Part shown: positions 1 through 64,000 of the stretch, in pieces
Position numbering within the stretch: the stretch's first letter is position 1
Layout of the letters: every line of letters starts with the position of its first letter
Source of the DNA: Glycomyces arizonensis DSM 44726
GTDB taxonomy: Bacteria > Actinomycetota > Actinomycetes > Mycobacteriales > Micromonosporaceae
Direction: 5' to 3'
DNA length: 64,000 bases
Assembly (NCBI RefSeq): GCF_000482705.1
Contig: NZ_AXWO01000002.1
Location: 62,001 to 126,000 of the forward strand
Translations under genes and position numbers: made by a program
The notes under the pieces: model-generated
What the model saw: the letters and a program-made list of their open reading frames with translations, nothing else
What the model was told of the DNA's origin: nothing
The model's database searches: none

Positions 1-1164
1 CGGGCGCGGGTCCTGCACTCGGCGGGGTTCCGCCGCCTGGCGTCCAAGACGCAGGTCCACACCGCGGGCACGGACGACTTCCTCCGCACGCGACTGACGC
101 ACTCGCTGGAGGTGGCCCAGATCGCCCGGGAGACCGGCGACAGGCTCGGCTGCGACCCGGACGTGGTGGACGTGGCGGGCCTGGCGCACGACCTCGGCCA
201 CCCGCCGTTCGGCCACAACGGCGAGGACGCGCTGCACGAGGCGGCGCTCCCGTGCGGCGGCTTCGAAGGCAACGCCCAGACGCTGCGGGTCCTCACCCGC
301 CTGGAGGCGAAGATCCTCGACGCAGGCGGCGCCTCGGCGGGCCTGAACCTGACGCGCGCGTCCCTGGACGCGACGTGCAAGTACCCGTGGGAGGCGCGCG
401 AGGGCACGCGCAAGTTCGGCGTCTACGCCGACGACCGGGACGTCTTCGACTGGTTCCGCGCCGGCGCCCCCGCGGGGGAGCAGTGCCTGGAGGCGCAGGT
501 GATGGACTGGTCGGACGACGTGGCCTATTCGGTCCACGACGTCGAGGACGGCCTGCACGGCGGCTACATCGACCTGGCGAGGCTGATGGACGACCGCGAG
601 GAGCAGGCGGGCGTGTGCGCCGACGTGGCCGGGCGCTACTCGGACGAATCCGAGGCGGCCCTGGCCGAGGCGCTGAAGGATCTCCTGCGCGACCCGGTGA
701 TGCGGGCCCTGCACGACTACGACGGCTCCTTCGCGGCGATGGTGGCCTTGAAGTCGTTCACCTCGACGATGGTGGGCCGCTTCGTGAGCGCGGCGGTCGG
801 GGCCACACGGGACCGCTACGGCCGGGCCCCGCTCGGCCGCTACGACGCGGACCTGGTCGTCCCCGAGCGCGAACGGGTCCAGTGCGCGCTGCTCAAGGGC
901 ATCGCCTGGCGCTATGTGATGCGCCCGCGGACCGCCGAGCCGTACTACGCGCGCCAGCGGGAGACCCTGACCGACCTCGTGACGCTGCTGTCCGACCGCG
1001 GCCCCGAGGCGCTGGAGCCGATGTTCGCCGCCGCCTGGCGCCGCGCGGGCGACGACGCCGCGCGCCTGCGCGTCGTGATCGACCAGGTGGCGTCCCTGAC
1101 CGACGCCTCGGCGACCGCCTGGCACGCCGGACTCGCGGCCGGCGGTGCTCGGCCCGCGGCGTGA
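1..1164 (+). CDS. dgt: dGTPase-like HD-domain triphosphohydrolase, 5'-truncated by the window
   Basis: The reading frame is open from base 1 to a TGA at 1162, so the start lies upstream. The translation begins with a RARVLHSAGFRRLASKTQV-type segment followed by TRLTHSLEVAQIAR and the metal-binding HDLGHPPFGH motif. These are the signature of the deoxyguanosinetriphosphate triphosphohydrolase-like HD family, which cleaves dNTPs to a deoxynucleoside and triphosphate. The later VMDWSDDVAYSVHDVEDG segment supplies further conserved HD residues. In actinobacteria this gene commonly sits near dnaG, but that region is outside the window. It converges with the next gene with only 5 bp between stops. 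The family is firm; substrate preference cannot be read from sequence. Confidence 0.93.
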   Translation, partial: RARVLHSAGFRRLASKTQVHTAGTDDFLRTRLTHSLEVAQIARETGDRLGCDPDVVDVAGLAHDLGHPPFGHNGEDALHEAALPCGGFEGNAQTLRVLTRLEAKILDAGGASAGLNLTRASLDATCKYPWEAREGTRKFGVYADDRDVFDWFRAGAPAGEQCLEAQVMDWSDDVAYSVHDVEDGLHGGYIDLARLMDDREEQAGVCADVAGRYSDESEAALAEALKDLLRDPVMRALHDYDGSFAAMVALKSFTSTMVGRFVSAAVGATRDRYGRAPLGRYDADLVVPERERVQCALLKGIAWRYVMRPRTAEPYYARQRETLTDLVTLLSDRGPEALEPMFAAAWRRAGDDAARLRVVIDQVASLTDASATAWHAGLAAGGARPAA

Positions 1165-1169
1165 GGCCG

Positions 1170-2423
1170 TCAGAACCGCGGGAGACCGACGGTCCGCTCG
1201 AGCCGGCGCCTGCTCGTCTTCTCGGAGCTGATCCACTCGGCCAGGAGGACGGTCGCGTCGTCGGTCAGCTTCCCGCCGTGGTGGTCCAGAATGCTGCGGA
1301 TGAGACGGCGCAGCGTCTCGGGCGTCGGGAGCTGGTCGGAGTGGTGCCGGATGAGGAAGTCGGTGAACTGGTCGAGACCGAACTCCTGGCCGTCGTGGTT
1401 GCGGGCCTCGGTGATGCCGTCGGTGTAGAACACCACGCGGTCGCCGGGTTCCAACTGCTCGCTGCATACCGTGGGATCCAGCCCCAGGTCGGTGCCCATC
1501 GGGTGGGCGGGAGGGCACTTCAGACTGGTCGACCAGCGCTGGCCGCGGATGATGATCGGCGCCGGGTGGCCGCGGTTGATCCACCGCAGCATGCCGTCGC
1601 GGGTGTCCAAGGTGGCGAGGACGCCGGTGACGTACTGGTCGCCGTTGAACTGCTCTATGAGGATGCGCTCGATCTCCACGCTGGTCTCGACCAGGTCGAC
1701 GTCGCGGCGCCGCCGGTTGCGGTAGATCGACATGGCCAGGTTGACCGCGATCCCCGCGGTGGTGTCGTGCCCCATGGAGTCGAACACCGCCAGGTGGGCC
1801 GTGTCGCCGGCCATCGCGTAGTCGAAGGCGTCGCCGCCGACCTCGTAGGCGGGCTCCATGACGCCGCTGATCACCACGTCGGAGTCCGCGTACGTCCGCG
1901 GCGGCATCAGCTGCCACTCCTGCTCGGCGGCGACCTCCATGCGCTTGGTGCGCAGCAGGCGCGGATAGGCGTCGCTGGTGCGGCGCCGGGCGAGCAGCAC
2001 CAGTGCGACCATCGACGCGAGCCGCTCGATCTTCCGGACGGTGTCGGGGTCGTCGCCGGGGCTGCCCGCGCGCAGGACCCCGAGGCGCTCGGTGCCCTTG
2101 ATCAGCGGCACCCAGCACAGAAACCGGTCCCTGCCGTCCCGGGACCCCATCACTGGCTGCCCGTACTGGAAGGCGCGGCCGGCCATCGTGCCCTCGACGG
2201 CGTACTCCCGCTCGGACTCCTGCTTGGCGTCGACGCCGATGCCGGTCATCTCCCGCAGCACTTCCTGCTGCATGTCGACCAGGTAGATCGCCACGTCCTC
2301 CAGGTCGGCCATGGCGGCGCACCGGTTCACCTCCTGCGGGATGTCCTTGAAGGCCACCAGGTGGCTCGCGTCCAGCAGGCTGACGAGCATGGCGAGGACT
2401 CCGCCCTCATAGCGAGCGTCCAT
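1170..2423 (-). CDS. GAF domain plus PP2C/SpoIIE-type serine phosphatase
   Basis: A 417-residue soluble protein. About residues 20-165 look like a GAF sensor domain. Residues about 190-400 are a PP2C_SIG (SpoIIE/RsbU) phosphatase with GGDAFDY, the metal-ligand motif DSMGHD, FYTDGITEAR and the terminal DDATVLL motif. Proteins of this type usually dephosphorylate anti-anti-sigma factors in partner-switching circuits. No STAS or RsbW-type kinase gene is adjacent, so the partner is probably encoded elsewhere. The ATG at 2423 follows a GGAGGG Shine-Dalgarno about 9 nt upstream. No transmembrane segment is visible, so a cytosolic sensor is expected. Confidence 0.88.
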   Translation of the reverse strand: MDARYEGGVLAMLVSLLDASHLVAFKDIPQEVNRCAAMADLEDVAIYLVDMQQEVLREMTGIGVDAKQESEREYAVEGTMAGRAFQYGQPVMGSRDGRDRFLCWVPLIKGTERLGVLRAGSPGDDPDTVRKIERLASMVALVLLARRRTSDAYPRLLRTKRMEVAAEQEWQLMPPRTYADSDVVISGVMEPAYEVGGDAFDYAMAGDTAHLAVFDSMGHDTTAGIAVNLAMSIYRNRRRRDVDLVETSVEIERILIEQFNGDQYVTGVLATLDTRDGMLRWINRGHPAPIIIRGQRWSTSLKCPPAHPMGTDLGLDPTVCSEQLEPGDRVVFYTDGITEARNHDGQEFGLDQFTDFLIRHHSDQLPTPETLRRLIRSILDHHGGKLTDDATVLLAEWISSEKTSRRRLERTVGLPRF

Positions 2424-2555
2424 GTGCCGTGTCCCTCCACGAGGAGCCGGTGGCCCCGGTGGCCGGTCGGCTTGGCACCTGGTTTACCACCTGGGCGGGG
2501 AACGAAACGCGTATTCCGGCACTTCGGCCTCGGCGGGCGGTGACCGAGCCGCCGG

Positions 2556-2972
2556 TCAGGCCATCGGACGCACGTCGCGCTCTCGCAGCTCGGTCATGAC
2601 CGACGCCACGCTGCGGAAGTCGTTGTCGAGATGCAGAACCGTGCGGTCGTGGTGGACCGCGGTGGCGCACACCAGCAGATCGATCACCCCCGCCGACCGG
2701 TGCTGCCCGCGCTGCGTCAGCCGGTGCTGGGCCGTTTCGACCCAGCGCCAGGCGTGCTTGGGGACCGGAACGGTCCGACACATGCGGTCGAGGTCCTCGG
2801 CGAGCTCGTCGCGGTGCGCGGCGCTCATCGCCGAGAAGAGGAACTCGGCCCGTGTGGCCTCGCAGATCCCGAAGGCGCCCGACGCGATGTGCTCGTGCCA
2901 GGCCTCCATGGCGCGGGCGTCGCGGAACAGGAACCAGAGCGCCGAGGTGTCGAGCAGGTGGTCACCGATCAC
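2556..2972 (-). CDS. vapC: PIN-domain ribonuclease toxin, VapC type
   Basis: A 138-residue PIN domain with the expected acidic residues: Asp8 in LLDTSALWF, Glu43 in RAEFLFS, Asp98 in VIDLLVCATA, and Asp116/Asp118 in LDNDF. These coordinate Mg2+ in VapC-type RNases, which typically cleave tRNA or rRNA. The start overlaps the end of the upstream vapB-like gene by 11 bp, the usual translationally coupled antitoxin-toxin order. Length is normal for the family and no key residue is missing, so the toxin is probably intact. The RNA target cannot be inferred. Confidence 0.88.
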   Translation of the reverse strand: MIGDHLLDTSALWFLFRDARAMEAWHEHIASGAFGICEATRAEFLFSAMSAAHRDELAEDLDRMCRTVPVPKHAWRWVETAQHRLTQRGQHRSAGVIDLLVCATAVHHDRTVLHLDNDFRSVASVMTELRERDVRPMA

Positions 2973-3201
2973 CGGCGGCGTCTTTCCAAGCCTGCTTGGC
3001 CGCTCGGTGGGCCTCGGCCGCCGCGTCGAACTCCCCGCGCCGCCCCCGTTCGTACAGGCGCTCGGCGGCCTTCAGTCGCTCCATGCGTTCGACGTATTCA
3101 CGCAGCGCCGTGTTGACGGTGTCCTTCTTGGTCGTGGTCTCCATGAGGCGCATCGCCTTGGCGAGTGCCTCGTCGTCGAGGTCGATCTGCGTGACGGACA
3201 T
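2962..3201 (-). CDS. vapB: VapB-type ribbon-helix-helix antitoxin
   Basis: A 79-residue protein. The N-terminal part (MSVTQIDLDDEALAKAMRL... TKKDTVNTALREYVERM) fits a ribbon-helix-helix DNA-binding fold. The C-terminal half is charged and probably wraps the toxin. It precedes vapC with an 11-bp overlap. The ATG at 3201 follows a G-rich purine tract (GGGGGGAAGG). A palindrome lies 26-40 bp upstream and is a plausible site for autorepression by the antitoxin-toxin complex. The family call rests on fold-level features plus context. Confidence 0.82.
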   Translation of the reverse strand: MSVTQIDLDDEALAKAMRLMETTTKKDTVNTALREYVERMERLKAAERLYERGRRGEFDAAAEAHRAAKQAWKDAAGDR

Positions 3202-3227
3202 GCCTTCCCCCCGATGTTGGTGACATT

Positions 3228-3242
3228 TGTATCAAGCATACA
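3228..3242. promoter_or_regulatory. Palindromic operator candidate for vapBC
   Basis: The sequence TGTAT-CAAGC-ATACA is a perfect 5-bp inverted repeat with a 5-nt spacer, just upstream of vapB in an AT-richer pocket. Ribbon-helix-helix antitoxins normally bind such short palindromes. It also lies upstream of the convergent end of nothing else, so vapBC is the only obvious target. Function is inferred from position. Confidence 0.5.
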
Positions 3243-3277
3243 TCGGGCTTCCTCATGGATCGCCTTCCCCGGCGGGG

Positions 3278-3964
3278 TCAGCGCCTGCGGAAGACGAGGT
3301 CGAAGATCTCCCGGCCCGCGGCGGTGCCGCGGCGCTCGAACTTCGTCACCGGGCGGTGCTCCGGCCGCGGGGCGTAGCCGCCTGCGGTGTTCTCCAGGCC
3401 CTCGTCGGTGGTGAGGACCTCGAGCATCTGCTCGGCGTAGTCGGCGATGTCGGTAGCGCAGTGGAGGACGCCGCCGCTGCGAAGCAGACCGCGCATCGTG
3501 GCGACGTGCGCGGGCTGGATGATCCGGCGCTTGTGGTGGCGCTTCTTTGGCCAGGGATCGGGGAAGTACACGCGGATCTCGTCGAGCGAGCCGGGCGCGA
3601 TCCCGTGCCACAGCAGCGGCAGAGCATCGCCCTTGTAGACGCGCACGTTGTCGAGGCCGCGCTCCTCGGCGCGGGCCATGAGGTCGGCGATGCCCTGCGG
3701 GTAGACCTCGACGGCCAGCAGGTCCCGGTCGCGGTCGGCGTCGGCCATCGCGGCGGCGGCCTCGCCGTTGCCCGAGCCGATCTCGAGGACGAGCGGGGCC
3801 TCGCGCCCGAACAGCGCCGCGGGGTCGATTTCACCGTCCTCGGGCTCCCACTCCACGCCGTAGCGGGGCCACAGGCGGGCCATGGCCTCGTCGTGGCGCG
3901 GCTTGTTGCGGCCCTGGCGGAAGTTGAACGTCAGGATGTGGCGGTGCTCGGTCTGCTCAGGCAT
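3278..3964 (-). CDS. trmB: tRNA (guanine-N7)-methyltransferase TrmB
   Basis: A 228-residue SAM-dependent methyltransferase of TrmB type that makes m7G46 in the tRNA variable loop. Visible motifs are the SAM-binding VLEIGSGNGE, EVYPQGIADL, and the family signature FPDPWPKKRHHKRR, with the C-terminal TKFERRG segment. Length is typical. The start overlaps the 3' end of the upstream membrane-protein gene by 34 bp, suggesting co-transcription. A GAAGGG sequence sits just before the ATG, and a TAAGCT box lies 9 nt upstream, so a second internal promoter is possible. Confidence 0.93.
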   Translation of the reverse strand: MPEQTEHRHILTFNFRQGRNKPRHDEAMARLWPRYGVEWEPEDGEIDPAALFGREAPLVLEIGSGNGEAAAAMADADRDRDLLAVEVYPQGIADLMARAEERGLDNVRVYKGDALPLLWHGIAPGSLDEIRVYFPDPWPKKRHHKRRIIQPAHVATMRGLLRSGGVLHCATDIADYAEQMLEVLTTDEGLENTAGGYAPRPEHRPVTKFERRGTAAGREIFDLVFRRR

Positions 3965-4752
3965 AACCCTTCGAGCTTAGCGGGGGACTCGTACGAGCGG
4001 CCCCTGATGCCGCCGGTGGAGTCCGGCCGCCGCGCCTCGGGACGCTGCGGCGGGTCCTCGGGCTCGTGCAGCGTGCCGTTCTCGAACAGGAACGACTCGC
4101 GGTGCTCCTCGTCCTCGTACCCGTCGTCGGCGCCGGGCTGCTCGGGCACGTACGTGGGCGGCCCCTCCTCGGGCTCGTCGTCGGGCTCGGTGGTGAGCAT
4201 GGCGCGCGGGCGGCGGGCGGCCCGGCCGCCGCGCCGCTGCTTGGCGCGGGCGCGCAGGAAGTAGACGTAGGCGCCGAGGACGACGAGGGCGATCCCCGCG
4301 CCGAGCCAGAAGCCGGGCCCGGCGACGACGACGCCGAGCAGCTCAAGAAGCGTCAGGGCGATGAGTACGTAGAGGATGCGGCGGTGCCGCCGCCGCCACC
4401 ATTCCGCCCGCATCTGCCGAAGCCTGGCCGTCTCACTCATCTCGGGGTCCTCGCCGGTCACCGACTGGTCGACTTCCAACCGTACCGACTCGCCGCGGCC
4501 GCTGCCGCGCCGCTCCCGGCCCGGCGATGCCTCGGGGACCCCGACCGGCCCGGGCGCGGGCGTTTCGCCCGGCTCATCGGGGGCGTCGCGGTCCGGTTCG
4601 GGGCGGTGGGGCTCACGGGTGAGGACGCGCCCGTCGGAGGCGGCGCGGTCGGCGATCATGCGCTCGTCGGGGTCGTAGCGGCGCACCAGCGCGGGGGTCA
4701 GTGCGAGCAGGCTGGTGGCGACCAGCAGGGCCAGCAGGACCGAAGCGGGCAT
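3931..4752 (-). CDS. Membrane protein with SepX/GlpR-like architecture
   Basis: A 273-residue protein. It has an N-terminal membrane anchor (about residues 3-23), a proline-, Asp- and Arg-rich linker, and then a basic RRRHRRILYVL segment opening a pair of membrane helices (about 123-170). An acidic, disordered C-terminal tail follows. This order matches actinobacterial SepX/GlpR divisome proteins (N-terminal helix, linker, RRRR-type segment, helix pair), but I see no diagnostic motif, so the call is tentative. It overlaps trmB and is divergent from the long sigma-factor gene. No enzymatic motif is present. Confidence 0.45.
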   Translation of the reverse strand: MPASVLLALLVATSLLALTPALVRRYDPDERMIADRAASDGRVLTREPHRPEPDRDAPDEPGETPAPGPVGVPEASPGRERRGSGRGESVRLEVDQSVTGEDPEMSETARLRQMRAEWWRRRHRRILYVLIALTLLELLGVVVAGPGFWLGAGIALVVLGAYVYFLRARAKQRRGGRAARRPRAMLTTEPDDEPEEGPPTYVPEQPGADDGYEDEEHRESFLFENGTLHEPEDPPQRPEARRPDSTGGIRGRSYESPAKLEGLCLSRPSTATS

Positions 4753-5118
4753 GGCTCACCTCCCGGGGTCGTTCGCGAGATCCGTGCGTTTCTCAACGGT
4801 ACGCAATAACCTGACAGATTTCCGACAGTCAGCTGGAACACCGCTGAGCACGACCTATACCGTCACTCGTGGTCACAATCGAATCACAATTCACGATAAC
4901 GCTGGATATTCGCCTGGAAATTCGGAAAAGGTCCTATTCGTAATGGTTTCGATTTCGCCTACCCTCTAGGCACAACCCGAACCGTAGTCACTCGTTAACC
5001 CGGTGAAGGTGCCGCCCGCCGCCCCCGACCGTTCGGCACAGCGGCCACCCTGACGAGCCACAACCCGAGCCCCTGATGCTACGAGCTCGGCGCCACAAGG
5101 AAGGAGCACCGGCGAACC
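4753..5118. other. Divergent intergenic region with promoters, AT-richer than flanks
   Basis: The 366 bp separate two divergent genes and are clearly AT-richer around 4800-4975. No protein, RNA gene or long inverted repeat is evident. It must hold the promoter for the long sigma-factor gene, whose AAGGAAGGAGC ribosome-binding site lies about 15 nt before the ATG at 5119, and one for the membrane-protein/trmB pair. A GGAAC at about 4836 resembles an ECF -35 box, but the nearest CGTC is 21 nt on, too far for a standard ECF promoter. Confidence 0.5.
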
Positions 5119-7638
5119 ATGCCCGACGATGTATCCGCCGGAAATCCCCGCCGCGTCGAAACCCGCGACCCCGACGCCCTGTCCGACCCCGAACTCCTCG
5201 CCGCCACCCGCGAAGGCGACACCGCCGCCTACGCGGTCCTGTACGAGCGCCACGTCCACGCCGCCCGCCGCCTCGCCCGCGTCCTCTCCAGGGACGCCGC
5301 CGGAGCCGACGACCTCGTCTCTGAGACGTTCGCGAAACTCCTCCACATCCTCCGCGAAGGCCGCGGCCCCGACCTCGCCTTCCGCCCCTACATGCTCCGC
5401 ACCCTCCGCAACACCTTCTACGACCGCGTCCGGCGCGACCAGCGCGTCGAGTTCACCGACGACCTCGCCGCCCTCGACGCCGGCGAGCTCGTCGCCGACC
5501 CCACCGTCGACAGCACCGTCGCGGGCGCCGAGCGCCGCTACGCCGCCCTCGCCTTCGGCAAACTCCCCGAGCGCTGGCGCATGGTCCTGTGGCACACCGA
5601 GGTCGAAGAGGACACCCCGGCCCAGATCGCCGCCATGCTCGGCATGACCGCGAACGGCGTCGCCGCCCTCGCCTACCGCGCCCGCGAGAAGCTGCGCCAG
5701 AACTACCTCACCGAGCACGCCGCCGACGCCCCGCCCGAGGCGTGCCGGTGGACCGTCGACCGGCTCGGCGCGCGCGTCCGGGGCAAGCTCGGGGTCCGCG
5801 ACGCCGAACGCGTCGACGACCATCTCGAAGGCTGCGTCTCCTGCAATCTGCTGTTCGCCGAGCTCACCGAGCTCAACTCGGGCCTGCGCCTCGTCCTCGC
5901 CCCCGTCATCCTCGGCGCCGCCGCGGCCCCCTACCTCGCCGCCGGCGCCGCCTCCGCGGCCGGCATCGCCGCGGGCGGCCTCCTCGGCGCCCTCCTCTCG
6001 CCGTTCCTCGCCTTCGGCAACTGGATCAGGGGCGTCGCCCAGCAGCTCGGCACCAAGGGCTCCATCGCCACCGGCGGCAGCACCGCCGCGGCCGTGGTCG
6101 CCGCCGTCGTGGTCTTCGCGCTTCTGCCCAGCGAGGAGGAGAGCGAACCGCAGGCCGCACCCGAGCCGCCGGTCGCCGAGACCCAGGAGGCGGCCCCGTC
6201 GCCCGACGATGAGGAGGAGCCCGCCGAGCCCGATCCCGAGCCGGACGACCCCGAACCGGCCACCGACGACTCCACCGGCCTCGTCCCGGCCGAGGACGAG
6301 CCCGTCGAACCGGCCGAGCCCGCCGCCTACGGCATCGAGCACGGCCTCGGCAGCTCCGGCCTCATCGCCGGAGGCGAGGGCGTCCTGCCGATCCGCCTGG
6401 AGCCGGGGAGGCCGGGCGGCGGCTACGCGCCCACCACCCGCCAGGCCGACCGGACCCCCGAGTCCGCGCGCGCCCTGCCGCGCCAGACCGCTTGGGGGCA
6501 GGCCGCCACCGATCGCGTCGGCATCGAGGTCACCCTCCCCGAGGGCATCGCGCTCGCCGCCGAGGAGGCCGAACCCGGCTGGCGCTGCGAGAGCGACGGC
6601 CCGCTCGTCCGGTGCACCATCGGCGAGCTGCCCGACCCCGCCGTCGCCGAGGTCCGCATCGCCATCGCCGAGGACGTCAGCGGCTACCAGACCTTCGCCG
6701 TCTCGATCTTCGGCCCCGACATCTCCGGCGCCACCGACCTGCGCGTCCCGGTCGCCCCGGCGGGCACCGAGGTCGCCTACGCCAGCCTCGACGCCACCGG
6801 CGTCACCGCCGCGGGCAACACCTGGCTCACCTGCGACGTCCCCGCCTGTGAAAACGCGAACGGCAATGGCAATGGCAACGGCAATGGCAACGGCCCGATG
6901 AAGCCGTACAAGCCGAAGCCAGGTGACCCGCAGCCCCCGACCGGCAAGGAGGGCGAGGCCGTCAGCGGCACCGCCGTCGACGTCCCGGGCGGCGCCGAGA
7001 TCCGCTGGGTGGGCCTGTACTGGGCGGGCGTCGACGACGACCTGCCGCTGGAGGTCGCCCTGGCCGGTCCCGGCGGCGCCTGGAGCGAGCTGAGCGCCGC
7101 CACCGTCACCGACACCGATCCGGGCGTGCAGGCGTTCGTCGACGTCACCGGCCTGGTCACCGGGCCGGGGGAGTACTGGCTCGCCACCGACAACCACGCG
7201 CTGCCCGCCGCGCAGTGCGAGCACGGCAACGCGTGGGGCAGCCCGCACTGCTCGGGCCCGAAATGGGCCGGGTGGTCCCTGACGGTCGTCTACGCCGAAT
7301 CCGGCGCCGACTCCCGGGAGGTCGCCGTCTACGACGGGGCGCCCGCGGCCGACACGGTGATCGACGTCCGCGGCGGCGGCGAGGTCACCGTCGCCTACAC
7401 GCTGTGGGGCTCCTCGGCATGCGAGGACGGCGACGAGCTCACCGTCGGCGGCCAGGACATGGGGCAGCCGGGGCGCGGCCACGCGAACGGCGCGGCGAAC
7501 GGCCCGCAGTGGCGCACGTTCGGCGTCGACGTCGCCGTCAGCTCCACCGACCTGGCCGAGGACGGCGAGGTCCGGTTCGCCCGCGGCGGCGATCCCTTCA
7601 TCGTCGGGGTCGTGGCCGTCGCGGCACCGAGCGGCTGA
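5119..7638 (+). CDS. ECF sigma factor fused to zinc finger, membrane helix and large extracytoplasmic domain
   Basis: An 839-residue single polypeptide. Residues about 26-110 form sigma region 2 (LVSETFAKLL, YMLRTLRNTFYDRVRRDQR). Residues 138-195 form sigma region 4 (KLPERWRMVLWHTEVE, MLGMTANGVAALAYRAREKL). Next comes a zinc-finger-like anti-sigma motif H235-x3-C239-x2-C242, an Ala/Gly-rich hydrophobic stretch (256-300) and a membrane helix (about 322-337). The outer part has a Pro/Glu/Asp linker, a beta-rich region, an Asn-Gly repeat (579-590) and a terminal domain (about 630-839) with WVGLYWAGV and paired cysteines. Typical ECF factors are about 200 residues. Such fusions are known in ECF families with C-terminal extensions and imply membrane sequestration, perhaps with release by proteolysis. 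No separate anti-sigma gene is adjacent. Confidence 0.88.
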   Translation: MPDDVSAGNPRRVETRDPDALSDPELLAATREGDTAAYAVLYERHVHAARRLARVLSRDAAGADDLVSETFAKLLHILREGRGPDLAFRPYMLRTLRNTFYDRVRRDQRVEFTDDLAALDAGELVADPTVDSTVAGAERRYAALAFGKLPERWRMVLWHTEVEEDTPAQIAAMLGMTANGVAALAYRAREKLRQNYLTEHAADAPPEACRWTVDRLGARVRGKLGVRDAERVDDHLEGCVSCNLLFAELTELNSGLRLVLAPVILGAAAAPYLAAGAASAAGIAAGGLLGALLSPFLAFGNWIRGVAQQLGTKGSIATGGSTAAAVVAAVVVFALLPSEEESEPQAAPEPPVAETQEAAPSPDDEEEPAEPDPEPDDPEPATDDSTGLVPAEDEPVEPAEPAAYGIEHGLGSSGLIAGGEGVLPIRLEPGRPGGGYAPTTRQADRTPESARALPRQTAWGQAATDRVGIEVTLPEGIALAAEEAEPGWRCESDGPLVRCTIGELPDPAVAEVRIAIAEDVSGYQTFAVSIFGPDISGATDLRVPVAPAGTEVAYASLDATGVTAAGNTWLTCDVPACENANGNGNGNGNGNGPMKPYKPKPGDPQPPTGKEGEAVSGTAVDVPGGAEIRWVGLYWAGVDDDLPLEVALAGPGGAWSELSAATVTDTDPGVQAFVDVTGLVTGPGEYWLATDNHALPAAQCEHGNAWGSPHCSGPKWAGWSLTVVYAESGADSREVAVYDGAPAADTVIDVRGGGEVTVAYTLWGSSACEDGDELTVGGQDMGQPGRGHANGAANGPQWRTFGVDVAVSSTDLAEDGEVRFARGGDPFIVGVVAVAAPSG

Positions 7639-7664
7639 GACCCCGAACACGCTACGCTGTGGAG

Positions 7665-8180
7665 GTGCCGAGCACCTCCGCAGAAACCGTGCCCCAGACG
7701 CCTTCGGGCTCAAGGCCGCGCAATCCGATCACGCGCGGCTGGCGGCTGCTGCGGTCGCACGGCGGCGAGCTGTTCCGCTTCGTCGGCGTCGGCGGCACCG
7801 CCTACTGCATCGACGTGGGGCTGTTCAACCTGCTCATGCTCGGCCTGGACTGGCCCGACTGGATCGCCAAGACCACCGCGACCGTGATCGCCACGACGTT
7901 CGCGTTCTTCGGCAACCGGTACTGGACATGGCGCGACCGCCTCGGTTCGAGCGCGGCCCATCGCCAGTACCTGCTGTACTTCTTCTTCAACGGGATCGGG
8001 CTGCTCATCTCGCTCGCCTGCCTGTGGGCCAACAGCGGGCTCGCGCAGGTCTGGCCCGAGTACTTCGACACGGTGCTGGCGAAGAACCTCGCCGCGAACG
8101 TCATCGGCGTCGGCCTGGCCTCGACGTTCCGCTTCTACGCCTACCGCACTTGGGTGTTCCGCAGCGCGGGGCGGCTCTGA
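7665..8180 (+). CDS. GtrA-family membrane protein
   Basis: A protein of about 171 residues with a short hydrophilic N-terminus and four predicted membrane helices. It carries the GtrA hallmarks FRFVGVGGTAYCIDVGLFNLL and, near the end, FRFYAYRTWVF. The family is linked to flipping or transfer of lipid-linked sugars in polysaccharide and teichoic or arabinogalactan-type pathways. I chose the GTG at 7665 because a TACGCT -10 box ends 6 nt upstream (7653-7658), consistent with a leaderless mRNA; a GTG at 7659 is the alternative. No glycosyltransferase partner is adjacent. Its 3' end is the apparent parent of the tandem array that follows. Confidence 0.85.
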   Translation: MPSTSAETVPQTPSGSRPRNPITRGWRLLRSHGGELFRFVGVGGTAYCIDVGLFNLLMLGLDWPDWIAKTTATVIATTFAFFGNRYWTWRDRLGSSAAHRQYLLYFFFNGIGLLISLACLWANSGLAQVWPEYFDTVLAKNLAANVIGVGLASTFRFYAYRTWVFRSAGRL

Positions 8181-8436
8181 GGTCGGTTCGGGAACGGCAC
8201 CGAGAAGCTCAGGCGGGTGCTCCGCCGCGCGGGACGGGCCTTGCGGTCGGTTCGGGGACTACGCCGGGAAACCGGGCGGGGCGTTCCCCGCGCGGAGCGG
8301 CCCTGTGGTCGGTTCGGGGGCGTCGCCGGAAAGCCGCGCAGGTGCTCCGCCGCGCGAGGCGGACCTGTGGTCGATCCGAGGCTGCGCCGAGAAGCCGGTG
8401 GTGTTCCGCCCCGCCGGACGGCTCTGAGTCGCGCAG
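8153..8436. repeat. Degenerate tandem array of about 62-bp units derived from the gtrA 3' end
   Basis: The GGTCGGTTCGGG-like core occurs at 8181, 8245, 8307 and 8369 (periods 64, 62 and 62). Each copy is preceded by a segment resembling the gtrA C-terminal codons (GTGTTCCGC...GCGG.CTCTGA), including the real gene end at about 8153-8180 and a final copy at about 8404-8427. This suggests stepwise tandem duplication of the gtrA terminus with later divergence. No frame across the array looks like a real protein. Confidence 0.7.
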
Positions 8437-8440
8437 CGAG

Positions 8441-8505
8441 ACGGCGGACCCTATAAGTTATAACCTATAAGATGATTATAGGTTATACCCTATAAGATCC
8501 GCCGT
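8441..8505. repeat. AT-rich island 1: nested inverted repeat between convergent genes
   Basis: Outer arms ACGGCGGA (8441-8448) and TCCGCCGT (8498-8505) pair perfectly. Within them, TATAACCTATAA and TTATAGGTTATA form a perfect 12-bp stem around a GATGA loop. The two internal unpaired segments both contain CCCTATAAG. The whole can fold into one long hairpin on either strand. It lies between the ends of gtrA (+) and the PH-domain gene (-). A bidirectional terminator is the simplest reading; binding by an AT-seeking nucleoid protein is the alternative. Confidence 0.75.
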
Positions 8506-8525
8506 GGCGGTCGCGGGGCTTCCGA

Positions 8526-9050
8526 TCAGGTGCCGTCGCTGGTCTGGGCGCGGCGGTTGCGGTCGTCCTCGGCAAGCTGGTAGATGACGGCCTTGACCTT
8601 GTCCACCTGGGGCACGTCGGTGAGTTCGATCTCCCCGTCGTCGGTGGCCGAGTCGATCTTCAAGTCGCCGTAGCCGAAGATGCGCTCGGTGATCGACTGC
8701 GTGTAGGAGACGGTGTTGACTCGGGCCAGGGGGATGTGGCGGCTCTCGCGCGTCACCATGCCGGTCCGCCACATGACGCGCTGGTCGGTGATGACGTAGT
8801 GCGTGGTCTGCCACTTGATCCAGGGGACGACCGAGAGCCACACGAGCAGGCCGACCGTGATGACGACCTCGGCGAGGATGAGCCACGTCTTGATCGACCA
8901 GTCGGTCCCGGCCGTGTAGTAGATGGCGATGGCACCGATGAGGAGGAAGACGACGAACCAGAGGACGGGCCCGATGGCCTCCTTCCAGTGCGGGTGCGAA
9001 TGAAGCTGGACCTGCTCGCCGCGGGCAAGCTGATCATCGGGATACCCCAC
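8526..9050 (-). CDS. Bacterial PH-domain membrane protein
   Basis: A 174-residue protein with two membrane helices (about 29-47 and 55-77), then a bacterial PH (bPH2) domain marked by YVITDQRVMWRTGMVTRESRHIPL and VNTVSYTQSITERIFGYGDLKI. These DUF304-like proteins sit at the cytoplasmic membrane. Their molecular role is generally unknown, though some take part in cell-envelope or secretion functions. The tail is charged and probably disordered. It converges on gtrA across AT-rich island 1. No operon partner is adjacent. Confidence 0.82.
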   Translation of the reverse strand: MGYPDDQLARGEQVQLHSHPHWKEAIGPVLWFVVFLLIGAIAIYYTAGTDWSIKTWLILAEVVITVGLLVWLSVVPWIKWQTTHYVITDQRVMWRTGMVTRESRHIPLARVNTVSYTQSITERIFGYGDLKIDSATDDGEIELTDVPQVDKVKAVIYQLAEDDRNRRAQTSDGT

Positions 9051-9092
9051 TGCGTGACCTCCAGGAGTGAGCGTCGGGCTGTACGAAATTCA

Positions 9093-9180
9093 CGGCTCGC
9101 AAGCTTGCCGCCGGGTGCGTTCACGGTTCGCGGGCGTCGCCGCTGTGCCGATGTACGGCTCGCAGGCTTCGCCGTGAAGG
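9093..9180. repeat. Three degenerate tandem copies of about 32 bp
   Basis: Copies beginning CGGCTCGCAAG (9093), CGGTTCGCGGG (9124) and CGGCTCGCAGG (9156) have periods of 31 and 32 bp and share a GCCG-rich second half. They lie in the 229-bp gap between the start of the PH-domain gene and the stop of the LuxR-type gene. A related GGCTCGCAAGCCTCGCC sequence occurs near 32372, so the core may be dispersed. No coding sense is apparent. Confidence 0.5.
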
Positions 9181-9279
9181 GCGGTAATCGTTGCCCCTGC
9201 ACAGTACAACACCGTGTCAGCGTGCGGGTGCGCCAGATTCCGCGCCGCGGCCGCGGCGCGCCGGGACCAAACCATCCGT

Positions 9280-10266
9280 TTAGGACACCCAGCCGTGCTT
9301 GGCGGCGTGCCAACCCAACTGGATCCGCGTGTCGACGTCGGCGAGGTCCATCAGCTCGCGGACGCGCCGCTGCACCGTGCGCAGCCCGATGCCGAGCTTC
9401 GAGGCGATCGCCTGGTCGGTGAGCCCGGCGATGAGCAAGCTCAGCAGCAGCGCATCGTCATCGCCGATGCCGGCGCCCGCGGCGCCCTCGGCGTCCGCGC
9501 GCGCCGAGATGGCCGTGTCCCACAACCGTTCGAACAGCTCCAGTGCCAGCCGCACGATCGACTCGTTCGCGGTGATGAGCGCCCGCGGCCGGTCCGAACC
9601 CGGGTCCTCGATGATGACGGTGCGGTCGTCGATGATGAGCAGCTTGAGCGGCAACCGCTTGGCGAAGCGGATCTCGTCGCTCCAGTCCAGGTGCTGACGC
9701 AGATGCGCCCCTTCGGGATCGGAGTCGAGGATGGAGCGGTCGAACAGCAGCCGGTACCGCACTCCCCGCGCCTGGAGCTCCCGGTGCTGCTCGCCGTCGG
9801 GCGTCGGCAGGACCATCGGCGGCTTGACGAAGGTGCGGACGTACCGCTCGGCACCGTCCCGCAGCTGCGTCAGCCGCGACTGGATGGCGACGGCGCCGGT
9901 GACCTGCTCCCAGCGCCCGCGGTCGTCCCGCCCGCCCCGGCCGGGGCCGGTGCGGTGAATCTCCAGCAGCTCGCGCAGCGCCTCGTAGCCGAACCGGACG
10001 GTGTTGAGCTGCAAGGCGAGCCGCCCGCCCAGGACGATGTCCGGGGCGACGGCCCGGTATCGCGAATCGGCGCTCATCGTGGCGAACCCGGCGTCGACGA
10101 GCTCGGCGAGCAGCTCCCGCACGTCCGCGGAGGCCAGGCCGCTCTCGGCGGCCAGCTGGGCGACCGAGGCATCGGACTTGGACAGCAGGAACCGGTAGAG
10201 CCGCTCGGAGTCCATGCCGAGCCCCGTGGCGGTGTCGTCGGGCTCCGCTCGTACGTCGTCGGTCAA
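9280..10266 (-). CDS. LuxR-type transcriptional regulator with TrmB-like N-terminus
   Basis: About 328 residues. The N-terminus ([42 protein letters not shown]) is a winged-helix/TrmB-like region. The C-terminus ([37 protein letters not shown]) is a LuxR-type helix-turn-helix. No response-regulator receiver is present. I chose the TTG at 10266: GAGGAG lies 7 nt upstream, and the start overlaps the birA stop as TTGA, a coupled junction. An internal ATG at about 10215 is the alternative. Co-expression with birA suggests, but does not prove, a link to biotin-dependent or fatty-acid metabolism. Confidence 0.8.
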
Positions 10267-11114
10267 TACGCCACTCCTCGGTCGCCTCGCCGGAGGTGGA
10301 CGATGTCGCCCGCAGCGACCGTCAGCACCTCCTCGCGTCCCTCCCCGTCGCGGCCCGCCACGACCAGGCGTCCGTCCGCGGCGATGTCGGTCGCCACGCC
10401 CGCCACCTTGCGGCCGTTGGGGAAAGATACCGCAACCGGGCGCCCCAAGGTGGCCGAATATTCGCGCCACCGCTCGATGGCGTGCGCCGGGCCCGAGGCG
10501 TTCCACGTCCGGTACACCGCCGCGAAATGCGCCAGGAAGGCCGCGGCGATCACCTCCCGCTCGAGCGTCGCGGCCCCCTCCAGCAGCAGCGAGGTCGCCT
10601 CCGGCACGGGCAGCTCGGCCTCGGTGAGCGACACGTTCAGGCCCAGCCCGAGCACGACCGCGCCCCCGATGGGCTCGCCCTCGTCGCCGGCGCCGCCGAC
10701 CGCCGCGAGGATCCCGCACACCTTGCGCCCGCCGATGAGGACGTCGTTGGGCCACTTGAGCTTCGCCGAGACGCCCGCGACGGCCCGCAGGGTCTCCTCC
10801 AGCGCCACCGCGGCCGCCAGGCTCAGCGTCCCCCACTCGTCCCGCGGACGGTCGGGGCGCAGCAGCACCGACATCATCAGCCCAGCCCCGCTCGGGCATT
10901 CCCACTGGCGGCCCAGGCGCCCCCGTCCGGCGCTCTGCTGCTCGGCGATGAGGACCCGCCCCTGCTCGCCGCCGCGCCGCGCCAGGTCCACCAGGTCCTC
11001 ATTCGTCGAACCAGTGACGTCTACCACATTTACTTCGGTCCAGAAGTCGGACTTCTCCGACAACAGGGCCCGCAGCGCTGCCCGGTCCAGTGGCGTTCGC
11101 GTCGGTGTGCTCAC
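10263..11114 (-). CDS. birA: Biotin--[acetyl-CoA-carboxylase] ligase
   Basis: A 283-residue biotin protein ligase that biotinylates acyl-CoA carboxylase BCCP domains. Motifs are VTGSTNEDL, the biotinyl-AMP loop [14 protein letters not shown], the central [20 protein letters not shown] and the C-terminal cap domain. It lacks an N-terminal DNA-binding domain, so it is a pure enzyme (group I), not a repressor. The GTG at 11114 is supported by a TACGCT box ending 6 nt upstream, indicating a leaderless mRNA. It is divergent from accD, a client-pathway gene, and coupled to the LuxR-type gene downstream. Confidence 0.93.
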
Positions 11115-11156
11115 GCACCCAGCGTAGCCACAGACGGGGCCGATACGATCCGAGTC
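11115..11156. promoter_or_regulatory. Compact divergent promoters of birA and accD
   Basis: Only 42 bp separate the two GTG starts. For birA, TACGCT (minus strand, 11126-11121) precedes the GTG by 6 nt. For accD, TACGAT (11144-11149) precedes the GTG by 7 nt. Both fit leaderless transcription, and the -35 regions must lie inside the opposite transcript. Back-to-back packing would couple ligase and carboxylase expression. Confidence 0.7.
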
Positions 11157-12731
11157 GTGACCGACATCGACATCCACACGACGGCCGGGAAGCTCGCCGA
11201 TCACGCCGAGCGCCTCGACGAGGCGGCCACCGGCAACCCCCGCGCCATCGAGAAGCAGCATGAGAAGGGCAAGCGCACCGCACGCGAGCGCCTGGAGGCG
11301 CTGCTCGACGAGGGGTCGTTCGTCGAACTCGACGCCTTGGCGCGCCACCGCTCCACCAACTTCGGCATGGAGGCCAACCGGCCCTACGGCGACGGCGTCG
11401 TCACCGGCTACGGCACCATCGAAGGCCGCGAAGTGTGCGTCTTCGCGCAGGACTTCACCGTGCTCGGCGGCTCCCTCGGCCAGGTCTCCGGTGAGAAGAT
11501 CACCAAGATCCAGGACCTGGCGCTCCGCACCGGCCGCCCCATCATCGGCATCTCCGACTCCGGCGGCGCCCGCATCCAGGAAGGCGTCGCCAGCCTCGGC
11601 GGCTACTCCGACATCTTCTTCCGCAACGTGCGCGCCTCCGGCGTCATCCCGCAGATCTCGCTCATCATGGGGCCCTGCGCGGGCGGCGCGGTCTACTCCC
11701 CGGCCATCACCGACTTCACCGTCATGGTCGACCAGACCAGCCACATGTTCATCACCGGGCCCGACGTGGTCCGCGCCGTCACCGGCGAGGACGTCGGCAT
11801 GGAGGAGCTCGGCGGCGGGCGCACCCACAACGCCGTCGCCGGCAACGCCCACTACCTCGCCAGCGACGAGGACGACGCCCTCGAATACGTCAAGCAGCTG
11901 CTGTCGTACTTCCCGTCGAACAACCTCGACGAGCCGCCGGTCTACGAGTCCAAGGACTTCGAGCTCGACCTGACGAGCACCGACGTCGAGCTCGACAGCC
12001 TCATCCCCGACTCGGCGAACCAGCCCTACGACATGCACAAGGTCCTCGAGGCCGTCCTCGACGACGGCGAGTTCTGCGAGACGCAGGAGCTGTTCGCCAA
12101 GAACATCATCACCGGCTTCGGGCGCCTCGACGGCCGCCCTGTCGGCATCGTCGCCAACCAGCCCATGCACTTCGCCGGCTGCCTCGACATCGACGCCTCC
12201 GAGAAGGGCGCCCGCTTCATCCGCTTCTGCGACGCGTTCAACATCCCCGTCATCTCCTTCGTCGACGTCCCCGGCTTCCTGCCGGGCACCTCCCAGGAGC
12301 ACGACGGCATCATCCGCCGCGGCGCCAAGCTCATCTTCGCCTACGCCGAGGCCACCGTCCCCAAGCTCACCGTCGTCTGCCGCAAGGACTACGGCGGCGC
12401 CTACTGCGTCATGGGCTCCAAGGGCGTCGGCGCCGACCTCAACCTGGCCTGGCCCACCGCCGAGATCGCCGTCATGGGAAGCCAGGGCGCGGTCAACATC
12501 CTCTACCGCCGCGACCTCGCCAAGGCCGATGACGAGCAGGCCAAGCGCGCCGAGCTCATGGCCGACTACGAGGAGAAGCTCAACAACCCGTACGTCGCCG
12601 CCGAGCTCGGCTACATCGACGCGGTCATCCAGCCGCGCGACACGCGCGCCCAGCTCGTCCGCGGGCTGCGCATGACCGCCTCCAAGCGCGACGAGCTGCC
12701 CGCCAAGAAGCACGGCAACATCCCGCTCTGA
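11157..12731 (+). CDS. accD: Acyl-CoA (propionyl-CoA) carboxylase beta subunit
   Basis: A 524-residue carboxyltransferase subunit of the AccD5/PccB type, which transfers CO2 from carboxybiotin to propionyl- or acetyl-CoA. Both crotonase-like halves are present: [13 protein letters not shown] and [14 protein letters not shown] in the first, [10 protein letters not shown] and [22 protein letters not shown] in the second. Two oxyanion-hole Gly-rich loops are intact. The GTG at 11157 is 7 nt after a TACGAT box. The epsilon subunit gene lies about 1.2 kb downstream, past a NYN-domain gene. The biotinylated alpha subunit is not in this window. The exact acyl-CoA specificity cannot be assigned from sequence alone. 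Confidence 0.94.
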
Positions 12732-12906
12732 GGCGCGCCCGGCGGGCCCGGGACCTGCGCTCCGAGCCCGCCGCGGCGTCTCGCCGGTCCGTCGCGGCAC
12801 GCGCGGCCGACCCCACCACTCCCATCCCAGAAGCCCGATCCGGGTACCGTCTTAGAGAGCCGGGGGAAGCGGGACATTTCGTCCCGCCCGAGATTGGGAG
12901 TGGGCC

Positions 12907-13917
12907 ATGACACAGACTGTAGGGATGCTGCCTGGGCTGCTGACCAGGCGGTACGCCATGTTGATCGACGTCGGCTACCTCTACGCGGCGGCCGCCGAGC
13001 TCCTCTTGGACGCCACATCGCGCCGCGACTACCGCGTCGACGCCGAGAAGCTCATCGGCACCATCATGGAACGCGCCGGACGCCACCTCCCCGACGGCGA
13101 GCTGCTCCGCCTGTACTGGTTCGACGCCGCCCGCGACCGCGTCCCCACCGTCGACCAGCGCGTCATCGCCAACATGGAATTCGTCAAGGTGCGGCTCGGC
13201 AACCTCAACTCGCGGGGCCAGCAGAAGGGCGTCGACGCACAGATCCGCTCCGACCTCGAACTGCTCGCGCGCCACCGCGCCATCCACGACGCGATCCTCC
13301 TCGCCGGCGACGAGGACATGGTCCCCGCCGTCGAGGTCGCCCAGGCCTACGGCGTCCGGATCCACCTGTGGGGCGTGGAGCCGCCGTACGGCACCAACCA
13401 GGCCGAGCGGCTCGTCTGGGAGTCCGACACCGTCGAGACCATCGACGCCGAGGAGCTCAAGCCCTACTTCGCCAAGAGCGGCACCGCGGCCGCCGCGACC
13501 CGCGGCATGGTCGGCGCGCCCATGGCCGAGCCCGAGCCGGTCGTGCCCAGTCCGGCCGCCGTGTTCGGGCAGCGCCAGTCCGTCGCCGTCACCATGAACG
13601 CCGCCGACGCTCTGGCTCAGGCCGAGTCCGCCCGGCCCAAGTTCGTCCGCACCACCCAGACGGGTGAAAAGCTCGACCCCGAGACCGTCAGGTCCATCGG
13701 CGAGTACGTCGGCCACAAGTGGCTCCTCACCCGCGGCGCCGACAACATCGCCGACCTCCTGCCGGGCCCGCAGCTGCCCACCGTCATCGACAAGGAGCTG
13801 CTGGTGGAGGCCGAGAAGGAACTCGGCTACTCTCTACGCGACCACCCCGAAGCGCGGATCTGGGTCCGCGACGGCTTCTGGGAGAGGGTCCACCGCGAAT
13901 TCGACATCGAGGAGTGA
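12907..13917 (+). CDS. NYN-domain (PIN-like) putative ribonuclease
   Basis: A 336-residue protein. Residues about 15-180 fit a NYN nuclease domain: MLIDVGYLYAAAAELL supplies the first acidic residue, and KGVDAQIRSDLELLARHRAIHDAILLAGDEDMVPAVEVA the central ones. The C-terminal part (about 250-336) is a separate alpha-helical domain of unknown type. NYN proteins cleave RNA, often in tRNA or RNA quality control. It lies between accD and accE on the same strand, with 8 bp before accE, so it appears embedded in the carboxylase operon. An ATG at 12907 follows a GGGAGTGGGCC tract. Confidence 0.85.
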   Translation: MTQTVGMLPGLLTRRYAMLIDVGYLYAAAAELLLDATSRRDYRVDAEKLIGTIMERAGRHLPDGELLRLYWFDAARDRVPTVDQRVIANMEFVKVRLGNLNSRGQQKGVDAQIRSDLELLARHRAIHDAILLAGDEDMVPAVEVAQAYGVRIHLWGVEPPYGTNQAERLVWESDTVETIDAEELKPYFAKSGTAAAATRGMVGAPMAEPEPVVPSPAAVFGQRQSVAVTMNAADALAQAESARPKFVRTTQTGEKLDPETVRSIGEYVGHKWLLTRGADNIADLLPGPQLPTVIDKELLVEAEKELGYSLRDHPEARIWVRDGFWERVHREFDIEE

Positions 13918-13925
13918 GCGCAGCG

Positions 13926-14138
13926 ATGAGCCTTGAACTCAAGGTCCTGAACGGCAACCCCACCGCCGAGGAGCTCGCCGCCCTGGTCGGCGTGCTCACC
14001 GCGCTGCCGCGCGAGGAGGAGGCCACTGAGGGCGCCGCGCGCCGCCGCGTCTCCTGGGCCGACCCCGGCCTGCGGCTGCGGGTGCGCCGCTCCTGGCGCG
14101 ACACCGCCGTCCCGGCCCGCCGGGGGCTGGACCGTTGA
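13926..14138 (+). CDS. accE: Acyl-CoA carboxylase epsilon subunit
   Basis: A 70-residue protein beginning LELKVLNGNPTAEELAALVGVLTAL, the signature of the small AccE/PccE epsilon subunit found only in actinobacteria, ending in a Trp/Arg-rich tail. It bridges and stimulates the alpha-beta carboxylase complex. It starts 8 bp after the NYN gene and its stop overlaps the maf start as TTGA. Context beside accD and birA makes the call firm despite the short length. Confidence 0.9.
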   Translation: MSLELKVLNGNPTAEELAALVGVLTALPREEEATEGAARRRVSWADPGLRLRVRRSWRDTAVPARRGLDR

Positions 14139-14767
14139 GCCGCCTGCCCGCCACCCCGGACTCGACCGAAGGCCGCACCCGCCCCTTCGTGCTGGCCTCG
14201 CAGTCGCCCGCGCGCAGGGCGCTGCTCGACGCGGCGGGCCTCACCCCCGAGGTGATCGTCTCCGGTGTCGACGAGAGCCGGGTGATCGGCCACGACCCGG
14301 CCGAGCTCGCCAGCACCCTCGCCGAACTCAAGGCCGAAGCCGTGCTCGGTCTCGTCAGCCCGCAAACGCTCGTCCTCGGCTGCGACTCGGTGCTGCACTT
14401 CGACGGCGAGATCCTCGGCAAGCCCGACGGGCCCGAGGAGGCCGCCTCGCGGTGGAAGCGGATGCGCGGCCGCTCCGGAATCCTCTATACCGGACATTGC
14501 CTGATCGACACGGCCGCCGACCGCAAGATCATCCGCGCCTCGGGCACCGTCGTGCACTTCGCGGAGGTCTCGGACGCCGAGATCGCCGCCTACGTCGCCA
14601 CCGGCGAGCCGCTCCACGTCGCCGGATCGTTCACCCTCGACGGCTACGGCTCGGCGTTCATCGACCGCATCGAGGGCGACCCGGGCACCGTCATCGGCCT
14701 CTCGATGCCGTTGCTGCGCACCATGCTCGGCGAGCTCGAGATCGCCCTGACCGACCTGTGGCGCTGA
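14135..14767 (+). CDS. maf: Maf-like nucleoside triphosphate pyrophosphatase
   Basis: A 210-residue Maf/HAM1-fold house-cleaning pyrophosphatase. Motifs include FVLASQSPARRALLDAAG, SGVDES, a catalytic VLGCDSVL aspartate, the GKP motif and GSFTLDGYGSAFIDRIEGDPGTVIGLS. It probably hydrolyses non-canonical nucleotides such as dTTP, UTP or modified NTPs. The TTG at 14135 overlaps the accE stop (TTGA), so translation is probably coupled. The accD-accE-maf order is a common actinobacterial arrangement. A GC-rich hairpin follows 5 bp after the stop. Confidence 0.92.
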   Translation: MSRLPATPDSTEGRTRPFVLASQSPARRALLDAAGLTPEVIVSGVDESRVIGHDPAELASTLAELKAEAVLGLVSPQTLVLGCDSVLHFDGEILGKPDGPEEAASRWKRMRGRSGILYTGHCLIDTAADRKIIRASGTVVHFAEVSDAEIAAYVATGEPLHVAGSFTLDGYGSAFIDRIEGDPGTVIGLSMPLLRTMLGELEIALTDLWR

Positions 14768-14772
14768 GAGCC

Positions 14773-14792
14773 GCGCGAGCTCAGGCTCGCGC
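14773..14792 (+). terminator. GC-rich hairpin after maf
   Basis: GCGCGAGC-TCAG-GCTCGCGC is a perfect 8-bp stem with a 4-nt loop starting 5 bp after the maf stop. There is no U-tract, as is usual in high-GC actinobacteria. AT-rich island 2 follows 13 bp later and could supply the weak hybrid. Confidence 0.65.
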
Positions 14793-14804
14793 AGCCGTGG
14801 TGCA

Positions 14805-14840
14805 TGTTATAGATTATAGGATATAAAGTATAGGTATAAG
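14805..14840. repeat. AT-rich island 2 between maf and a thioredoxin-fold gene
   Basis: A run of TATAG, TTATAGG, ATATAAAG and TATAGGTATAAG units in otherwise GC-rich DNA, between the convergent ends of maf and the thioredoxin-fold gene. It belongs to the same family as the islands at 8441, 27443, 30201, 36331 and 40541. Dyad symmetry is weaker here than in island 1. Confidence 0.65.
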
Positions 14841-14858
14841 CCTGCGCGGGCGAGATTT

Positions 14859-15401
14859 CTACTCGCGCCACTTGATGCCGCAGCCCGTCGACGGGTAGTG
14901 CGGCTCGGGGACCGGCTCGCCCTTGCGGACCGACTCGACGGCGGCGGCCAGGTACTCGCCGGTCACCGGGGCGCCGTTGCCCGGCGTGGAACCGTCGAAC
15001 GCGCCGCGGTAGGCGAGCTTGCGGTCGGGACCGTAGAGGAAGAAGTCGGGCGTGCACGCGGCCTTGTAGGCGCGGGCCACCTCCTGCGACTCGTCGACCA
15101 GGTACGGGAACGTCCAGGCGGCGCGCGCCGCCTGCTCGGCGAGGCCCGCGGGGGCGTCGTCGGGGTAGTTCTCGGCGTCGTTGGCGCAGATCGCGACCAC
15201 GTCGAGATCGGCCTGCTCGGAGGCGAACGCGCCGAAGGCCTGCTCGATGTGCTTGACGTAGGGGCAGTGGTTGCAGACGAAGACGACCAGCAGGGCCGGG
15301 GCGTCGAAATCGGCGAGCGAGCGCTCGACGCCGTCGAGGTCCGGCAGGGCGAAGTCCGGCGCGGGGGTGCCGAGGGGGACCATGTTCGAGTTGAGGGCCA
15401 A
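14859..15401 (-). CDS. Thioredoxin-fold peroxiredoxin-like protein
   Basis: A 180-residue AhpC/TSA-type thioredoxin-fold protein. Signatures are VPLGTPAPDFALPDLDG, then FVCNHCPYVKHIEQAF with a CxxC motif at the active site, and ACTPDFFLYGPDRKLAYRGAFD. I chose the TTG at 15401 because AGGAGC lies 7 nt upstream and close relatives start with (M)ALNS; a longer frame to 15443 lacks that support. It probably acts as a disulfide reductase or peroxidase; the reductant is unknown. It converges on maf across island 2. Confidence 0.82.
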   Translation of the reverse strand: MALNSNMVPLGTPAPDFALPDLDGVERSLADFDAPALLVVFVCNHCPYVKHIEQAFGAFASEQADLDVVAICANDAENYPDDAPAGLAEQAARAAWTFPYLVDESQEVARAYKAACTPDFFLYGPDRKLAYRGAFDGSTPGNGAPVTGEYLAAAVESVRKGEPVPEPHYPSTGCGIKWRE

Positions 15402-15551
15402 GAGAATCGCTCCTAGATCGAGGCGGCCGTTGTCCGCGGCCAATCCTAGTCCGAACGCCGGGAGATCCCACTCGCTGAGCTGCCTGCGGCCGGACGCGCA
15501 TCGGGCTGACAGAATCGGTGGTCCAGACCCACGAGCACACGGGAGGACCCC

Positions 15552-16262
15552 ATGACGCGATCCTCATTCCCGCCCGCCGAGATCACCGTGACCGAGCGCG
15601 TGCGGACCGCCGACCTCGTCTGGTTCGCGATCACCGCCGCGCTCGTGGCGGCCACGCCGTGGATGCTGATGGACGCGAGCGGGGAGACGGTCGAATACCG
15701 GGACTCGCGGGGGATGTGGCAGGAGGGCCCGGCTGAGGTGGGGCTGCTGCTCCTCGTCGCCGCCGTGGTGCTGTCGGTGGGCTTGAAGGCCTTCAACCTG
15801 CTGCGCGGTCCGGTGGCGGTCGGTATGGACGGGAAGGGGATCAGACTGTTCGCCGACGCCGGGTGGGGGATGCACCTGCGGAAGGACGCGCCGGTGGTGG
15901 CCGTGCCGTGGGACGAGGTCGAACGGCTCGTCGTGTGGCGCCGCCCGGGGAAGCTGCTCGGTCTCATCCCGGTGCGGACGACGATGCTGGGCGTCGAGAA
16001 GTCGAGCAACTGGTACGAGGTGAGCCAGCGGGAGCCGAGCGAGCGCCAGCGCAGGAGCGAGGGCCACCGGAAGAACGGCGTGCCGGTGCGGTTGGGGCAC
16101 ATGATGCTGGCGCAGAGCGTGCGGCTGTCCGGAAGGGCCGCGGCGGACGTGGCGACCGGGGCGGCCCGGTTCGCGCCGGGCGTCGAGGTCGTCGACGAAC
16201 GGCGCGCCGGTGCGCGCGAGGTGATCGCCCCGAAGGCGGAACGAAACGCCAAGACCTACTGA
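15552..16262 (+). CDS. Membrane protein with PH-like domain, unknown function
   Basis: A 236-residue protein with two membrane helices (about 20-41 and 63-84), then a soluble region of PH-like character (VAVGMDGKGIRLFADAGWGMHLRKDAPVVAVPWDEVERLVVWRR). This resembles the membrane-plus-PH layout of uncharacterised actinobacterial proteins. I see no catalytic motif. The ATG follows GGGAGGACCCC. It is divergent from the thioredoxin-fold gene and is followed by the 107-bp repeat array. Function unassigned. Confidence 0.6.
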   Translation: MTRSSFPPAEITVTERVRTADLVWFAITAALVAATPWMLMDASGETVEYRDSRGMWQEGPAEVGLLLLVAAVVLSVGLKAFNLLRGPVAVGMDGKGIRLFADAGWGMHLRKDAPVVAVPWDEVERLVVWRRPGKLLGLIPVRTTMLGVEKSSNWYEVSQREPSERQRRSEGHRKNGVPVRLGHMMLAQSVRLSGRAAADVATGAARFAPGVEVVDERRAGAREVIAPKAERNAKTY

Positions 16263-16267
16263 GTCCT

Positions 16268-16540
16268 CAAATCCTGGCGGATTTGAGCGGCGGCGCTTCG
16301 CGCCTTCGCTTCGCGAAGGGGCTCCAGGCCAGGTGCCGCACCTTCTTGATTACCTGGCCCTCCGCCCCGCCCCGCAAATCCTGGCGGATTTGAGCGGCGG
16401 GCGCTTCGCGCTGCTGCTGCGCAGCAGGCTCCGGGCCAGGGCCCTGCCGCCATGATTACCTGGCCCTCCGCCCCGCCCCGCAAATCCTGGCGGATTTGAG
16501 CGGCGGGGCTCCGGGCCAGGTAATCGGAGCCCCGCCGCGG
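16268..16540. repeat. Two and a half copies of a 106-107-bp repeat with internal hairpins
   Basis: Copies start at 16268, 16375 and 16481, each opening with CAAATCC-TGGC-GGATTTG, a perfect 7-bp stem and 4-nt loop, followed by AGCGGCGG. Each full unit also holds a GGCTCC(R)GGCCAGG segment and a GATTACCTGGCCCTCCGCC segment, which are themselves complementary in part. The third copy is truncated. The array lies between the convergent ends of the PH-like gene and merR. The rest of the 510-bp gap (to 16772) is lower in GC and shows no gene. Confidence 0.8.
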
Positions 16541-16772
16541 GCCGCTCGTCTACCCCACTTCACCGAGCGGCCTCCTGTGATGGAGGCAGTGTCTCTTGTC
16601 GAGCAGCGACCTCGTTGTAGCCGAGCCATCACCGAGCGGCATGGAAATACCGTACAACGGCACAATCGGCTTGCGAAGTCAAAAACCCGACAGGTGCAGA
16701 CATTGCCATTCGCGCATGCGGCCATCGCGCAGGGGGGGCGGCATGCGCTGCTCTGATTGCGTCCCTTGAGGA

Positions 16773-17429
16773 TCAGTCGTCCGCCGTGTCATCGGGTGAG
16801 TTCTCGTGCGCCTTGAATCGCCTTCCCGACAGTTCGATGTGCGCGAGGCGCCGCATTGCCGCGAAGAAGGCGTCGCCGATCACCGTGCCGATGATCATCG
16901 ACTCGAGCACCGCGTCCCGATCGGTCTGGGCGGCCAGCATCTCGATGTCGGTCTCGGCGACGATCCGCGCTGCCCCGGCGTAGTCGTCGGCGCGGTCGAT
17001 CAGCGCCTCCAGGCCGAGCAGCCGCAGCGTCCCGATGACGTCCGCGAGCGCCTTCATCTGCGGGTGCTCGGCGCCCATCGCCGCCCAACCGTGCCGGTCG
17101 GCGATCGCCATGGCCGCCTCCAAGTCGGCAGGCTCGGGATCGGCGGCTTCGCGCGTCCTGCCCAGGGCGCGCGAGAGCACCCCGAGCGCGCTGTCGAGGT
17201 CGCGCCGGGGATCGTCCACTTCGGCCAGAATCTCGCGGACCTTCGCGATCGGCAGCGAGCCGGTCTCGACGAGCGCGCGCACCAGGCGCAGTCGCCGGAC
17301 GTGCCCCTCGCCGTAGCTGACCTGGTTGTGGCGGATTCGCTCCCCGCCGGACAAGAGCCCTTCCCGCACGTAGTACTTGATCGTGGCCGTGGGAACGCCC
17401 GTTCTGGCGCTGAGCTCTCCGATTCGCAT
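16773..17429 (-). CDS. MerR-family transcriptional regulator
   Basis: A 218-residue regulator. The N-terminal winged helix-turn-helix (MRIGELSARTGVPTATIKYYVREGLL... RHNQVSYGEGHVRRLRLVRAL) is classic MerR. The C-terminal 110 residues are a helical effector region without the metal-binding cysteines of MerR/CueR, so a small hydrophobic ligand is more likely. It is divergent from the DUF2306 gene with 99 bp between, and paired palindromes in that gap are likely operators. DUF2306 is therefore the probable target. Confidence 0.88.
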   Translation of the reverse strand: MRIGELSARTGVPTATIKYYVREGLLSGGERIRHNQVSYGEGHVRRLRLVRALVETGSLPIAKVREILAEVDDPRRDLDSALGVLSRALGRTREAADPEPADLEAAMAIADRHGWAAMGAEHPQMKALADVIGTLRLLGLEALIDRADDYAGAARIVAETDIEMLAAQTDRDAVLESMIIGTVIGDAFFAAMRRLAHIELSGRRFKAHENSPDDTADD

Positions 17430-17463
17430 TGGTCTTTCTTACCCGACTCCAGTGGGGGCCGTC

Positions 17464-17511
17464 TTGACGCGGCCGTGACTTAATGATAGTTTCACTATCG
17501 ATAGTATCACT
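17464..17511 (+). promoter_or_regulatory. Promoter and overlapping palindromic operators before the DUF2306 gene
   Basis: TTGACG (17464-17469) and TAGTTT (17487-17492) are spaced by 17 bp. The -10 overlaps GATAGT-TTC-ACTATC (17485-17499), and the perfect 12-bp palindrome ACTATCGATAGT (17494-17505) shares its right half. Tandem overlapping dyads across the -10 and start suit control by the divergent MerR protein. The 17-bp spacer differs from the 19 bp of classic MerR-activated promoters, so repression is more likely. Confidence 0.6.
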
Positions 17512-17528
17512 CACATTAAGGGAACCCC

Positions 17529-18239
17529 ATGGTCTCGCTCTCCGCACCGCCCGACCGCACGCCGACCCGGCGCCGCGGCCGCGTCGCCCTCGGCGTCGTC
17601 ACCGCCCTCAGCATCGGCATCGTCCTCTACTCGCTGCCCGCCTACCTCGTCCCCGGCGACGTCAACCCGCGCGTCGACATCCGCGACGACGTCGCGATCC
17701 ACCTGCCGTTCCTGATCGTCCACGCCACCACCGCCGGCCTCGCGCTCCTGCTCGGGCCGTTCCAGTTCTTCGCGGGCATCCGCCGCAATCACCCCAAGGT
17801 CCACCGGGTCATCGGCCGCACCTACCTCCTCGGCGGCATCCTCCCCGGCAGCCTCAGCGGCATCGTCGTGGCGGCGCTCACCACCTCCGGGCCGATCGCG
17901 ATGGTCACCTTCATCACCCTCGACATCGTCTGGTTCTACTCCGCCTACCGCGCCTACAGGGCCGTCCGCGCACGCGACTTCGCCGAGCACGAGCGCTGGA
18001 TGCTGCGCAACATGGCCTTCACCTTCGCCGCGGTCACCCTGCGCATCTACCTCGGCCTCTTCATCGGCGTCCAGATGCCGCTCCTGGAGACGGTCTACGA
18101 CGGCGAGTTCGAGCGCCTCTTCGCCGTCGCCTACACCGCGTCGGCGGTCGGCTCCTTCGCCTTCAACTGGCTGTTCATCGAGATCTACCTGCGCCGCAAG
18201 CAGGTTCGCCAGACCGTGCCCGCGGGCGCCGCGCAGTAG
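17529..18239 (+). CDS. DUF2306 membrane protein
   Basis: A 236-residue protein with about six membrane helices. It contains the DUF2306 motifs HATTAGLALLLGPFQFFAGIR, HPKVHRVIGRTYLL and FAEHERWMLRNMAFTFAAVTLRIYL. Family function is unknown; conserved His and Arg residues in helices suggest a haem- or quinone-related redox role, but this is not shown. The ATG follows GGGAACCCC. The neighbouring MerR regulator and promoter dyads suggest inducible expression. Confidence 0.85.
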   Translation: MVSLSAPPDRTPTRRRGRVALGVVTALSIGIVLYSLPAYLVPGDVNPRVDIRDDVAIHLPFLIVHATTAGLALLLGPFQFFAGIRRNHPKVHRVIGRTYLLGGILPGSLSGIVVAALTTSGPIAMVTFITLDIVWFYSAYRAYRAVRARDFAEHERWMLRNMAFTFAAVTLRIYLGLFIGVQMPLLETVYDGEFERLFAVAYTASAVGSFAFNWLFIEIYLRRKQVRQTVPAGAAQ

Positions 18240-18274
18240 AGTCGGACCGGTCCGGCGCGAGCGAAAGGACGAGC

Positions 18275-18709
18275 ATGGACCAGCCCGAGCAGTACGTCAT
18301 CTCCACCGACCCCGAACGCCTCGACCTCGAATGGGTGCACCGCGTCCTCTCGACCGACACCTACTGGGCCACCGGGCGCTCGCGGGAACGCAGCGACCGG
18401 GCGGTCGCGAACTCCCTCTGCTATGGCGTCTACCACCATTCCGGTCGGCAGGCGGGAATCGCGCGAGTGATCACCGACGCCGTCTCCTTCGCCTGGCTCT
18501 GCGACGTCTACATCGACCGCGACGCGCGCGGCGAAGGACTCGGAAAACGCCTGGTCGGCCACGTCATCGACGACCTCGACCGGATCGGGCTGCGGCGCGT
18601 CCTCCTCGCCACCCAAGGCGCCGAAGAACTCTACCGACGCTTCGGCTTCGCCGAGACCGACGGCGACGACTCCACGTGGATGGCCAAGCGCTGGCCCGAC
18701 CGCACATAG
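18275..18709 (+). CDS. GNAT-family N-acetyltransferase
   Basis: A 144-residue GNAT acetyltransferase. The acetyl-CoA-binding motif A is DVYIDRDARGEGLGKRLVGHVI, with a R/Q-x-x-G-x-G/A core, and the C-terminal LYRRFGFAETD is typical. Substrate is unknown. The ATG follows GAAAGGACGAGC and lies 35 bp after the DUF2306 stop, so it may be read from the same transcript. It resembles the small YdfB/PA4866-like GNATs of many actinobacteria. Confidence 0.85.
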   Translation: MDQPEQYVISTDPERLDLEWVHRVLSTDTYWATGRSRERSDRAVANSLCYGVYHHSGRQAGIARVITDAVSFAWLCDVYIDRDARGEGLGKRLVGHVIDDLDRIGLRRVLLATQGAEELYRRFGFAETDGDDSTWMAKRWPDRT

Positions 18710-18781
18710 GCCGCGATTCGCGGACGACCGGTACTCCGGCACGCTAAGCTGGTGCGTTCCCGAATTCGAGCGAGGAGCGCT

Positions 18782-20923
18782 GTGTCCCAGGAACCCGACT
18801 CGGTCGACGCCAAGCACCCACAGGACGTCGACACGTCCCACGCCGTCCCCACTCCCGACCCGTCCAACACCCCCGAGCAGGAGATCGCGATCGAGCAGGA
18901 GTTCGCCGATCGCGTCTACGACCGCGTCGACGTGCTCCGCGCCGACGCCGAAGGCCACCGCGAAGCGGGCTACGCCCACCGCGACACGACCGTGCCCGGC
19001 GCCCAGTACGAGCGCGACGTGTTCGTCTACCGCGCCGCCCGCCGCATCGCCGACCTCGACTCGCAGCACGAGGGGCTCGTGTTCGGGCGCCTGGACTTCG
19101 ACGACGGGCGCGTGCGCCACGTCGGCCGTCTCGGCGTCCGCGACCAGGAGTACCGGACCCTCCTGGTGGACTGGCGCGCCCCCGCCGCCGCGCCGTTCTA
19201 CCGCGCCACCGCCGTCGACCGCCAGGAGGTGGCCCGCCGCCGCGTCATCCGCTCCTTCGGACGCAGCGTGGAGGAGATCAGCGACGACCTGCTCAACGAG
19301 GACGCCGCCGACCGCCTCCCCGTCATCGGCGACGGCGCGCTCATGGCCGCCTTGGGGCGCAAGCGGACCGGGCGCATGAAGGACATCGTCGCCACCATCC
19401 AGACCGAGCAGGACGCCGCGATCCGCGCGCCCGGGCGCGGCGCCACCGTCATCACCGGCGGGCCCGGCACCGGCAAGACCGTCGTGGCCCTCCACCGCGC
19501 CGCGTTCCTGCTCTACCAGGACCGCGGTCTCTACGAGGCCGCGGGCATCCTCGTCGTCGGGCCGTCGGCGGTGTTCATGAAGTACATCGGCCGGGTGCTG
19601 CCGAGCCTCGGCGAGGAGACCGCGGCCCTGTACTCCCTCGGCGAGCTGTACGCGGGCGTCGAGGCCGTCAGGCAGGACCGGTCCGAGGTCGCCTCGGTCA
19701 AGGGCGGCACCGTCATGCTGCCGATCCTCCGGCGCCTGGTCCGTCAGACGCCGCCCGGCGCGCCCGCGGAGCTGCGCATCGTCTACCGCGGCGAGGTGTT
19801 CGGGCTCGACGCGGCCGAGCTGGGGGCCGCCCGCGCCCGCGTCTTCGAGAAGGAGCAGCGCCCGAACCTCGCCAAGACCGAGGCGGGCCGTGCCCTGCTC
19901 GTCGCCTTGTGGCGCAAGGTCAAACCGCTGATGCCCGACGCCGAACCGGCGAAGTTCTCCCGCGACCTCGGCTCCCGCGGCGAGTTCCTCACCTTCCTCG
20001 ACCACTGGTGGCCCGACCTCGACCCCGCCCAGGTCCTCGGGTGGGCCGGTGACGAGCGCCGCCTCGCCTCGGCCGCCGAGGGCCACTTGAAGCGCTCGTC
20101 GATCGACGCCGTGGCCGCCTCGTTCCGGGCCTCGGACTTCTCGGTCCAGGACGTGGCGCTGCTCGACGAGCTGCGGCTCCTCCTCGGCGTCAAGCCCGAG
20201 CCGCGCGATCGGGACCGCATCCGCTCCTGGAGCGGCGTGCAGGAGGTCTCGACGACGCAGGACCGCTATTACGACCGGGCCGAGCGCCAGGCCCGCGACG
20301 CCTTCTACGAGGACTACGCCCACGTCATCGTCGACGAGGCCCAGGACCTCTCGCCGATGCAGTGGCGGATGCTCGGCCGCAGGGGCCGCACCGCCGGTTG
20401 GACGATCGTCGGCGACGAGGCCCAGTCGAGCTGGCCGCGGCCGAAGGAGAGCGCCGACGCCAGGCGCCGGTCCGTGCCGCGGGGGCGGCTCCACGAGTTC
20501 CATCTGACGAAGAACTACCGCAACTCCAAAGAGGTCTTCGACTACGCGGCCGAGTGGGCGAAGCCGCGGCTGAAGAACATCGACCTGCCCGAGGCGGTCC
20601 GCGAGACCGGCGTGGACGTCGAGGAGCGCTCGGTCGCCGCCGACGCGCTCCTGCCCGGCGTGGCCGGGGCGGTCGTCGAGGCGCTCGAAGCGGTCGAGGG
20701 CACGGTGGGGATCATCGCGCCGTACGCCCGCCACGGCGAGCTGTCCGCGGTCGTCCACGACGACCGCGTGATGCTCGTCGGTCCGCTCGAATCAAAAGGC
20801 CTGGAATGGGACGCGGTCATCGCCGCCGACCTCGACGGCATAGCGGCCGAGCACGGTCCGGGCGTCGCCTACGTGGTCCTGACGAGAGCCACTCAGCGCC
20901 TCACCAGGATCGACGTCACCTGA
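18782..20923 (+). CDS. helD: HelD/HelR-type RNA polymerase-associated ATPase
   Basis: A 713-residue superfamily 1 helicase-like protein. It has an N-terminal coiled region (EQEFADRVYDRVDVLRADAEGHRE), Walker A GGPGTGKTV (about residue 226), Walker B VDEAQDLSPMQ (about 518), KNYRNSKEVFDYA and a terminal ESKGLEWD motif. This pattern matches actinobacterial HelD, which releases stalled RNA polymerase and, in the HelR subgroup, displaces rifamycins. UvrD DNA-binding elements are reduced. The GTG at 18782 follows GAGGAG by only 4 nt, with TAAGCT about 31 nt upstream. Its stop overlaps the convergent gene by 8 bp. Confidence 0.85.
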   Translation: MSQEPDSVDAKHPQDVDTSHAVPTPDPSNTPEQEIAIEQEFADRVYDRVDVLRADAEGHREAGYAHRDTTVPGAQYERDVFVYRAARRIADLDSQHEGLVFGRLDFDDGRVRHVGRLGVRDQEYRTLLVDWRAPAAAPFYRATAVDRQEVARRRVIRSFGRSVEEISDDLLNEDAADRLPVIGDGALMAALGRKRTGRMKDIVATIQTEQDAAIRAPGRGATVITGGPGTGKTVVALHRAAFLLYQDRGLYEAAGILVVGPSAVFMKYIGRVLPSLGEETAALYSLGELYAGVEAVRQDRSEVASVKGGTVMLPILRRLVRQTPPGAPAELRIVYRGEVFGLDAAELGAARARVFEKEQRPNLAKTEAGRALLVALWRKVKPLMPDAEPAKFSRDLGSRGEFLTFLDHWWPDLDPAQVLGWAGDERRLASAAEGHLKRSSIDAVAASFRASDFSVQDVALLDELRLLLGVKPEPRDRDRIRSWSGVQEVSTTQDRYYDRAERQARDAFYEDYAHVIVDEAQDLSPMQWRMLGRRGRTAGWTIVGDEAQSSWPRPKESADARRRSVPRGRLHEFHLTKNYRNSKEVFDYAAEWAKPRLKNIDLPEAVRETGVDVEERSVAADALLPGVAGAVVEALEAVEGTVGIIAPYARHGELSAVVHDDRVMLVGPLESKGLEWDAVIAADLDGIAAEHGPGVAYVVLTRATQRLTRIDVT

Positions 20924-21542
20924 CCTCGTTCGCTTCGGGCGTGGTGCGATGCCGCGCCCGAAGCCGCTCGTCCAGCCATTTCAATACGAGCAGGCCGAGC
21001 ACCAGCGCGGCGGCCTGGAGCCAGACGAGGTTCGGCTTCCCGGTGTCCTCCAGTGACCGCCACTGCGGCTCGCCGCCGATGAATTGCAGTGCGCGCACCC
21101 AACCCGAGGGGGAGTAACGGGCCACGCGGTCCCCGGGCTCGACGACGCCTGCGCTGGTGATGACGTCCGGGAAATCGAAGCTGTACAGCGGTGCTTCCGA
21201 TTCGTAAACCGTCAGCTCGCACAAGCGGACCAGGCCCAAACCGACTATCGGGCGCCCGCATTGGCGGACTTCGACCACTTCCAGGACCGGGGTGGTCCGC
21301 TCGCCCATCGGCGCACCGAATGCGATCTGCGCTGTATAAGCGCAGGAGATGAACATGCCGCACAGAAGGAAACCGCCGATGCCGAGCAGCCATCGTGTGC
21401 GTACCGGTCGGGGGTCCGGAGCCGTGCGGGTCTCCTGAGCGTCGGGGTCGCGGTTCAGGAAGGCGCGCAGCACTATCCAGACCACGCCGATGACAAGCAG
21501 GGTGAACACCGCTATTGCGGCGATGTTGATCAGTATTGTCAA
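20916..21542 (-). CDS. Three-helix membrane protein of unknown function
   Basis: A 208-residue protein with membrane helices at about 5-27, 49-71 and 171-189. The region between the last two is extracytoplasmic and has two cysteines (VVEVRQCGRPIVGLGLVRLCELTVY) that could form a disulfide. I recognise no family. It converges on helD with an 8-bp overlap, and the similarly oriented small membrane protein starts upstream. Composition is slightly lower in GC than its neighbours. Confidence 0.6.
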   Translation of the reverse strand: MTILINIAAIAVFTLLVIGVVWIVLRAFLNRDPDAQETRTAPDPRPVRTRWLLGIGGFLLCGMFISCAYTAQIAFGAPMGERTTPVLEVVEVRQCGRPIVGLGLVRLCELTVYESEAPLYSFDFPDVITSAGVVEPGDRVARYSPSGWVRALQFIGGEPQWRSLEDTGKPNLVWLQAAALVLGLLVLKWLDERLRARHRTTPEANEVR

Positions 21543-21561
21543 GGGGTCCGCCTGCGAATGG

Positions 21562-21807
21562 TCACTCGGCGGGGGTCGGTTCGGTGGGCTTGCGGCGGTC
21601 GGTCTTGCGGAGCCAGCGGATGAACAGGACCGCGGCGACGATGCCGGGGCCCATGTGGACGGCCAGGACGCCGATGAGGCTGGGGCCGCCCCAGTCGGTC
21701 TCGTACGTCGAGGGGTCCGTGAAGTCGATCATGAACGGCTCCATCAAGGCCCGCACGACGAAGAAGCCGCCCACCACGAAGGTGAGAATCCACAGCACGC
21801 GTTTCAT
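21562..21807 (-). CDS. Small two-helix membrane protein
   Basis: An 81-residue protein beginning MKRVLWILTFVVGGFFVVRAL, with a second helix at about 44-65 and a basic, proline-rich tail. I chose the ATG at 21807 because a TAAGCT box lies 8 nt upstream on the minus strand, fitting a leaderless mRNA; a longer frame has no such support. No family recognised. It ends 19 bp before the next gene on the strand and may be co-transcribed with it. Confidence 0.6.
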   Translation of the reverse strand: MKRVLWILTFVVGGFFVVRALMEPFMIDFTDPSTYETDWGGPSLIGVLAVHMGPGIVAAVLFIRWLRKTDRRKPTEPTPAE

Positions 21808-21860
21808 ACACTGGGAGCTTATCGGCTTTGCGGCCGCAAGGCCAGGATGGAGGCCCGGCG

Positions 21861-22760
21861 ATGGCGCGCAACGATCCACTGGACGAGACGACGATGGCCG
21901 AATACCTCGCGATGACGCGGGCCGAGGGCGTCACCGATGAGCGGGCCCTCGAGATGGCCGAGGGGATGAGCAGTCGGGAGCTGCGGTTCGTCATGGAGGC
22001 GCAGCGCCTCGCCTCGTCGGCGCCGGGGCCCGACGACCTGCAGCGGCTGGTCCAGGTCCGGTCCGATCCCCGGCTGCTGGCCGCGGCGCTGCCCCGCGCG
22101 CGGACGCCCGCCGGACTCGACGTGGGCCGGGCGTTGCTGCTCCTGTTCTGCGTCGGCTGCCTCGCGGCCGCGCTGGTGATGTCGCTCGTGCTGGCCGGGC
22201 CGCTGGTCGGAGCGGTGGTCGACGTCGGCGCCGTGGCCGTCTACCTGGCCGTCAGGCCGCTGGTGAAGCGCCTGGGAGTGCTCACCGCCGGTTCGTTCAC
22301 CATCGACGCCGCCGGCGTCGTCAGGACGATCGCGGGCGTCGGCTGGGCCCGGCGCCGGGCGCGGCGGGACGGCAACGAGCCGAGTCAGGCGAGCAACTTC
22401 GGCGTCGCGGTGGTGTTCCTGCTGCTCGTGCTGTTCCTGCCGGTCACCGTGGCGGTCCTGGCCGATCTGCCGGAGATCATGCTCGGGTGGATGGTCATGG
22501 CCATGCTCGCGCTGAACGAGATGACCCTGCTGCTGCTGCGTACCCGCCGCGACGCGATCGACCGCGCCGCCGAGGCCCTCGATCCCGAGTTCGGGCTCGC
22601 GCTGGCGGCCGACTACCTGCAGCGCGGCGGCGATCCCCGACGGCTCGCCGAGGGCATCGGCATCCGCGACCTCGCCCCTCCGGACGAGGAGCGGTTCGCC
22701 TCGGTGATGGGGGATGCGTTCCTGCGCCGCAACATCGCCCTGCTGACCCGGGAGGACTAG
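21861..22760 (+). CDS. Four-helix membrane protein of unknown function
   Basis: A 299-residue protein with a helical, acidic N-terminus (EYLAMTRAEGVTDERALEMAEGMSSRELRFVME), a helix pair (about 90-130), a second pair (about 178-222) and a soluble tail. The ATG at 21861 is supported by GGAGG 7 nt upstream; earlier in-frame ATGs have no ribosome-binding site. No domain recognised. Its stop overlaps the convergent YhhN gene by 4 bp. Confidence 0.6.
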   Translation: MARNDPLDETTMAEYLAMTRAEGVTDERALEMAEGMSSRELRFVMEAQRLASSAPGPDDLQRLVQVRSDPRLLAAALPRARTPAGLDVGRALLLLFCVGCLAAALVMSLVLAGPLVGAVVDVGAVAVYLAVRPLVKRLGVLTAGSFTIDAAGVVRTIAGVGWARRRARRDGNEPSQASNFGVAVVFLLLVLFLPVTVAVLADLPEIMLGWMVMAMLALNEMTLLLLRTRRDAIDRAAEALDPEFGLALAADYLQRGGDPRRLAEGIGIRDLAPPDEERFASVMGDAFLRRNIALLTRED

Positions 22761-23443
22761 CGCCGCGCCGCGAACGCCGGGCTCCTCAGGCAACCGAGGA
22801 CGATGAGCAGCTGCGCCGCCCCGTAGGTCGCCATGACCGCCTGGTCGCGCAGCGGGAAGTCGAGCCCGGCCACGCCGACACCGAGCATCAGGTCCGAGAC
22901 GACGAACAGCGCGCCGCCCACCGCCGCCCGGCGGCCCAGACCCGACGCCGCCGCGCCCATCGCCACCAGCAGCAGGCTGTAGACCGCGATCGGCGCCGCC
23001 AGCGCGTCGAGGCGCGGCCACAGGATGAGGTTCGCGCCGATCCAGAAGACCAGGTAGGCCGCGGGCACCGGCCACCGGCGCCGCAGGCGTTCCAGCGCCC
23101 CGGCCCGGACGAAGACCGCCATGTAGTCGAGCTGCATCAGGCCGAACAGCGCCATGCCGGTCAGGAACGCGGCAGTGCCGTCGACGAGCAGGGCGATGTC
23201 GGCCGCCCACGCCAGCACCAGACCGGCGCCGAGCATGCGGGCCGATCGCCCCGGCGGCGCCGACACCGCCAGGAGGCCGATGAGCAGGAGCATGAGCGCG
23301 GGCTTGGTGACCCAGCGGGCGCCGTCGGCGCCGAGCGTGACCGCCGCCAGATCGGCGACGAGCGCGAGGGCGAAACCGGCCGTCCAGGCGCGGGCGGGGA
23401 ACCGCGACGCCATAGACCGGAGCGAGGTGAGGAGTGGGCTCAT
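22757..23443 (-). CDS. YhhN family (lysoplasmalogenase-like) membrane protein
   Basis: A 228-residue protein with about eight membrane helices. Conserved positions of the YhhN/TMEM86 family are visible: TKPALMLLLIGLL, LAWAADIALL, FLTGMALFGLMQLDYM and GALFVVSDLMLG. Eukaryotic TMEM86 hydrolyses lysoplasmalogen; in bacteria lacking plasmalogens the substrate is uncertain. Start is the ATG at 23443, with a TACGCT box 9 nt upstream. It overlaps the convergent gene by 4 bp. Confidence 0.82.
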   Translation of the reverse strand: MSPLLTSLRSMASRFPARAWTAGFALALVADLAAVTLGADGARWVTKPALMLLLIGLLAVSAPPGRSARMLGAGLVLAWAADIALLVDGTAAFLTGMALFGLMQLDYMAVFVRAGALERLRRRWPVPAAYLVFWIGANLILWPRLDALAAPIAVYSLLLVAMGAAASGLGRRAAVGGALFVVSDLMLGVGVAGLDFPLRDQAVMATYGAAQLLIVLGCLRSPAFAARR

Positions 23444-23481
23444 GGCCGCCGAAGCGTACCAGAGCCGGGGTTCGTGCTCCC

Positions 23482-23820
23482 TCAGCTCAGGTGCAGGCCG
23501 TTGACGGTGTCGGCCTGGACGACGTTCTTGACGTCGCCGTGGAACTCGTTGTGGAACTTGGCGACCCGGATCGGCTGGCCGACCGCGTCGCTGAGGTTCC
23601 GGCGGAAGTCCTCGTCGCTCGCGCAGGCGTGCTGGATCGCCTCGGCGAGGTCCTCGACCGCGATCTCGCCGCGCTCGGCCCGCTCCAGCTCGGCCGTGCC
23701 CGCGAACCGCCGGCGCACCAGCTCCGCGGCCTTCCTGACGGCCACCGCGCCGCCTTTCACCACAGCCTCACTCGCCTTGCCGGCCGCCGCCGCGGCGACC
23801 GATATCAGGATCGCTTCCAT
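23482..23820 (-). CDS. Small protein with hydrophobic N-terminal helix and RHIM/BASS-like amyloid C-terminus
   Basis: A 112-residue protein. The N-terminus (MEAILISVAAAAAGKASEAV, continuing to VRRRF at 39) is an Ala-rich amphipathic or membrane-seeking helix. Residues 42-88 are helical and charged. The tail 90-112 carries the pattern N-x-F-x-G-x-V then NVVQADTVNGLHL. That spacing resembles bacterial amyloid signalling motifs of the BASS3/RHIM-like class (N-x-hydrophobic-x-G, VQA, x-V-x-G). Known architectures pair such tails with Bell-type N-terminal death-effector domains. The ATG at 23820 follows GGAGGGG. No NLR-type sensor is adjacent. The call is by motif recognition only. Confidence 0.55.
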   Translation of the reverse strand: MEAILISVAAAAAGKASEAVVKGGAVAVRKAAELVRRRFAGTAELERAERGEIAVEDLAEAIQHACASDEDFRRNLSDAVGQPIRVAKFHNEFHGDVKNVVQADTVNGLHLS

Positions 23821-23908
23821 TGGTGCCCCTCCGAACTCCCGCCGCTCTCCAGCGTAGTCGTACGACATCATGAGCGTGGTTCACGAGAGCCGCTTTCGCT
23901 AGCCGCCT

Positions 23909-24502
23909 TCACTCCGGGTGGGCGAAGGCGGCGGTCAGGTTCCAACGGGCGATCGCGCGGCGGCCGTGCTCGAAGCCGAGCGCCGCGATCGAGGCAGTGT
24001 CGATGGTGAAGTCGCGCCCGTCCAGGGCCGGGCGGCCCAGCCAGCGCGCCGCGGCCACGCGGAGGCTGTGGCCGTGGGCGATGAACGCGACGTCGCCTTC
24101 GTCGAGGAGCGCCGCGGCTTCATCGATGGCCCTGTCGAGCCGGGCCTCGACCGCCGCGGCCGATTCGCCGCCCTCGCCGACGCCGCCCTTCGTCCAGATC
24201 GTCCAGTCGGGGTCGATCTCGTGGACCTGTTCGATCGTCAGTCCCTCGTAGTCGCCGTACGCCCACTCGGCCAGCTCGTCCTTGACGGCGGTGACGGGCA
24301 GTCCGGCGAGTTCGGCGGTCCTCACGGCCCGTTTGCGGGGGCTCGTCCACACGGCCGCGAAGTTCCAGCCCTTCAGCAGCGGAGCGAGTGCTTCGGCTTG
24401 GGCCACACCGGTGTCGGTGAGGTCGAGGTCGGTGACCGAGGTGTGTTGGCCGGTGGCCGACCAGGTCGTCTCGCCGTGGCGGATCAGCACGATTTCTCCC
24501 AT
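23909..24502 (-). CDS. Histidine phosphatase family protein
   Basis: A 197-residue phosphoglycerate-mutase-like phosphatase. The catalytic RHGE motif opens the protein (MGEIVLIRHGETTWSATGQH), with TSPRKRAVRTAELAG, an EWAYGDYEGLT segment and the second catalytic histidine in VAFIAHGHSLRVAA. The relevant substrates in this family are sugar phosphates or cofactor precursors, unresolved here. The ATG at 24502 is preceded by a TAGGGT box 7 nt upstream; a GTG at 24511 is possible but less well supported. Confidence 0.88.
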   Translation of the reverse strand: MGEIVLIRHGETTWSATGQHTSVTDLDLTDTGVAQAEALAPLLKGWNFAAVWTSPRKRAVRTAELAGLPVTAVKDELAEWAYGDYEGLTIEQVHEIDPDWTIWTKGGVGEGGESAAAVEARLDRAIDEAAALLDEGDVAFIAHGHSLRVAAARWLGRPALDGRDFTIDTASIAALGFEHGRRAIARWNLTAAFAHPE

Positions 24503-24550
24503 GCCGAACACCCTAAGGGGTCTTCTGCATCGCGTCGCGGGCTTCCGCGC

Positions 24551-25567
24551 TCAGGCGACCCGCGCCAGGAAGACGCCGAAGCGGCCGCCCGGGTCGCTCC
24601 AGCGGTGCTCTGGCCGGAAACCGGCCGCCCGCAACTGGTCCTCCAGCTCCTCGGCGTGGAACTTCACCGAGACGCCGGTGTGGACCTCCTCGCCCGCGGC
24701 GAAGGCGATGCTCAGACCGAGCGCGGGCAGGTCCACCTCCATCGGCTTCAGCGCCCGCAGCCGCATCTCGATCGTCGTGGCGTCCTCGTCCCACAGCGCG
24801 AGGTGCTCGAAGTTCTCCGGCTCGAAGTCGCCGCCGAGGCGGTGGTTGAGGACGTGCAGCACGTTGCGGTCGAACTCGGCGGTGACCCCCGCGGCGTCGT
24901 TGTACGCGGCCAGGAGGACCTCGGGGTCCTTCACCAGGTCGGCGCCCACCATGAACCAGTCGCCCGGGCGCAGCGCGTCCCGCAGATCCCGCAGGAACTG
25001 GCCGCGCTCCATGCTCCTGAAGTTCCCGAACGTGCCGCCCAGGAACGCCACCAGCCTGGTGTGGTGGTCGTCGGGGAGGTGCTGGAGGTGCACGGTGAAG
25101 TCGCCGATGATGCCGCCGAGCCGGATGTCGGGGTAGGCCCGCCCCAGCTCGGCGATCACCTCGCGCACCGAACCGGCGTCGACATCGAACGGCCAGAACG
25201 ACTCCAGGAGGCCGTCGCGGTTCAGCGCGTCCAGCACCACCCGGATCTTCTCGGCGGCTCCCGCGCCGAGCTCGACCACCGAGACCGGTGCGCCCATCGG
25301 GCTCTCGAAGCCGCCGGTGCCGGACTCGGTGGCCAGCACCTCGGCGATCTCGTCGGCGTGCGAGGCGAGGATCTGCCGCTCGCACCGGGTCAGGTAGTAC
25401 TCCGGCTGGCGTGTCAGCTCGCCGAACAGGGCCGCCCCGCGGCCGTCGTAGTGCAGCCGCATCGGCAGGTGCTTCGGGTCGGACGTCAGGCCCAACCGTG
25501 CGTCGAAGCGCAGTGCCGCATCCAATTCGGACTCGTGAAGGCACACGCGCAGTTCTGGTTCGGACAC
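24551..25567 (-). CDS. egtD: EgtD-type amino-acid betaine methyltransferase with altered substrate-pocket residue
   Basis: A 338-residue SAM-dependent methyltransferase of the EgtD (L-histidine N-alpha-trimethylase) family. Retained features are Tyr40, PEYYLTR with Tyr58, VELGAGAAEK, FDVDAG, GDF, GGTFGN with Asn182, YNDAAGVTAEFDRN, and IEM with Met268. The pocket motif that reads T-E-V-S in mycobacterial EgtD reads T-G-V-S here (Gly298, Ser300). The lost Glu contacts the histidine imidazole in the known enzyme, so specificity may differ. No egtA, egtB or egtC is in the window. The GTG at 25567 follows a TAAACT box by 6 nt. Confidence 0.88.
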   Translation of the reverse strand: MSEPELRVCLHESELDAALRFDARLGLTSDPKHLPMRLHYDGRGAALFGELTRQPEYYLTRCERQILASHADEIAEVLATESGTGGFESPMGAPVSVVELGAGAAEKIRVVLDALNRDGLLESFWPFDVDAGSVREVIAELGRAYPDIRLGGIIGDFTVHLQHLPDDHHTRLVAFLGGTFGNFRSMERGQFLRDLRDALRPGDWFMVGADLVKDPEVLLAAYNDAAGVTAEFDRNVLHVLNHRLGGDFEPENFEHLALWDEDATTIEMRLRALKPMEVDLPALGLSIAFAAGEEVHTGVSVKFHAEELEDQLRAAGFRPEHRWSDPGGRFGVFLARVA

Positions 25568-25620
25568 GCTTCGAGTTTATGCCCCTCGGCGGGGTTTTGA
25601 CGTTGCGCGCGGCGTGCCTT

Positions 25621-26517
25621 TCAGGGCGCGCCGGGGACCGTGCACGCGTGGGCGGCGAGCTGTCCGGCGTACCGCAGCGCGGCGGCCACCACGGTCCGGT
25701 TGCCCCACGCGGCCATCCGGTCCAGGCGCATCCATCCGGCCGAGGTCAGCCAGCCCAGGAGTCCCGAGGTGAACGCGTCGCCCGCGCCGATCGTGTCGAC
25801 CACGTCGACGGGCACCGCGGGCACCTCCGTCACGTGCTTGCGATGGAACGCCAGCGACCCGGCGTCGCCGAGGGTCACCACCACCAGCTCGGGCCCCAGT
25901 TCGAGCCACTCGTAGGCGATCTTGTCGACGTCGGTGTCCGGGTAGATCCGGCCCAGATCGCCTTCGGAGACGCGCACCAGGTTCGACAGGCCGACGAGCC
26001 GCTCGGTGCGCCTGCGCACCTCGTCGGCCTCTCCCATCGCCGACAGGTGCAGGTTCGGGTCGAACGTGACCGGCACGGCCTGCCTGGCCCGGTTCACCCA
26101 GTGCTCGATCACCTGCGCCGACGGCTCGATGTAGGCCGCGAGCGACCCGAAGTGGATCAGGTCGACGCGGGACGGGTCCGGCCACGGCAGCCGGCGGTGC
26201 TCCCAGGCGAAGTCGGCCGTCCCGGTGGTCCAGAAGTCGTAGTCGGCCCGGCCTTCGCCGTCGACGACCGCCAGCGCCAGCGTCGAGGGCCGGTCAGTGC
26301 GTTCCAGATAGTCGCGCCGCACCCCGGCGGCGATGTGGCGGCGCCATACCTGCCGCCCGAAGTGGTCGCCGCCGACCGACCCGACCAGGGCCGTGGGCAC
26401 TCCGCGCCTCGCCAGTGTCACGGCCGTGTTCGCGGGTCCGCCGCCGCAGGTGGGGCGCAGCTGGCCCCCCGGTGCGGGCACGAGGTCGATCACGTTCTCG
26501 CCTGCCACGAGAATCAA
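25621..26517 (-). CDS. PfkB-family carbohydrate kinase, probably fructokinase-like
   Basis: A 298-residue ribokinase/PfkB sugar kinase. Signatures are the N-terminal GENVIDLVP, CGGGPANTAVTLARRG, and the C-terminal DTIGAGDAFTSGLLGWL with the catalytic aspartate and anion hole. The specific sugar is not determinable; the length and pattern are closest to fructokinase-type enzymes. I chose the TTG at 26517, which has GGAG 6 nt upstream. It lies alone between egtD and the divergent DUF4245 gene. Confidence 0.87.
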   Translation of the reverse strand: MILVAGENVIDLVPAPGGQLRPTCGGGPANTAVTLARRGVPTALVGSVGGDHFGRQVWRRHIAAGVRRDYLERTDRPSTLALAVVDGEGRADYDFWTTGTADFAWEHRRLPWPDPSRVDLIHFGSLAAYIEPSAQVIEHWVNRARQAVPVTFDPNLHLSAMGEADEVRRRTERLVGLSNLVRVSEGDLGRIYPDTDVDKIAYEWLELGPELVVVTLGDAGSLAFHRKHVTEVPAVPVDVVDTIGAGDAFTSGLLGWLTSAGWMRLDRMAAWGNRTVVAAALRYAGQLAAHACTVPGAP

Positions 26518-26708
26518 CGGGGACTCCTTCCGTCAAGGGCGGGCATATGGAGTTTCGGTGAGGGTGAGGTTATTGCAACGCAATTCGGGACCGTAGGGGC
26601 GGGTTATGGACAACTCGGTGTGCGGCGTTCCTCGGAGGGGAGAAAGGCGCGCCACCCTGCGGGCGGGGCGGTGCGGCCCGGTGCCCGGCGGTCGGTCACC
26701 ATGGGGGC

Positions 26709-27428
26709 ATGTCCAGCGATGACGTCAAGGCCGCGGCCGAGCCGACCGACACGGCGGCGCCCGCGAGCGGTACATCGACCTCCCTGGAGGCCCCCGACGC
26801 CCAGGAGGCTCCGGAGGATCTGGAGGCCTCCGAGTCACCGGAGGCTCCCGAGACCGCGGCGGACGACGCCGCGGAGGGGCCTGCGGCCTCTGCGGCTCCC
26901 GCGGGCCGTGCACCGGGCAAGCGGGTGAAGCCGCGGCGGATGCGCGACATGGCGATGTCGCTGGCGGTGCTGCTCGTGCCGCTGGGAATCTTCCTCTGGG
27001 CGTGGGACTGGGCGGCCGAGGACCGGCAGGTCAGTGTCGTCGATCCGAGCGAGGACTACATGGCCGCCGAGGGGCTCGGCATCGAGGTCGTGCGCCCTGA
27101 GCTGTCGGAGGAGTGGAAGCCGATCTCGAGCGTGCTGGCGGCGGACGCCGAGGCGGTCACGCTGCGCACCGGCTGGTACTCGCCGGACGGGTACGGCCTG
27201 CAGCTGGTGCAGACCACCGGGCCGGTCGACGACGTCGACGAGGAGCTGACCGGTTCCAGCGAGTCGATCGAGGCCGCCGGCCTGGAGTGGGACGCCTACG
27301 ACACCGCCGAGGGCGAGGCATGGGTGACCGTGCTCGACGCTTCGACGGTGGTGCTCACCGCCGAACAGGACGCCATAGGTGAACTCCCCGAACTGGCCGA
27401 GGGCGTCGCAACGGCCCTGCCCGAGTGA
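26709..27428 (+). CDS. DUF4245-type membrane-anchored protein
   Basis: A 239-residue protein. The first 70 residues are acidic, low-complexity and Ala/Glu/Pro-rich. A basic segment and one membrane helix follow (RMRDMAMSLAVLLVPLGIFLWAW, about 78-98), then an outer domain of about 140 residues typical of DUF4245. Its position next to xseB-xseA and ispH is the conserved actinobacterial neighbourhood for this family, which raises confidence. Function is unknown. It converges with xseB across two AT-rich islands. Confidence 0.8.
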   Translation: MSSDDVKAAAEPTDTAAPASGTSTSLEAPDAQEAPEDLEASESPEAPETAADDAAEGPAASAAPAGRAPGKRVKPRRMRDMAMSLAVLLVPLGIFLWAWDWAAEDRQVSVVDPSEDYMAAEGLGIEVVRPELSEEWKPISSVLAADAEAVTLRTGWYSPDGYGLQLVQTTGPVDDVDEELTGSSESIEAAGLEWDAYDTAEGEAWVTVLDASTVVLTAEQDAIGELPELAEGVATALPE

Positions 27429-27442
27429 ACGGGCGACTAGAC

Positions 27443-27530
27443 CATATAAGTTATAATCTATAACCACACGTATTTTATAGGATATAACTTATACTCTATA
27501 AGAATCTCTATGTAGGAAATATCCTATAAC
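27443..27530. repeat. AT-rich island 3a between DUF4245 and xseB genes
   Basis: TATAAGTTATA (27445-27455) pairs with TATAACTTATA (27483-27493), and the inner CTATAA and TTATAG extend the stem around an 11-nt loop. Further TATA units continue to 27530. One counted line here (27481-27540) is 30% G+C against about 70% in the flanks. It is the longest island in the window. Confidence 0.75.
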
Positions 27531-27685
27531 CTTGACCATGGCGCTGTTTTTGGGCGTCGGCGGCGAGCCTCGATCGTGCCGCCGCCGCCCTCATCGTCAC
27601 CGGTGGTGTCGCGGCGGCGGGCTGTCCGTCGAAGGCGGTGGCGTGATCGCCGGCGGCGAATCGGGCGATCGCCCAATGGGGACCT

Positions 27686-27712
27686 GTAGGTTATATCTTA
27701 TAGAATATAAGC
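27686..27712. repeat. AT-rich island 3b abutting the xseB stop
   Basis: A second cluster (GTAGGTTATATCTTATAG, then AATATAAGC) ends exactly at the xseB stop codon. Between 3a and 3b the sequence (27531-27685) is GC-rich and shows no gene. Having one cluster at each gene end suits strand-specific termination in both directions. Confidence 0.65.
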
Positions 27713-27931
27713 TCAATCGTCGGTCTCTGCCGCAGTGCGGGCGTCCAGGCGTTCTCTGGCCCCTTCGAGATGGGCCTGGCACCGGTCGGCGAGGGCCTCG
27801 CCGCGTTCCCACAGCTGCAGGGACTCTTCGAGGGTGGCGCCGCCCGCTTCGAGTTGCTCCACGGTGGCGATGAGTTCGGCCCGGGCCTCCTCGTAGGTCA
27901 GGTTCTCCGTGCGGTTCGCGCTGTCGGTCAT
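27713..27931 (-). CDS. xseB: Exodeoxyribonuclease VII small subunit
   Basis: A 72-residue protein with the XseB signature LTYEEARAELIATVEQLEAGGATLEESLQLWERGEALADRCQ split over its two helices. It binds several-fold to XseA to form exonuclease VII, which degrades single-stranded DNA. Its ATG overlaps the xseA stop as ATGA, the usual coupled arrangement. The stop codon adjoins AT-rich island 3b. Confidence 0.92.
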   Translation of the reverse strand: MTDSANRTENLTYEEARAELIATVEQLEAGGATLEESLQLWERGEALADRCQAHLEGARERLDARTAAETDD

Positions 27932-29187
27932 GGACCCTCTTCCTTCTCGGTGACGGCTGCTTGCAGACTGCCCGCGGCGAGGCGGACGTGGATGCGCTCG
28001 CCCGCGTCGGCGGCGTCGCGCAGGATCGCGCCGGTGCCCGAGTCCGCGACTATCGCATAGCCGCGGTCGAGTGTGGACTGCGGCGAGAGGGACCGCAATC
28101 GCGCCCGCAGGTGGCCCAGATCGTCCACCGAGCGCTCCAGGCGCGAGTCGATGCGGGCGCGCATCCGGTGGGTGAGGTTCTCGACCGCCTCCGCTCGCGA
28201 TTCGAGCATCGTCCGGGGCCTGGCCAGGACCGGCCGGGCCCGCATCGCGGCGAGCCCGTCCTCCTCGCGCGTGAGCAGCGCGTTCAGGCTCTGGCGCAGT
28301 CTTGTGCGGCTGATGTTGAGGCCGCGCTGCTCCTCGGCGAGGTCCGGCACGACCTTCTTGCCCGCCTCGGTGGGCGTCGAGGCGCGCCAGTCGGCGATGT
28401 AGTCGAGGATCGGCGTGTCCGGCTCGTGCCCGATCGCCGAGACCACCGGCGTGGCGGCGTCGGCCACGGCGCGGCACAGCGTCTCGTCGGAGAACGGCAG
28501 CAGGTCCTCCATCGAGCCACCGCCGCGGGCGATGACGATGACCTCGATGTCCGGGTCCGCGTCGAGCTCGGCGAGCGCCGCGCACACCTCCGTGACCGCC
28601 CTTGGCCCCTGCACGGCGACCTCGCGGACGTCGAAGTCGGCGGCGGGCAGGCGCGCGCGGGCGTTCTTGAGCACGTCGCGCATCGCGTCCGAGGCCCGCC
28701 CCGTGATGAGCCCGATCCGATAGGGCAGGAACGGCAGCGGCTTCTTGCGGTCGGCCGAGAACAGGCCCTCGGCGGCCAAGAGCTTCTTGAGCCGCTCCAG
28801 GCGCGCGAGCAGCTCCCCGAGCCCGACCTGGCGGATCTCCCGCAGGTGCAGCGAGAGCGACCCGTTCTTGTCCCACCACTGCGCTTGGGCCCGCACGACG
28901 ACCTGGGCGCCGTCCCGCAGCGGCGGATCGGCGGCCGCGGCGGCACCGGTGAAGTCGACGACCCGCATCGACACCTCCGCCGACGGGTCCCGCAGCGTCA
29001 GATAGACGGTGCGCCCGCGGTGGCTGATCTCAGTGATCTGCCCCTCGGTCCACACCTCGCCCAATCGCGCGACCCAGTCCCCGATCTTCTTGGAGACCAC
29101 CCGCAGCGGCCACGGGTTCTCCGCGCTCATGGGCGCGTTCGGTCCGGTGCCGGTTCGTTGGGGTGCCCTGTGCGCTGCGTCGGTCAC
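27928..29187 (-). CDS. xseA: Exodeoxyribonuclease VII large subunit
   Basis: A 419-residue XseA. The N-terminal OB-fold (about 30-125) contains [22 protein letters not shown]-type residues, then [34 protein letters not shown] and [27 protein letters not shown], the catalytic core. A coiled-coil region and the C-terminal LDRGYAIV complete it. The GTG at 29187 has a TAGGCT box 6 nt upstream (leaderless). It is divergent from ispH, which starts 57 bp away. Confidence 0.94.
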
Positions 29188-29243
29188 GCCGCCAGCCTAA
29201 CGTTCGCCTGGGACAAAACCGGGTCGCCGGTTACCATCGAGGC
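29188..29243. promoter_or_regulatory. Divergent leaderless promoters of xseA and ispH
   Basis: For xseA, TAGGCT (minus strand, 29199-29194) lies 6 nt before the GTG. For ispH, TACCAT (29232-29237) lies 6 nt before the GTG at 29244. The 56-bp gap thus holds two back-to-back -10 boxes with no room for 5' untranslated regions. Confidence 0.65.
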
Positions 29244-30209
29244 GTGGCAGACCCCAAGCGAGTGTTGTTGGCCAAGCCCCGCGGCTACTGCGCGGGCGTG
29301 GACCGGGCCGTGGAGACCGTCGAGAAGGCGCTGGAGCTCTACGGCGCTCCCGTGTACGTCCGCAAGGAGATCGTGCACAACCGCCACGTCGTCGAGACCC
29401 TCCAGTCCAAGGGCGCGGTCTTCGTCGAGGAGAACGAGGAGGTGCCGCCCGGCTCGGTCGTCGTCTTCTCGGCCCACGGCGTCGCCCCCGAGGTCCACGA
29501 GCAGGCCGAGGAGCGGAGCCTGAAGGCCATCGACGCCACCTGCCCGCTGGTGACGAAGGTCCACCAGGAGGCCCGCCGCTTCGCCCGCGACGACTACGAC
29601 ATCCTGCTCATCGGCCACGAGGGCCACGAGGAGGTCGTCGGCACCTCCGGGGAGGCCCCCGAGCACATCCAGCTCGTCGACGGCCCCGACTCGGTCGACG
29701 CGGTGAAGGTCCGCGACCCCGAGAAGGTCGTGTGGCTCTCGCAGACGACGCTGTCGGTGGACGAGACGATGGAGACCGTCGACCGGCTCAAGAAGCGCCT
29801 GCCGATGCTCCAGAACCCGCCCAGTGATGACATATGTTATGCCACGCAGAACCGCCAGCAGGTCATCAAGGACATCGCCGCCGACTGCGACGTCGTGATC
29901 GTCGTCGGCTCGCAGAACTCCTCGAACTCCAAGCGGCTCGTGGAGGTCGCCGTCCAGCACGGCGCCGGCGCCGGGTACCTGGTCGACTTCGCGCACGAGA
30001 TCGAGGAGTCCTGGTTGGACGACGCCGCCACTGTGGGCGTCTCGTCCGGTGCCTCGGTGCCGGACAACCTGGTCCGGGAAGTCCTGGACCACCTCGCCGA
30101 GCGCGGCTTCGGCGAGGTCGATGAGGTCGAGCCGGTCAGGGAGAAGATCACCTTCCAGCTGCCGCGCGAACTCGTCCGCGACCTGAAGGCCGCTGGGGCG
30201 AAGTTATAG
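29244..30209 (+). CDS. ispH: 4-hydroxy-3-methylbut-2-enyl diphosphate reductase
   Basis: A 321-residue IspH (LytB), the last enzyme of the MEP isoprenoid pathway, reducing HMBPP to IPP and DMAPP with a [4Fe-4S] cluster. The three cluster cysteines appear in [26 protein letters not shown] and [19 protein letters not shown] and [10 protein letters not shown] are also conserved. The GTG at 29244 follows a TACCAT box by 6 nt. The stop codon lies within AT-rich island 4. A run of AT-rich codons at about 29829 is unusual for this genome. Confidence 0.95.
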
Positions 30210-30217
30210 GTTATAGG
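30201..30217. repeat. AT-rich island 4 overlapping the ispH stop
   Basis: AAGTTATAGGTTATAGG contains two TTATAGG units; the first supplies the ispH stop (TAG, 30207-30209). It lies between the convergent ends of ispH and rmuC, 28 bp from the latter. It is the shortest island and has no long dyad. Confidence 0.55.
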
Positions 30218-30244
30218 CCCGCGGGTGTTGCCGAGAGTGACGAC

Positions 30245-31399
30245 TTACGGCTTGTAGGCGTCGCCGACGGCTTCCTGAGCAGTCTCCCAGACGGGTTTGC
30301 GAGCCGGGGTCACGACCGGCGCTATAGGTTCGGGCGGCGCCGCGGCCACCTCCAGTTCGCTGAAGCGCCGCGCCGTCACCATCAGCCGCGACTCGACGCT
30401 GGCCACCGCCGCGTTGTACGACCCCACCGCGGCCTCCAGCGACGACCCGAGCCGCGCGAAGTGGCCCGAGACCGTCGCCAGTCGCTCGTGGAGCTCCCGG
30501 CCGAGCTGGTGGACCTCCTTGGCGTGCGCGGCGAGGGCCTCCTGCCGCCACGTGTGCGCCACGGTGCGCAGCAGCACCATCAAGGTCGCCGGGGACGCCA
30601 CCACCACGTTGCGCGCGAACGCGTCCTCCAGCAGCGCCGGATCGGACTTGAGCGCCCCGTCGAGGAACGCGTCGGCGGGCACGAACAGCACCACCATCTC
30701 CGGCGTGTCGTCGAAGGCCCGCCAATACTCCTTGCCCGCCAAGGACTCCACGTGCCGCCGCAGGTGCTTGGCGTGCGTGCGCAGCGACGCCTCGCGCGCG
30801 TGCTCGTCGTCGGCCTCGAGCGCCTCCAGGTACGCCTGGAGCGGCGCCTTCGCGTCCACGACGACGCACCGCCCGCCCGACAGCCGCACCACCAGGTCCG
30901 GGCGCACCGCCCGCCCGTCCACGGCCGAGGACAGCTGCTGGGAGAAGTCGCAGTGCTCGACCATCCCGGCCGCCTCCACCAGCCGCCGCAGCTGCACCTC
31001 GCCCCACTGGCCGCGCACCTGCGGCGAGCGCAGTGCGCCCAGCAGCCGCCCGGTCTGGTCACGCAGCTCCTCGGAGATGTCGGCGACGCCCGAGAGCTGG
31101 ATGCGCAACTGCGCGTAGGCGTCCAGCCGCGCCCGTTCCACGTCGCCCAGGCGCGTCTCGTAGCGCGCCAGCGTCTCCGCGATCGGGGCGAGCACTTCGC
31201 CGACGGCGTGCCTAGAGTGGTCGGTGGCCTCGTAGGCCACGGTCTTCAGCTTGGCCTCCAGCCGTTCCTCGTTGTCGGCGGCCGCCTCGAGCCGGGCCGT
31301 CGCGCCCGCCAGCTCGGCCGCCTGCCGCGAGCGCCCCGCGAACCATCCGCCCGCCGCGCCCGCGGCCAGGCACACCACTGCCAGTAGGACCCAAGTCAT
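30245..31399 (-). CDS. rmuC: RmuC-family DNA recombination protein
   Basis: A 384-residue protein: N-terminal membrane helix (about 2-20), a long coiled coil (30-125), and the RmuC nuclease-like domain with GQWGEVQLRRLVEAAGM, VDAKAPLQAYLEAL and PEMVVLFVPADAF. RmuC restricts inverted-repeat recombination in E. coli; its enzymatic activity is inferred from the PD-(D/E)xK-like fold. The ATG at 31399 follows a TAGACT box by 7 nt. It is divergent from the gene at 31441, with 41 bp between. Confidence 0.9.
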   Translation of the reverse strand: MTWVLLAVVCLAAGAAGGWFAGRSRQAAELAGATARLEAAADNEERLEAKLKTVAYEATDHSRHAVGEVLAPIAETLARYETRLGDVERARLDAYAQLRIQLSGVADISEELRDQTGRLLGALRSPQVRGQWGEVQLRRLVEAAGMVEHCDFSQQLSSAVDGRAVRPDLVVRLSGGRCVVVDAKAPLQAYLEALEADDEHAREASLRTHAKHLRRHVESLAGKEYWRAFDDTPEMVVLFVPADAFLDGALKSDPALLEDAFARNVVVASPATLMVLLRTVAHTWRQEALAAHAKEVHQLGRELHERLATVSGHFARLGSSLEAAVGSYNAAVASVESRLMVTARRFSELEVAAAPPEPIAPVVTPARKPVWETAQEAVGDAYKP

Positions 31400-31440
31400 A
31401 CGGGACAGTCTAGGGGCGCCGGCGCGGGTAGGCTCGGTTC
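31400..31440. promoter_or_regulatory. Divergent leaderless promoters of rmuC and the downstream membrane protein gene
   Basis: TAGACT (minus, 31412-31407) lies 7 nt before the rmuC ATG. TAGGCT (31429-31434) lies 6 nt before the ATG at 31441. The boxes are 16 bp apart, so each promoter's -35 must reach into or past the other start. Confidence 0.65.
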
Positions 31441-32202
31441 ATGGAACTGTGGTTGACCTTGCTCGTCATCGCGATCGCGGTCATCGCCTTCGTGGTCTAC
31501 ACCAACAAGCGGCGCGCCGAGCGCGAGCTGGCCGACGCCGAGGCCGAGGCCAGGCGCCTGTACGAGCGCCTCGGCGGCCAGACCATGAACCTGAGCGCGC
31601 CGGGGGACAACCCGGCCGCGAGCCAGGCGCTGGCCGACGCGGGGGAGCGCTACACCGCCGCCGGGTCGCAGCTCGAGTCGGCCTCCAGCATCCGCCAGTA
31701 CCGGCTGGCCTGCGAGACGGCCATCGAGGGACTCCACTACATCCGCGCCGGACGCGAGGCCATGGGCATCGACCCCGGGCCGGCGGTGCCCGAGCTGCCC
31801 GGCCAGCGCGGCACCGGCGCGCTCACCGAGCGGGTGTCGGCCGACGTCGAGGGCCGCTCGTACACCGGCTCGCCCACCCCTGACGACGAGAACCGCCACT
31901 ACTACCCGGGTGGCAGGGTGGACGGGCGCCCCGTCCCGGCCGGCTGGTACAACACGCCGTGGTGGAAGCCCGCGCTCGCGGGGGTCGGCGGGGCCCTGGT
32001 CGGCGTGATGATCTTCGACGCGATGCTCGCCCCGGCGTATGCGGGCGGGATGGTCGAGGGCGCCGCGGCCGACGCGGGCGCCGATGGAGGCGACGCGGGC
32101 GGTGACACCGGTGACGCCGGTGACGGTGGTGACTTCGGCGGCGACGGCGGCGGCGATTTCGGAGGGGACTTCGGGGGCGACTTCGGCGGTTTCGACTTCT
32201 GA
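31441..32202 (+). CDS. Membrane-anchored protein with Gly/Asp-rich tail
   Basis: A 253-residue protein with an N-terminal membrane helix (LWLTLLVIAIAVIAFVVY), a coiled region (KRRAERELADAEAEARRLYERL), a helical mid-domain (SIRQYRLACETAIEGLHYIRAGREAM), a conserved PGGRVDGRPVPAGWY segment, a second helix (about 178-196) and a strongly repetitive GGDFGG tail. Similar proteins of unknown function with a YPGGR...GW(Y/F) box are widespread in actinobacteria. No enzymatic motif. The TAGGCT box supports the ATG start. Confidence 0.65.
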   Translation: MELWLTLLVIAIAVIAFVVYTNKRRAERELADAEAEARRLYERLGGQTMNLSAPGDNPAASQALADAGERYTAAGSQLESASSIRQYRLACETAIEGLHYIRAGREAMGIDPGPAVPELPGQRGTGALTERVSADVEGRSYTGSPTPDDENRHYYPGGRVDGRPVPAGWYNTPWWKPALAGVGGALVGVMIFDAMLAPAYAGGMVEGAAADAGADGGDAGGDTGDAGDGGDFGGDGGGDFGGDFGGDFGGFDF

Positions 32203-32852
32203 CGCCGGTTCTCGAACCCCGAACGGGGTCATCCGGCCCGTCGGCCTGCCATCACCCGAACCGGGCGCCGCTGCGCGGCGGCAGGCCGCGCCTGCTTGCT
32301 GCGTTGCCAGGGCACCCCGAGGCGCCACCGGTATCCGGGCGCCCTTCCGTCCTCGCGGCGAGGCCGATTCAGGGCTCGCAAGCCTCGCCAAGGGGGCCGG
32401 TGAGTCGCGCACCGGCACTGCGAGCGGACAAGCGGACTCGGATACCGCGCTCCGCGCCCTGGGCGGATCGTGGACCGTCTGGCCGCCCGCGCAATACTTG
32501 AACCTTATTGTGATATTCATCACTATTCAATGTCCTTGAGGGTGTCTCGCGGCGTGCTCGCCGCGTCGCGCGCTGAGTCCTTTTTGTCCATTACGGACAG
32601 TAATGGCGCGAGCTAGGGGTGTCGATAAATTGACAAGCTTCTTATCTTTCGATGCGGTGCGCTCCGTTTCGGCCGCCTGTCCGTTACTTCCCTGAAGCGC
32701 GAACTTCCCCCCATGTGTGCAAAGTGGGGTCTTGTGCATTCTCGTGTGGACTGGCACGGTGGCTCGCGGGGAAACAAGTGTTCCCCGCCACACCCGAAGC
32801 GGCGGCGTCGGCAATCCCGGCGCCGAAGCCCCCCAACAGAACAGGAGCCGTC
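32203..32852 (+). promoter_or_regulatory. 650-bp untranslated region before the protease gene
   Basis: No convincing gene is present. It holds AT-richer patches at about 32495-32535 and 32590-32660, a dyad CCATTA...TAATGG near 32593, a CCCCA...TGGGG hairpin near 32711-32731, and a perfect 8-bp stem GCGGGGAA...TTCCCCGC (32766-32788). The last lies 64 nt before the GTG and could act as an mRNA control or stability element. I looked for a c-di-AMP riboswitch, common before secreted actinobacterial proteins, and did not find its conserved core. Confidence 0.4.
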
Positions 32853-35800
32853 GTGACACAGTCACAACGATGGCGTCAAACGCTCGCGATCGCCTCCACA
32901 GGTGTGCTGGTATCGGCCTTCGCCGGTAGCGCCGCCTGGGCCGCCCCCGAGAGCGACGTCGACGCACTGATCGATCAGAAGGTCGACGCCGACCTCCTCG
33001 CCGCCATCGATGCCGAAGGCGAGGCCGAACTCTGGGTACGGTTCGAAGGAGCCCCCGACTACCACCCGGCCTTCAGCGCCGACGCCAAGACGGACAAGGG
33101 AACCGCCGCCGTAGAGGCGGCCAGGGAATTCGCCGAGGAGTCCCAGGCCGACGTGGCCGCCGCCCTCGACGACGCCGGAGCGGACTACGAGTCCTTCTGG
33201 GCCTCCTCCACCATCAAGGTCACCGGTGACGCCGACCTCCTCGCCGACATCGTCGCCTTCGACGAGGTCGCCGAAGTCGTCGAGGCCCCCGACTACAAGC
33301 TCATCGAGCCCGTGGCCATGGAGGTCGAACCCGAGACCACCGAATGGGGCCTGGACAACATCAACGTCCCCGACGTGTGGGACATGGGCTTCGACGGCTC
33401 CGGAGTCGTCATCGCCTCCATCGACACCGGCGTCGACTACACCCACCCGACGCTCGTCGACCACTACCGCGGCAACAACGGCGACGGCACCTTCACGCAC
33501 GACTACAACTTCTACGACATCCAAGGCGTCTGTGACAGCGACGCCCCGTGCGACTACGACGGCCACGGCACCCACACCATGGGCACCATGGTCGGCGACG
33601 ACGGCGAAGGCAACCAGATCGGCGTCGCCCCCGGCGCCGAGTGGATCGCCGTCAACGCCTGCTGCCCCGACGCCGAGACGCTTCTGGCGGCCGGGGAGTG
33701 GATCGCCGCGCCCACCGACTCCGAGGGGAACGACCCCGACCCGTCGAAGGCGCCCGACATCGTCAACAACTCCTGGGGCACCACCGACTCGATCGACGAC
33801 CCGTTCTATGAGGACGTCATCGCCCTGTGGCACGCCGCCGGGATCATCCCGGTCTTCTCGTTGGGCAACAACGGGGAGTTCGGCTGCGAATCCGCCGGCT
33901 CTCCGGGCCTGTACCCCAACGTGATCGGCGTCGGCGCCTACGACGTCGACAACGTCATCGCCGACTTCTCCGCCCGCGGCCCCGGCCGCGACGGACAGGT
34001 CAAACCCGACCTGGCCGCGCCCGGCGTCAACGTCCGCTCCGCCTACCCGGGCGGCGGTTACGCCTACGGCGACGGCACCTCGATGGCCGCGCCGCACGTG
34101 GCCGGGACGATCGCGCTCATGCTGTCGGCCGCTCCCGCGCTCGAAGGCGACTTTGACGCCGTCTACGAGGCGCTCACCTCCACCGCTCACGCCACCGCCG
34201 ACGACCAGTGCGGCGGCACCGAGGAGTTGAACAACGTCTACGGCCACGGCCGACTGGACGCGCTCGAAGCGGTGCTGGCCTCGCCGATCGGCGACACCGG
34301 CGCCGTCGAGGGCACCGTCACCGACGCCGAGGGCACGCCGATCGAGGACGCGACCGTCGCCTTCACCGGCGAGTTCTCCCGCTCCGCCACCACCGGCGCC
34401 GACGGTGCCTACAGCGTGCCGCGCCTGCCGGTGGGCACCTACGAGGTGACGGTCTCGAAGTTCGGCTACGAGGACGCCACCGGCTCGGTGACCGTGACCG
34501 TCGACGCGACCACCGCGTTCGACGCCACGCTCACCGCCGTGCCGTCCACCACGGTGACCGGCACCGTCGTCGACGGCTCGGGGCACGGCTGGCCGCTCGC
34601 GGCGACCGTCTCGACCACCGGCGGCGAGGTCTCGACGGTGACCGACCCGCTCACCGGCGAGTTCTCGATCACCCTCCCCGAAGGCGAGTGGGAGCTGGCC
34701 GTAGAGGCCGACTACCCCGGATACCAGGACGTCACGGTCGGCGTCGTCTCGGCGGCCGACACGCTGATCGAGGTCCCGATCGCCGAGGGCTGCATCGCCC
34801 CCGGTTACGCCTTGGGCCCCATCGGCACCGGCTTCGAGACCGAGGCGGCCCCGGCGGGCTGGAGCGTCGTCAACCGCGGCGTCGAGCCGTGGCGCTTCGA
34901 CGACTTCGGCGACGAGGGGAACCGCACGCCCGGCTCGGGCGGGTTCGCGACGGCGAACTCCGACGCGCAGGGATCGGGCAGCAAGCTCATGGACACCGAC
35001 CTCATCTCGCCGGTGTTCGACCTGTCGAGTGTGGACGACCCGACGCTGACGTTCGACACCGATTACTACCAGGGGTCCTATGACACCGAAGCGGACGTCG
35101 CGGTCTCGACCGACGGCGGCCGGACCTGGGCCGAGGCGTGGGCGTCCGACGGGAGCGCCCGCGACACCTCGATCTCGGTCGACCTGTCCGAATGGGCCGA
35201 CGCCACCGAGGCCCGGGTCAAGTTCCACTACACCGACAACGAGGACTGGGCCTGGTGGTGGCAGATCGACAACGTCCTCGTCGGTGACGCCGCCGAATGC
35301 GCGCCGGTCGCGGGCGGACTCGTGCGCGGCACGGTGGCCGACATGGCCACCGGCGACCCGCTCGAAGGCGCCCGCGTCACGCACCTCGGCTCGGGCTACT
35401 CCGGGACCGCGGACGCGGACGGCGCTTATTGGACGTTCGCGGCCGGTAGCGGCGAGTCGGCGTTCGAGGCGGTCGTGGACGACTTCGGTTCCGCCGTCGA
35501 GACGGTCGAGATCGTTCCCGACGGGGTGACCACCGCGGACTTCGAGGTCGGCACCCCCGAGATCTCCGTCAGCTCCACGGCTCTGAACTCCTATGTGCAG
35601 CAGGGCAGTTCGTGGACACACAAGCTGAAGATCACCAACTCGGGCACCGCTGACGGGATCGTCTCGTTCGATGTCGGCGATGGCGGCTTCAGCATCATGG
35701 GCTACGGGAATCCGTCGGACACCTCGTGGCTGACCGTCGAGGCCGACTCCGTGACCGTGCCCGCAGGGGAGACGGTGACGGTGAACGTCAAGACGACCGC

Positions 35801-36191
35801 GACCGAGGAGTTCGGCGTCGACCAGCCGGGCACGTACACCGCCACGCTGTCGTTGAACGTGGTGAGCCCGTACGAGAAGCCGGTCATCGACGTGTCCATG
35901 CTGGTCGTTCCGAAGAACGAGCAGGGCAAGCTCGTCGGGACGGTGGAGAGCGCCGACTGCGACGGCGGGGAGACGCTGCTGGAGTCGGTGCAGGTCCAGA
36001 TCCGCGAGTACGGCGGCGAGACGCTGCACCTGCTGACCGATGAGGAAGGCGGGTACTCGTACTGGTTGGACGACGGCACTTACACGGTGATCGTCTCGAA
36101 GGACGGGTACGCGGCCGACTTCGACATGGTCGAGGTGGAGGGCGGAACCACCAACGAGCTGCCGTTCACCTTGGAGGAGCTCAACTGCTAG
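32853..36191 (+). CDS. Secreted subtilisin-like serine protease with large C-terminal beta domains
   Basis: A 1112-residue secreted protein. It has a signal peptide (cleavage probably after SAAWA, about residue 30), an I9-type propeptide, and an S8 peptidase domain (about 160-460) with Asp191 (SIDTGVDYTHP), His238 (GHGTHTMG) and Ser410 (GTSMAAPH). Then come carboxypeptidase-regulatory-like repeats (about 485-560 and later), a MAM-like/choice-of-anchor segment with WRFDDFGDEG and WWWQIDNV, and more repeats. It has no LPXTG motif or transmembrane tail, so release outside the cell is likely. The GTG at 32853 has AGGAG 5 nt upstream. Confidence 0.93.
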   Translation: MTQSQRWRQTLAIASTGVLVSAFAGSAAWAAPESDVDALIDQKVDADLLAAIDAEGEAELWVRFEGAPDYHPAFSADAKTDKGTAAVEAAREFAEESQADVAAALDDAGADYESFWASSTIKVTGDADLLADIVAFDEVAEVVEAPDYKLIEPVAMEVEPETTEWGLDNINVPDVWDMGFDGSGVVIASIDTGVDYTHPTLVDHYRGNNGDGTFTHDYNFYDIQGVCDSDAPCDYDGHGTHTMGTMVGDDGEGNQIGVAPGAEWIAVNACCPDAETLLAAGEWIAAPTDSEGNDPDPSKAPDIVNNSWGTTDSIDDPFYEDVIALWHAAGIIPVFSLGNNGEFGCESAGSPGLYPNVIGVGAYDVDNVIADFSARGPGRDGQVKPDLAAPGVNVRSAYPGGGYAYGDGTSMAAPHVAGTIALMLSAAPALEGDFDAVYEALTSTAHATADDQCGGTEELNNVYGHGRLDALEAVLASPIGDTGAVEGTVTDAEGTPIEDATVAFTGEFSRSATTGADGAYSVPRLPVGTYEVTVSKFGYEDATGSVTVTVDATTAFDATLTAVPSTTVTGTVVDGSGHGWPLAATVSTTGGEVSTVTDPLTGEFSITLPEGEWELAVEADYPGYQDVTVGVVSAADTLIEVPIAEGCIAPGYALGPIGTGFETEAAPAGWSVVNRGVEPWRFDDFGDEGNRTPGSGGFATANSDAQGSGSKLMDTDLISPVFDLSSVDDPTLTFDTDYYQGSYDTEADVAVSTDGGRTWAEAWASDGSARDTSISVDLSEWADATEARVKFHYTDNEDWAWWWQIDNVLVGDAAECAPVAGGLVRGTVADMATGDPLEGARVTHLGSGYSGTADADGAYWTFAAGSGESAFEAVVDDFGSAVETVEIVPDGVTTADFEVGTPEISVSSTALNSYVQQGSSWTHKLKITNSGTADGIVSFDVGDGGFSIMGYGNPSDTSWLTVEADSVTVPAGETVTVNVKTTATEEFGVDQPGTYTATLSLNVVSPYEKPVIDVSMLVVPKNEQGKLVGTVESADCDGGETLLESVQVQIREYGGETLHLLTDEEGGYSYWLDDGTYTVIVSKDGYAADFDMVEVEGGTTNELPFTLEELNC

Positions 36192-36573
36192 GGAACTCCT
36201 GAACCGCTGGGCCCCGGCTGGAACGTCTGGGGCTCGGCATCGACCGGGTGCGGCGGCGCTGTGGAGGGCCGTCCTGGGGACTTCGTGACAACGGCTCGCC
36301 CCGCCGTCGCACCCGAGCGTCACTCGCAAGCTTATATCTTATAACACCCAAGAGAAATCCTATATGATATATCCTATAGAATCGGGGCGATGTGCTGACC
36401 GGGAGGTGGTGGCGGGCTGCCGGATTGGTGACGGCCTTGCGGGTTTCGCGTTCGATCTGGGCGCTGTGCCAGTTGGGTCGGAGCCGGGGCGCTCGGTGAC
36501 GGTGCGGACTTCGGACGGGCCGTTGCCATCCGAGTAGGGCCGGTGCGCTCTGGCGCCCGGCCTCGAAGATCCC
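36192..36573. repeat. Intergenic gap carrying AT-rich island 5 (36331-36384)
   Basis: Between the convergent ends of the protease and D-aminoacylase genes lies CTTATATCTTATAAC, a short GC-neutral spacer, then CCTATATGATATATCCTATAG. The internal ATATGATATAT and TATATC elements give dyad symmetry. The remainder of the 382-bp gap is GC-rich and I see no gene in it. Confidence 0.65.
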
Positions 36574-38181
36574 TCAGGCGCGGTCCCGGCGGCGCACCGA
36601 TCTCCCCGCGAGCGCTTCGGTCCGCTTCCCATCGTCGATCGCGATCTGGCCGTTGACGAGCACGTATGGGATCCCCGCGGCCTGGCGGCGCGGTTCGTCG
36701 AACGTGGCTCGCGCGGCGACCGTATCGGGGTCGAACAGCACCAGGTCGGCGGCATTCCCCTCTGCGACGATCCCGCGGTCGGCCAAGCCGAGCCGCCGCG
36801 CCGGGCGGCCCGTCAGGTGCGCCACGCATTCCTCAAGCGAGAACAGACCAAGCTCGCGGCAGTAGTGCCCCAGATACCTCGCGAAGCTGCCCCACGCGCG
36901 CGGATGAATCCGATCGCCGTGCAGCACACCGTCGGTCGACCCGGTATGCGTCCCGTGTCGCATGATCAGCCGCACGTTCTCCTCATTGCCCACGTGCATC
37001 AGACACCCGGTGCCGAAATCGTCCTCGGCCAGGATGTCCAAGTAGAACTCGGCGGCCTCGGCGCCCGATGCCCGCGCCGCGTCGGCGACCGTGGACCCGA
37101 CCACCTTCCTCAGCTCCGGCTTGGTGACACCGGAGATCTCGATCCGCGACCAGTCCACCGGCACGCCGTTCGCGCCGTCGGTGCCGACCTCGTCGAGTTC
37201 GTGGACGATCTGCGCGCGCGTTGTGGCGTTCGCGAGTCGATCGGCGAGCGCGCCGTAGCCGCCCTCGACCGACCAGCTCGGCAGCAGCGCCGCCAGCATT
37301 GTCATGCCCGGCAGATACGGATAGGTGTCCAGGCCGATGTCGAGACCTTCGTCCAGCCCTTCGTCGACGAGCTTCAGCAGCTCACCGGCGCGCCCGGCGT
37401 TGACCTCGTAGTTCATGGTGGCGTGCGCCAGATGCAGCGCGCACCTTGAGGCGCGGGCGATCGCGATCATCTCGGCGTAGCCTTCGAGCGCGCCCGCGCC
37501 GTAACTGCGCTGGTGCGGCCCGAAGTAACCGCCGTACCCGGCGACGACCTCGCACAGCGCGATGAGCTCGGCGGTGTCGGCGTACATGCCCGGCGCGTAG
37601 CCGAGTCCGGCCGACAGGCCCACCGCGCCCTCCTCCATGCCGGTCGCGACGAGCGCTCGCATGGTCCGCAGTTCGCTCTCGGTGGGCGGGCGGTCGTCCC
37701 AGCCCATGGCGAGCATGCGGACGGTGCCGTGGGGGACCAGATAGGCCGCGTTCGTCGGCGAACCCCGGTCGACCCTGTCGAGGTAGCCGCCGACCGAACG
37801 CCACGAGAAGTCCACGCCGTCAGGGCGGCCGTTCCAGGCGGCGATGGCCTCCCACATCTGCGGCGCGGTCACCTCGTCGACCGGCGCGTAGCTGAGCCCG
37901 TCCTGCCCGAGCACCTCCAGGGTGCAGCCCTGGCCGAGTTTGGCGAGGTGGTCGTGGTCGGTGAGGACGGCCAGCTCGGAGTGGGCGTGCATGTCGATGA
38001 AGCCGGGCGCGCACACCAGCCCTCCGGCGTCGATGACGCGCTTGCCGTCGAGCCGAGCGCCGGAGTGAGCGTCGAGTGCGGTGATGCGGCCGTCCTTGAC
38101 GCCCACGTCGGCGCGGAACCGGGCGGCGCCGGTGCCGTCGACGATGTCGGCGCCGCGGATGACGACGTCCAGCTCAGCCAT
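36574..38181 (-). CDS. N-acyl-D-amino-acid deacylase (D-aminoacylase) family
   Basis: A 535-residue amidohydrolase of the D-aminoacylase group. Signatures are VVIRGADIVDGTG, the metal ligands GFIDMHAHSE, HQRSYG, LHLAHATM, DTYPYLPGMT and GSTDGVL. It would release D-amino acids from N-acyl forms, or act on related hydantoin-like substrates. I chose the ATG at 38181 because GAAGGGCCCC lies just upstream; a longer frame to 38244 lacks this. It is followed by ridA upstream on the same strand (82 bp) and faces the PLP aldolase gene across their shared promoter region. Confidence 0.88.
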   Translation of the reverse strand: MAELDVVIRGADIVDGTGAARFRADVGVKDGRITALDAHSGARLDGKRVIDAGGLVCAPGFIDMHAHSELAVLTDHDHLAKLGQGCTLEVLGQDGLSYAPVDEVTAPQMWEAIAAWNGRPDGVDFSWRSVGGYLDRVDRGSPTNAAYLVPHGTVRMLAMGWDDRPPTESELRTMRALVATGMEEGAVGLSAGLGYAPGMYADTAELIALCEVVAGYGGYFGPHQRSYGAGALEGYAEMIAIARASRCALHLAHATMNYEVNAGRAGELLKLVDEGLDEGLDIGLDTYPYLPGMTMLAALLPSWSVEGGYGALADRLANATTRAQIVHELDEVGTDGANGVPVDWSRIEISGVTKPELRKVVGSTVADAARASGAEAAEFYLDILAEDDFGTGCLMHVGNEENVRLIMRHGTHTGSTDGVLHGDRIHPRAWGSFARYLGHYCRELGLFSLEECVAHLTGRPARRLGLADRGIVAEGNAADLVLFDPDTVAARATFDEPRRQAAGIPYVLVNGQIAIDDGKRTEALAGRSVRRRDRA

Positions 38182-38263
38182 GCGGGGCCCTTCGTACTCG
38201 GCCGTGCGGGAGCCCTTCGGGCTCGGGCGGTTCGTCCGGCCCACTTCAGTCCGCTTCGGTTCT

Positions 38264-38671
38264 TCAGTCCACGGCCGCCAGCGCGTCGATCTCCACCAGC
38301 ATTTCCTCCCTGGGGAGCGCGCAGATGACGGTGGTGCGGCACGGCAACGGTATCTCTTTGCCGGTGTGGGCGGCGACGAACTCGGCGTAGGCCTCGTTCA
38401 TGGCGTGGAAGTCCTCGCGGTGAGCGAGGTAGACGCGCAGCATGATGACATCGTCGAAGCTCGCGCCTCCGGCGGTGAGGATGGCGTGGACGTTCTCGAG
38501 GGTGCGCAGGGTCTGGCCTTTGACGTTCCCGCGGTGGACGTATTCGCCGCTGTCGGGGTCGACCGGGCCCTGCCCGGAGACCTGGAGGAGCGGTCCTTTG
38601 CGGACGCCTTGCGGGAAGGCGTGGGCGGGGGCCGGAGCGGCGGTGGTGTGGATGGCGGACTTCGCAGTCAT
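38264..38671 (-). CDS. ridA: RidA-family enamine/imine deaminase
   Basis: A 135-residue RidA (YjgF/UK114) protein. Typical segments are LLQVSGQGPVDPDSGE, QTLRTLENVHAILTAGGASFDDVI, and CRTTVICALPREEMLVEIDALA with the conserved Arg near residue 116. RidA clears reactive enamines and imines made by PLP-dependent amino-acid enzymes. This fits its place next to a D-aminoacylase and a PLP-dependent D-amino-acid enzyme. The ATG at 38671 follows a TATCTT box by 6 nt. Confidence 0.92.
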   Translation of the reverse strand: MTAKSAIHTTAAPAPAHAFPQGVRKGPLLQVSGQGPVDPDSGEYVHRGNVKGQTLRTLENVHAILTAGGASFDDVIMLRVYLAHREDFHAMNEAYAEFVAAHTGKEIPLPCRTTVICALPREEMLVEIDALAAVD

Positions 38672-38707
38672 ATAGTAAAGATACATTCCTATTTCAAGAG
38701 GTGTGCG

Positions 38708-39907
38708 ATGGACGACTCCCAGCTCCGCAGTCTGCGCGGTGAGGTCCTCGACTGGCGGCACAAGGCCGTTCCCGCTTCGGCGCACGGACGAACACTCTCC
38801 TCCTGGCTGGCCTCCAGGCCTCGCCTCGACGAACTCGACACACCCGTCATGACCCTCTCGTCCGAGGCCCTCGACCACAACCTCGCGGCGATGGCCGCCT
38901 GGTGCGCCGATCGCGGCCTCGCCCTCGCCCCGCACGGCAAGGCGACGATGGCGCCGCAGCTGTGGCGCCGCCAGCTTGACGCCGGAGCCGTCGGGATCAC
39001 CGTGGCCAACCTGCCGCAGTCGCGCGTCGCCCGCGCCTTCGGCGTCGAACGGGTGCTGATCGCCAACGAGATCACCAGCCCGGCCGGGGTGGCGTGGCTC
39101 GGCGAGTGGGCGCGGGAAGGCGTGAGCGTCACCGTCTTCGCCGATTCGCTCGCCGCCGTCGACGTGCTCGCGCGCGCCGGGGGAGGGCCGATAGAGGTGG
39201 CCGTGGAGCTCGGCGCGGTGGGCGGGCGCTGCGGGGCGCGCAGCGTCGAGGACGCCTATGCGGTGGCGACGGCGGTCCGCGATGCGGCGAATCTGCGCCT
39301 GGTCGGCGTGGCCGGATATGAGGGCGCCGTGACCGCGGGGACCGATCCGGCCGCGCTGGCGGCCGTCGACGCCTATCTGGAAGACCTAGCGGGGCTGTTC
39401 GCGGCCTTGGACTTCGAGACCGACCGGCCGATGGTGACCGCGGGCGGCAGCGCCTATTACGACCGCGTGGCCGCCGTGCTGGCGCCACTGTCGGGCGAGG
39501 CCGAGGTGGTGCTGCGCGCGGGCTCGTACCTGGTCCACGACCACGGCTTCTACGCCCGTATCGCGCCCGCGGGACGCGGGGCTTCGGGCCCGGAGCTGCG
39601 TCCGGCGCTGCGGGCGCGGGCACGGGTCCTGTCGCGGCCCGAGCCGGAGCTGGCCGTCCTCGACGCGGGAAGGCGCGACGTGCCCTTCGATCAGGGTCTG
39701 CCGTTGCCGTTGGGGATCAAGGGCGCGCAGTGCTCGCAGATCAGCGACCAGCACCTGTTCGTGACCGGCGACGTCGCGGGCCTCGGCGTGGGCGACGTGG
39801 TGGAGCTCGGGCTGTCGCACCCGTGCACGTCGTTCGACAAGTGGAACCTGATCCCGGTCGTCGACGGCGGAGGCCGCGTCGTGGACGCGGTGCGGACGTT
39901 CTTCTGA
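38708..39907 (+). CDS. D-threonine aldolase / D-serine dehydratase-like PLP enzyme
   Basis: A 399-residue fold-type III PLP enzyme (alanine racemase N-terminal-like plus D-serine dehydratase-like C-terminal domain). The PLP lysine is in PHGKATMAPQLWRRQL. The metal-site motif HPCTSFDKWN is near the C-terminus, and GSYLVHDHGFY is also typical. It would cleave or deaminate D-threonine/D-serine-like substrates. The ATG at 38708 follows AGAGGTGTGCG. It is divergent from ridA with 36 bp between, so the three genes form a D-amino-acid module, and RidA may handle its imine products. Confidence 0.87.
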   Translation: MDDSQLRSLRGEVLDWRHKAVPASAHGRTLSSWLASRPRLDELDTPVMTLSSEALDHNLAAMAAWCADRGLALAPHGKATMAPQLWRRQLDAGAVGITVANLPQSRVARAFGVERVLIANEITSPAGVAWLGEWAREGVSVTVFADSLAAVDVLARAGGGPIEVAVELGAVGGRCGARSVEDAYAVATAVRDAANLRLVGVAGYEGAVTAGTDPAALAAVDAYLEDLAGLFAALDFETDRPMVTAGGSAYYDRVAAVLAPLSGEAEVVLRAGSYLVHDHGFYARIAPAGRGASGPELRPALRARARVLSRPEPELAVLDAGRRDVPFDQGLPLPLGIKGAQCSQISDQHLFVTGDVAGLGVGDVVELGLSHPCTSFDKWNLIPVVDGGGRVVDAVRTFF

Positions 39908-40088
39908 GGCGCCGGGATGAGGCGCGCGGCCGCCATGCGATCGGAACGGGCCGTATCCGCGTCGCTTCGTCCGCGCGCTACGTTCTCGGACGGACTCGCG
40001 GTCTCCGAACGCCGCGCCGAAGGCGCCGTGACGGTAAAGCCGCCCTTGAAATCGCCCTCATCGGTCCGTCGGCTGAGCGGTGTCGCCC

Positions 40089-40493
40089 TCAGAGCAGTTC
40101 GCGGAGGGCCTGGAGGACCGGGCGGTTGCCCGGCAGCCAGGGGACGTCGTCGAGCTCGTCGGCGGCGAGCCAGCGCAGGCGCGCGTGTTCGAGGGCCTCG
40201 GGCTCGCCGCCGCGCAGGCTCGCGCGGTAGACCCGCAGCAGGAAGCGGCCGCCCCCGGCCATCAGATCGTCGCCGACGCGTTCGCCGACCGAGATCTCGA
40301 CCCCGAGCTCCTCGCGGCACTCGCGCCGCAGGGCGTCGGTCTCGGTCTCGCCGGGCTCGACCTTGCCGCCGGGGAACTCCCAGAGCCCGGCGAGTTCGGG
40401 CGGGTAGGAGCGGGCGGCGGCGAGGACCTTCTCGCCCTCCAGGATCGCGGCGCCGACGACGACACGCGGTTCTATGGCACGGGGTTCCATCAC
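40089..40493 (-). CDS. NUDIX hydrolase, MutT-like
   Basis: A 134-residue Nudix protein. The Nudix box runs GGKVEPGETETDALRRECRE then ELGVEI, with all catalytic glutamates. The N-terminal VVGAAILEGEKVLAAARSYPPELAGLWEFP and C-terminal ALREL features match 8-oxo-dGTP diphosphatases (MutT type), though many substrates are possible. GTG ATG codons open the gene; the GTG at 40493 has a TAGACT box 7 nt upstream. AT-rich island 6 lies just beyond the promoter. Confidence 0.92.
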   Translation of the reverse strand: MMEPRAIEPRVVVGAAILEGEKVLAAARSYPPELAGLWEFPGGKVEPGETETDALRRECREELGVEISVGERVGDDLMAGGGRFLLRVYRASLRGGEPEALEHARLRWLAADELDDVPWLPGNRPVLQALRELL

Positions 40494-40540
40494 GCCGCGC
40501 AGTCTAACCGCGCCGATCGCAGCGGGCGCGTGAAGGACCG

Positions 40541-40616
40541 ATATTTCTTATAAGATATAATATGTATCCTATATCTTATATCCTATAATCTAACAGTGGA
40601 TTACAGGCTATAACTC
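40541..40616. repeat. AT-rich island 6, upstream of the NUDIX gene
   Basis: ATAAGATATA (40550-40559) pairs perfectly with TATATCTTAT (40570-40579) around a 10-nt loop, with more TATA units to 40616. Unlike the others, it is not between convergent gene ends: the NUDIX gene (-) starts before it and the next supported gene (+) starts after it. It may be displaced, or may mark the end of a lost minus-strand gene. Confidence 0.65.
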
Positions 40617-41236
40617 CACGTGAGGTCCCCCGCTCCTGTCAGCTGGGGTCGGGCGCCCGGCGCTGGGTTCCGGGTGGCGGTGGCCCGGGCGGGGTCGCGG
40701 TTGGCGGTCGGTCGCGTTCGTGTCAGCAGGGTCGGGCGGGGACGGGGCAATGGGCCGCCTTCGGGCTGCGGGAGGGGTGGCGCGGGGCGTCTTGCCCTCG
40801 GGCCAGAGCGTGCCGCCGTCTTCGGGTTGCGGGAGAGGTGGAGTCTCGCCGATGGCGGGTTCTCGGAGGTTGCGAATTGAGCCTGTTCGGCGCGGGATGT
40901 AACACTCTGCGACCTGTTGAGATTCACAGCTGAGGTCATACTTTCGGGGGATATTCGCTGGACTGAACAGCCAGGAATCGCCTCCGCCAGCACTAAAACA
41001 GGCAAGAACTGGACCGAAATATCCGTTATTACTGATATGTCTCCTATGCCACCCTGGACAGAAGCTGAGCGAAGGGGAACACTCGGTTCAGAAACGATAA
41101 AGATACGGCGACAATTCAGACACGAACGCCCCTCGTGTCGTCGGAACCGTTAGAGAACGACTTTACTGATCGGCTGTCGCCCGGTTACGCCAGGGCCGTT
41201 TATGTGCACAGCCTATACAGATGGCGACGGTGCCAT
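40617..41236. other. Intergenic region turning low-GC, no convincing gene
   Basis: From 40617 to about 40890 it is GC-rich and G/C-skewed, with only low-complexity frames. From about 40900 to 41236 it becomes distinctly AT-rich; one counted line (40981-41040) is 45% G+C. A frame from a TTG at 40917 to 41153 (78 codons) has no ribosome-binding site and no recognisable domain, so I do not call it. The composition shift suggests acquired DNA leading into the next gene. Confidence 0.4.
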
Positions 41237-41596
41237 ATGGGGAGAACGGAGCAAGACGACAACGTGCTGTTGGATGCACTCAGAGAGCTCAACGGTTGGG
41301 AAGCGGATGACGGCCGTCTCGCGCGGACGCTGCCGCTCGACGAGTCCCAGCACGCCGCTCTCGCCGAGCAGATCAAGATCTTCGCCGACACGCTCAACGT
41401 CCGTCCGGATGTGACCAGATCCGACCACGCCACGCTCATCGTCCTCATGAGAGACGGCGGGGTCAGCCTCACCGACGTGACCTTCGCCGGGCGCGTCGAG
41501 AGCGCTTACATCACCATAGCGGGCGAGCTCGCGGCCGAGGAGGGCTCCCACCTCTCCAAGGGCCGTTTCGCCCGCTGGCGCAGAAGGAACCAATAA
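41237..41596 (+). CDS. Pterin-4a-carbinolamine dehydratase-like protein lacking catalytic histidines
   Basis: A 119-residue protein whose layout follows pterin-4a-carbinolamine dehydratase (PCD/DCoH): LRELNGW at 15-21, then DGRLARTLPL, the helix HAALAEQIKIFADTLN, and VSLTDVTFAGRVESA near the end, matching the family's GLT-x-x-D-x-x-x-A. Where active enzymes have His-His-Pro-Asp, this has Val-Arg-Pro-Asp (55-58), so catalysis is probably lost. A structural or regulatory role is possible. The ATG at 41237 lacks a clear ribosome-binding site, and a GTG at 41201 is an alternative start. Confidence 0.6.
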   Translation: MGRTEQDDNVLLDALRELNGWEADDGRLARTLPLDESQHAALAEQIKIFADTLNVRPDVTRSDHATLIVLMRDGGVSLTDVTFAGRVESAYITIAGELAAEEGSHLSKGRFARWRRRNQ

Positions 41597-41852
41597 AGCG
41601 CACCGGGACGGGCCGGCGGTCCGTCCCGGATCCGCCGCAGCGAGCGGCCTCGGCGCTCCAGCGCCTCGACGATAGCTCCCAACGCCTTCGGCCCCATGCC
41701 GTGCAGCTCGAGCAGTTCCACCTCGCTCCACGCCCCCACCCGATCGAGCGTCGTCAGGCCCGCTCCGCACAGCGCCCGCGTCGCCGGGCCGCTGATCGAT
41801 GCCGGCAGGTCGTGCCCGCCGCCTGCTCCAGCTCGCGCGATCGCTTCGCCAC
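41506..41852 (-). pseudogene. Frameshifted helix-hairpin-helix domain gene
   Basis: From a GTG at 41852 (GGGGGA upstream), the frame gives VAKRSRELEQAAG, then runs out of phase and stops at 41754. In the next frame the sequence continues as HDLPASISGPATRALCGAGL and VELLELHGMGPKALGAIVEAL, a helix-hairpin-helix DNA-binding domain. Inserting a single G in the run near 41815-41820 would restore one protein. No start codon serves the second frame alone. It may be a pseudogene or a sequencing error. The out-of-frame tail overlaps the PCD-like gene by 91 bp. Confidence 0.6.
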
Positions 41853-41866
41853 GGCTTCCCCCGCCG

Positions 41867-42469
41867 CTACGCGTCGTCGATGTCGGCCAGCGCTCGGCGG
41901 CCGGTGACCACCAGCAGGAGGTCCTTGGCCGGCATGCGGCGCGGTGCTCCCTCGCCCACGGTGGCCTCGGCATCGGTCGCCACCAGGCGCGTGCCCGCCA
42001 GGTCGACGCCGAAGTAGTCGAAGTTCCCCGGCCCGGCCGAGCCGAGCACCAGGGCGATCCGCTCCGGCGGCGGCGCGGGCAGCCCCAGCGGCTCGGTGAT
42101 GTCCAGCCCGTGGATCACGTCGTGCGAGAGCGCACCCGCCTGCCCGCCCCCGGGCGGCCGCCACGGGTGGCGGATGTTCGCCGCGTAGAGCTCGGCCAGC
42201 TCCCGGCCGCTCATCGCCTTCGCCGCGGCGCGGGCGTCCCGGTCGGCGAACCGGTCGAACCGGAACCGCGACCGCACCATCCCGGCGAGGAAGCCGAGCG
42301 GCGAGAGCCGGAACGGCATCGTCATGTGCGCCAGCGCCTCCCGTGCGCTCCAGCCTTCGCACAGCGAGGCCGCCGCCCACTGCTCGGGTCCGAATTCGGC
42401 GAAGAGCGCGGCGAGCCGCTCGCGCTCGGCGTGGGTCTGCTCGGCGAATCGGGGATCGTTGCCGTCCAT
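41867..42469 (-). CDS. Mycothiol-dependent maleylpyruvate isomerase / DinB-like family protein
   Basis: A 200-residue protein of the TIGR03083/DinB-like four-helix class. Typical motifs are ERERLAALFAEFGPEQWAAASLCEGWSAREALAHM, with a metal-site His (AHM), and ALSHDVIHGLDITEPLG with a second His. Members use mycothiol in some cases (maleylpyruvate isomerase); most are uncharacterised. The ATG at 42469 has AAGGA about 9 nt upstream. It lies downstream of the SigG-type sigma gene on the same strand, a pairing seen in other actinobacteria. Confidence 0.8.
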   Translation of the reverse strand: MDGNDPRFAEQTHAERERLAALFAEFGPEQWAAASLCEGWSAREALAHMTMPFRLSPLGFLAGMVRSRFRFDRFADRDARAAAKAMSGRELAELYAANIRHPWRPPGGGQAGALSHDVIHGLDITEPLGLPAPPPERIALVLGSAGPGNFDYFGVDLAGTRLVATDAEATVGEGAPRRMPAKDLLLVVTGRRALADIDDA

Positions 42470-42635
42470 GTGCTGAGGTCCTTCCTGGTTCGGTCGTGTG
42501 TCACTCCTTGTACGACCGGGCCGGAGGAAACTCATCGGTCAAGACGCTCGGGAAGTCCGGGCTTCGGGGGTCTTCCCCGCCCAGACCTCGAACCGTCGAT
42601 CGAGGCGCTCGGAAATGCGAGGCGATGCGCGCCGG

Positions 42636-43622
42636 TCACTCCGAGGGAGTGGGCCGGTCGAGGCGCTCGGAGAGCCCGAATTCCTCGAAGCGGCCCGCCG
42701 TGCCCAGGAACGTCACGATCCGGGCGATGCGGCCCCCGCGCGGCTCGACCAGGATGACCGCGAACGGGCGCAGCCGCCCCTCGGCGTCCGGGCGGTACTG
42801 CCCGAAACCGGGCGCGCCGTTGACGGCGGTCGGGACGAGCCGGTCTCCGTCGCACGCGTCGCTGGAGGTCATCAAGGCGGCGATCCGCTCGCCGCCCAGC
42901 AGCCACCACGTGAACGGCGGCATCGACGCGGTCGCGTCCTCGCGCAGCAGCGCGGTCATCGCCGCGATGTCGTGCGACTCGAAGGCCGCGACGTACCGGC
43001 GCAGCAGCTCCCGCTGTTCGGCGTCGCCCGGGTCGAGCACGTCGGCCGCGTCGGGCCGGTCGGCCTCGAGCACCGCGCGGGCCCGCTGGAGCGCGCTGTT
43101 CACCGCCGGGACCGTGGTGCCGAGGATCGCGGCGGTCTCCTTGGAGGAGAAGACGAGGATGTCCCGCAATACCAGCACTGCGCGCTGACGTGGCGCGAGC
43201 CGCTGGAGCAGTGCGATGAAGGCCAGGCGCACCGTCTCCTTCTCCAGCACGGTCGCCCCCGGATCGCCCGTGCCGAACAGGCGCCGGTCCGGCATGGGCT
43301 CGACCCAGCGGTCCGCCGGCAGCGGAGCGCCGAGCTCGCCGCCGTCGGCGGCCGGTCCCAGGTCCATCGCCAGCGCGCGCCGCTTCGCGCCGCGGAGCAT
43401 GTCGATGCAGACGTTGGTGGCGATGCGGTGGACCCACGTGGTCAGCCGCGCCCGCGCCGGATCGTACTGCTCCGCCCTGCGCGAGGCCCGGATGAGCGTC
43501 TCCTGCACGGCGTCGTCGGTGTCGGCCGCCGAGCCGAGCAGCCGGTAGCAGTACCGCGTCAGCGGAGTGCGGAGCGTCTCGAGCGCCTCGGTCGAGGCCC
43601 CTGCGCTGTTCGCGTGTGTCAT
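42636..43622 (-). CDS. ECF sigma factor with SnoaL-like C-terminal domain (SigG/ECF56-like)
   Basis: A 328-residue sigma factor. Region 2 is LTRYCYRLLGSAADTDDAVQETLIRASRRAEQYDPARARLTTWVHRIATNVCIDMLR. Region 4 is LAPRQRAVLVLRDILVFSSKETAAILGTTVPAVNSALQRARAVLE. The last 110 residues are a SnoaL/NTF2-like domain (EQRELLRRYVAAFESHDIAAMTALL). Such domains regulate the sigma factor in cis. No anti-sigma gene is adjacent. It probably controls its own operon and the mycothiol-type enzyme downstream. The ATG at 43622 lies 37 bp from the hairpin that ends in the cassette boundary. Confidence 0.9.
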   Translation of the reverse strand: MTHANSAGASTEALETLRTPLTRYCYRLLGSAADTDDAVQETLIRASRRAEQYDPARARLTTWVHRIATNVCIDMLRGAKRRALAMDLGPAADGGELGAPLPADRWVEPMPDRRLFGTGDPGATVLEKETVRLAFIALLQRLAPRQRAVLVLRDILVFSSKETAAILGTTVPAVNSALQRARAVLEADRPDAADVLDPGDAEQRELLRRYVAAFESHDIAAMTALLREDATASMPPFTWWLLGGERIAALMTSSDACDGDRLVPTAVNGAPGFGQYRPDAEGRLRPFAVILVEPRGGRIARIVTFLGTAGRFEEFGLSERLDRPTPSE

Positions 43623-43659
43623 GACGGGAATGCTCCGCCTCCGCGGCGCCCGTCCGCAA

Positions 43660-43678
43660 CCGGGGCGGGCCGCCCCGG
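43660..43678. terminator. Hairpin that probably belonged to ychF before cassette insertion
   Basis: CCGGGGCG-GGC-CGCCCCGG is an 8-bp stem with a 3-nt loop, 2 bp from the 43681 direct repeat. Read on the minus strand, the repeat ends in the last ychF codons followed at once by this hairpin. It therefore looks like the original ychF terminator, now separated from the gene by the cassette. Confidence 0.6.
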
Positions 43679-43680
43679 CG

Positions 43681-43706
43681 GATCAGACGTTGAAGCGGAA
43701 CTCGAC
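43681..43706. repeat. Distal copy of the ychF-end direct repeat (candidate att site)
   Basis: A perfect 26-bp match to 44532-44557. It includes the ychF stop (TCA on the plus strand) and the last codons. The flanks diverge immediately on both sides. It sits between the sigma-factor gene's hairpin and the cassette. Confidence 0.8.
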
Positions 43707-43810
43707 CACGTTACGTCAGCGTTAGCGGTCATCCAGCACCGGTTCCGAGTCCCGCGCTGTGCGTAAGGGCGCACTCACAACACTGTCGGACCCGCAGGTA
43801 CGCTGAGGCC

Positions 43811-44056
43811 ATGCAAAAGCGGAGGTGCGTAGTCAGCCTTGAAGTGCCTGAGGAGACCGGCGAGCAGAGCTGGATGACCCGTGAGCTCTACCCCACCGAC
43901 AACAGTGAGCTTGGATACACCAAGAGCTCAATTCGCCCGTTCGGCAATTCATATGCGGAGCTCGTTCGCGACATCGAACATATGCGACAGGACTGCGAAC
44001 TCGACGTGCTCGACCTCAGATCCAAGGTCTCCCGGCTCGTCCCCTGGAACAGTTGA
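43811..44056 (+). CDS. Small cassette protein of unknown function
   Basis: An 81-residue protein: KRRCVVSLEVPEETGEQSWM at the start, a central ELVRDIEHMRQDCELDVLDL helix and a short tail. I recognise no family. The ATG at 43811 is strongly supported by a TACGCT box ending 6 nt upstream (43799-43804), like other leaderless genes here. The stop overlaps the next ATG as TGATG, so the two genes are coupled. Low GC marks it as part of the acquired cassette. Confidence 0.7.
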   Translation: MQKRRCVVSLEVPEETGEQSWMTRELYPTDNSELGYTKSSIRPFGNSYAELVRDIEHMRQDCELDVLDLRSKVSRLVPWNS

Positions 44057-44451
44057 TGGCAGAACTCACGGCTGATGAAAAACTCGCGCCGGACGCGACC
44101 GACTGGGATGTGCCCAGCGAACTGAGCACGGCGACAGGTGGCTCACCGCAGATCGTCTGTATCTGCGGCTCCACGAGGTTTCGTGACGATATGGCAGAAG
44201 CAAACCGTAAATTCACTCTCGCCGGGACCATAGTGCTGGCACCAGCAGTCTTTCAGCACCGCGGAGACGCCATCACGACCGATCAGAAGCGCACGCTCGA
44301 CGAACTCCACCTGAAGAAGATCGACGTTGCGGATGTGGTCTTTGTCGTCGATCCCGGAAGCTATATCGGCGAGTCCACTCGCCGCGAGATCGCCTACGCG
44401 GAATCCAAAGGGAAACCGATTGTCCGGCTGTCAAGCATCCTCGAGTCGTGA
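44056..44451 (+). CDS. Nucleoside 2-deoxyribosyltransferase-like (DUF4406-type) protein
   Basis: A 131-residue protein. The core reads IVCICGSTRFRDDMAEANRK, then AGTIVLAPAVF, LKKIDVADVVFVVDPGSYIG and STRREIAYAESKGKP. This pattern is that of nucleoside deoxyribosyltransferase/DUF4406 Rossmann-like proteins, which cleave or transfer N-glycosidic bonds and are frequent on phages and mobile elements. The family's relation to nucleotide-sensing folds makes an anti-phage or nucleotide-salvage role possible. The ATG at 44056 overlaps the preceding stop by one base. The enzymatic activity is inferred. Confidence 0.75.
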   Translation: MAELTADEKLAPDATDWDVPSELSTATGGSPQIVCICGSTRFRDDMAEANRKFTLAGTIVLAPAVFQHRGDAITTDQKRTLDELHLKKIDVADVVFVVDPGSYIGESTRREIAYAESKGKPIVRLSSILES

Positions 44452-44533
44452 GGCGGCGTCACACTCGGCCCCGCCTGCTCGCCCCATCCCGGCCGTCATT
44501 GACAACCGGGGCGCAGCGCGACCAGATCAGCGA

Positions 44534-45607
<1,074 letters not shown>

Positions 45608-45654
45608 GGGATACAAGCCTAGCGGTGCCGCCCGGGGCCCGGCCAGGGGCGCGC

Positions 45655-46065
45655 TCAGGCGGTCAGCAGGCCCACCCCCAAGGTCACGACGCCCGCGGCG
45701 AGGAGGGCCGCACCGAGCCACAGGAGCGCGATGAGCCCGTTGGGCCGCGTCACGTCCTTGCCGATGGACGACAGGAAGAACCCGGCGGACATGAAGATCG
45801 CCGCCAGCGGCACCCCGGCGCGGGCGAGCCACCCGGCGAAGCCGGTCAGGCCGGTGGCGTCGGCCAGGATCAGGCAGACCAGGCCGAGCGTGACGAGCAT
45901 GCCCGCGTGGGCGTGCCCGGCGCGGGCGAAGGACTTCTGGAAGTCGGTCATGGGCACCTTGCCGCGCACGATCTTGAGCAGGAAGGTCCCGCCGAATTCG
46001 ACGGTGACGACGGTGAGGAGCACGATCCCGGCGATCGTGCGGGAGTCGTCGCTGAGTTCCAGCAT
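45655..46065 (-). CDS. Four-helix membrane protein, TetR-regulated
   Basis: A 136-residue protein with membrane helices at about 10-30, 52-70, 82-100 and 112-130. The conserved-looking FQKSFARAGHAHAGMLVTLGL segment, with three histidines or basic residues at a helix start, could bind haem or metal, but I do not recognise a named family. The ATG at 46065 has AAGGTG 7 nt upstream. It is divergent from a TetR regulator whose operators overlap its promoter, so it is the probable regulated target. Confidence 0.7.
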   Translation of the reverse strand: MLELSDDSRTIAGIVLLTVVTVEFGGTFLLKIVRGKVPMTDFQKSFARAGHAHAGMLVTLGLVCLILADATGLTGFAGWLARAGVPLAAIFMSAGFFLSSIGKDVTRPNGLIALLWLGAALLAAGVVTLGVGLLTA

Positions 46066-46088
46066 TGGACCGCACCTTTCGAAAAAAA

Positions 46089-46143
46089 TTGACACTGTCA
46101 AGATATCGCGGTGTCTTGACGATGTCAAGATCTGCGCTAAGGT
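46089..46143. promoter_or_regulatory. Bidirectional TetR-controlled promoter region
   Basis: Two similar dyads are present: TTGAC-ACT-GTCAA (46089-46101) and TCTTGAC-GAT-GTCAAGA (46114-46130). Toward the membrane gene, TTGACA (minus, 46127-46122) and TATCTT (46104-46099) are spaced by 17 bp. Toward tetR, TTGACG (46116-46121) and TAAGGT (46138-46143) are spaced by 16 bp, with the GTG 7 nt on. The dyads overlap both -35/-10 elements, so one repressor could silence both directions. Confidence 0.75.
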
Positions 46144-46150
46144 TCATGGC

Positions 46151-46714
46151 GTGAACGACTCGTACCACCACGGCGATCTGCGCCGTGCCCTGATCGAGGC
46201 CGCCGTCGAAGCCATAGCCGAAGGCGGGCCCGGCTCGCTGAGCCTCCGCGCCGTCGCCAAGCGGGCGGGGGTCTCCCACGCCGCCCCGGCCCACCACTTC
46301 GGCGACAAGGCGGGCCTGCTGACCGCCGTGGCCGCCGAGGGCCACGAGCGCTTCGCCGACGCCCTGGAGCGCGTCTGGGAGTCCACGGGCGACTTCGCCG
46401 AGGTGGGGGTGGCGTACATGCGCTTCGCGGTCGACAACCGGGCCTACTTCGCGACCATGTTCCGCCCCGAGCTCCTCCACGAGGACGACCCCGAGCTCGT
46501 GCGGGCCGCCGCCCGGTCCCGCGCGACGCTCTACCGCGGCACCGGTGAACGCGACGCCGACGGCACCGAGCGCACCTACAACCCGGCCGCGCTCGCGGCC
46601 TGGTCGCTGGTGCACGGCTTCACCGAGCTCCTCATGGGCGGCAACCTCGCCCCGGAGGTCGGCGACGACCCCGAGGCCGCCCTGCGCGACATCGGCTCGT
46701 GGCTGCGGGTCTGA
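46151..46714 (+). CDS. TetR-family transcriptional regulator
   Basis: A 187-residue TetR regulator. The helix-turn-helix is LRRALIEAAVEAIAEGGPGSLSLRAVAKRAGVSHAAPAHHFGDKAGLLTAVAAEG split over residues 10-65. The ligand-binding helices contain MRFAVDNRAYFATMFRPEL, typical of the TetR_C_33/WHG group. The GTG at 46151 follows a TAAGGT box by 7 nt (leaderless). It is divergent from the four-helix membrane protein and shares the two-dyad operator region. Confidence 0.9.
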   Translation: MNDSYHHGDLRRALIEAAVEAIAEGGPGSLSLRAVAKRAGVSHAAPAHHFGDKAGLLTAVAAEGHERFADALERVWESTGDFAEVGVAYMRFAVDNRAYFATMFRPELLHEDDPELVRAAARSRATLYRGTGERDADGTERTYNPAALAAWSLVHGFTELLMGGNLAPEVGDDPEAALRDIGSWLRV

Positions 46715-46806
46715 TCCGTCCGACGCCGGAGCACCGAGCCGAAACCGCGGGGCACGCCTCGCTGGCATCATGCAAGGGGACACCGCACCGCAGCAGAAGG
46801 AGAACC

Positions 46807-47235
46807 ATGGAGCCGCTCTACACCGCGCACGCCACCTCTTCGGGCGCCGGCCGCGACGGCCACGTCGCCACCGACGACGGGCTCGTCGACCTCCACCTCG
46901 CCGTCCAGAAGGAGCTCGGCGGTCCTGGAGGCAAGGCCAACCCCGAGCAGCTGTTCGCCGCGGGCTACGCCGCCTGCTTCCACAGTGCGCTGCAGGCGGT
47001 CGCCCGCGCGTCCAAGGTGGACCTCGGCGACTCGGCGGTCACCGCGGTCGTCGGCATCGGCAAGGCCGGTGAGGGCTTCGGGCTCTCGGCGGCCCTCGAA
47101 GTCGCCGCCCCCGGCGCTCCGCGCGCCGCCGCCGAGGAACTGGTCGCCAAGGCACACCGGGTCTGCCCCTACTCCAACGCCACTCGCGGCAACATCGACG
47201 TCGAGGTCAAGGTCGTGACCGCCGCCGACGACTAG
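46807..47235 (+). CDS. ohr: Organic hydroperoxide resistance protein
   Basis: A 142-residue Ohr/OsmC-family thiol peroxidase that reduces organic hydroperoxides. Motifs are NPEQLFAAGYAACFHSAL with the peroxidatic Cys57, and HRVCPYSNATRGN with the resolving Cys120. The ATG at 46807 follows AGAAGGAGAACC. The neighbouring MarR-type OhrR regulator is absent; the TetR gene upstream is the nearest regulator. It converges on sdhB with 11 bp between. Confidence 0.93.
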   Translation: MEPLYTAHATSSGAGRDGHVATDDGLVDLHLAVQKELGGPGGKANPEQLFAAGYAACFHSALQAVARASKVDLGDSAVTAVVGIGKAGEGFGLSAALEVAAPGAPRAAAEELVAKAHRVCPYSNATRGNIDVEVKVVTAADD

Positions 47236-47246
47236 CGGCGGGGGCC

Positions 47247-48014
47247 TCAGGCCTGCTCGCTCTTCTTGTCCTTGCGGAAGATCTTGCGGCCCAGCCACAC
47301 CAGCGGGTCGTAGCGGTCGCCCGCCACGCGCTCCTTCATCGGGATGATCCCGTTGTCGGTGATGTGGATGTGCTCGGGGCACACCTCCGTGCAGCACTTG
47401 GTGATGTTGCAGTAGCCGAGCCCCTGCTCGTCCTGCGCCGTCTCGCGGCGGTCCGTCCGCGCGTCCAGCGGGTGCATCGCCAGCTCGGCGGCCCTGATGA
47501 ACAGGCGCGGCCCCGAGAACGGCGGCTTGTTCTCCTCGTGGTCGCGCACCACGTGGCACGTGTTCTGGCACAGGAAGCACTCGATGCACTTCCTGAACTC
47601 CTGGCTGCGCTCCACGTCGACCTGCTGCATCCGGTACTCGCCGGGCGCCACGCCCTCCGGCGGCGCGAACGCGGGCATCTGGCGGGCCTTCTCGTAGTTG
47701 AACGACACGTCCGTCACCAGGTCCCGTATGACCGGGAACGTCCGCAGCGGCGTCACCGTCACCGTCTCGCCCTCGTCGAACAGGTTCATCCGCGTCATGC
47801 ACATCAGCCGCGGCATCCCGTTCACCTCGGCCGAGCACGAGCCGCACTTGCCCGCCTTGCAGTTCCACCGCACCGCCAGGTCCGGGGCCTGCTCGGCCTG
47901 GATGCGGTGGATGACGTCGAGGACCACCTCGCCCTCGTTCACCTCGACGTCGAAGTCGGCGAGTTCGCCGCCCTCGTCGTCGCCGCGCCACACTCGGAAG
48001 GTTCGCGTGCTCAT
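47247..48014 (-). CDS. sdhB: Succinate dehydrogenase iron-sulfur subunit
   Basis: A 255-residue iron-sulfur protein of respiratory complex II. The [2Fe-2S] ligands are in WNCKAGKCGSCSAEVNG and LMCMTRM. The [4Fe-4S] and [3Fe-4S] ligands are in CIECFLCQNTCHVV and NITKCCTEVCPEHI. It carries electrons from the flavoprotein to the membrane anchor. The ATG at 48014 overlaps the sdhA stop (ATGA). The sdhC-sdhA-sdhB order and absence of a separate sdhD match the Sdh1 type of mycobacteria and relatives. Confidence 0.94.
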   Translation of the reverse strand: MSTRTFRVWRGDDEGGELADFDVEVNEGEVVLDVIHRIQAEQAPDLAVRWNCKAGKCGSCSAEVNGMPRLMCMTRMNLFDEGETVTVTPLRTFPVIRDLVTDVSFNYEKARQMPAFAPPEGVAPGEYRMQQVDVERSQEFRKCIECFLCQNTCHVVRDHEENKPPFSGPRLFIRAAELAMHPLDARTDRRETAQDEQGLGYCNITKCCTEVCPEHIHITDNGIIPMKERVAGDRYDPLVWLGRKIFRKDKKSEQA

Positions 48015-49933
48015 TCGGCGTCCTCCTGGCCTGCCTCGGGCGCTTCGGCCCTGTCGGCACTCTGGTATTCCTCGGGGGTCATGTACTTGGCCAGCTCGCT
48101 GGTCTCGAACAGCGCCAATATCTCGTCGGGCATGGGCGCCGCCGTCTGGCGCCGCAGCCGCACCTCGCCGTCCTCGAGCGTGGAGACCAGGATCGTCTTG
48201 CGCCACTGCGGGTCCATGCCGGGCGCGTCCTCACGCGTGTGGCCGCCCCGGGACTCGTCGCGCTCCAGCGCGGCCTTCGCGGTCGCCATCGAGCACAGCA
48301 TCATGTTCCGCAGGTCCAGCGCCAGGTGCCAGCCGGGGTTGTAGGCGCGGCCGCCGGTGGCCGCGACGTTCGCGACCCGCGGGCGCAGCGCCTCGAGTTC
48401 GACCAGGGCCTCCTCCAGTTCGCTCGCGCGCCTGATGATCCCGACGAGGCGGCCGTTCACCGCCTGGAGCGCGGCCTGGAGCTCGTACGGGTTCTCGCCC
48501 TCGCCCTCGAAGGGGCGCAGCGCGGTCGCCGCGGCGCTCGCGATCTCGTCCTCGCCGAGCTCGGCCGGGCCGGACCGCTCGGCGTGCGCGGCCGCGTGCT
48601 CGCCGGCCCGCTTGCCGAAGACGAGGAGGTCCGACAGCGAGTTGCCGCCCAGGCGGTTCGAGCCGTGCATCCCGCCGGAGACCTCGCCCGCGGCGAACAG
48701 TCCGGCCACACTGGACGCGGCCGTGTCGGCGTCGACCTCGACGCCGCCCATGACGTAGTGGCAGGTCGGGCCCACTTCCATCGGCTCGCTGGTGATGTCG
48801 ACGTCGGCCAGTTCCTTGAACTGGTGGTGCATCGACGGCAGCTTCTTGATGATGTACTCGGCGTCCCGCCGGGAGGCGATGTCGAGGTAGACGCCGCCGT
48901 GCTCTGAGCCGCGCCCGGACTTGACCTCCGAGTTGATCGCCCGCGCCACCTCGTCGCGCGGCAGCAGCTCGGGCGGCCTGCGGTTGTGGTCGGGGTCGGT
49001 GTACCACCCGTCGGCCTCCTCGGGGCTGTCGGCGTACTGCCCCTTGAACACCTCGGGGACGTAGTCGAACATGAACCGCTTGCCCTCGGAGTTCTTGAGG
49101 ATGCCGCCGTCGCCGCGCACCGACTCGGTGACGAGGATGCCGCGCACCGAAGGCGGCCAGACCATCCCGGTGGGGTGGAACTGGATGAACTCCATGTTGA
49201 TCAGGCTCGCCCCGGCTCGGAGCGCGAGCGCGTGACCGTCCCCCGTGTACTCCCAGGAGTTCGAGGTGACCTTGAACGAGCGGCCGATGCCACCGGTGGC
49301 CAGGACGATCGCTGGCGCGGCGATCGCGAGGAACCGCCCGGTGTTCCGCCGGTAGCCGAAGGCGCCGCGGACCGCGCCATCCGAAGTGAACAGTTCGGTG
49401 ATCGTCGTCTCGTCGATGACGCGCAGCCGCTCCTCGAACTCGCCGGTCTCGGCGGCGTCGTCCTGCTGGAGCGAGACGAGCTTCTGCTGGAGGGTGCGGA
49501 TGAGCTCCAGGCCGGTCCGGTCGCCCACGTGCGCCAGGCGCGGGTACTCGTGCCCGCCGAAGTTGCGCTGGCTGATCTTCCCCTCGGGGGTGCGGTCGAA
49601 CAGCGCGCCGTAGGTCTCCAGCTCCCAGACCCGCTCGGGCGCCTCCTTGGCGTGCAGCTCGGCCATCCGGTAGTTGTTGAGGAACTTGCCGCCGCGCAGC
49701 GTGTCGCGGAAGTGCACCTGCCAGTTGTCGCGGGAGTTGACGTTGCCCATCGCCGCCGCCGCGCCGCCCTCGGCCATCACCGTGTGGGCCTTGCCGAACA
49801 GCGACTTGGAGATGACGATGACGCGCTTGCCGGCGAGCCGGGCCTCGACGGCGGCCCGCAGGCCCGCGCCGCCCGCGCCGATGATGAGGACGTCGCAGGA
49901 CAGCCGTTCGACCTCGTTGGCGGTTTCGCTCAT
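48011..49933 (-). CDS. sdhA: Succinate dehydrogenase/fumarate reductase flavoprotein subunit
   Basis: A 640-residue FAD subunit oxidising succinate to fumarate. It contains the dinucleotide-binding DVLIIGAGGAGLRAAVEA, HTVMAEGGAAAAMGN with the FAD-linking His, IQFHPTGMV, the active-site EYPRLAHVGDRTG region and GLFAAGEVSGGMHGSNRLGGNSL. Length and the substitution pattern fit the Sdh1-type flavoprotein. It starts 15 bp after sdhC ends and overlaps sdhB. The ATG at 49933 follows GAAGGACAGG. Confidence 0.95.
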   Translation of the reverse strand: MSETANEVERLSCDVLIIGAGGAGLRAAVEARLAGKRVIVISKSLFGKAHTVMAEGGAAAAMGNVNSRDNWQVHFRDTLRGGKFLNNYRMAELHAKEAPERVWELETYGALFDRTPEGKISQRNFGGHEYPRLAHVGDRTGLELIRTLQQKLVSLQQDDAAETGEFEERLRVIDETTITELFTSDGAVRGAFGYRRNTGRFLAIAAPAIVLATGGIGRSFKVTSNSWEYTGDGHALALRAGASLINMEFIQFHPTGMVWPPSVRGILVTESVRGDGGILKNSEGKRFMFDYVPEVFKGQYADSPEEADGWYTDPDHNRRPPELLPRDEVARAINSEVKSGRGSEHGGVYLDIASRRDAEYIIKKLPSMHHQFKELADVDITSEPMEVGPTCHYVMGGVEVDADTAASSVAGLFAAGEVSGGMHGSNRLGGNSLSDLLVFGKRAGEHAAAHAERSGPAELGEDEIASAAATALRPFEGEGENPYELQAALQAVNGRLVGIIRRASELEEALVELEALRPRVANVAATGGRAYNPGWHLALDLRNMMLCSMATAKAALERDESRGGHTREDAPGMDPQWRKTILVSTLEDGEVRLRRQTAAPMPDEILALFETSELAKYMTPEEYQSADRAEAPEAGQEDAE

Positions 49934-49948
49934 TGCTTGCCTGTCCTT

Positions 49949-50755
49949 CTAGTTGATGAAGCGGAGGTCGGGGAACCAGCCGGCCGCGACCGCCATGACG
50001 TAGAAGTCGGTCAGCGCCAGCGAGGCGAGGGTGATCCAGGCCCACATCATGTGGCGGTTGTTCAGCGTGCTCGAGATCGTCCACAGCCGGTAGCGCACCG
50101 GGTGCTTCGAGAAGTGCCGCAGCCGCCCGCCCATGATGTGGCGGCACGAGTGGCACCCGAACGTGTAGCACCACAGGAAGACCACGTTGGCCAGCAGCAC
50201 CAGGTTCCCCAGCCCGAAGCCGAAGCCCTCGGGGGAGTGGAAGGCCAGGATCGCGTCGTAGGTGTTGATGACCGAGATGAGGAAGGCGGCGTAGAAGAAG
50301 TAGCGGTGCAGGTTCTGGCCGATGAGGGGGAAGCGGGTCTCGCCGGTGTACTTCGCGTGCCCGTCGGGGACGGCGCAGGCGGGCGGGGAGAGCCAGAACG
50401 AGCGGTAGTAGGCCTTGCGGTAGTAGTAGCAGGTGAGCCGGAACACCAGCAGGAACGGCAGGCTCAGCGCCGCGTAGGGGAGGAGCGGGTGGTCCGGCAG
50501 GAACCGTCCGAAGTGGGCGGATTCGGGGACGCAGCCCTCCGAGACGCACGGGGAGTAGAACGGCGTCAGGTAGTGGTAGTCGGCCACCCAGTAGTCGCCC
50601 TGGTAGAACACGCGGAAGGTCGCGTACGCCACCCACGCGGTGAGGCCGATGACGGTGAGCACCGGCAGACGCATCCAGTTGTCGGTCCTGAAGGTGCGCG
50701 CCGCGATCGCGGCGCGCGGCGGTGCGGAGACGGACGTGTCGTCGGTGGTGGTCAT
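49949..50755 (-). CDS. sdhC: Succinate dehydrogenase membrane anchor (Sdh1 type)
   Basis: A 268-residue membrane protein with five hydrophobic segments. Candidate haem or quinone histidines appear in GQNLHRYFFYAAFL, TFGCHSCRHIMGG and LNNRHMMWAW. It replaces the usual SdhC/SdhD pair, as in the Sdh1 complex of mycobacteria. The ATG at 50755 follows GAAGGGGCGCTG; longer frames begin with a non-membrane stretch and are less likely. It opens the sdhC-A-B operon; the 205-bp gap to mshB holds the operon promoter. Confidence 0.88.
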   Translation of the reverse strand: MTTTDDTSVSAPPRAAIAARTFRTDNWMRLPVLTVIGLTAWVAYATFRVFYQGDYWVADYHYLTPFYSPCVSEGCVPESAHFGRFLPDHPLLPYAALSLPFLLVFRLTCYYYRKAYYRSFWLSPPACAVPDGHAKYTGETRFPLIGQNLHRYFFYAAFLISVINTYDAILAFHSPEGFGFGLGNLVLLANVVFLWCYTFGCHSCRHIMGGRLRHFSKHPVRYRLWTISSTLNNRHMMWAWITLASLALTDFYVMAVAAGWFPDLRFIN

Positions 50756-50960
50756 CAGCGCCCCTTCGCGCGAGAAAGCCGGACAATGCGGGCTGACTGC
50801 TCGCTCAGCGCAGGATAGCGCCATCGCAAGGCGCACAAGACATGGGGTTGATCACAATGACGAGCATGTCTCAGAATGAATCGGTATTGTTCATGGGTTT
50901 AAAAGCAGCTCATGAGGCGTCTGTCCTCTCGTGGTGTCCGCCCGCGGTTACCCTTGGCGC

Positions 50961-51842
50961 ATGACCGAACGCGGCATCCTGTTCGTCCACGCCCACCCCG
51001 ACGACGAGACCGTCGGCACCGGCGGCACCCTCGCCCACTACGCGGCCCGGCCCGACGTCCGCGTCACCGTCGTCACCTGCACCCTCGGCGAGGAGGGCGA
51101 GGTCCGCGTCCCCGAGCTCGCCATGCTCGCCGCCGCCGAGGCCGACCAGCTCGGCGGCTTCCGCTACTGGGAGTACCGGCACGCCACCGAAGCGCTCGGC
51201 GTCGCCGACACCGTCTTCCTCGGCGGCGTCGGCCGCTGGCGGGACTCGGGGATGATGGGCCTGCCCTCGAACGACCACCCGCGCGCGTTCTGGCGCGCCG
51301 ACGTCGATGAGGCCGCCGCGCTCCTGGCCGAGATCGTCCGCGACCGGCGCCCCGAAGTCCTGGTCACCTACGACCCCGACGGCTTCTACGGCCACCCCGA
51401 CCACATCCAGGCCCACCGCGTCGCCATGCGCGCCGCCGAACTCGCCGCCGACCCCGCCTGGCGGCCCGAGCTCGGCGAAGCCCACGAGGTCCGGAAGCTC
51501 TACTGGACCACCATTCCCAGGAGCGTCCTCGCCGAGCACTTCGACGCGTTCACCGGCGCCACCGACAACCCCTTCGAAGGCGTCGCGTCGGTCGACGAGC
51601 TGCCCTTCGGCGTCGGCGACGACGAGGTCGACGCCTGCGTCGGGGGCGACCGGGCCGCCGCCGAACGCAAGATGGCCGCCATGCGCGCCTACCCCACCCA
51701 GATCGCCGAGGGCGACTGGCTCACCGTCCTCGGCGAGCGCCTCGGCGCCGAATCCATGGGCGCCGAGCACTACCGGCTCGTCAAGGGCGTCAAAGGCCCC
51801 GGTACCGGCCCCCACGGCTGGGAGGACGACCTACTGGCCTGA
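50961..51842 (+). CDS. mshB: N-acetyl-glucosaminyl-inositol deacetylase MshB
   Basis: A 293-residue zinc-dependent LmbE-fold deacetylase of mycothiol biosynthesis, removing the acetyl group from GlcNAc-inositol. Zinc ligands and base are in [15 protein letters not shown] and [23 protein letters not shown]-type residues match the MshB rather than Mca branch. The ATG at 50961 follows a TACCCT box by 6 nt (leaderless). It shows that the host makes mycothiol, in line with the mycothiol-linked gene at 41867. Confidence 0.93.
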
Positions 51843-51914
51843 ACGCGAGGATTGAGCGCGTCCGCGCCCGGGTAACCGACCGGCTCCGGACGCAGCGATC
51901 CAAGGAGGCCCGCC

Positions 51915-53705
51915 ATGGCCGCGACAGTCGCCGACTACATCCTCCAACGGCTCCGCGAATGGGGCGTCGAACAGGTCTTCGGCTACCCCGGGGACGGCAT
52001 CAACGGCATCATCGCCGCCTTCGACAAGGCCGGCAACGATCCGAGGTTCGTCCAGTCCCGCCACGAGGAGATGTCCGCGTTCGAGGCCGTCGGCTACGCC
52101 AAGTTCTCCGGCCGCACCGGCGTCTGCATGGCCACCTCCGGACCCGGCGCGATCCACCTGCTCAACGGGCTCTACGACGCCAAACTCGACCACGTGCCCG
52201 TCGTCGCCGTCGTCGGCCAGGCCGCCCGCAGCGCCATGGGCGGCGCCTACCAGCAGGAGGTCGACCTCCAGGCGCTGTTCAAGGACGTCGCCTCCGAGTA
52301 CCTCGCCGAGGTCAACGTCTCCGAGCAGCTGCCCATCGCCCTCGACCGGGCCTTCCGCACCGCCGAGGCCCACCGCGCCCCGACCGCCGTCATCATCCCC
52401 GGCGACGTGCAAGAAGAACGGTACCGCCCGCCCGAGCACGAGTTCAAGCAGGTGCCCTCCTCCGAGCCCACGCACGACCACGCCCGCGTCACGCCCGACG
52501 AGCGCGACCTCGACCGCGCCGCCGAGATCCTCAACGCCGGGGAGAAGATCGCCATCCTCGCCGGCCAGGGCGCCCGCGGCGCCGCCGAGGAGCTCATGCT
52601 CGTCGCCGAGGCCGTCGACGCCGGGGTGGCCAAGGCCCTGCTCGGCAAGGACGTCCTGCCCGACGAGCTGCCGTACGTCACCGGCTCGATCGGCCTGCTC
52701 GGCACGCGCCCCAGCTACGAGCTCATGCGCGACTGCGACACGCTCCTCATCGTCGGTTCCAACATGCCCTACAGCCAGTTCCTGCCCGAGTTCGGGCAGG
52801 CGGGGGCCGTGCAGATCGACCGCGACGGCGCCATGATCGGGATGCGCTACCCCACCGAGGTCAACCTCGTCGGCGACGCGAAGGCCACGCTCGCCGCGCT
52901 GCTGCCCAAGCTCGACCGCCGCTCCAGGCACCGCTGGGCCGAGGCCGTGGAGAAGGGCGTCGCCGACTGGTGGGACACCCTCGAGAAGCAGGCCATGCTC
53001 GACGCCCACCCGGTCAACCCCATGCGCGTGGTCCACGAGCTGTCCCTGCGGATCCCCGAGGACGCCGTCGTCACCGCCGACTCCGGCTCCTCCACCAACT
53101 GGTACGCCCGCAACCTCAAGATGCGCGGCACCATGCGCGGGTCCCTGTCCGGGACGCTCGCGTCCATGGGCTGCGGCGTGCCGTACGCGATCGGCGCCAA
53201 GTTCGCCTTCCCCAGGCGCCCGGCCGTCGCCCTCGTCGGCGACGGCGCCATGCAGATGAACGGCCTCGCCGAGCTCATCACCGCCGGGCGCTACCGCAAG
53301 CTGTGGGAGGACCCGCGCCTGGTCGTGTGCGTGTTCAACAACGGCGACCTCAACCAGGTGACGTGGGAGCTGCGGGCCCTGGGCGGCGCGCCCAAGTTCG
53401 AGGAGTCGCAGTCGCTGCCGCAGATCTCCTACGCGGACTTCGCGCTCGCCATCGGCCTCGAAGGCATCGCCGTCGACGACCCCGCCGATCTCGCGGGCGC
53501 CTGGGATCGGGCGTTCGCGGCCGACAAGCCCGTCGTCCTCGACGTCCGCTGCGACCCGTCCGTGCCGCCGATCCCGCCGCACGCTACCCTCTCGCAGATC
53601 ACATCGACCACCGAAGCCCTGCTCAAGGGCGATCCCGACGCCTGGCGCGTGTTCGTCCAGGGCGCCAAGACCAAGGTCGGGGGGATGATGCCCGGCCGCG
53701 GCTAG
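51915..53705 (+). CDS. poxB: Pyruvate oxidase-type thiamine-diphosphate enzyme
   Basis: A 596-residue ThDP enzyme. The pyrimidine-binding domain has VEQVFGYPGDGINGII with the activating region around RHEEMSAFEAVGYAKFSG. The central domain is FAD-type. The PP domain carries the metal motif GDGAMQMNGLAELI...NNGDLNQVTWE. The best fit is membrane-associated pyruvate oxidase (PoxB), giving acetate and CO2. Acetolactate synthase is less likely because the motifs and neighbourhood differ. It is a single gene, 72 bp after mshB, followed by mgtC at 52 bp. Confidence 0.88.
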   Translation: MAATVADYILQRLREWGVEQVFGYPGDGINGIIAAFDKAGNDPRFVQSRHEEMSAFEAVGYAKFSGRTGVCMATSGPGAIHLLNGLYDAKLDHVPVVAVVGQAARSAMGGAYQQEVDLQALFKDVASEYLAEVNVSEQLPIALDRAFRTAEAHRAPTAVIIPGDVQEERYRPPEHEFKQVPSSEPTHDHARVTPDERDLDRAAEILNAGEKIAILAGQGARGAAEELMLVAEAVDAGVAKALLGKDVLPDELPYVTGSIGLLGTRPSYELMRDCDTLLIVGSNMPYSQFLPEFGQAGAVQIDRDGAMIGMRYPTEVNLVGDAKATLAALLPKLDRRSRHRWAEAVEKGVADWWDTLEKQAMLDAHPVNPMRVVHELSLRIPEDAVVTADSGSSTNWYARNLKMRGTMRGSLSGTLASMGCGVPYAIGAKFAFPRRPAVALVGDGAMQMNGLAELITAGRYRKLWEDPRLVVCVFNNGDLNQVTWELRALGGAPKFEESQSLPQISYADFALAIGLEGIAVDDPADLAGAWDRAFAADKPVVLDVRCDPSVPPIPPHATLSQITSTTEALLKGDPDAWRVFVQGAKTKVGGMMPGRG

Positions 53706-53757
53706 CGGCGGGGGCGCGCTCTCCGGCGCCCGAGAGACTGGAAAGACGGGAACGCAC

Positions 53758-54423
53758 ATGGGCTTCTGGGAGCAGCTCGGCCTGATGGCGCTGGCCATGG
53801 TGCTGGGCGTCCTGGTCGGCGCCGAGCGCGAGTACCAGGGCAAGGCCGCCGGGATGCGCACCCACGCGCTCATCGCCGTGGGCGCGGCCCTGTTCGTCAC
53901 CGCCGGGCGCTTCGGCTTCGGCGACGTTCCCGCCGGGACGCCCGGCGTCGACCCCGCCCGCATCGCCGCCCAGGTGGTGGCGGGCGTCGGCTTCCTCGGC
54001 GCGGGCGTCATCTTCATCCAGCGCAACCTCGTGTTCGGCATGACCACGGCCGCCTCGATCTGGGTGACCACCGCCATCGGCATGGCCTGCGCCGCCGGGC
54101 TCCCGCTGCTCGCGGCCGTCGTGACGGTCCTGCAGCTGGCCGTCGTCACCGGCCTCAACCCGATCGAGCGCGTCATCGCCCGCCACGCCCAGCACTCGGG
54201 GAAGCTGCGCCTGCACTACACCTCGACCGGCGCGCTCACCGAGGCCCTCGCCACCTGCACCGAGCAGGGCTTCACCGTCACCGAGATCAGCGCCGAGCGC
54301 GACCACGACAGCGACGAGCGCAGCACCGTCCTGACGCTGCACGGCAGGGGCGCGATGGCCGACTTGACCGCCCTGCTGAGCAAGCAGACCGGCGTCGTGG
54401 GCGTCACCTTCGAAGAACTCTGA
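53758..54423 (+). CDS. MgtC/SapB-family membrane protein
   Basis: A 221-residue protein with four to five membrane helices. The MgtC hallmarks are LVGAEREYQGKAAGMRTHALIAVGAALF, RIAAQVVAGVGFLGAGVIF and TTAASIWVTTAIGMACAAG. The C-terminal ACT-like soluble region (about 150-221) is typical. MgtC-type proteins contribute to low-Mg2+ or intracellular fitness rather than to transport. It ends 18 bp before a strong hairpin. Confidence 0.9.
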   Translation: MGFWEQLGLMALAMVLGVLVGAEREYQGKAAGMRTHALIAVGAALFVTAGRFGFGDVPAGTPGVDPARIAAQVVAGVGFLGAGVIFIQRNLVFGMTTAASIWVTTAIGMACAAGLPLLAAVVTVLQLAVVTGLNPIERVIARHAQHSGKLRLHYTSTGALTEALATCTEQGFTVTEISAERDHDSDERSTVLTLHGRGAMADLTALLSKQTGVVGVTFEEL

Positions 54424-54441
54424 CCTCCACGGGAGCGAACA

Positions 54442-54473
54442 CGACTCCGGAGCGGCTCGCCGCTCCGGAGTCG
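54442..54473. terminator. Perfect 14-bp bidirectional hairpin
   Basis: CGACTCCGGAGCGG-CTCG-CCGCTCCGGAGTCG is a perfect 14-bp stem with a 4-nt loop, midway between the convergent mgtC and catalase stops. No T-tract flanks it. It serves both genes and contrasts with the AT-rich islands used at other convergent junctions. Confidence 0.8.
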
Positions 54474-54479
54474 CGCGCT

Positions 54480-56588
54480 TCAGGCGGCGACGCCCTCGGT
54501 GCGCCTCGACCAGCAGCGGTGAGCGGCGATCGCGTCGGCGAAGGCGTCGATGAACGCCTTCGGCAGCTCGGCCCCGTGCGAGGCGACGGTGACGACGCCC
54601 TGGTCGTCGACGGTCTCGGCCCCATCGGCGTAGTCGGTGTCGATGCGGGCGGCGCGCAGCAGATCGCGGCCAGCGCCGAACGCGGCGACGGCCTTGGCGT
54701 GCTTGTAGGCCTCGGTCACGAAGTGGACGGCGCGGCCGTCGCGCGCGAGCGCGGCGACGCTGTCGGGCCCGCACGGGACCGCGACGGCGTCGTACAGGAC
54801 CGAGGCCATGGTCGGCAGTGCCCGGTCGGCCTGGACGTCGGGGCCGGAGGCGGCCCGGATGGTCCCGTCGGTGATGCCGATGACCTCGGGTATCGCGCCG
54901 CGCTCGCGCAGGGAGTGGACGAGGCGGGCGAGCCCTGCGCCGTCGACGCCGTCGGCGGCGAGGATCGCGACCTTGCGGGTCGCGCAGGAGTAGACCGGAT
55001 CGGTCAGCTGCGAGAGCGCCGGGGAGCTGCGGCCGTGGTTGGGCCTGCCGGCCTCGGTCGGGGCCGGCACGCCGATGCCCTCGGCGACCCTGGAGGCCAG
55101 GTCGAGGTCGACGTGGCGCAGCTGGTCGACGACGCGGGCGCGGATGTCGCGGTCGGTGACCTTGCCGAGTTCGAACCGGTAGGCGGCGACGATGTGCTCG
55201 GCCTCGACCTTGGTCATGGAGTTCCAGAACAGCGTGGCCTGGCTGTAGAAGTCCTTGAAGCTCTCCGCGCGCGCCCGGATCTTGGTCCCCTCGACCTTCT
55301 CGGTGTAGTGCGTGTAGGAGCCCGCCTCGCCCGGATGCGGGTAGTCGGCGCTGATCGAGTTCTTGCTGTAGGAGGTCGCCGAGGTGTGGACGCGGTGCTG
55401 GCCGTAGCCGTCGCGCTGGTCGTTGTGGACCTCGGCGAGGGGCCGGTTGACCGGCAGCTGCGCGAAGTTCGGGCCGCCGAGGCGGATCAGCTGCGTGTCC
55501 AGGTACGAGAAGTTGCGGGCCTGGAGCAGCGGGTCGTTGGTGAAGTCGATGCCCGGTACGACGTTCGCGGTGTGGAACGCGACCTGCTCGGTCTCGGCGA
55601 AGAAGTTGTCGGGGTTGCGGTTGAGCGTCAGCTTCCCGACCGGCCGGACCGGCACCTGCTCCTCGGGGATGATCTTGGTGGCGTCGAGCAGGTCGAAGTC
55701 GAACGCGAACTCGTCCTCCTCGGGGACGAGCTGCACGCCCAGCTCCCATTCGGGGAAGGCCCCGGCCTCGATGGCGTCCCACAGGTCGCGGCGATTGTAG
55801 TCGGCGTCGGCGCCCGCCACCTTCTGCACCTCGTCCCAGATCAGCGAGTGGGTGCCGAGCGTGGGCGTCCAGTGGAACTTGACGAAGGTCCCGTGCCCGG
55901 CCGCGTCGACCAGGCGGAAGGTGTGGACGCCGAAGCCCTGCATCATCCGGTAGCTTCGCGGCAGCGCCCGGTCGGACATGAGCCACATGATCGTGTGGAG
56001 CGTCTCGGGCTGGAGCGACACGAAGTCCCACAGCGTGTCGTGCGCGGAGGCGGCCTGCGGGATCTCGTTCTTCGGCTCGGGCTTGACGGCGTGGACGAAG
56101 TCGGGGAACTTCGCGCCGTCCTGGATGAAGAACACCGGGAAGTTGTTGCCGACGAGGTCGTAGTTGCCCTGCTCGGTGTAGAACTTCGTCGCGAAGCCGC
56201 GCACGTCGCGGACGGTGTCGGACGAGCCGCGGGACCCGGCGACGGTGGAGAACCGGACGAACACCGGCGTGGTCTTGCCCGGGTCGGTGAGGAACGAGGC
56301 GGCCGTGTACTCGGACAGCCAGGAGTCGTAGGGCCTGAACTCGCCGTAGGCGGCCGCCCCGCGGGCGTGGACGACGCGCTCGGGGATGCGCTCGTGGTCG
56401 AAATGGGTGATCTTCTCCCGGACGTGGAAGTCCTCCATCAGGGTCGGGCCGCGCTCGCCCGCGGAGAGGGAGTCGTCGGTGTGGTCGACCCTGACGCCCT
56501 GCTGCGTCGTCAGTGCCTGGTCGTCATCGACGGCCCGATCGCGGTCGAGTTGCCGGTCTTTGCTGTCGCGGGCTTCGCGGTCCTGCAT
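54480..56588 (-). CDS. katE: Large-subunit catalase with C-terminal DJ-1/PfpI-like domain
   Basis: A 702-residue clade 2 (HPII-type) haem catalase. The distal His is in [14 protein letters not shown], the Asn in [14 protein letters not shown], and the proximal tyrosine region in [18 protein letters not shown]. The C-terminal 150 residues ([16 protein letters not shown] onward) are the class I glutamine-amidotransferase/DJ-1-like domain typical of large catalases. I chose the ATG at 56588 because GGAGG lies 8 nt upstream; an ATG 15 nt earlier contains that site. It decomposes H2O2. It stands alone between the hairpin and the tRNA. Confidence 0.95.
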
Positions 56589-56824
56589 GGCAAGCGCCTC
56601 CATCGTTCCTGTGCGGACGCGGGCGATACCCCGATTCGCCCGCGGCAAACGCCGGACGCGCACAGCGATGCCCGCCGAGGGTTTCGGGAGGCCTGAGCAG
56701 GGGCCGGGAGCCGAGGCGGACCGGCTCGGCGAGGCGGCGTTCCGCAGGGGGAGTGCGACCAGCGCCGCTCCGAACCGCCCCGGACAGCAAAATGGCCCGC
56801 CGATGGTGCTCTGACCTGCGGGCA

Positions 56825-56901
56825 TGGCGCGCCAGGCAGGATTCGAACCTGCGACCGTCGGATTAGAAGTCCGGTGCTCTATCCAGCTGAGCTACTGGCG
56901 C
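56825..56901 (-). tRNA. tRNA-Arg (UCU)
   Basis: Read on the minus strand, 77 nt fold as a complete cloverleaf: acceptor GCGCCAG pairs with CTGGCGC, anticodon loop CTTCTAA gives UCU, and the T-arm is GCAGG-TTCGAAT-CCTGC. The CCA end is encoded. The T-loop has the canonical TTCGAAT. It decodes the rare AGA codon. The anticodon stem has one C/A mismatch at the first pair, otherwise normal. Confidence 0.95.
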
Positions 56902-57288
56902 CCGGCGGGGTCTTCATGCGGACGCCGCGCCAGCGCAAGAATACCCGCCGACGGCGGGCACACGGATACGGGGCGTCGGAAGAACACCCCAAATGATTCT
57001 TCACGACGCCCCGGAATTGCTGACCCAAGTCAATGGATAGTCTCCCCCCGCGCGAGTGTCAAGCGCCGCGCCGCGTGTTGTCGCCAAGTTGTTACCAAGG
57101 CCAAAGTGGGAAGACGCTCGCCTCCGCTCGGGAAACGCTTGCGGCCCTTGGCGAGCCGGAACAGGACCACGATGACGCCACTGCGGCTCCCGCTCGGGCC
57201 GAACGGCATCGGGCGCCGGAGATGGCGCGAGGCCACCGGGTGGGGACGTTGTGTCACACTGGCCTCAGACGATCGGTTAGGAGCGGGC
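56902..57288. other. Gap upstream of the tRNA and the M48 gene
   Basis: A 387-bp region between the 5' end of tRNA-Arg (-) and the M48 gene (+). It is AT-richer near 56980-57060, where promoters are likely. I find no gene, repeat or strong hairpin. No 3'-end duplication of the tRNA is visible on either side, so there is no sign of an integrated element at this tRNA. Confidence 0.4.
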
Positions 57289-58299
57289 ATGTCCGACCAG
57301 CAGCCATCCACCCCCAGCGGCGGTCCAGTCGAGCCACGCGAGTCGCCCCGGGAACCGGTGGTCTTGCGCGGCATCTCCACCAGGGCCTGGGAGCACCCGG
57401 CCGACCGGGGAGCGCTGGTCGCCCTCCGCGAGCTGCGCGGCTTCGACATCGTGCTCCGCAAGCTCTCCGGCCTGGTCTCCGAGCGCGCCCTGCGCCTGAC
57501 CTTCCTCGGCTCGGCCATCAAGGTCGACCGCCACCAGTACGCGCGCGTCCACGAGGCCTATCTCTCCGTCGCCGCCACCCTCGACGTCGAGGGCGAGCTG
57601 CCCGAGCTCTACATCACCCGCAACCCCGACCTCGGCGGGATGTGCATCGGCATCGACAAGCCGATGATCGTCGTCAACTCCGGCTCCCTCGACGTCCTCG
57701 ACGAGACCGAGCTGCGCTTCCTGCTCGCCCACGAGCTCGGCCACGCCCTGTCCGGGCACGGCCTGTACCGCACGCTCTTGATGGTGCTGCTGCGCCTGAC
57801 CACCTCGGTGGCGTGGATCCCCGTCGGCGTCGTCGGCCTGCGCGTCATCACCGCCGCCCTGTCCGAGTGGAGCCGCAAGTCCGAGCTCTCGGCCGACCGC
57901 GCCGGGGCGCTCGCCGTCCAGGACCCCGCGGCCGCCATCCGCGTCATGGCCAAGATGGCCGGCGGCGGCGATCTGTCCGATGTGGATACCGCCGCGTTCC
58001 TGGCGCAGGCGGGGGAGTTCGAGACCTCGGGCGACCTTCGCGACAGCTTCCTCAAGCTCATGCTGCTCGAGCAGCGCAGCCACGACTTCTCGGTGGCCCG
58101 CGCCGCCTCTCTCAAGCAGTGGATCGACGAGGGCGAGTACCGCGAATACCTCGCCGGGGACTACCCCAGGCGCGAGGGCGACGCCGACGCCTCCATCTCC
58201 GCCGAGGCCAAGGCCGCCGCCAAGTCCTACAAGGACGTCTTCGAGACCTCCGGCGACCCGCTCGCCAAGCTGCTGCGCAAGCTCCGCGACAGCTTCTGA
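57289..58299 (+). CDS. M48-family membrane zinc metalloprotease
   Basis: A 336-residue M48 (Ste24/HtpX-like) peptidase. The zinc site is FLLAHELGHALSGH, with the third ligand in ELSADRAGALAVQD. Hydrophobic segments around residues 160-195 follow the active site. The N-terminal LRELRGFDIVLRKLSGLVSERALRL region resembles peptidases of the actinobacterial M48 group. The ATG at 57289 follows AGGAGCGGGC. It ends just before a bidirectional hairpin. Confidence 0.88.
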   Translation: MSDQQPSTPSGGPVEPRESPREPVVLRGISTRAWEHPADRGALVALRELRGFDIVLRKLSGLVSERALRLTFLGSAIKVDRHQYARVHEAYLSVAATLDVEGELPELYITRNPDLGGMCIGIDKPMIVVNSGSLDVLDETELRFLLAHELGHALSGHGLYRTLLMVLLRLTTSVAWIPVGVVGLRVITAALSEWSRKSELSADRAGALAVQDPAAAIRVMAKMAGGGDLSDVDTAAFLAQAGEFETSGDLRDSFLKLMLLEQRSHDFSVARAASLKQWIDEGEYREYLAGDYPRREGDADASISAEAKAAAKSYKDVFETSGDPLAKLLRKLRDSF

Positions 58300-58309
58300 G
58301 ACGACGCTG

Positions 58310-58343
58310 AGGGCTCCGCGGCGCAGCGCCCCGCCGGAGCCCT
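58310..58343. terminator. Bidirectional hairpin between M48 and M20 genes
   Basis: AGGGCTCCG (58310-58318) and CGGAGCCCT (58335-58343) pair perfectly over 9 bp, with additional GC pairing inside the loop. It lies 10 bp after the M48 stop and abuts the dipeptidase stop. Its mate is the 14-bp hairpin at 54442. Confidence 0.7.
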
Positions 58344-59684
58344 TCAGCGCCTGAGCTTCTCCAACAGCAGCGCCTCGGCGACGCAGACCCGCTCGAACAT
58401 GACCAGATCGAGCGACTCGTTGGGGCCGTGCGGGTTCGACAGCTGGTCCTCCACGCCGGTCACCAGAATCGCCGCCTCGGGGAACAGCTCCTGGAACGTG
58501 GCGATCATCGGGATCGAGCCGCCGATGCCGATCTCCACCGGCGCCGTCCCCTCCCACGCCTCGGCGAACGCCGCACGGGCCGCGTCGAACGCCGGGCCCG
58601 TCGAGTCGATCACGCACGGGTCGCCCATGCCCGCCTCCGGCGCGATCCGCACCTCGGCGCCCCACGGGGCGTGCGCCTCCAAGTGCTCCCGGACCGCCTT
58701 GACCGCGTTCGCGGCGCTGTCGCCCGGCGCCAGCCGGAACGAGACCTTCGCGCGCGCCGTCGGCTGGAGCGCGTTCGCCGCCTCGGCCGCGCCCGGGCAG
58801 TCGATGCCCAGCACCGTCGCGGTCGGCTTCGTCCACAGCCGGTCGGTCAGCCGCCCGCTCCCGATGAACTCGGCGCCGCCGAGCATCCCGGCCTCGGCGC
58901 GGAGCTGCTCCTCGTCATAGTCCAGCTCGGCGGCCTCGCCCGAGACCAGCCCCTCGACGGCCACGTCGCCTTCGTCGTCGTGCAGGGTCGCGAGCAGGCG
59001 ACACAGCGCCGTCAGCGCGTCGGGGACGGCCCCGCCGTGGATGCCGGAGTGCACCGCGCCGGTCAGCACCGCCGTCTCCACGTAGACGTTGATCACCCCG
59101 CGCAGGGACGTGGTGAGCGCCGGGACGTCGGTGCGCCAGTTCGTCGAGTCGGCGATGACCACGACGTCGGCGGCCAGCTCGGTGCGGTACTCGCGCAGCA
59201 GCGCCTCCAAGGTGGGGGAGCCGAACTCCTCCTCGCCCTCGATGAGGAGCTTCACGCCCACCGGCGGCCTGCCGCCGTGGGCCCGCAGCGCCGCCAGGTG
59301 CGCCATGACCCCGGCCTTGTCGTCGGCGACGCCGCGCCCGTACAGGCGCCCGCCGCGCTCGACCGGCTCGAACGGGTCGTCCTGGCGCCACAGCGCCAGG
59401 TCCCCGACGGGCTGGACGTCCTGGTGGGCGTACAGCAGTACCGTCGGCTGCCCTTCGGGGGCCGGGAAGTGCGCCAGCACGCTCGGCTGCCCGCCGTCGT
59501 GCCGCACCTGCCTGACCGTGGCGGCCCCGGCCTCCGCCAGGAGCCGCTGCACTTCGCCTGCGCCCCGGCGGACCGGCTCGTGGTCGAACCCGTCGAAGGC
59601 GATCCCGGGGATCCGCACCAGCTGCTCCAGGTCGGCGCGCACGCCCGGCATCGCGGCGCGCACCGCATTCACGACATCGCTCAT
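58344..59684 (-). CDS. M20-family dipeptidase/metallopeptidase
   Basis: A 446-residue M20 zinc peptidase. Metal ligands are in LYAHQDVQPVGD, GVADDKAGVM, and EGEEEFGSP, with a dimerisation domain in the middle and the terminal HGPNESL motif. It hydrolyses short peptides or N-acyl dipeptides; the substrate is not clear. The ATG at 59684 follows a TATCAT box by 8 nt. It is divergent from the SURF1-like gene with 36 bp between. Confidence 0.92.
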   Translation of the reverse strand: MSDVVNAVRAAMPGVRADLEQLVRIPGIAFDGFDHEPVRRGAGEVQRLLAEAGAATVRQVRHDGGQPSVLAHFPAPEGQPTVLLYAHQDVQPVGDLALWRQDDPFEPVERGGRLYGRGVADDKAGVMAHLAALRAHGGRPPVGVKLLIEGEEEFGSPTLEALLREYRTELAADVVVIADSTNWRTDVPALTTSLRGVINVYVETAVLTGAVHSGIHGGAVPDALTALCRLLATLHDDEGDVAVEGLVSGEAAELDYDEEQLRAEAGMLGGAEFIGSGRLTDRLWTKPTATVLGIDCPGAAEAANALQPTARAKVSFRLAPGDSAANAVKAVREHLEAHAPWGAEVRIAPEAGMGDPCVIDSTGPAFDAARAAFAEAWEGTAPVEIGIGGSIPMIATFQELFPEAAILVTGVEDQLSNPHGPNESLDLVMFERVCVAEALLLEKLRR

Positions 59685-59720
59685 GGGAGGCAATGATAGG
59701 CCCGGACTAGACTCGGCGGC

Positions 59721-60539
59721 GTGTTGGAGCGATATCGGTTCTTGGCCTCCGCCCGCTGGCTGGGGCTCACCGCCGCCGCGATCTGCGCGGTGGTGGTGTG
59801 CGCGCTGCTGTCGCAGTGGCAGTGGGGTCGCGCCGAGCAGCGCGCCGAGGCCAACGCCAGGATCGAGGCGGCCGACGACCCGGCCGCGCTCGACGACGTC
59901 CTGGCCGCCGGTGCCGCGCTCGACGACGACGACCGCTGGACGCTCGTCGAGGCCACCGGCACCTTCGACCCCGCGAACGAGATCGTGCTGCGCGCGCGCA
60001 CCAACGACGGCGTCAACGGCTTCGAGATCGTCACCCCGCTCATCCTCGACGACGGCACCGCGCTGCTGGTGAACCGCGGCTTCATCGCCCGGAGCGCCAC
60101 CGGCGACGTCCCCGACCACCCGGCCGCCCCCGCCGGTGCGACCACCGTCGTCGGCCGCGTCTTCGAGAGCGAGCCCTCGGGCGGCGAGGTCACCGAGGAG
60201 GACGGCGTCCTCTCCAGCAGGCGCCTCAGCCTCGACCAGCTCGGCCCCCATCTCGGCTACGAGCTGCGCGGCGCCTGGATCGGCCTGCTCGAACCGCCCG
60301 AGGGCCTCCAGCCGCTTCAGACGCCCTCGTTCCGCGCCTGGCAGAACTACTCCTACACCGTCCAGTGGGCGCTGTTCGCGGTGATGATCCCGGTCGGCTG
60401 GGTGGTCCTGGTCCGCCGCGAGCTGCGCGGCGACGACAAGGCCGATCCCGGCCCCGAGGACGAAGACGAGGACGACCCCGATACCGAGGCCGAGCCGGTC
60501 AGTCGTCCCCGAACTGGATCTCCTTCGACGGCGTCGTGA
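59721..60539 (+). CDS. SURF1-family cytochrome oxidase assembly protein
   Basis: A 272-residue protein with an N-terminal membrane helix (about 12-32), an outer domain containing GTFDPANEIVLRARTNDGVNGFEIVTPL and LLVNRGFIARS, and a second helix (about 212-232) followed by an acidic tail. These match SURF1/Shy1, needed to assemble cytochrome aa3 oxidase. The GTG at 59721 has a TAGACT box 7 nt upstream. It overlaps the convergent PBP gene by 41 bp. Confidence 0.88.
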   Translation: MLERYRFLASARWLGLTAAAICAVVVCALLSQWQWGRAEQRAEANARIEAADDPAALDDVLAAGAALDDDDRWTLVEATGTFDPANEIVLRARTNDGVNGFEIVTPLILDDGTALLVNRGFIARSATGDVPDHPAAPAGATTVVGRVFESEPSGGEVTEEDGVLSSRRLSLDQLGPHLGYELRGAWIGLLEPPEGLQPLQTPSFRAWQNYSYTVQWALFAVMIPVGWVVLVRRELRGDDKADPGPEDEDEDDPDTEAEPVSRPRTGSPSTAS

Positions 60540-62682
60540 AGTCCTCCACCGGTTCGTCCTTCAGCGCGCCGTGGAGGATCGTGCCGACCGTCTCCTTCGA
60601 GATCACCGAGTTCGAGTGCCCCACGGCGTTGAATATGTAGTCCGGATCGGCCATGAAGGCGCCCACCGTCAGCTGCGGCGTGTAGCCCAGGAACCACGAG
60701 GCCCGGTCGCCGTCGGTCGTGCCGGACTTGCCGGCCACGGGCCGGTCGCCGACGAGCTCGCCGACGACGCGCGAGGTGCCCCACTCGCCGCAGTCCACGC
60801 CCTTGCGCTGCTTCTCGGTCACGCACCGGGCCGCGTCGGTGGCCGCTCTCGCGACGTCCACGTCCAGCTCCTGATGGCAGCGCGGCGAGGCCACCTCCAG
60901 CTCCTGCCCCTTCGGGTCGATGACCCGCATCACCGGTATCGGCTCGCAGTACTCGCCCTCGGCCGCGAGCGTGTTGAACACGTTCGTCATCTCGATCGGC
61001 TGCACGTCGGAGACGCCGAGCGTGAACGGCCCCCAGCCGTCGCGGTGCTCCTCCGAGGCGTAGTACGCATCGCCCTCGCTGCGCCACTTCAGGCCCATCC
61101 GCTCGGCCATCTCCACGGCCTTGCCCGCCCCGACCTGGTCGATCAGCTGCGCGAAGTAGGTGTTGACCGACATGCCGAAGCCCGACCACATGGTGCGGTC
61201 GCCGGACATCGACGGGTTGCCGTTCTTCGGGCACCAGTGGCCGCCGCAGCTGGCCGAGCCGCCGCCGGTGACGAAGCTGGTGACGACGCGGTTCGGCGAG
61301 TAGATGTGGTGGTTGAGCGGATAGCCCGCGTCGAGGGCCGCGAGCATGGTGAAGACCTTGAACGTCGAACCGGCCTGGTAGCCGCCGGTCTCCCCGCCGC
61401 CGAGCACCGGGTTGACCGTGTTGGGGTAGTTGCCCTTCCGGTCGCCGAAGCTCGGGTTGGAGTGCGGGCCGTTGTTCGACTGGTCGTAGGAGAACGTCCG
61501 GTTCAGCCCGAGCGCCTTAATGCGTCCGGTGCCCGGCTCCATCACCACCGCGCCGTGCGCGAGCGGGTTGTGCTTGCTCACCGCCTCGTTGACCGTGCCG
61601 TCGGCCAGGTCCTGGAGGTCGGGGTCGAGCGAGGTGATGATGGTGTAGCCGCCCTGGCGCAGCTCCTTCTCCCGGTCGGCCGGGGTGTCGCCGAAGGCGT
61701 CCTGGGCCCGCCACCAGCGCCGGAAGTAGTCGCAGAAGAAGCCGTACGGGTTGGGCTCGTCGCCGCCGACGCACGAGTTCGGCGGGTTGGACGTGTCGAG
61801 CGCGATCGGCAGGTCCCGCACCTCCGAGGCGTCGCCCCTGGACAGGTAGCCGATCTCGACCATCTGGTCGAGCACCCAATTGCGGCGCTGGAGCGCCTGG
61901 GTCTGGTCGGAGGTGATCGGGTCGTAGGCGGAGGGCGCCTGCACGAGCCCGGCGAGCATCGCCGCCTCCTGGACGTCCAGCTCCGAGGGGTCCTTGGAGA
62001 AGTACACCTGGGAGGCCGCGAAGATCCCGTAGGCGTTGTGCCCGAAGTAGACCTGGTTGAGGTACCGCTCGAGGATCTCGTCCTTGGTCAGCTGCTCCTC
62101 GACGGCCAGCGCGAGCCTGGCCTCGCGCAGCTTCCTCGTGGCGGTCTCCTCGGTGGCCTCCAGGACCTCGTCGATCGAGTCGGCGTTGAGCCGCAGCGCG
62201 CCCCTGACGTACTGCATGGTGATCGTCGAGGCGCCCTGCTCGACCCCGCCGGAGGACTGGTTGGCGACGGCGGCGCGCATGATGCCGCGGTAGTCGACGC
62301 CGTTGTGCTCGTAGAAGCGGATGTCCTCGGCCGCGACCATCGCCTGCTGCATCACCGGCGCGATCTCGTCGAGGCTCACCTTGCGGCGGAACTCGTCGTA
62401 GAACAGGCTGACGAGCGTCTCGCCGTCGGCGGCGTATACATAGGAGGTGAGCGGCGGGTCGGTCTCGGCGACCTCCTCGGAGAGGACGTCGATCGCGTCG
62501 AACCCGGCCTTGGCGCTCAATCCCCCCATCGCCACCAGCGGGAACAGCAGGGCGGCGAGCGCCAGCCCGCACAGCAGGCTGGTGCGCAGCAGGGCGTAGG
62601 CACCCTCGGCGCGCGAATTCGGACCGCCGGCGCCTTTGGTGCCTGAGCCGGTCATCTGCCGCGGGCGGAATCGATCGCGCAT
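60499..62682 (-). CDS. Class A penicillin-binding protein (transglycosylase-transpeptidase)
   Basis: A 727-residue bifunctional PBP. It has one membrane helix (about 31-52), a GT51 domain with catalytic Glu119 in AAEDIRFYEHNG and YLNQVYFGHNAYGI, then a transpeptidase domain with Ser439 (STFK), Ser505-Val-Asn507 and Lys652-Ser-Gly-Thr. It polymerises and cross-links peptidoglycan. The ATG at 62682 has a TAGGGT box 6 nt upstream. Two cysteine pairs in the transpeptidase domain suggest disulfides outside the cell. Its 3' end overlaps the SURF1 gene. Confidence 0.94.
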   Translation of the reverse strand: MRDRFRPRQMTGSGTKGAGGPNSRAEGAYALLRTSLLCGLALAALLFPLVAMGGLSAKAGFDAIDVLSEEVAETDPPLTSYVYAADGETLVSLFYDEFRRKVSLDEIAPVMQQAMVAAEDIRFYEHNGVDYRGIMRAAVANQSSGGVEQGASTITMQYVRGALRLNADSIDEVLEATEETATRKLREARLALAVEEQLTKDEILERYLNQVYFGHNAYGIFAASQVYFSKDPSELDVQEAAMLAGLVQAPSAYDPITSDQTQALQRRNWVLDQMVEIGYLSRGDASEVRDLPIALDTSNPPNSCVGGDEPNPYGFFCDYFRRWWRAQDAFGDTPADREKELRQGGYTIITSLDPDLQDLADGTVNEAVSKHNPLAHGAVVMEPGTGRIKALGLNRTFSYDQSNNGPHSNPSFGDRKGNYPNTVNPVLGGGETGGYQAGSTFKVFTMLAALDAGYPLNHHIYSPNRVVTSFVTGGGSASCGGHWCPKNGNPSMSGDRTMWSGFGMSVNTYFAQLIDQVGAGKAVEMAERMGLKWRSEGDAYYASEEHRDGWGPFTLGVSDVQPIEMTNVFNTLAAEGEYCEPIPVMRVIDPKGQELEVASPRCHQELDVDVARAATDAARCVTEKQRKGVDCGEWGTSRVVGELVGDRPVAGKSGTTDGDRASWFLGYTPQLTVGAFMADPDYIFNAVGHSNSVISKETVGTILHGALKDEPVEDFTTPSKEIQFGDD

Positions 62683-62899
62683 GTATCCACCCTAGGTCAC
62701 ACCGACGACGGAAGGTGAAAAAACTCACGGTTGTCCGCGAAGCTTTCGTGAAGGCGCGCATGGCGGTGCGCGCGGGCGCCGCGCCGCGAGGCGTGAGAAT
62801 TCCTCGTGACACGTAACAGACCCGCAACGTGCCGGTTAGATGGAAGCGACGGATGCCGCTTACGCTTGTCCTCAGCTGCACGGAGTGGAGGAGGCAGAC

Positions 62900-64000
62900 G
62901 TGTCGATCTACGAGGTTGGCCTGCGATTGCGCGGCAAGACGGTCCTCGTCGTCGGCGGCGGCACCGTCGCCGCCCGGCGCATTCCCCGCCTGCTCGACGC
63001 GGGGGCGCTCGTCAGGCTCGTCGCCCCCGAGGTGACCACGACCCTCAGCGACTACGCCGACGCCGGCGAACTCCAATGGGAACGGCGGCCCTGGGCGAGC
63101 GGTGACACCGCCGGCGCGTGGTTCGTCCTCGCCGCGACCGACGACCCGGCCGTCAACGCCGCCGTCGCCGCCGAGGCCGAGGCCGACCGCGTCTGGTGCG
63201 TCCGCGCCGACGACGCCGAGGCCTCGGGCGCCTGGACGCTCGCCCGCGCCGCCTTCGACGGCGTCAGCGTCGCCGTGTCCGCCTCCGGCGACCCCGCCCG
63301 CGCCGCCGCCGTCCGCGACGCCGTCGCCGAACGGCTGCGCTCCGGCGAGATCGACGCGCCCCGCACCCGCGACTCCCGCCCGGCCGGGGTCGCCCTCGTC
63401 GGCGCCGGGCCCGGCGACGCCGACCTCATCACGCTGCGGGGCCTCGAACTGCTCCGCCGGGCCGAAGTCGTCGTCTCCGACCGGCTCGCCCCCCAAGCAC
63501 TGCTCGACCTGCTGGCCGACGACGTCGAGATCGTCGACGCCGCCAAGCTGCCCTACGGGCGCCACACCACGCAGGAGCAGATCAACGCGGTCATGGTCGA
63601 GCGCGCCCTCGCCGGGAAGTTCGTCGTGCGCCTCAAGGGCGGCGACGGGTTCGTCTTCGGCCGCGGCGCCGAAGAGCTCGATGCCTGCCTCGACGCCGGG
63701 GTGCCCGTGCAGGTCGTCCCCGGCCTGTCCTCCTCGATCGCCGGGCCCGCCGCCGCGGGCATCAGCGTCACCGAGCGCGGCGTCGTCCACGACTTCACCG
63801 TCGTCACCGGCCACGTCCCGCCCGGCGACCCCAAGAGCCGCGTCAACTGGGACGCGCTCGCGGCCTCCAACGGGACCCTCGTGCTGCTCATGGCCGTCAA
63901 GAACCGCGACGCGATCGCCGCGGCGCTCATCGCGGGCGGGCGCGACGCGGCCAGCCCGGTGCGCATCGTCGAGAACGCCACGACCAAGAACCAGACCGTG
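62900..64000 (+). CDS. cysG: Siroheme synthase: precorrin-2 dehydrogenase plus uroporphyrinogen-III methyltransferase, 3'-truncated
   Basis: The frame runs open from a GTG at 62900 to the window end (367 codons). The first 150 residues are the NAD-binding dehydrogenase/ferrochelatase part (GKTVLVVGGGTVAARRIPRLLDAGA... VLAATDDPAVN). From about residue 155 comes the SAM-dependent uroporphyrinogen-III C-methyltransferase (VALVGAGPGDADLITLRGLELLRRAEVVVSDRL, VRLKGGDGFVFGRGAEE, VVPGLSSSIAGPAAAGI). The fusion makes precorrin-2 and then sirohydrochlorin or siroheme, for sulfite or nitrite reduction. GGAGGAGG lies about 7 nt before the GTG. It was identified by reading the frame directly. Confidence 0.93.
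   Translation, partial: MSIYEVGLRLRGKTVLVVGGGTVAARRIPRLLDAGALVRLVAPEVTTTLSDYADAGELQWERRPWASGDTAGAWFVLAATDDPAVNAAVAAEAEADRVWCVRADDAEASGAWTLARAAFDGVSVAVSASGDPARAAAVRDAVAERLRSGEIDAPRTRDSRPAGVALVGAGPGDADLITLRGLELLRRAEVVVSDRLAPQALLDLLADDVEIVDAAKLPYGRHTTQEQINAVMVERALAGKFVVRLKGGDGFVFGRGAEELDACLDAGVPVQVVPGLSSSIAGPAAAGISVTERGVVHDFTVVTGHVPPGDPKSRVNWDALAASNGTLVLLMAVKNRDAIAAALIAGGRDAASPVRIVENATTKNQTV

Follow-up and report, generated by a model that had tools for sequence, protein, structure and literature searches.

Arrays of TATA cores at 7-bp pitch follow stop codons in Glycomyces arizonensis and may derive from the operator of a GntR-family regulator

What are the AT-rich islands that lie between genes of Glycomyces arizonensis DSM 44726, whose 5.05 Mb genome (49 contigs) has a GC content of about 70%? 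The question is raised by a window, i.e. the whole stretch of 64,000 nucleotides analyzed here, in which a first-pass annotation recorded six loci made of TATA(R)G(N)TATA-like units at convergent gene ends and suggested that they are either bidirectional terminators with AT-rich stems or landing sites for a nucleoid protein such as Lsr2. All seven arrays are indeed found where they had been placed, within about 11 bases, and the TATA repeats are genuine, but the unit is better described as TATA cores spaced at exactly 7 bp, a pitch that is the hallmark common to all arrays of the window. The first array consists of six cores (8452-8494; 7, 7, 11, 7 and 7 bp apart), lies between convergent stops and sits inside a GC-rich inverted repeat, and the second has five cores (14808-14838; 7, 7, 7 and 6 bp) between the convergent stops of a Maf-family and an AhpC/TSA-family gene. 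A single convergent junction carries islands at both of its ends: on the side of a DUF4245 gene, arrays of three and four cores set 17 bp apart (27445-27500) are found 16 bp past the stop, with a lone core after them at 27525, and at the opposite end three cores (27692-27709) lie 3 bp from the stop of a called gene (27713-27931, minus strand), which is followed by the xseA gene. Furthermore, a core pair (30205-30215) overlaps the stop codon of ispH/lytB, convergent with an rmuC gene, arrays of two and three cores 21 bp apart (36333-36378) occupy a convergent junction, and arrays of again two and three cores (40549-40587, with a lone core at 40609) precede a NUDIX gene by 58 bp, this being the sole divergent call. 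According to a codon-usage caller, six of the seven arrays lie between convergent stops, in line with the five of six loci reported earlier.

The regularity of the pitch is evident from counts of alternative spacings, since the window contains 21 instances of TATA-N3-TATA and none of TATA-N4-TATA, and since TATA pairs in C1:1-400000 (the beginning of contig C1) have a 3-base spacer in 66 cases, a 10-base spacer in 32 and a 4-base spacer in none. In the whole genome 473 pairs are found against 46 for the reversed pattern, a control that is not clean (it also yields 16 in the Glycomyces genome G011), as the reversed pattern probably arises within arrays too; the corresponding figures are 213 against 10 for TATAN3TATAN3TATA triples and 78 against 3 for quadruples. 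In about 78% of 130 spacers G or C takes up the middle position, C is seldom found directly after TATA and G seldom directly before it, giving S-H-TATA-D-S. At the island edges, which are free of constraint from a neighboring core, position -4 is A in 60/94, position -2 is S in 79/94 and position -1 is Y in 87/94, so that the edge unit is close to A-N-S-Y-TATA, and the A at -4 is still present in 26 of the 41 edges that bear no trace of a further TATA. The spacers of this species have drifted and their signs form no clear orientation pattern in the arrays, and an orientation code was discarded on these grounds. Perfect dyads, which the first-pass annotation had also pointed out, are a property of some islands only.

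With regard to their position, islands were mapped in 1.24 Mb of the genome using gene contexts from our own codon-usage caller rather than from annotation, and were compared with random intergenic placement. The 47 islands found comprise 21 tandem, 21 convergent and one divergent case and four within called ORFs, which scales to an estimated 190 or so islands genome-wide. Among the 36 classifiable islands outside the window, 29 start no more than 60 bp from a stop codon (expected 0.206, p 2e-14), 15 are convergent (expected 0.138, p 4e-5) and none is located in a divergent promoter (expected 0.269, p 1e-5), and the median distance to the nearest stop is 25 bp for the 30 islands of contigs C1 and C2 (those of the window counted in). 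Outside the window, convergence is seen in 6/24 islands of the first 837 kb, which taken alone is not significant (p 0.20 by junction fraction, 0.12 by simulation), and the excess became evident when a fresh 400 kb contributed 9 convergent cases among 12 classifiable islands. The enrichment at convergent ends that had been anticipated for the genome at large is present, more exactly as an enrichment at gene 3' ends, but convergent ends do not make up the whole rule, as 21/36 of the islands outside the window are tandem. Of these 21, 17 lie closer to the stop of the upstream gene than to the start of the downstream one. Convergence is hence part of a broader preference for 3' ends, which can be summed up as a position immediately past a stop codon.

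The 3'-end and convergent placement is what would be expected of intrinsic bidirectional terminators, i.e. of AT-rich RNA hairpins that stop RNA polymerase without a bound protein, and some folding results agree with this: folding is clearly better than under a spacer-permuted null in 7 of 31 islands (below z -1.5), the overall excess is modest (z -2.2, reached by 2/200 permutations), and the island at 8452 is closed by a GC stem. However, most islands fold no better than their permuted counterparts, only one of eight segments in the window lies beyond z -3, and that with the aid of a flanking GC stem, and a hairpin has no need of a 7-bp register. The folding excess being a minority effect, hairpin terminators were not adopted as a general account. 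In addition, the energy of flanking GC hairpins is no different at island ends (p 0.61 for 17 convergent and 0.87 for 15 tandem ends), and as these hairpins are not weaker there, a replacement of ordinary terminators by islands is without support. Intrinsic termination appears improbable, and of the terminator originally envisaged the 3'-end placement stands, whereas AT-rich RNA stems as a general feature do not.

A candidate origin of the unit is found in the promoter of a GntR-family regulator gene. In 22/22 Glycomyces genomes the promoter of this same gene contains TCCTATAGGA; the gene product carries GntR and FCD domains, the gene forms a divergent pair with an aldo/keto reductase gene (three loci translated; Pfam on one), and the palindrome starts 18 bp before the chosen gntR start codon in 15 of the 20 genes with a full frame. 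Furthermore, CCTATAGG occurs no more than 170 bp upstream in 21 of 28 orthologs from other genera of the family (about 41-50% identity), and this phylogenetic footprinting makes it highly probable that the 12-bp ATCCTATAGGAT, which reads A-TCC-TATA-GGA-T, is the autoregulatory operator of the GntR/FCD regulator. It does not contain the GT..AC boxes given as the FadR-subfamily operator consensus in the available text of PMC4494728, and NanR and BioR sites likewise do without them. NanR-type models and structures are found among the weaker relatives of the regulator, and its GntR domain starts near residue 14, which means that there is no NanR-like N-terminal extension of 32 residues. The palindrome also occurs 17-18 bp before the start of a GH95-type gene at eight loci in eight species (Pfam on one; the codon-usage caller overlooked this gene and the contexts of these eight loci stem from direct re-reading), and 30-60 bp ahead of a 2-hydroxyacid dehydrogenase gene in five species (Pfam on one). 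From these positions it follows that the regulator probably controls carbohydrate use, GH95 being a fucosidase-type family.

The step from a 12-bp operator to a 7-bp pitch would be a simple one. When ATCCTATAGGAT is laid on itself with a 7-bp shift, its outer T falls on the T with which the next core begins, and operators 7 bp apart would accordingly share their outer A/T with the TATA core of their neighbor, which accounts for the pitch. An island may then be regarded as a run of ATCCTATAGGAT copies that overlap and have degenerated, relaxed to about A-N-S-H-TATA-D-S-N-T. The bases preferred at island edges agree with this, being those of ATCC-TATA. The occurrence of relaxed operators inside islands (113/115) is partly circular and is therefore not counted as support. 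Judged from sequence, binding of the islands by the GntR regulator seems rather likely. The notion that they are instead landing sites for another DNA-binding protein, be it an Lsr2-like nucleoid protein or a heptad-reading ribbon-helix-helix protein, stems from the AT-rich and TpA-rich character of the islands within a GC-rich genome and from the plasmid ParB-like protein omega, which is a reader of heptad repeats. It is nonetheless very improbable, since the G/C in the middle of the spacer is kept, since the unit coincides with the conserved GntR operator, and since Lsr2 is widespread in actinobacteria while none of the other 395 genomes of a phylum sample (including one other genome of the family) is enriched. 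A 7-bp register, a mid-spacer G/C, a range covering part of one genus and a match to a GntR operator are all unlike generic AT-binding, and the Lsr2 idea, like that of AT-rich hairpin terminators, must be considered weakly supported. A ribbon-helix-helix protein was an early lead, which was set aside once the GntR operator emerged.

Quadruples are found in 8/396 genomes of the phylum sample, the seven besides the window species holding one or two each, and triples are absent from 15 other genera of the family, each represented by a single genome. Among the genomes sampled, enrichment in clusters of TATA cores is confined to part of the genus Glycomyces. Among the 22 Glycomyces genomes, pairs number 473 in the window species, 40-46 in G010, G011 and G016, 13-20 in three more species and 0-6 in the other 15, and the seven species with 13 or more are here termed island-rich. 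TCCTATAGGA is present in all 22 in 1 to 38 copies (reversed pattern 0 or 1); the single palindrome of G021 is that of the gntR promoter, and the window species has only nine exact copies of TCCTATAGGA. G010, G011 and G016 contain discrete palindromes, mostly TCCTATAGGATATATCCTATAGGA or near it, several of which, as judged by eye, adjoin a GC-rich hairpin. When 20 loci of these three relatives were hand-picked from 43 triple matches, two were unclassifiable, and of the other 18 twelve were convergent (eleven in one tally), six tandem and none divergent. These relatives thus have exact copies of the operator just past gene ends, which may connect the operator with the arrays. Low-copy species have the site at ordinary promoters too (12 of 47 contexts were unclassifiable, and nine further G019 palindromes lie outside the classification) and, in five species, after a prfB-like gene, a 3'-end site that is absent from the prfB gene of the window species. 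The palindrome furthermore follows a leucine-dehydrogenase-like gene in G006, G008, G014 and G011, and a site at the 3' end of an ahcY-like gene recurs in two species (these three gene names are a reading of the protein sequences, not the result of a family search).

So uneven a copy number within one genus is also what might be seen if operator-like palindromes multiplied by slippage or copying and simply persisted after stops in the manner of REP elements, in which case any binding at islands would be functionless or a mere decoy for the regulator. In agreement with such tolerated or selfish spread, the length of the array differs between two species at the same ahcY-like junction, and the xseA-side junction is free of islands in the named relatives examined (a search with the xseA protein returned 23 loci, mostly from named Glycomyces, with G. 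tenuis nearest at 95% identity). REP/BIME elements are moreover extragenic, palindromic, present in high copy and often found between convergent genes, as stated in the accessible portion of PMC1525189, and the islands are likewise extragenic (4/47 inside called ORFs), biased towards 3' ends and enriched at convergent junctions. A GntR tree, for which G010 and G019 were omitted as they have no full frame, places all six remaining island-rich species within a group of eight rows that a branch with 100/100 support separates from the other twelve, none of which is island-rich, yet G013 and G020, which adjoin the window species, are without islands. As these two island-poor genomes fall within the eight, the trait has been lost or gained more than once, and as the species nearest by GntR have no islands, the spread is recent or has repeatedly been lost, which fits passive accumulation too. 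However, the islands have no conserved body or terminal repeats. When islands and their 200-bp flanks were compared all-versus-all by BLAST, most matches began and stopped with the arrays, apart from those between neighboring islands with common flanks and a few longer ones (C1 islands at 181, 226 and 229 kb), and an element with terminal inverted repeats was rejected because the flanks match like shuffled ones (observed value reached in 308/1000 permutations). A clean insertion scar at 27445/27692 was likewise dismissed, G. tenuis having a short diverged stretch there and no readable empty site. Nor does Y1 transposase follow copy number: Y1_Tnp matches occur in 7/22 genomes, G004, G010, G011 and G016 have none and the window species has a fragment only, whereas the moderately rich G001 and G003 do carry it, and a RAYT mobilizer was ruled out for that reason. 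AT-rich cores at 7-bp pitch, the lack of a matching Y1/RAYT transposase and a seed that would be a transcription-factor operator set the islands apart from REP/BIME elements as far as the accessible text describes them. Finally, certain sites at gene 3' ends persist from one species to another, and the TATA cores remain intact while the spacers vary, which points to recognition. Spread without function is for these reasons regarded as unlikely.

We favor the reading that the islands are degenerate GntR operator arrays which act as roadblock terminators or insulators, and hold it to be plausible, if slightly short of an even chance. Its model is E. coli NanR, a GntR/FCD protein that, according to the part of PMC8012715 available, binds a (GGTATA)3 operator cooperatively through its N-terminal extension. 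The two systems have in common a GntR+FCD protein and tandem TATA repeats whose spacing is below half a helical turn, and dimers of the Glycomyces regulator, which would be supplied from a gene elsewhere in the genome of the window species, probably bind an array cooperatively in like manner. They differ in that the NanR operator, in that same account, is found in three sialic-acid operon promoters whereas islands occur at an estimated 190 gene ends or so, and in that cooperativity is demonstrated for NanR, by way of an extension without counterpart here, while at islands we infer it. RNA polymerase can be stalled, and transcription terminated, by a DNA-bound repressor; the bacterial roadblocks described in the accessible text of PMC10310618 are single regulators and nucleoid proteins, and a genome-wide set at 3' ends is not among them. 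Taking cooperative NanR binding and repressor roadblocks together, we propose that arrays coated with GntR may block transcription in both directions or serve as insulators. Dimers lined up behind a stop codon would halt RNA polymerase arriving from either side and cause its release, and islands would in this way be independent of orientation and most useful between convergent genes. The favored reading is supported by the operator conserved at the gntR promoter, by the bases at island edges, by the exact copies of the relatives, by the placement after stops and by the position of the island-rich species in the GntR tree. Against it speak the drifted spacers and few exact copies of the window species, the island-free G013 and G020, the missing GT..AC boxes and N-terminal extension, the unchanged flanking hairpins, the prfB site that the window species does not have and the use of the site at ordinary promoters in low-copy species. 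Taken by itself, the role as roadblock or insulator is tentative.

More speculative, and in our opinion doubtful, is the wider reading that a metabolic GntR repressor now provides punctuation for the genome as a whole, with cooperative arrays serving as two-way roadblocks at about 190 gene ends, and that several stages of this conversion are visible within one genus. The steps that can be compared run from one copy (G021) over a handful at promoters and gene ends to dozens of exact copies, which among those looked at are mostly at gene ends, and on to the hundreds of degenerate cores of the window species. If true, this would show how an ordinary operator leaves its regulon behind and turns into a scattered signal for termination or insulation, and whether bacteria employ arrays of bound repressor as bidirectional terminators becomes testable. 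Even if the arrays are passive, they would represent an AT-rich class of extragenic repeats with no matching transposase and a nameable seed. The statement of the first-pass annotation that no element of such signature has been described holds for the open-access literature (subscription papers being outside the scope), in which searches on the palindrome, on 7-bp or heptamer repeats in actinobacteria, on Glycomyces intergenic repeats and on a GntR-fucose regulator of actinobacteria turned up no account of it. The TAACTGA heptamers of Beggiatoaceae likewise form many intergenic arrays in one genome, but the available part of PMC4679880 places them mostly just upstream of start codons, whereas islands are found at gene 3' ends and only their TATA core is constant. 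The gntR promoter itself reads ATCCTATAGGATATATCCTATGGGAGAA, which includes a second half-copy in the same register, in the five island-rich species G001, G003, G004, G010 and G016; it is not found in G011, and the promoters of G013 and G020 differ from it by one or two bases and that of the window species by a single base.

Some of the islands, the TATA arrays of heptad register, are enclosed by a GC-rich inverted repeat, as is the case at window positions 8435-8510 and 14780-14850, and these look as if an otherwise normal terminator hairpin had received the island in its loop. The relatives often have a GC-rich hairpin immediately adjoining the TATA-centred palindrome, as near 1272-1290 of the locus L063. 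At three loci of another Glycomyces genome, G016 (L113, L114 and L115), this operator is present in several copies within a single junction, with a period of 34 bp or 43-44 bp, and since the linkers separating the copies are unrelated, the clusters are not explained by tandem duplication alone. In G020 and G013, as in the genome of the window, an exact palindrome furthermore adjoins one and the same gene, which is regulator-like (L194, L195 and L206), a site that is perhaps an additional promoter of the regulon.

An AT-rich dyad distinct from the TATA islands, centred on ACTATCGATAGT, is found at 17462-17536 and recurs at the Glycomyces loci L042, L043, L051, L053, L055 and L056, and it looks like a candidate for another conserved operator. 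The AT-rich stretch at 46055-46134 contains repeated TTGACA/TGTCAA-like units, and the TATA heptad register is absent from it. Finally, two small and distant genomes of family f27 in the phylum sample, G399 and G184, each hold two TATA quadruples against none for the reversed control pattern, reflecting either chance or an independent case.
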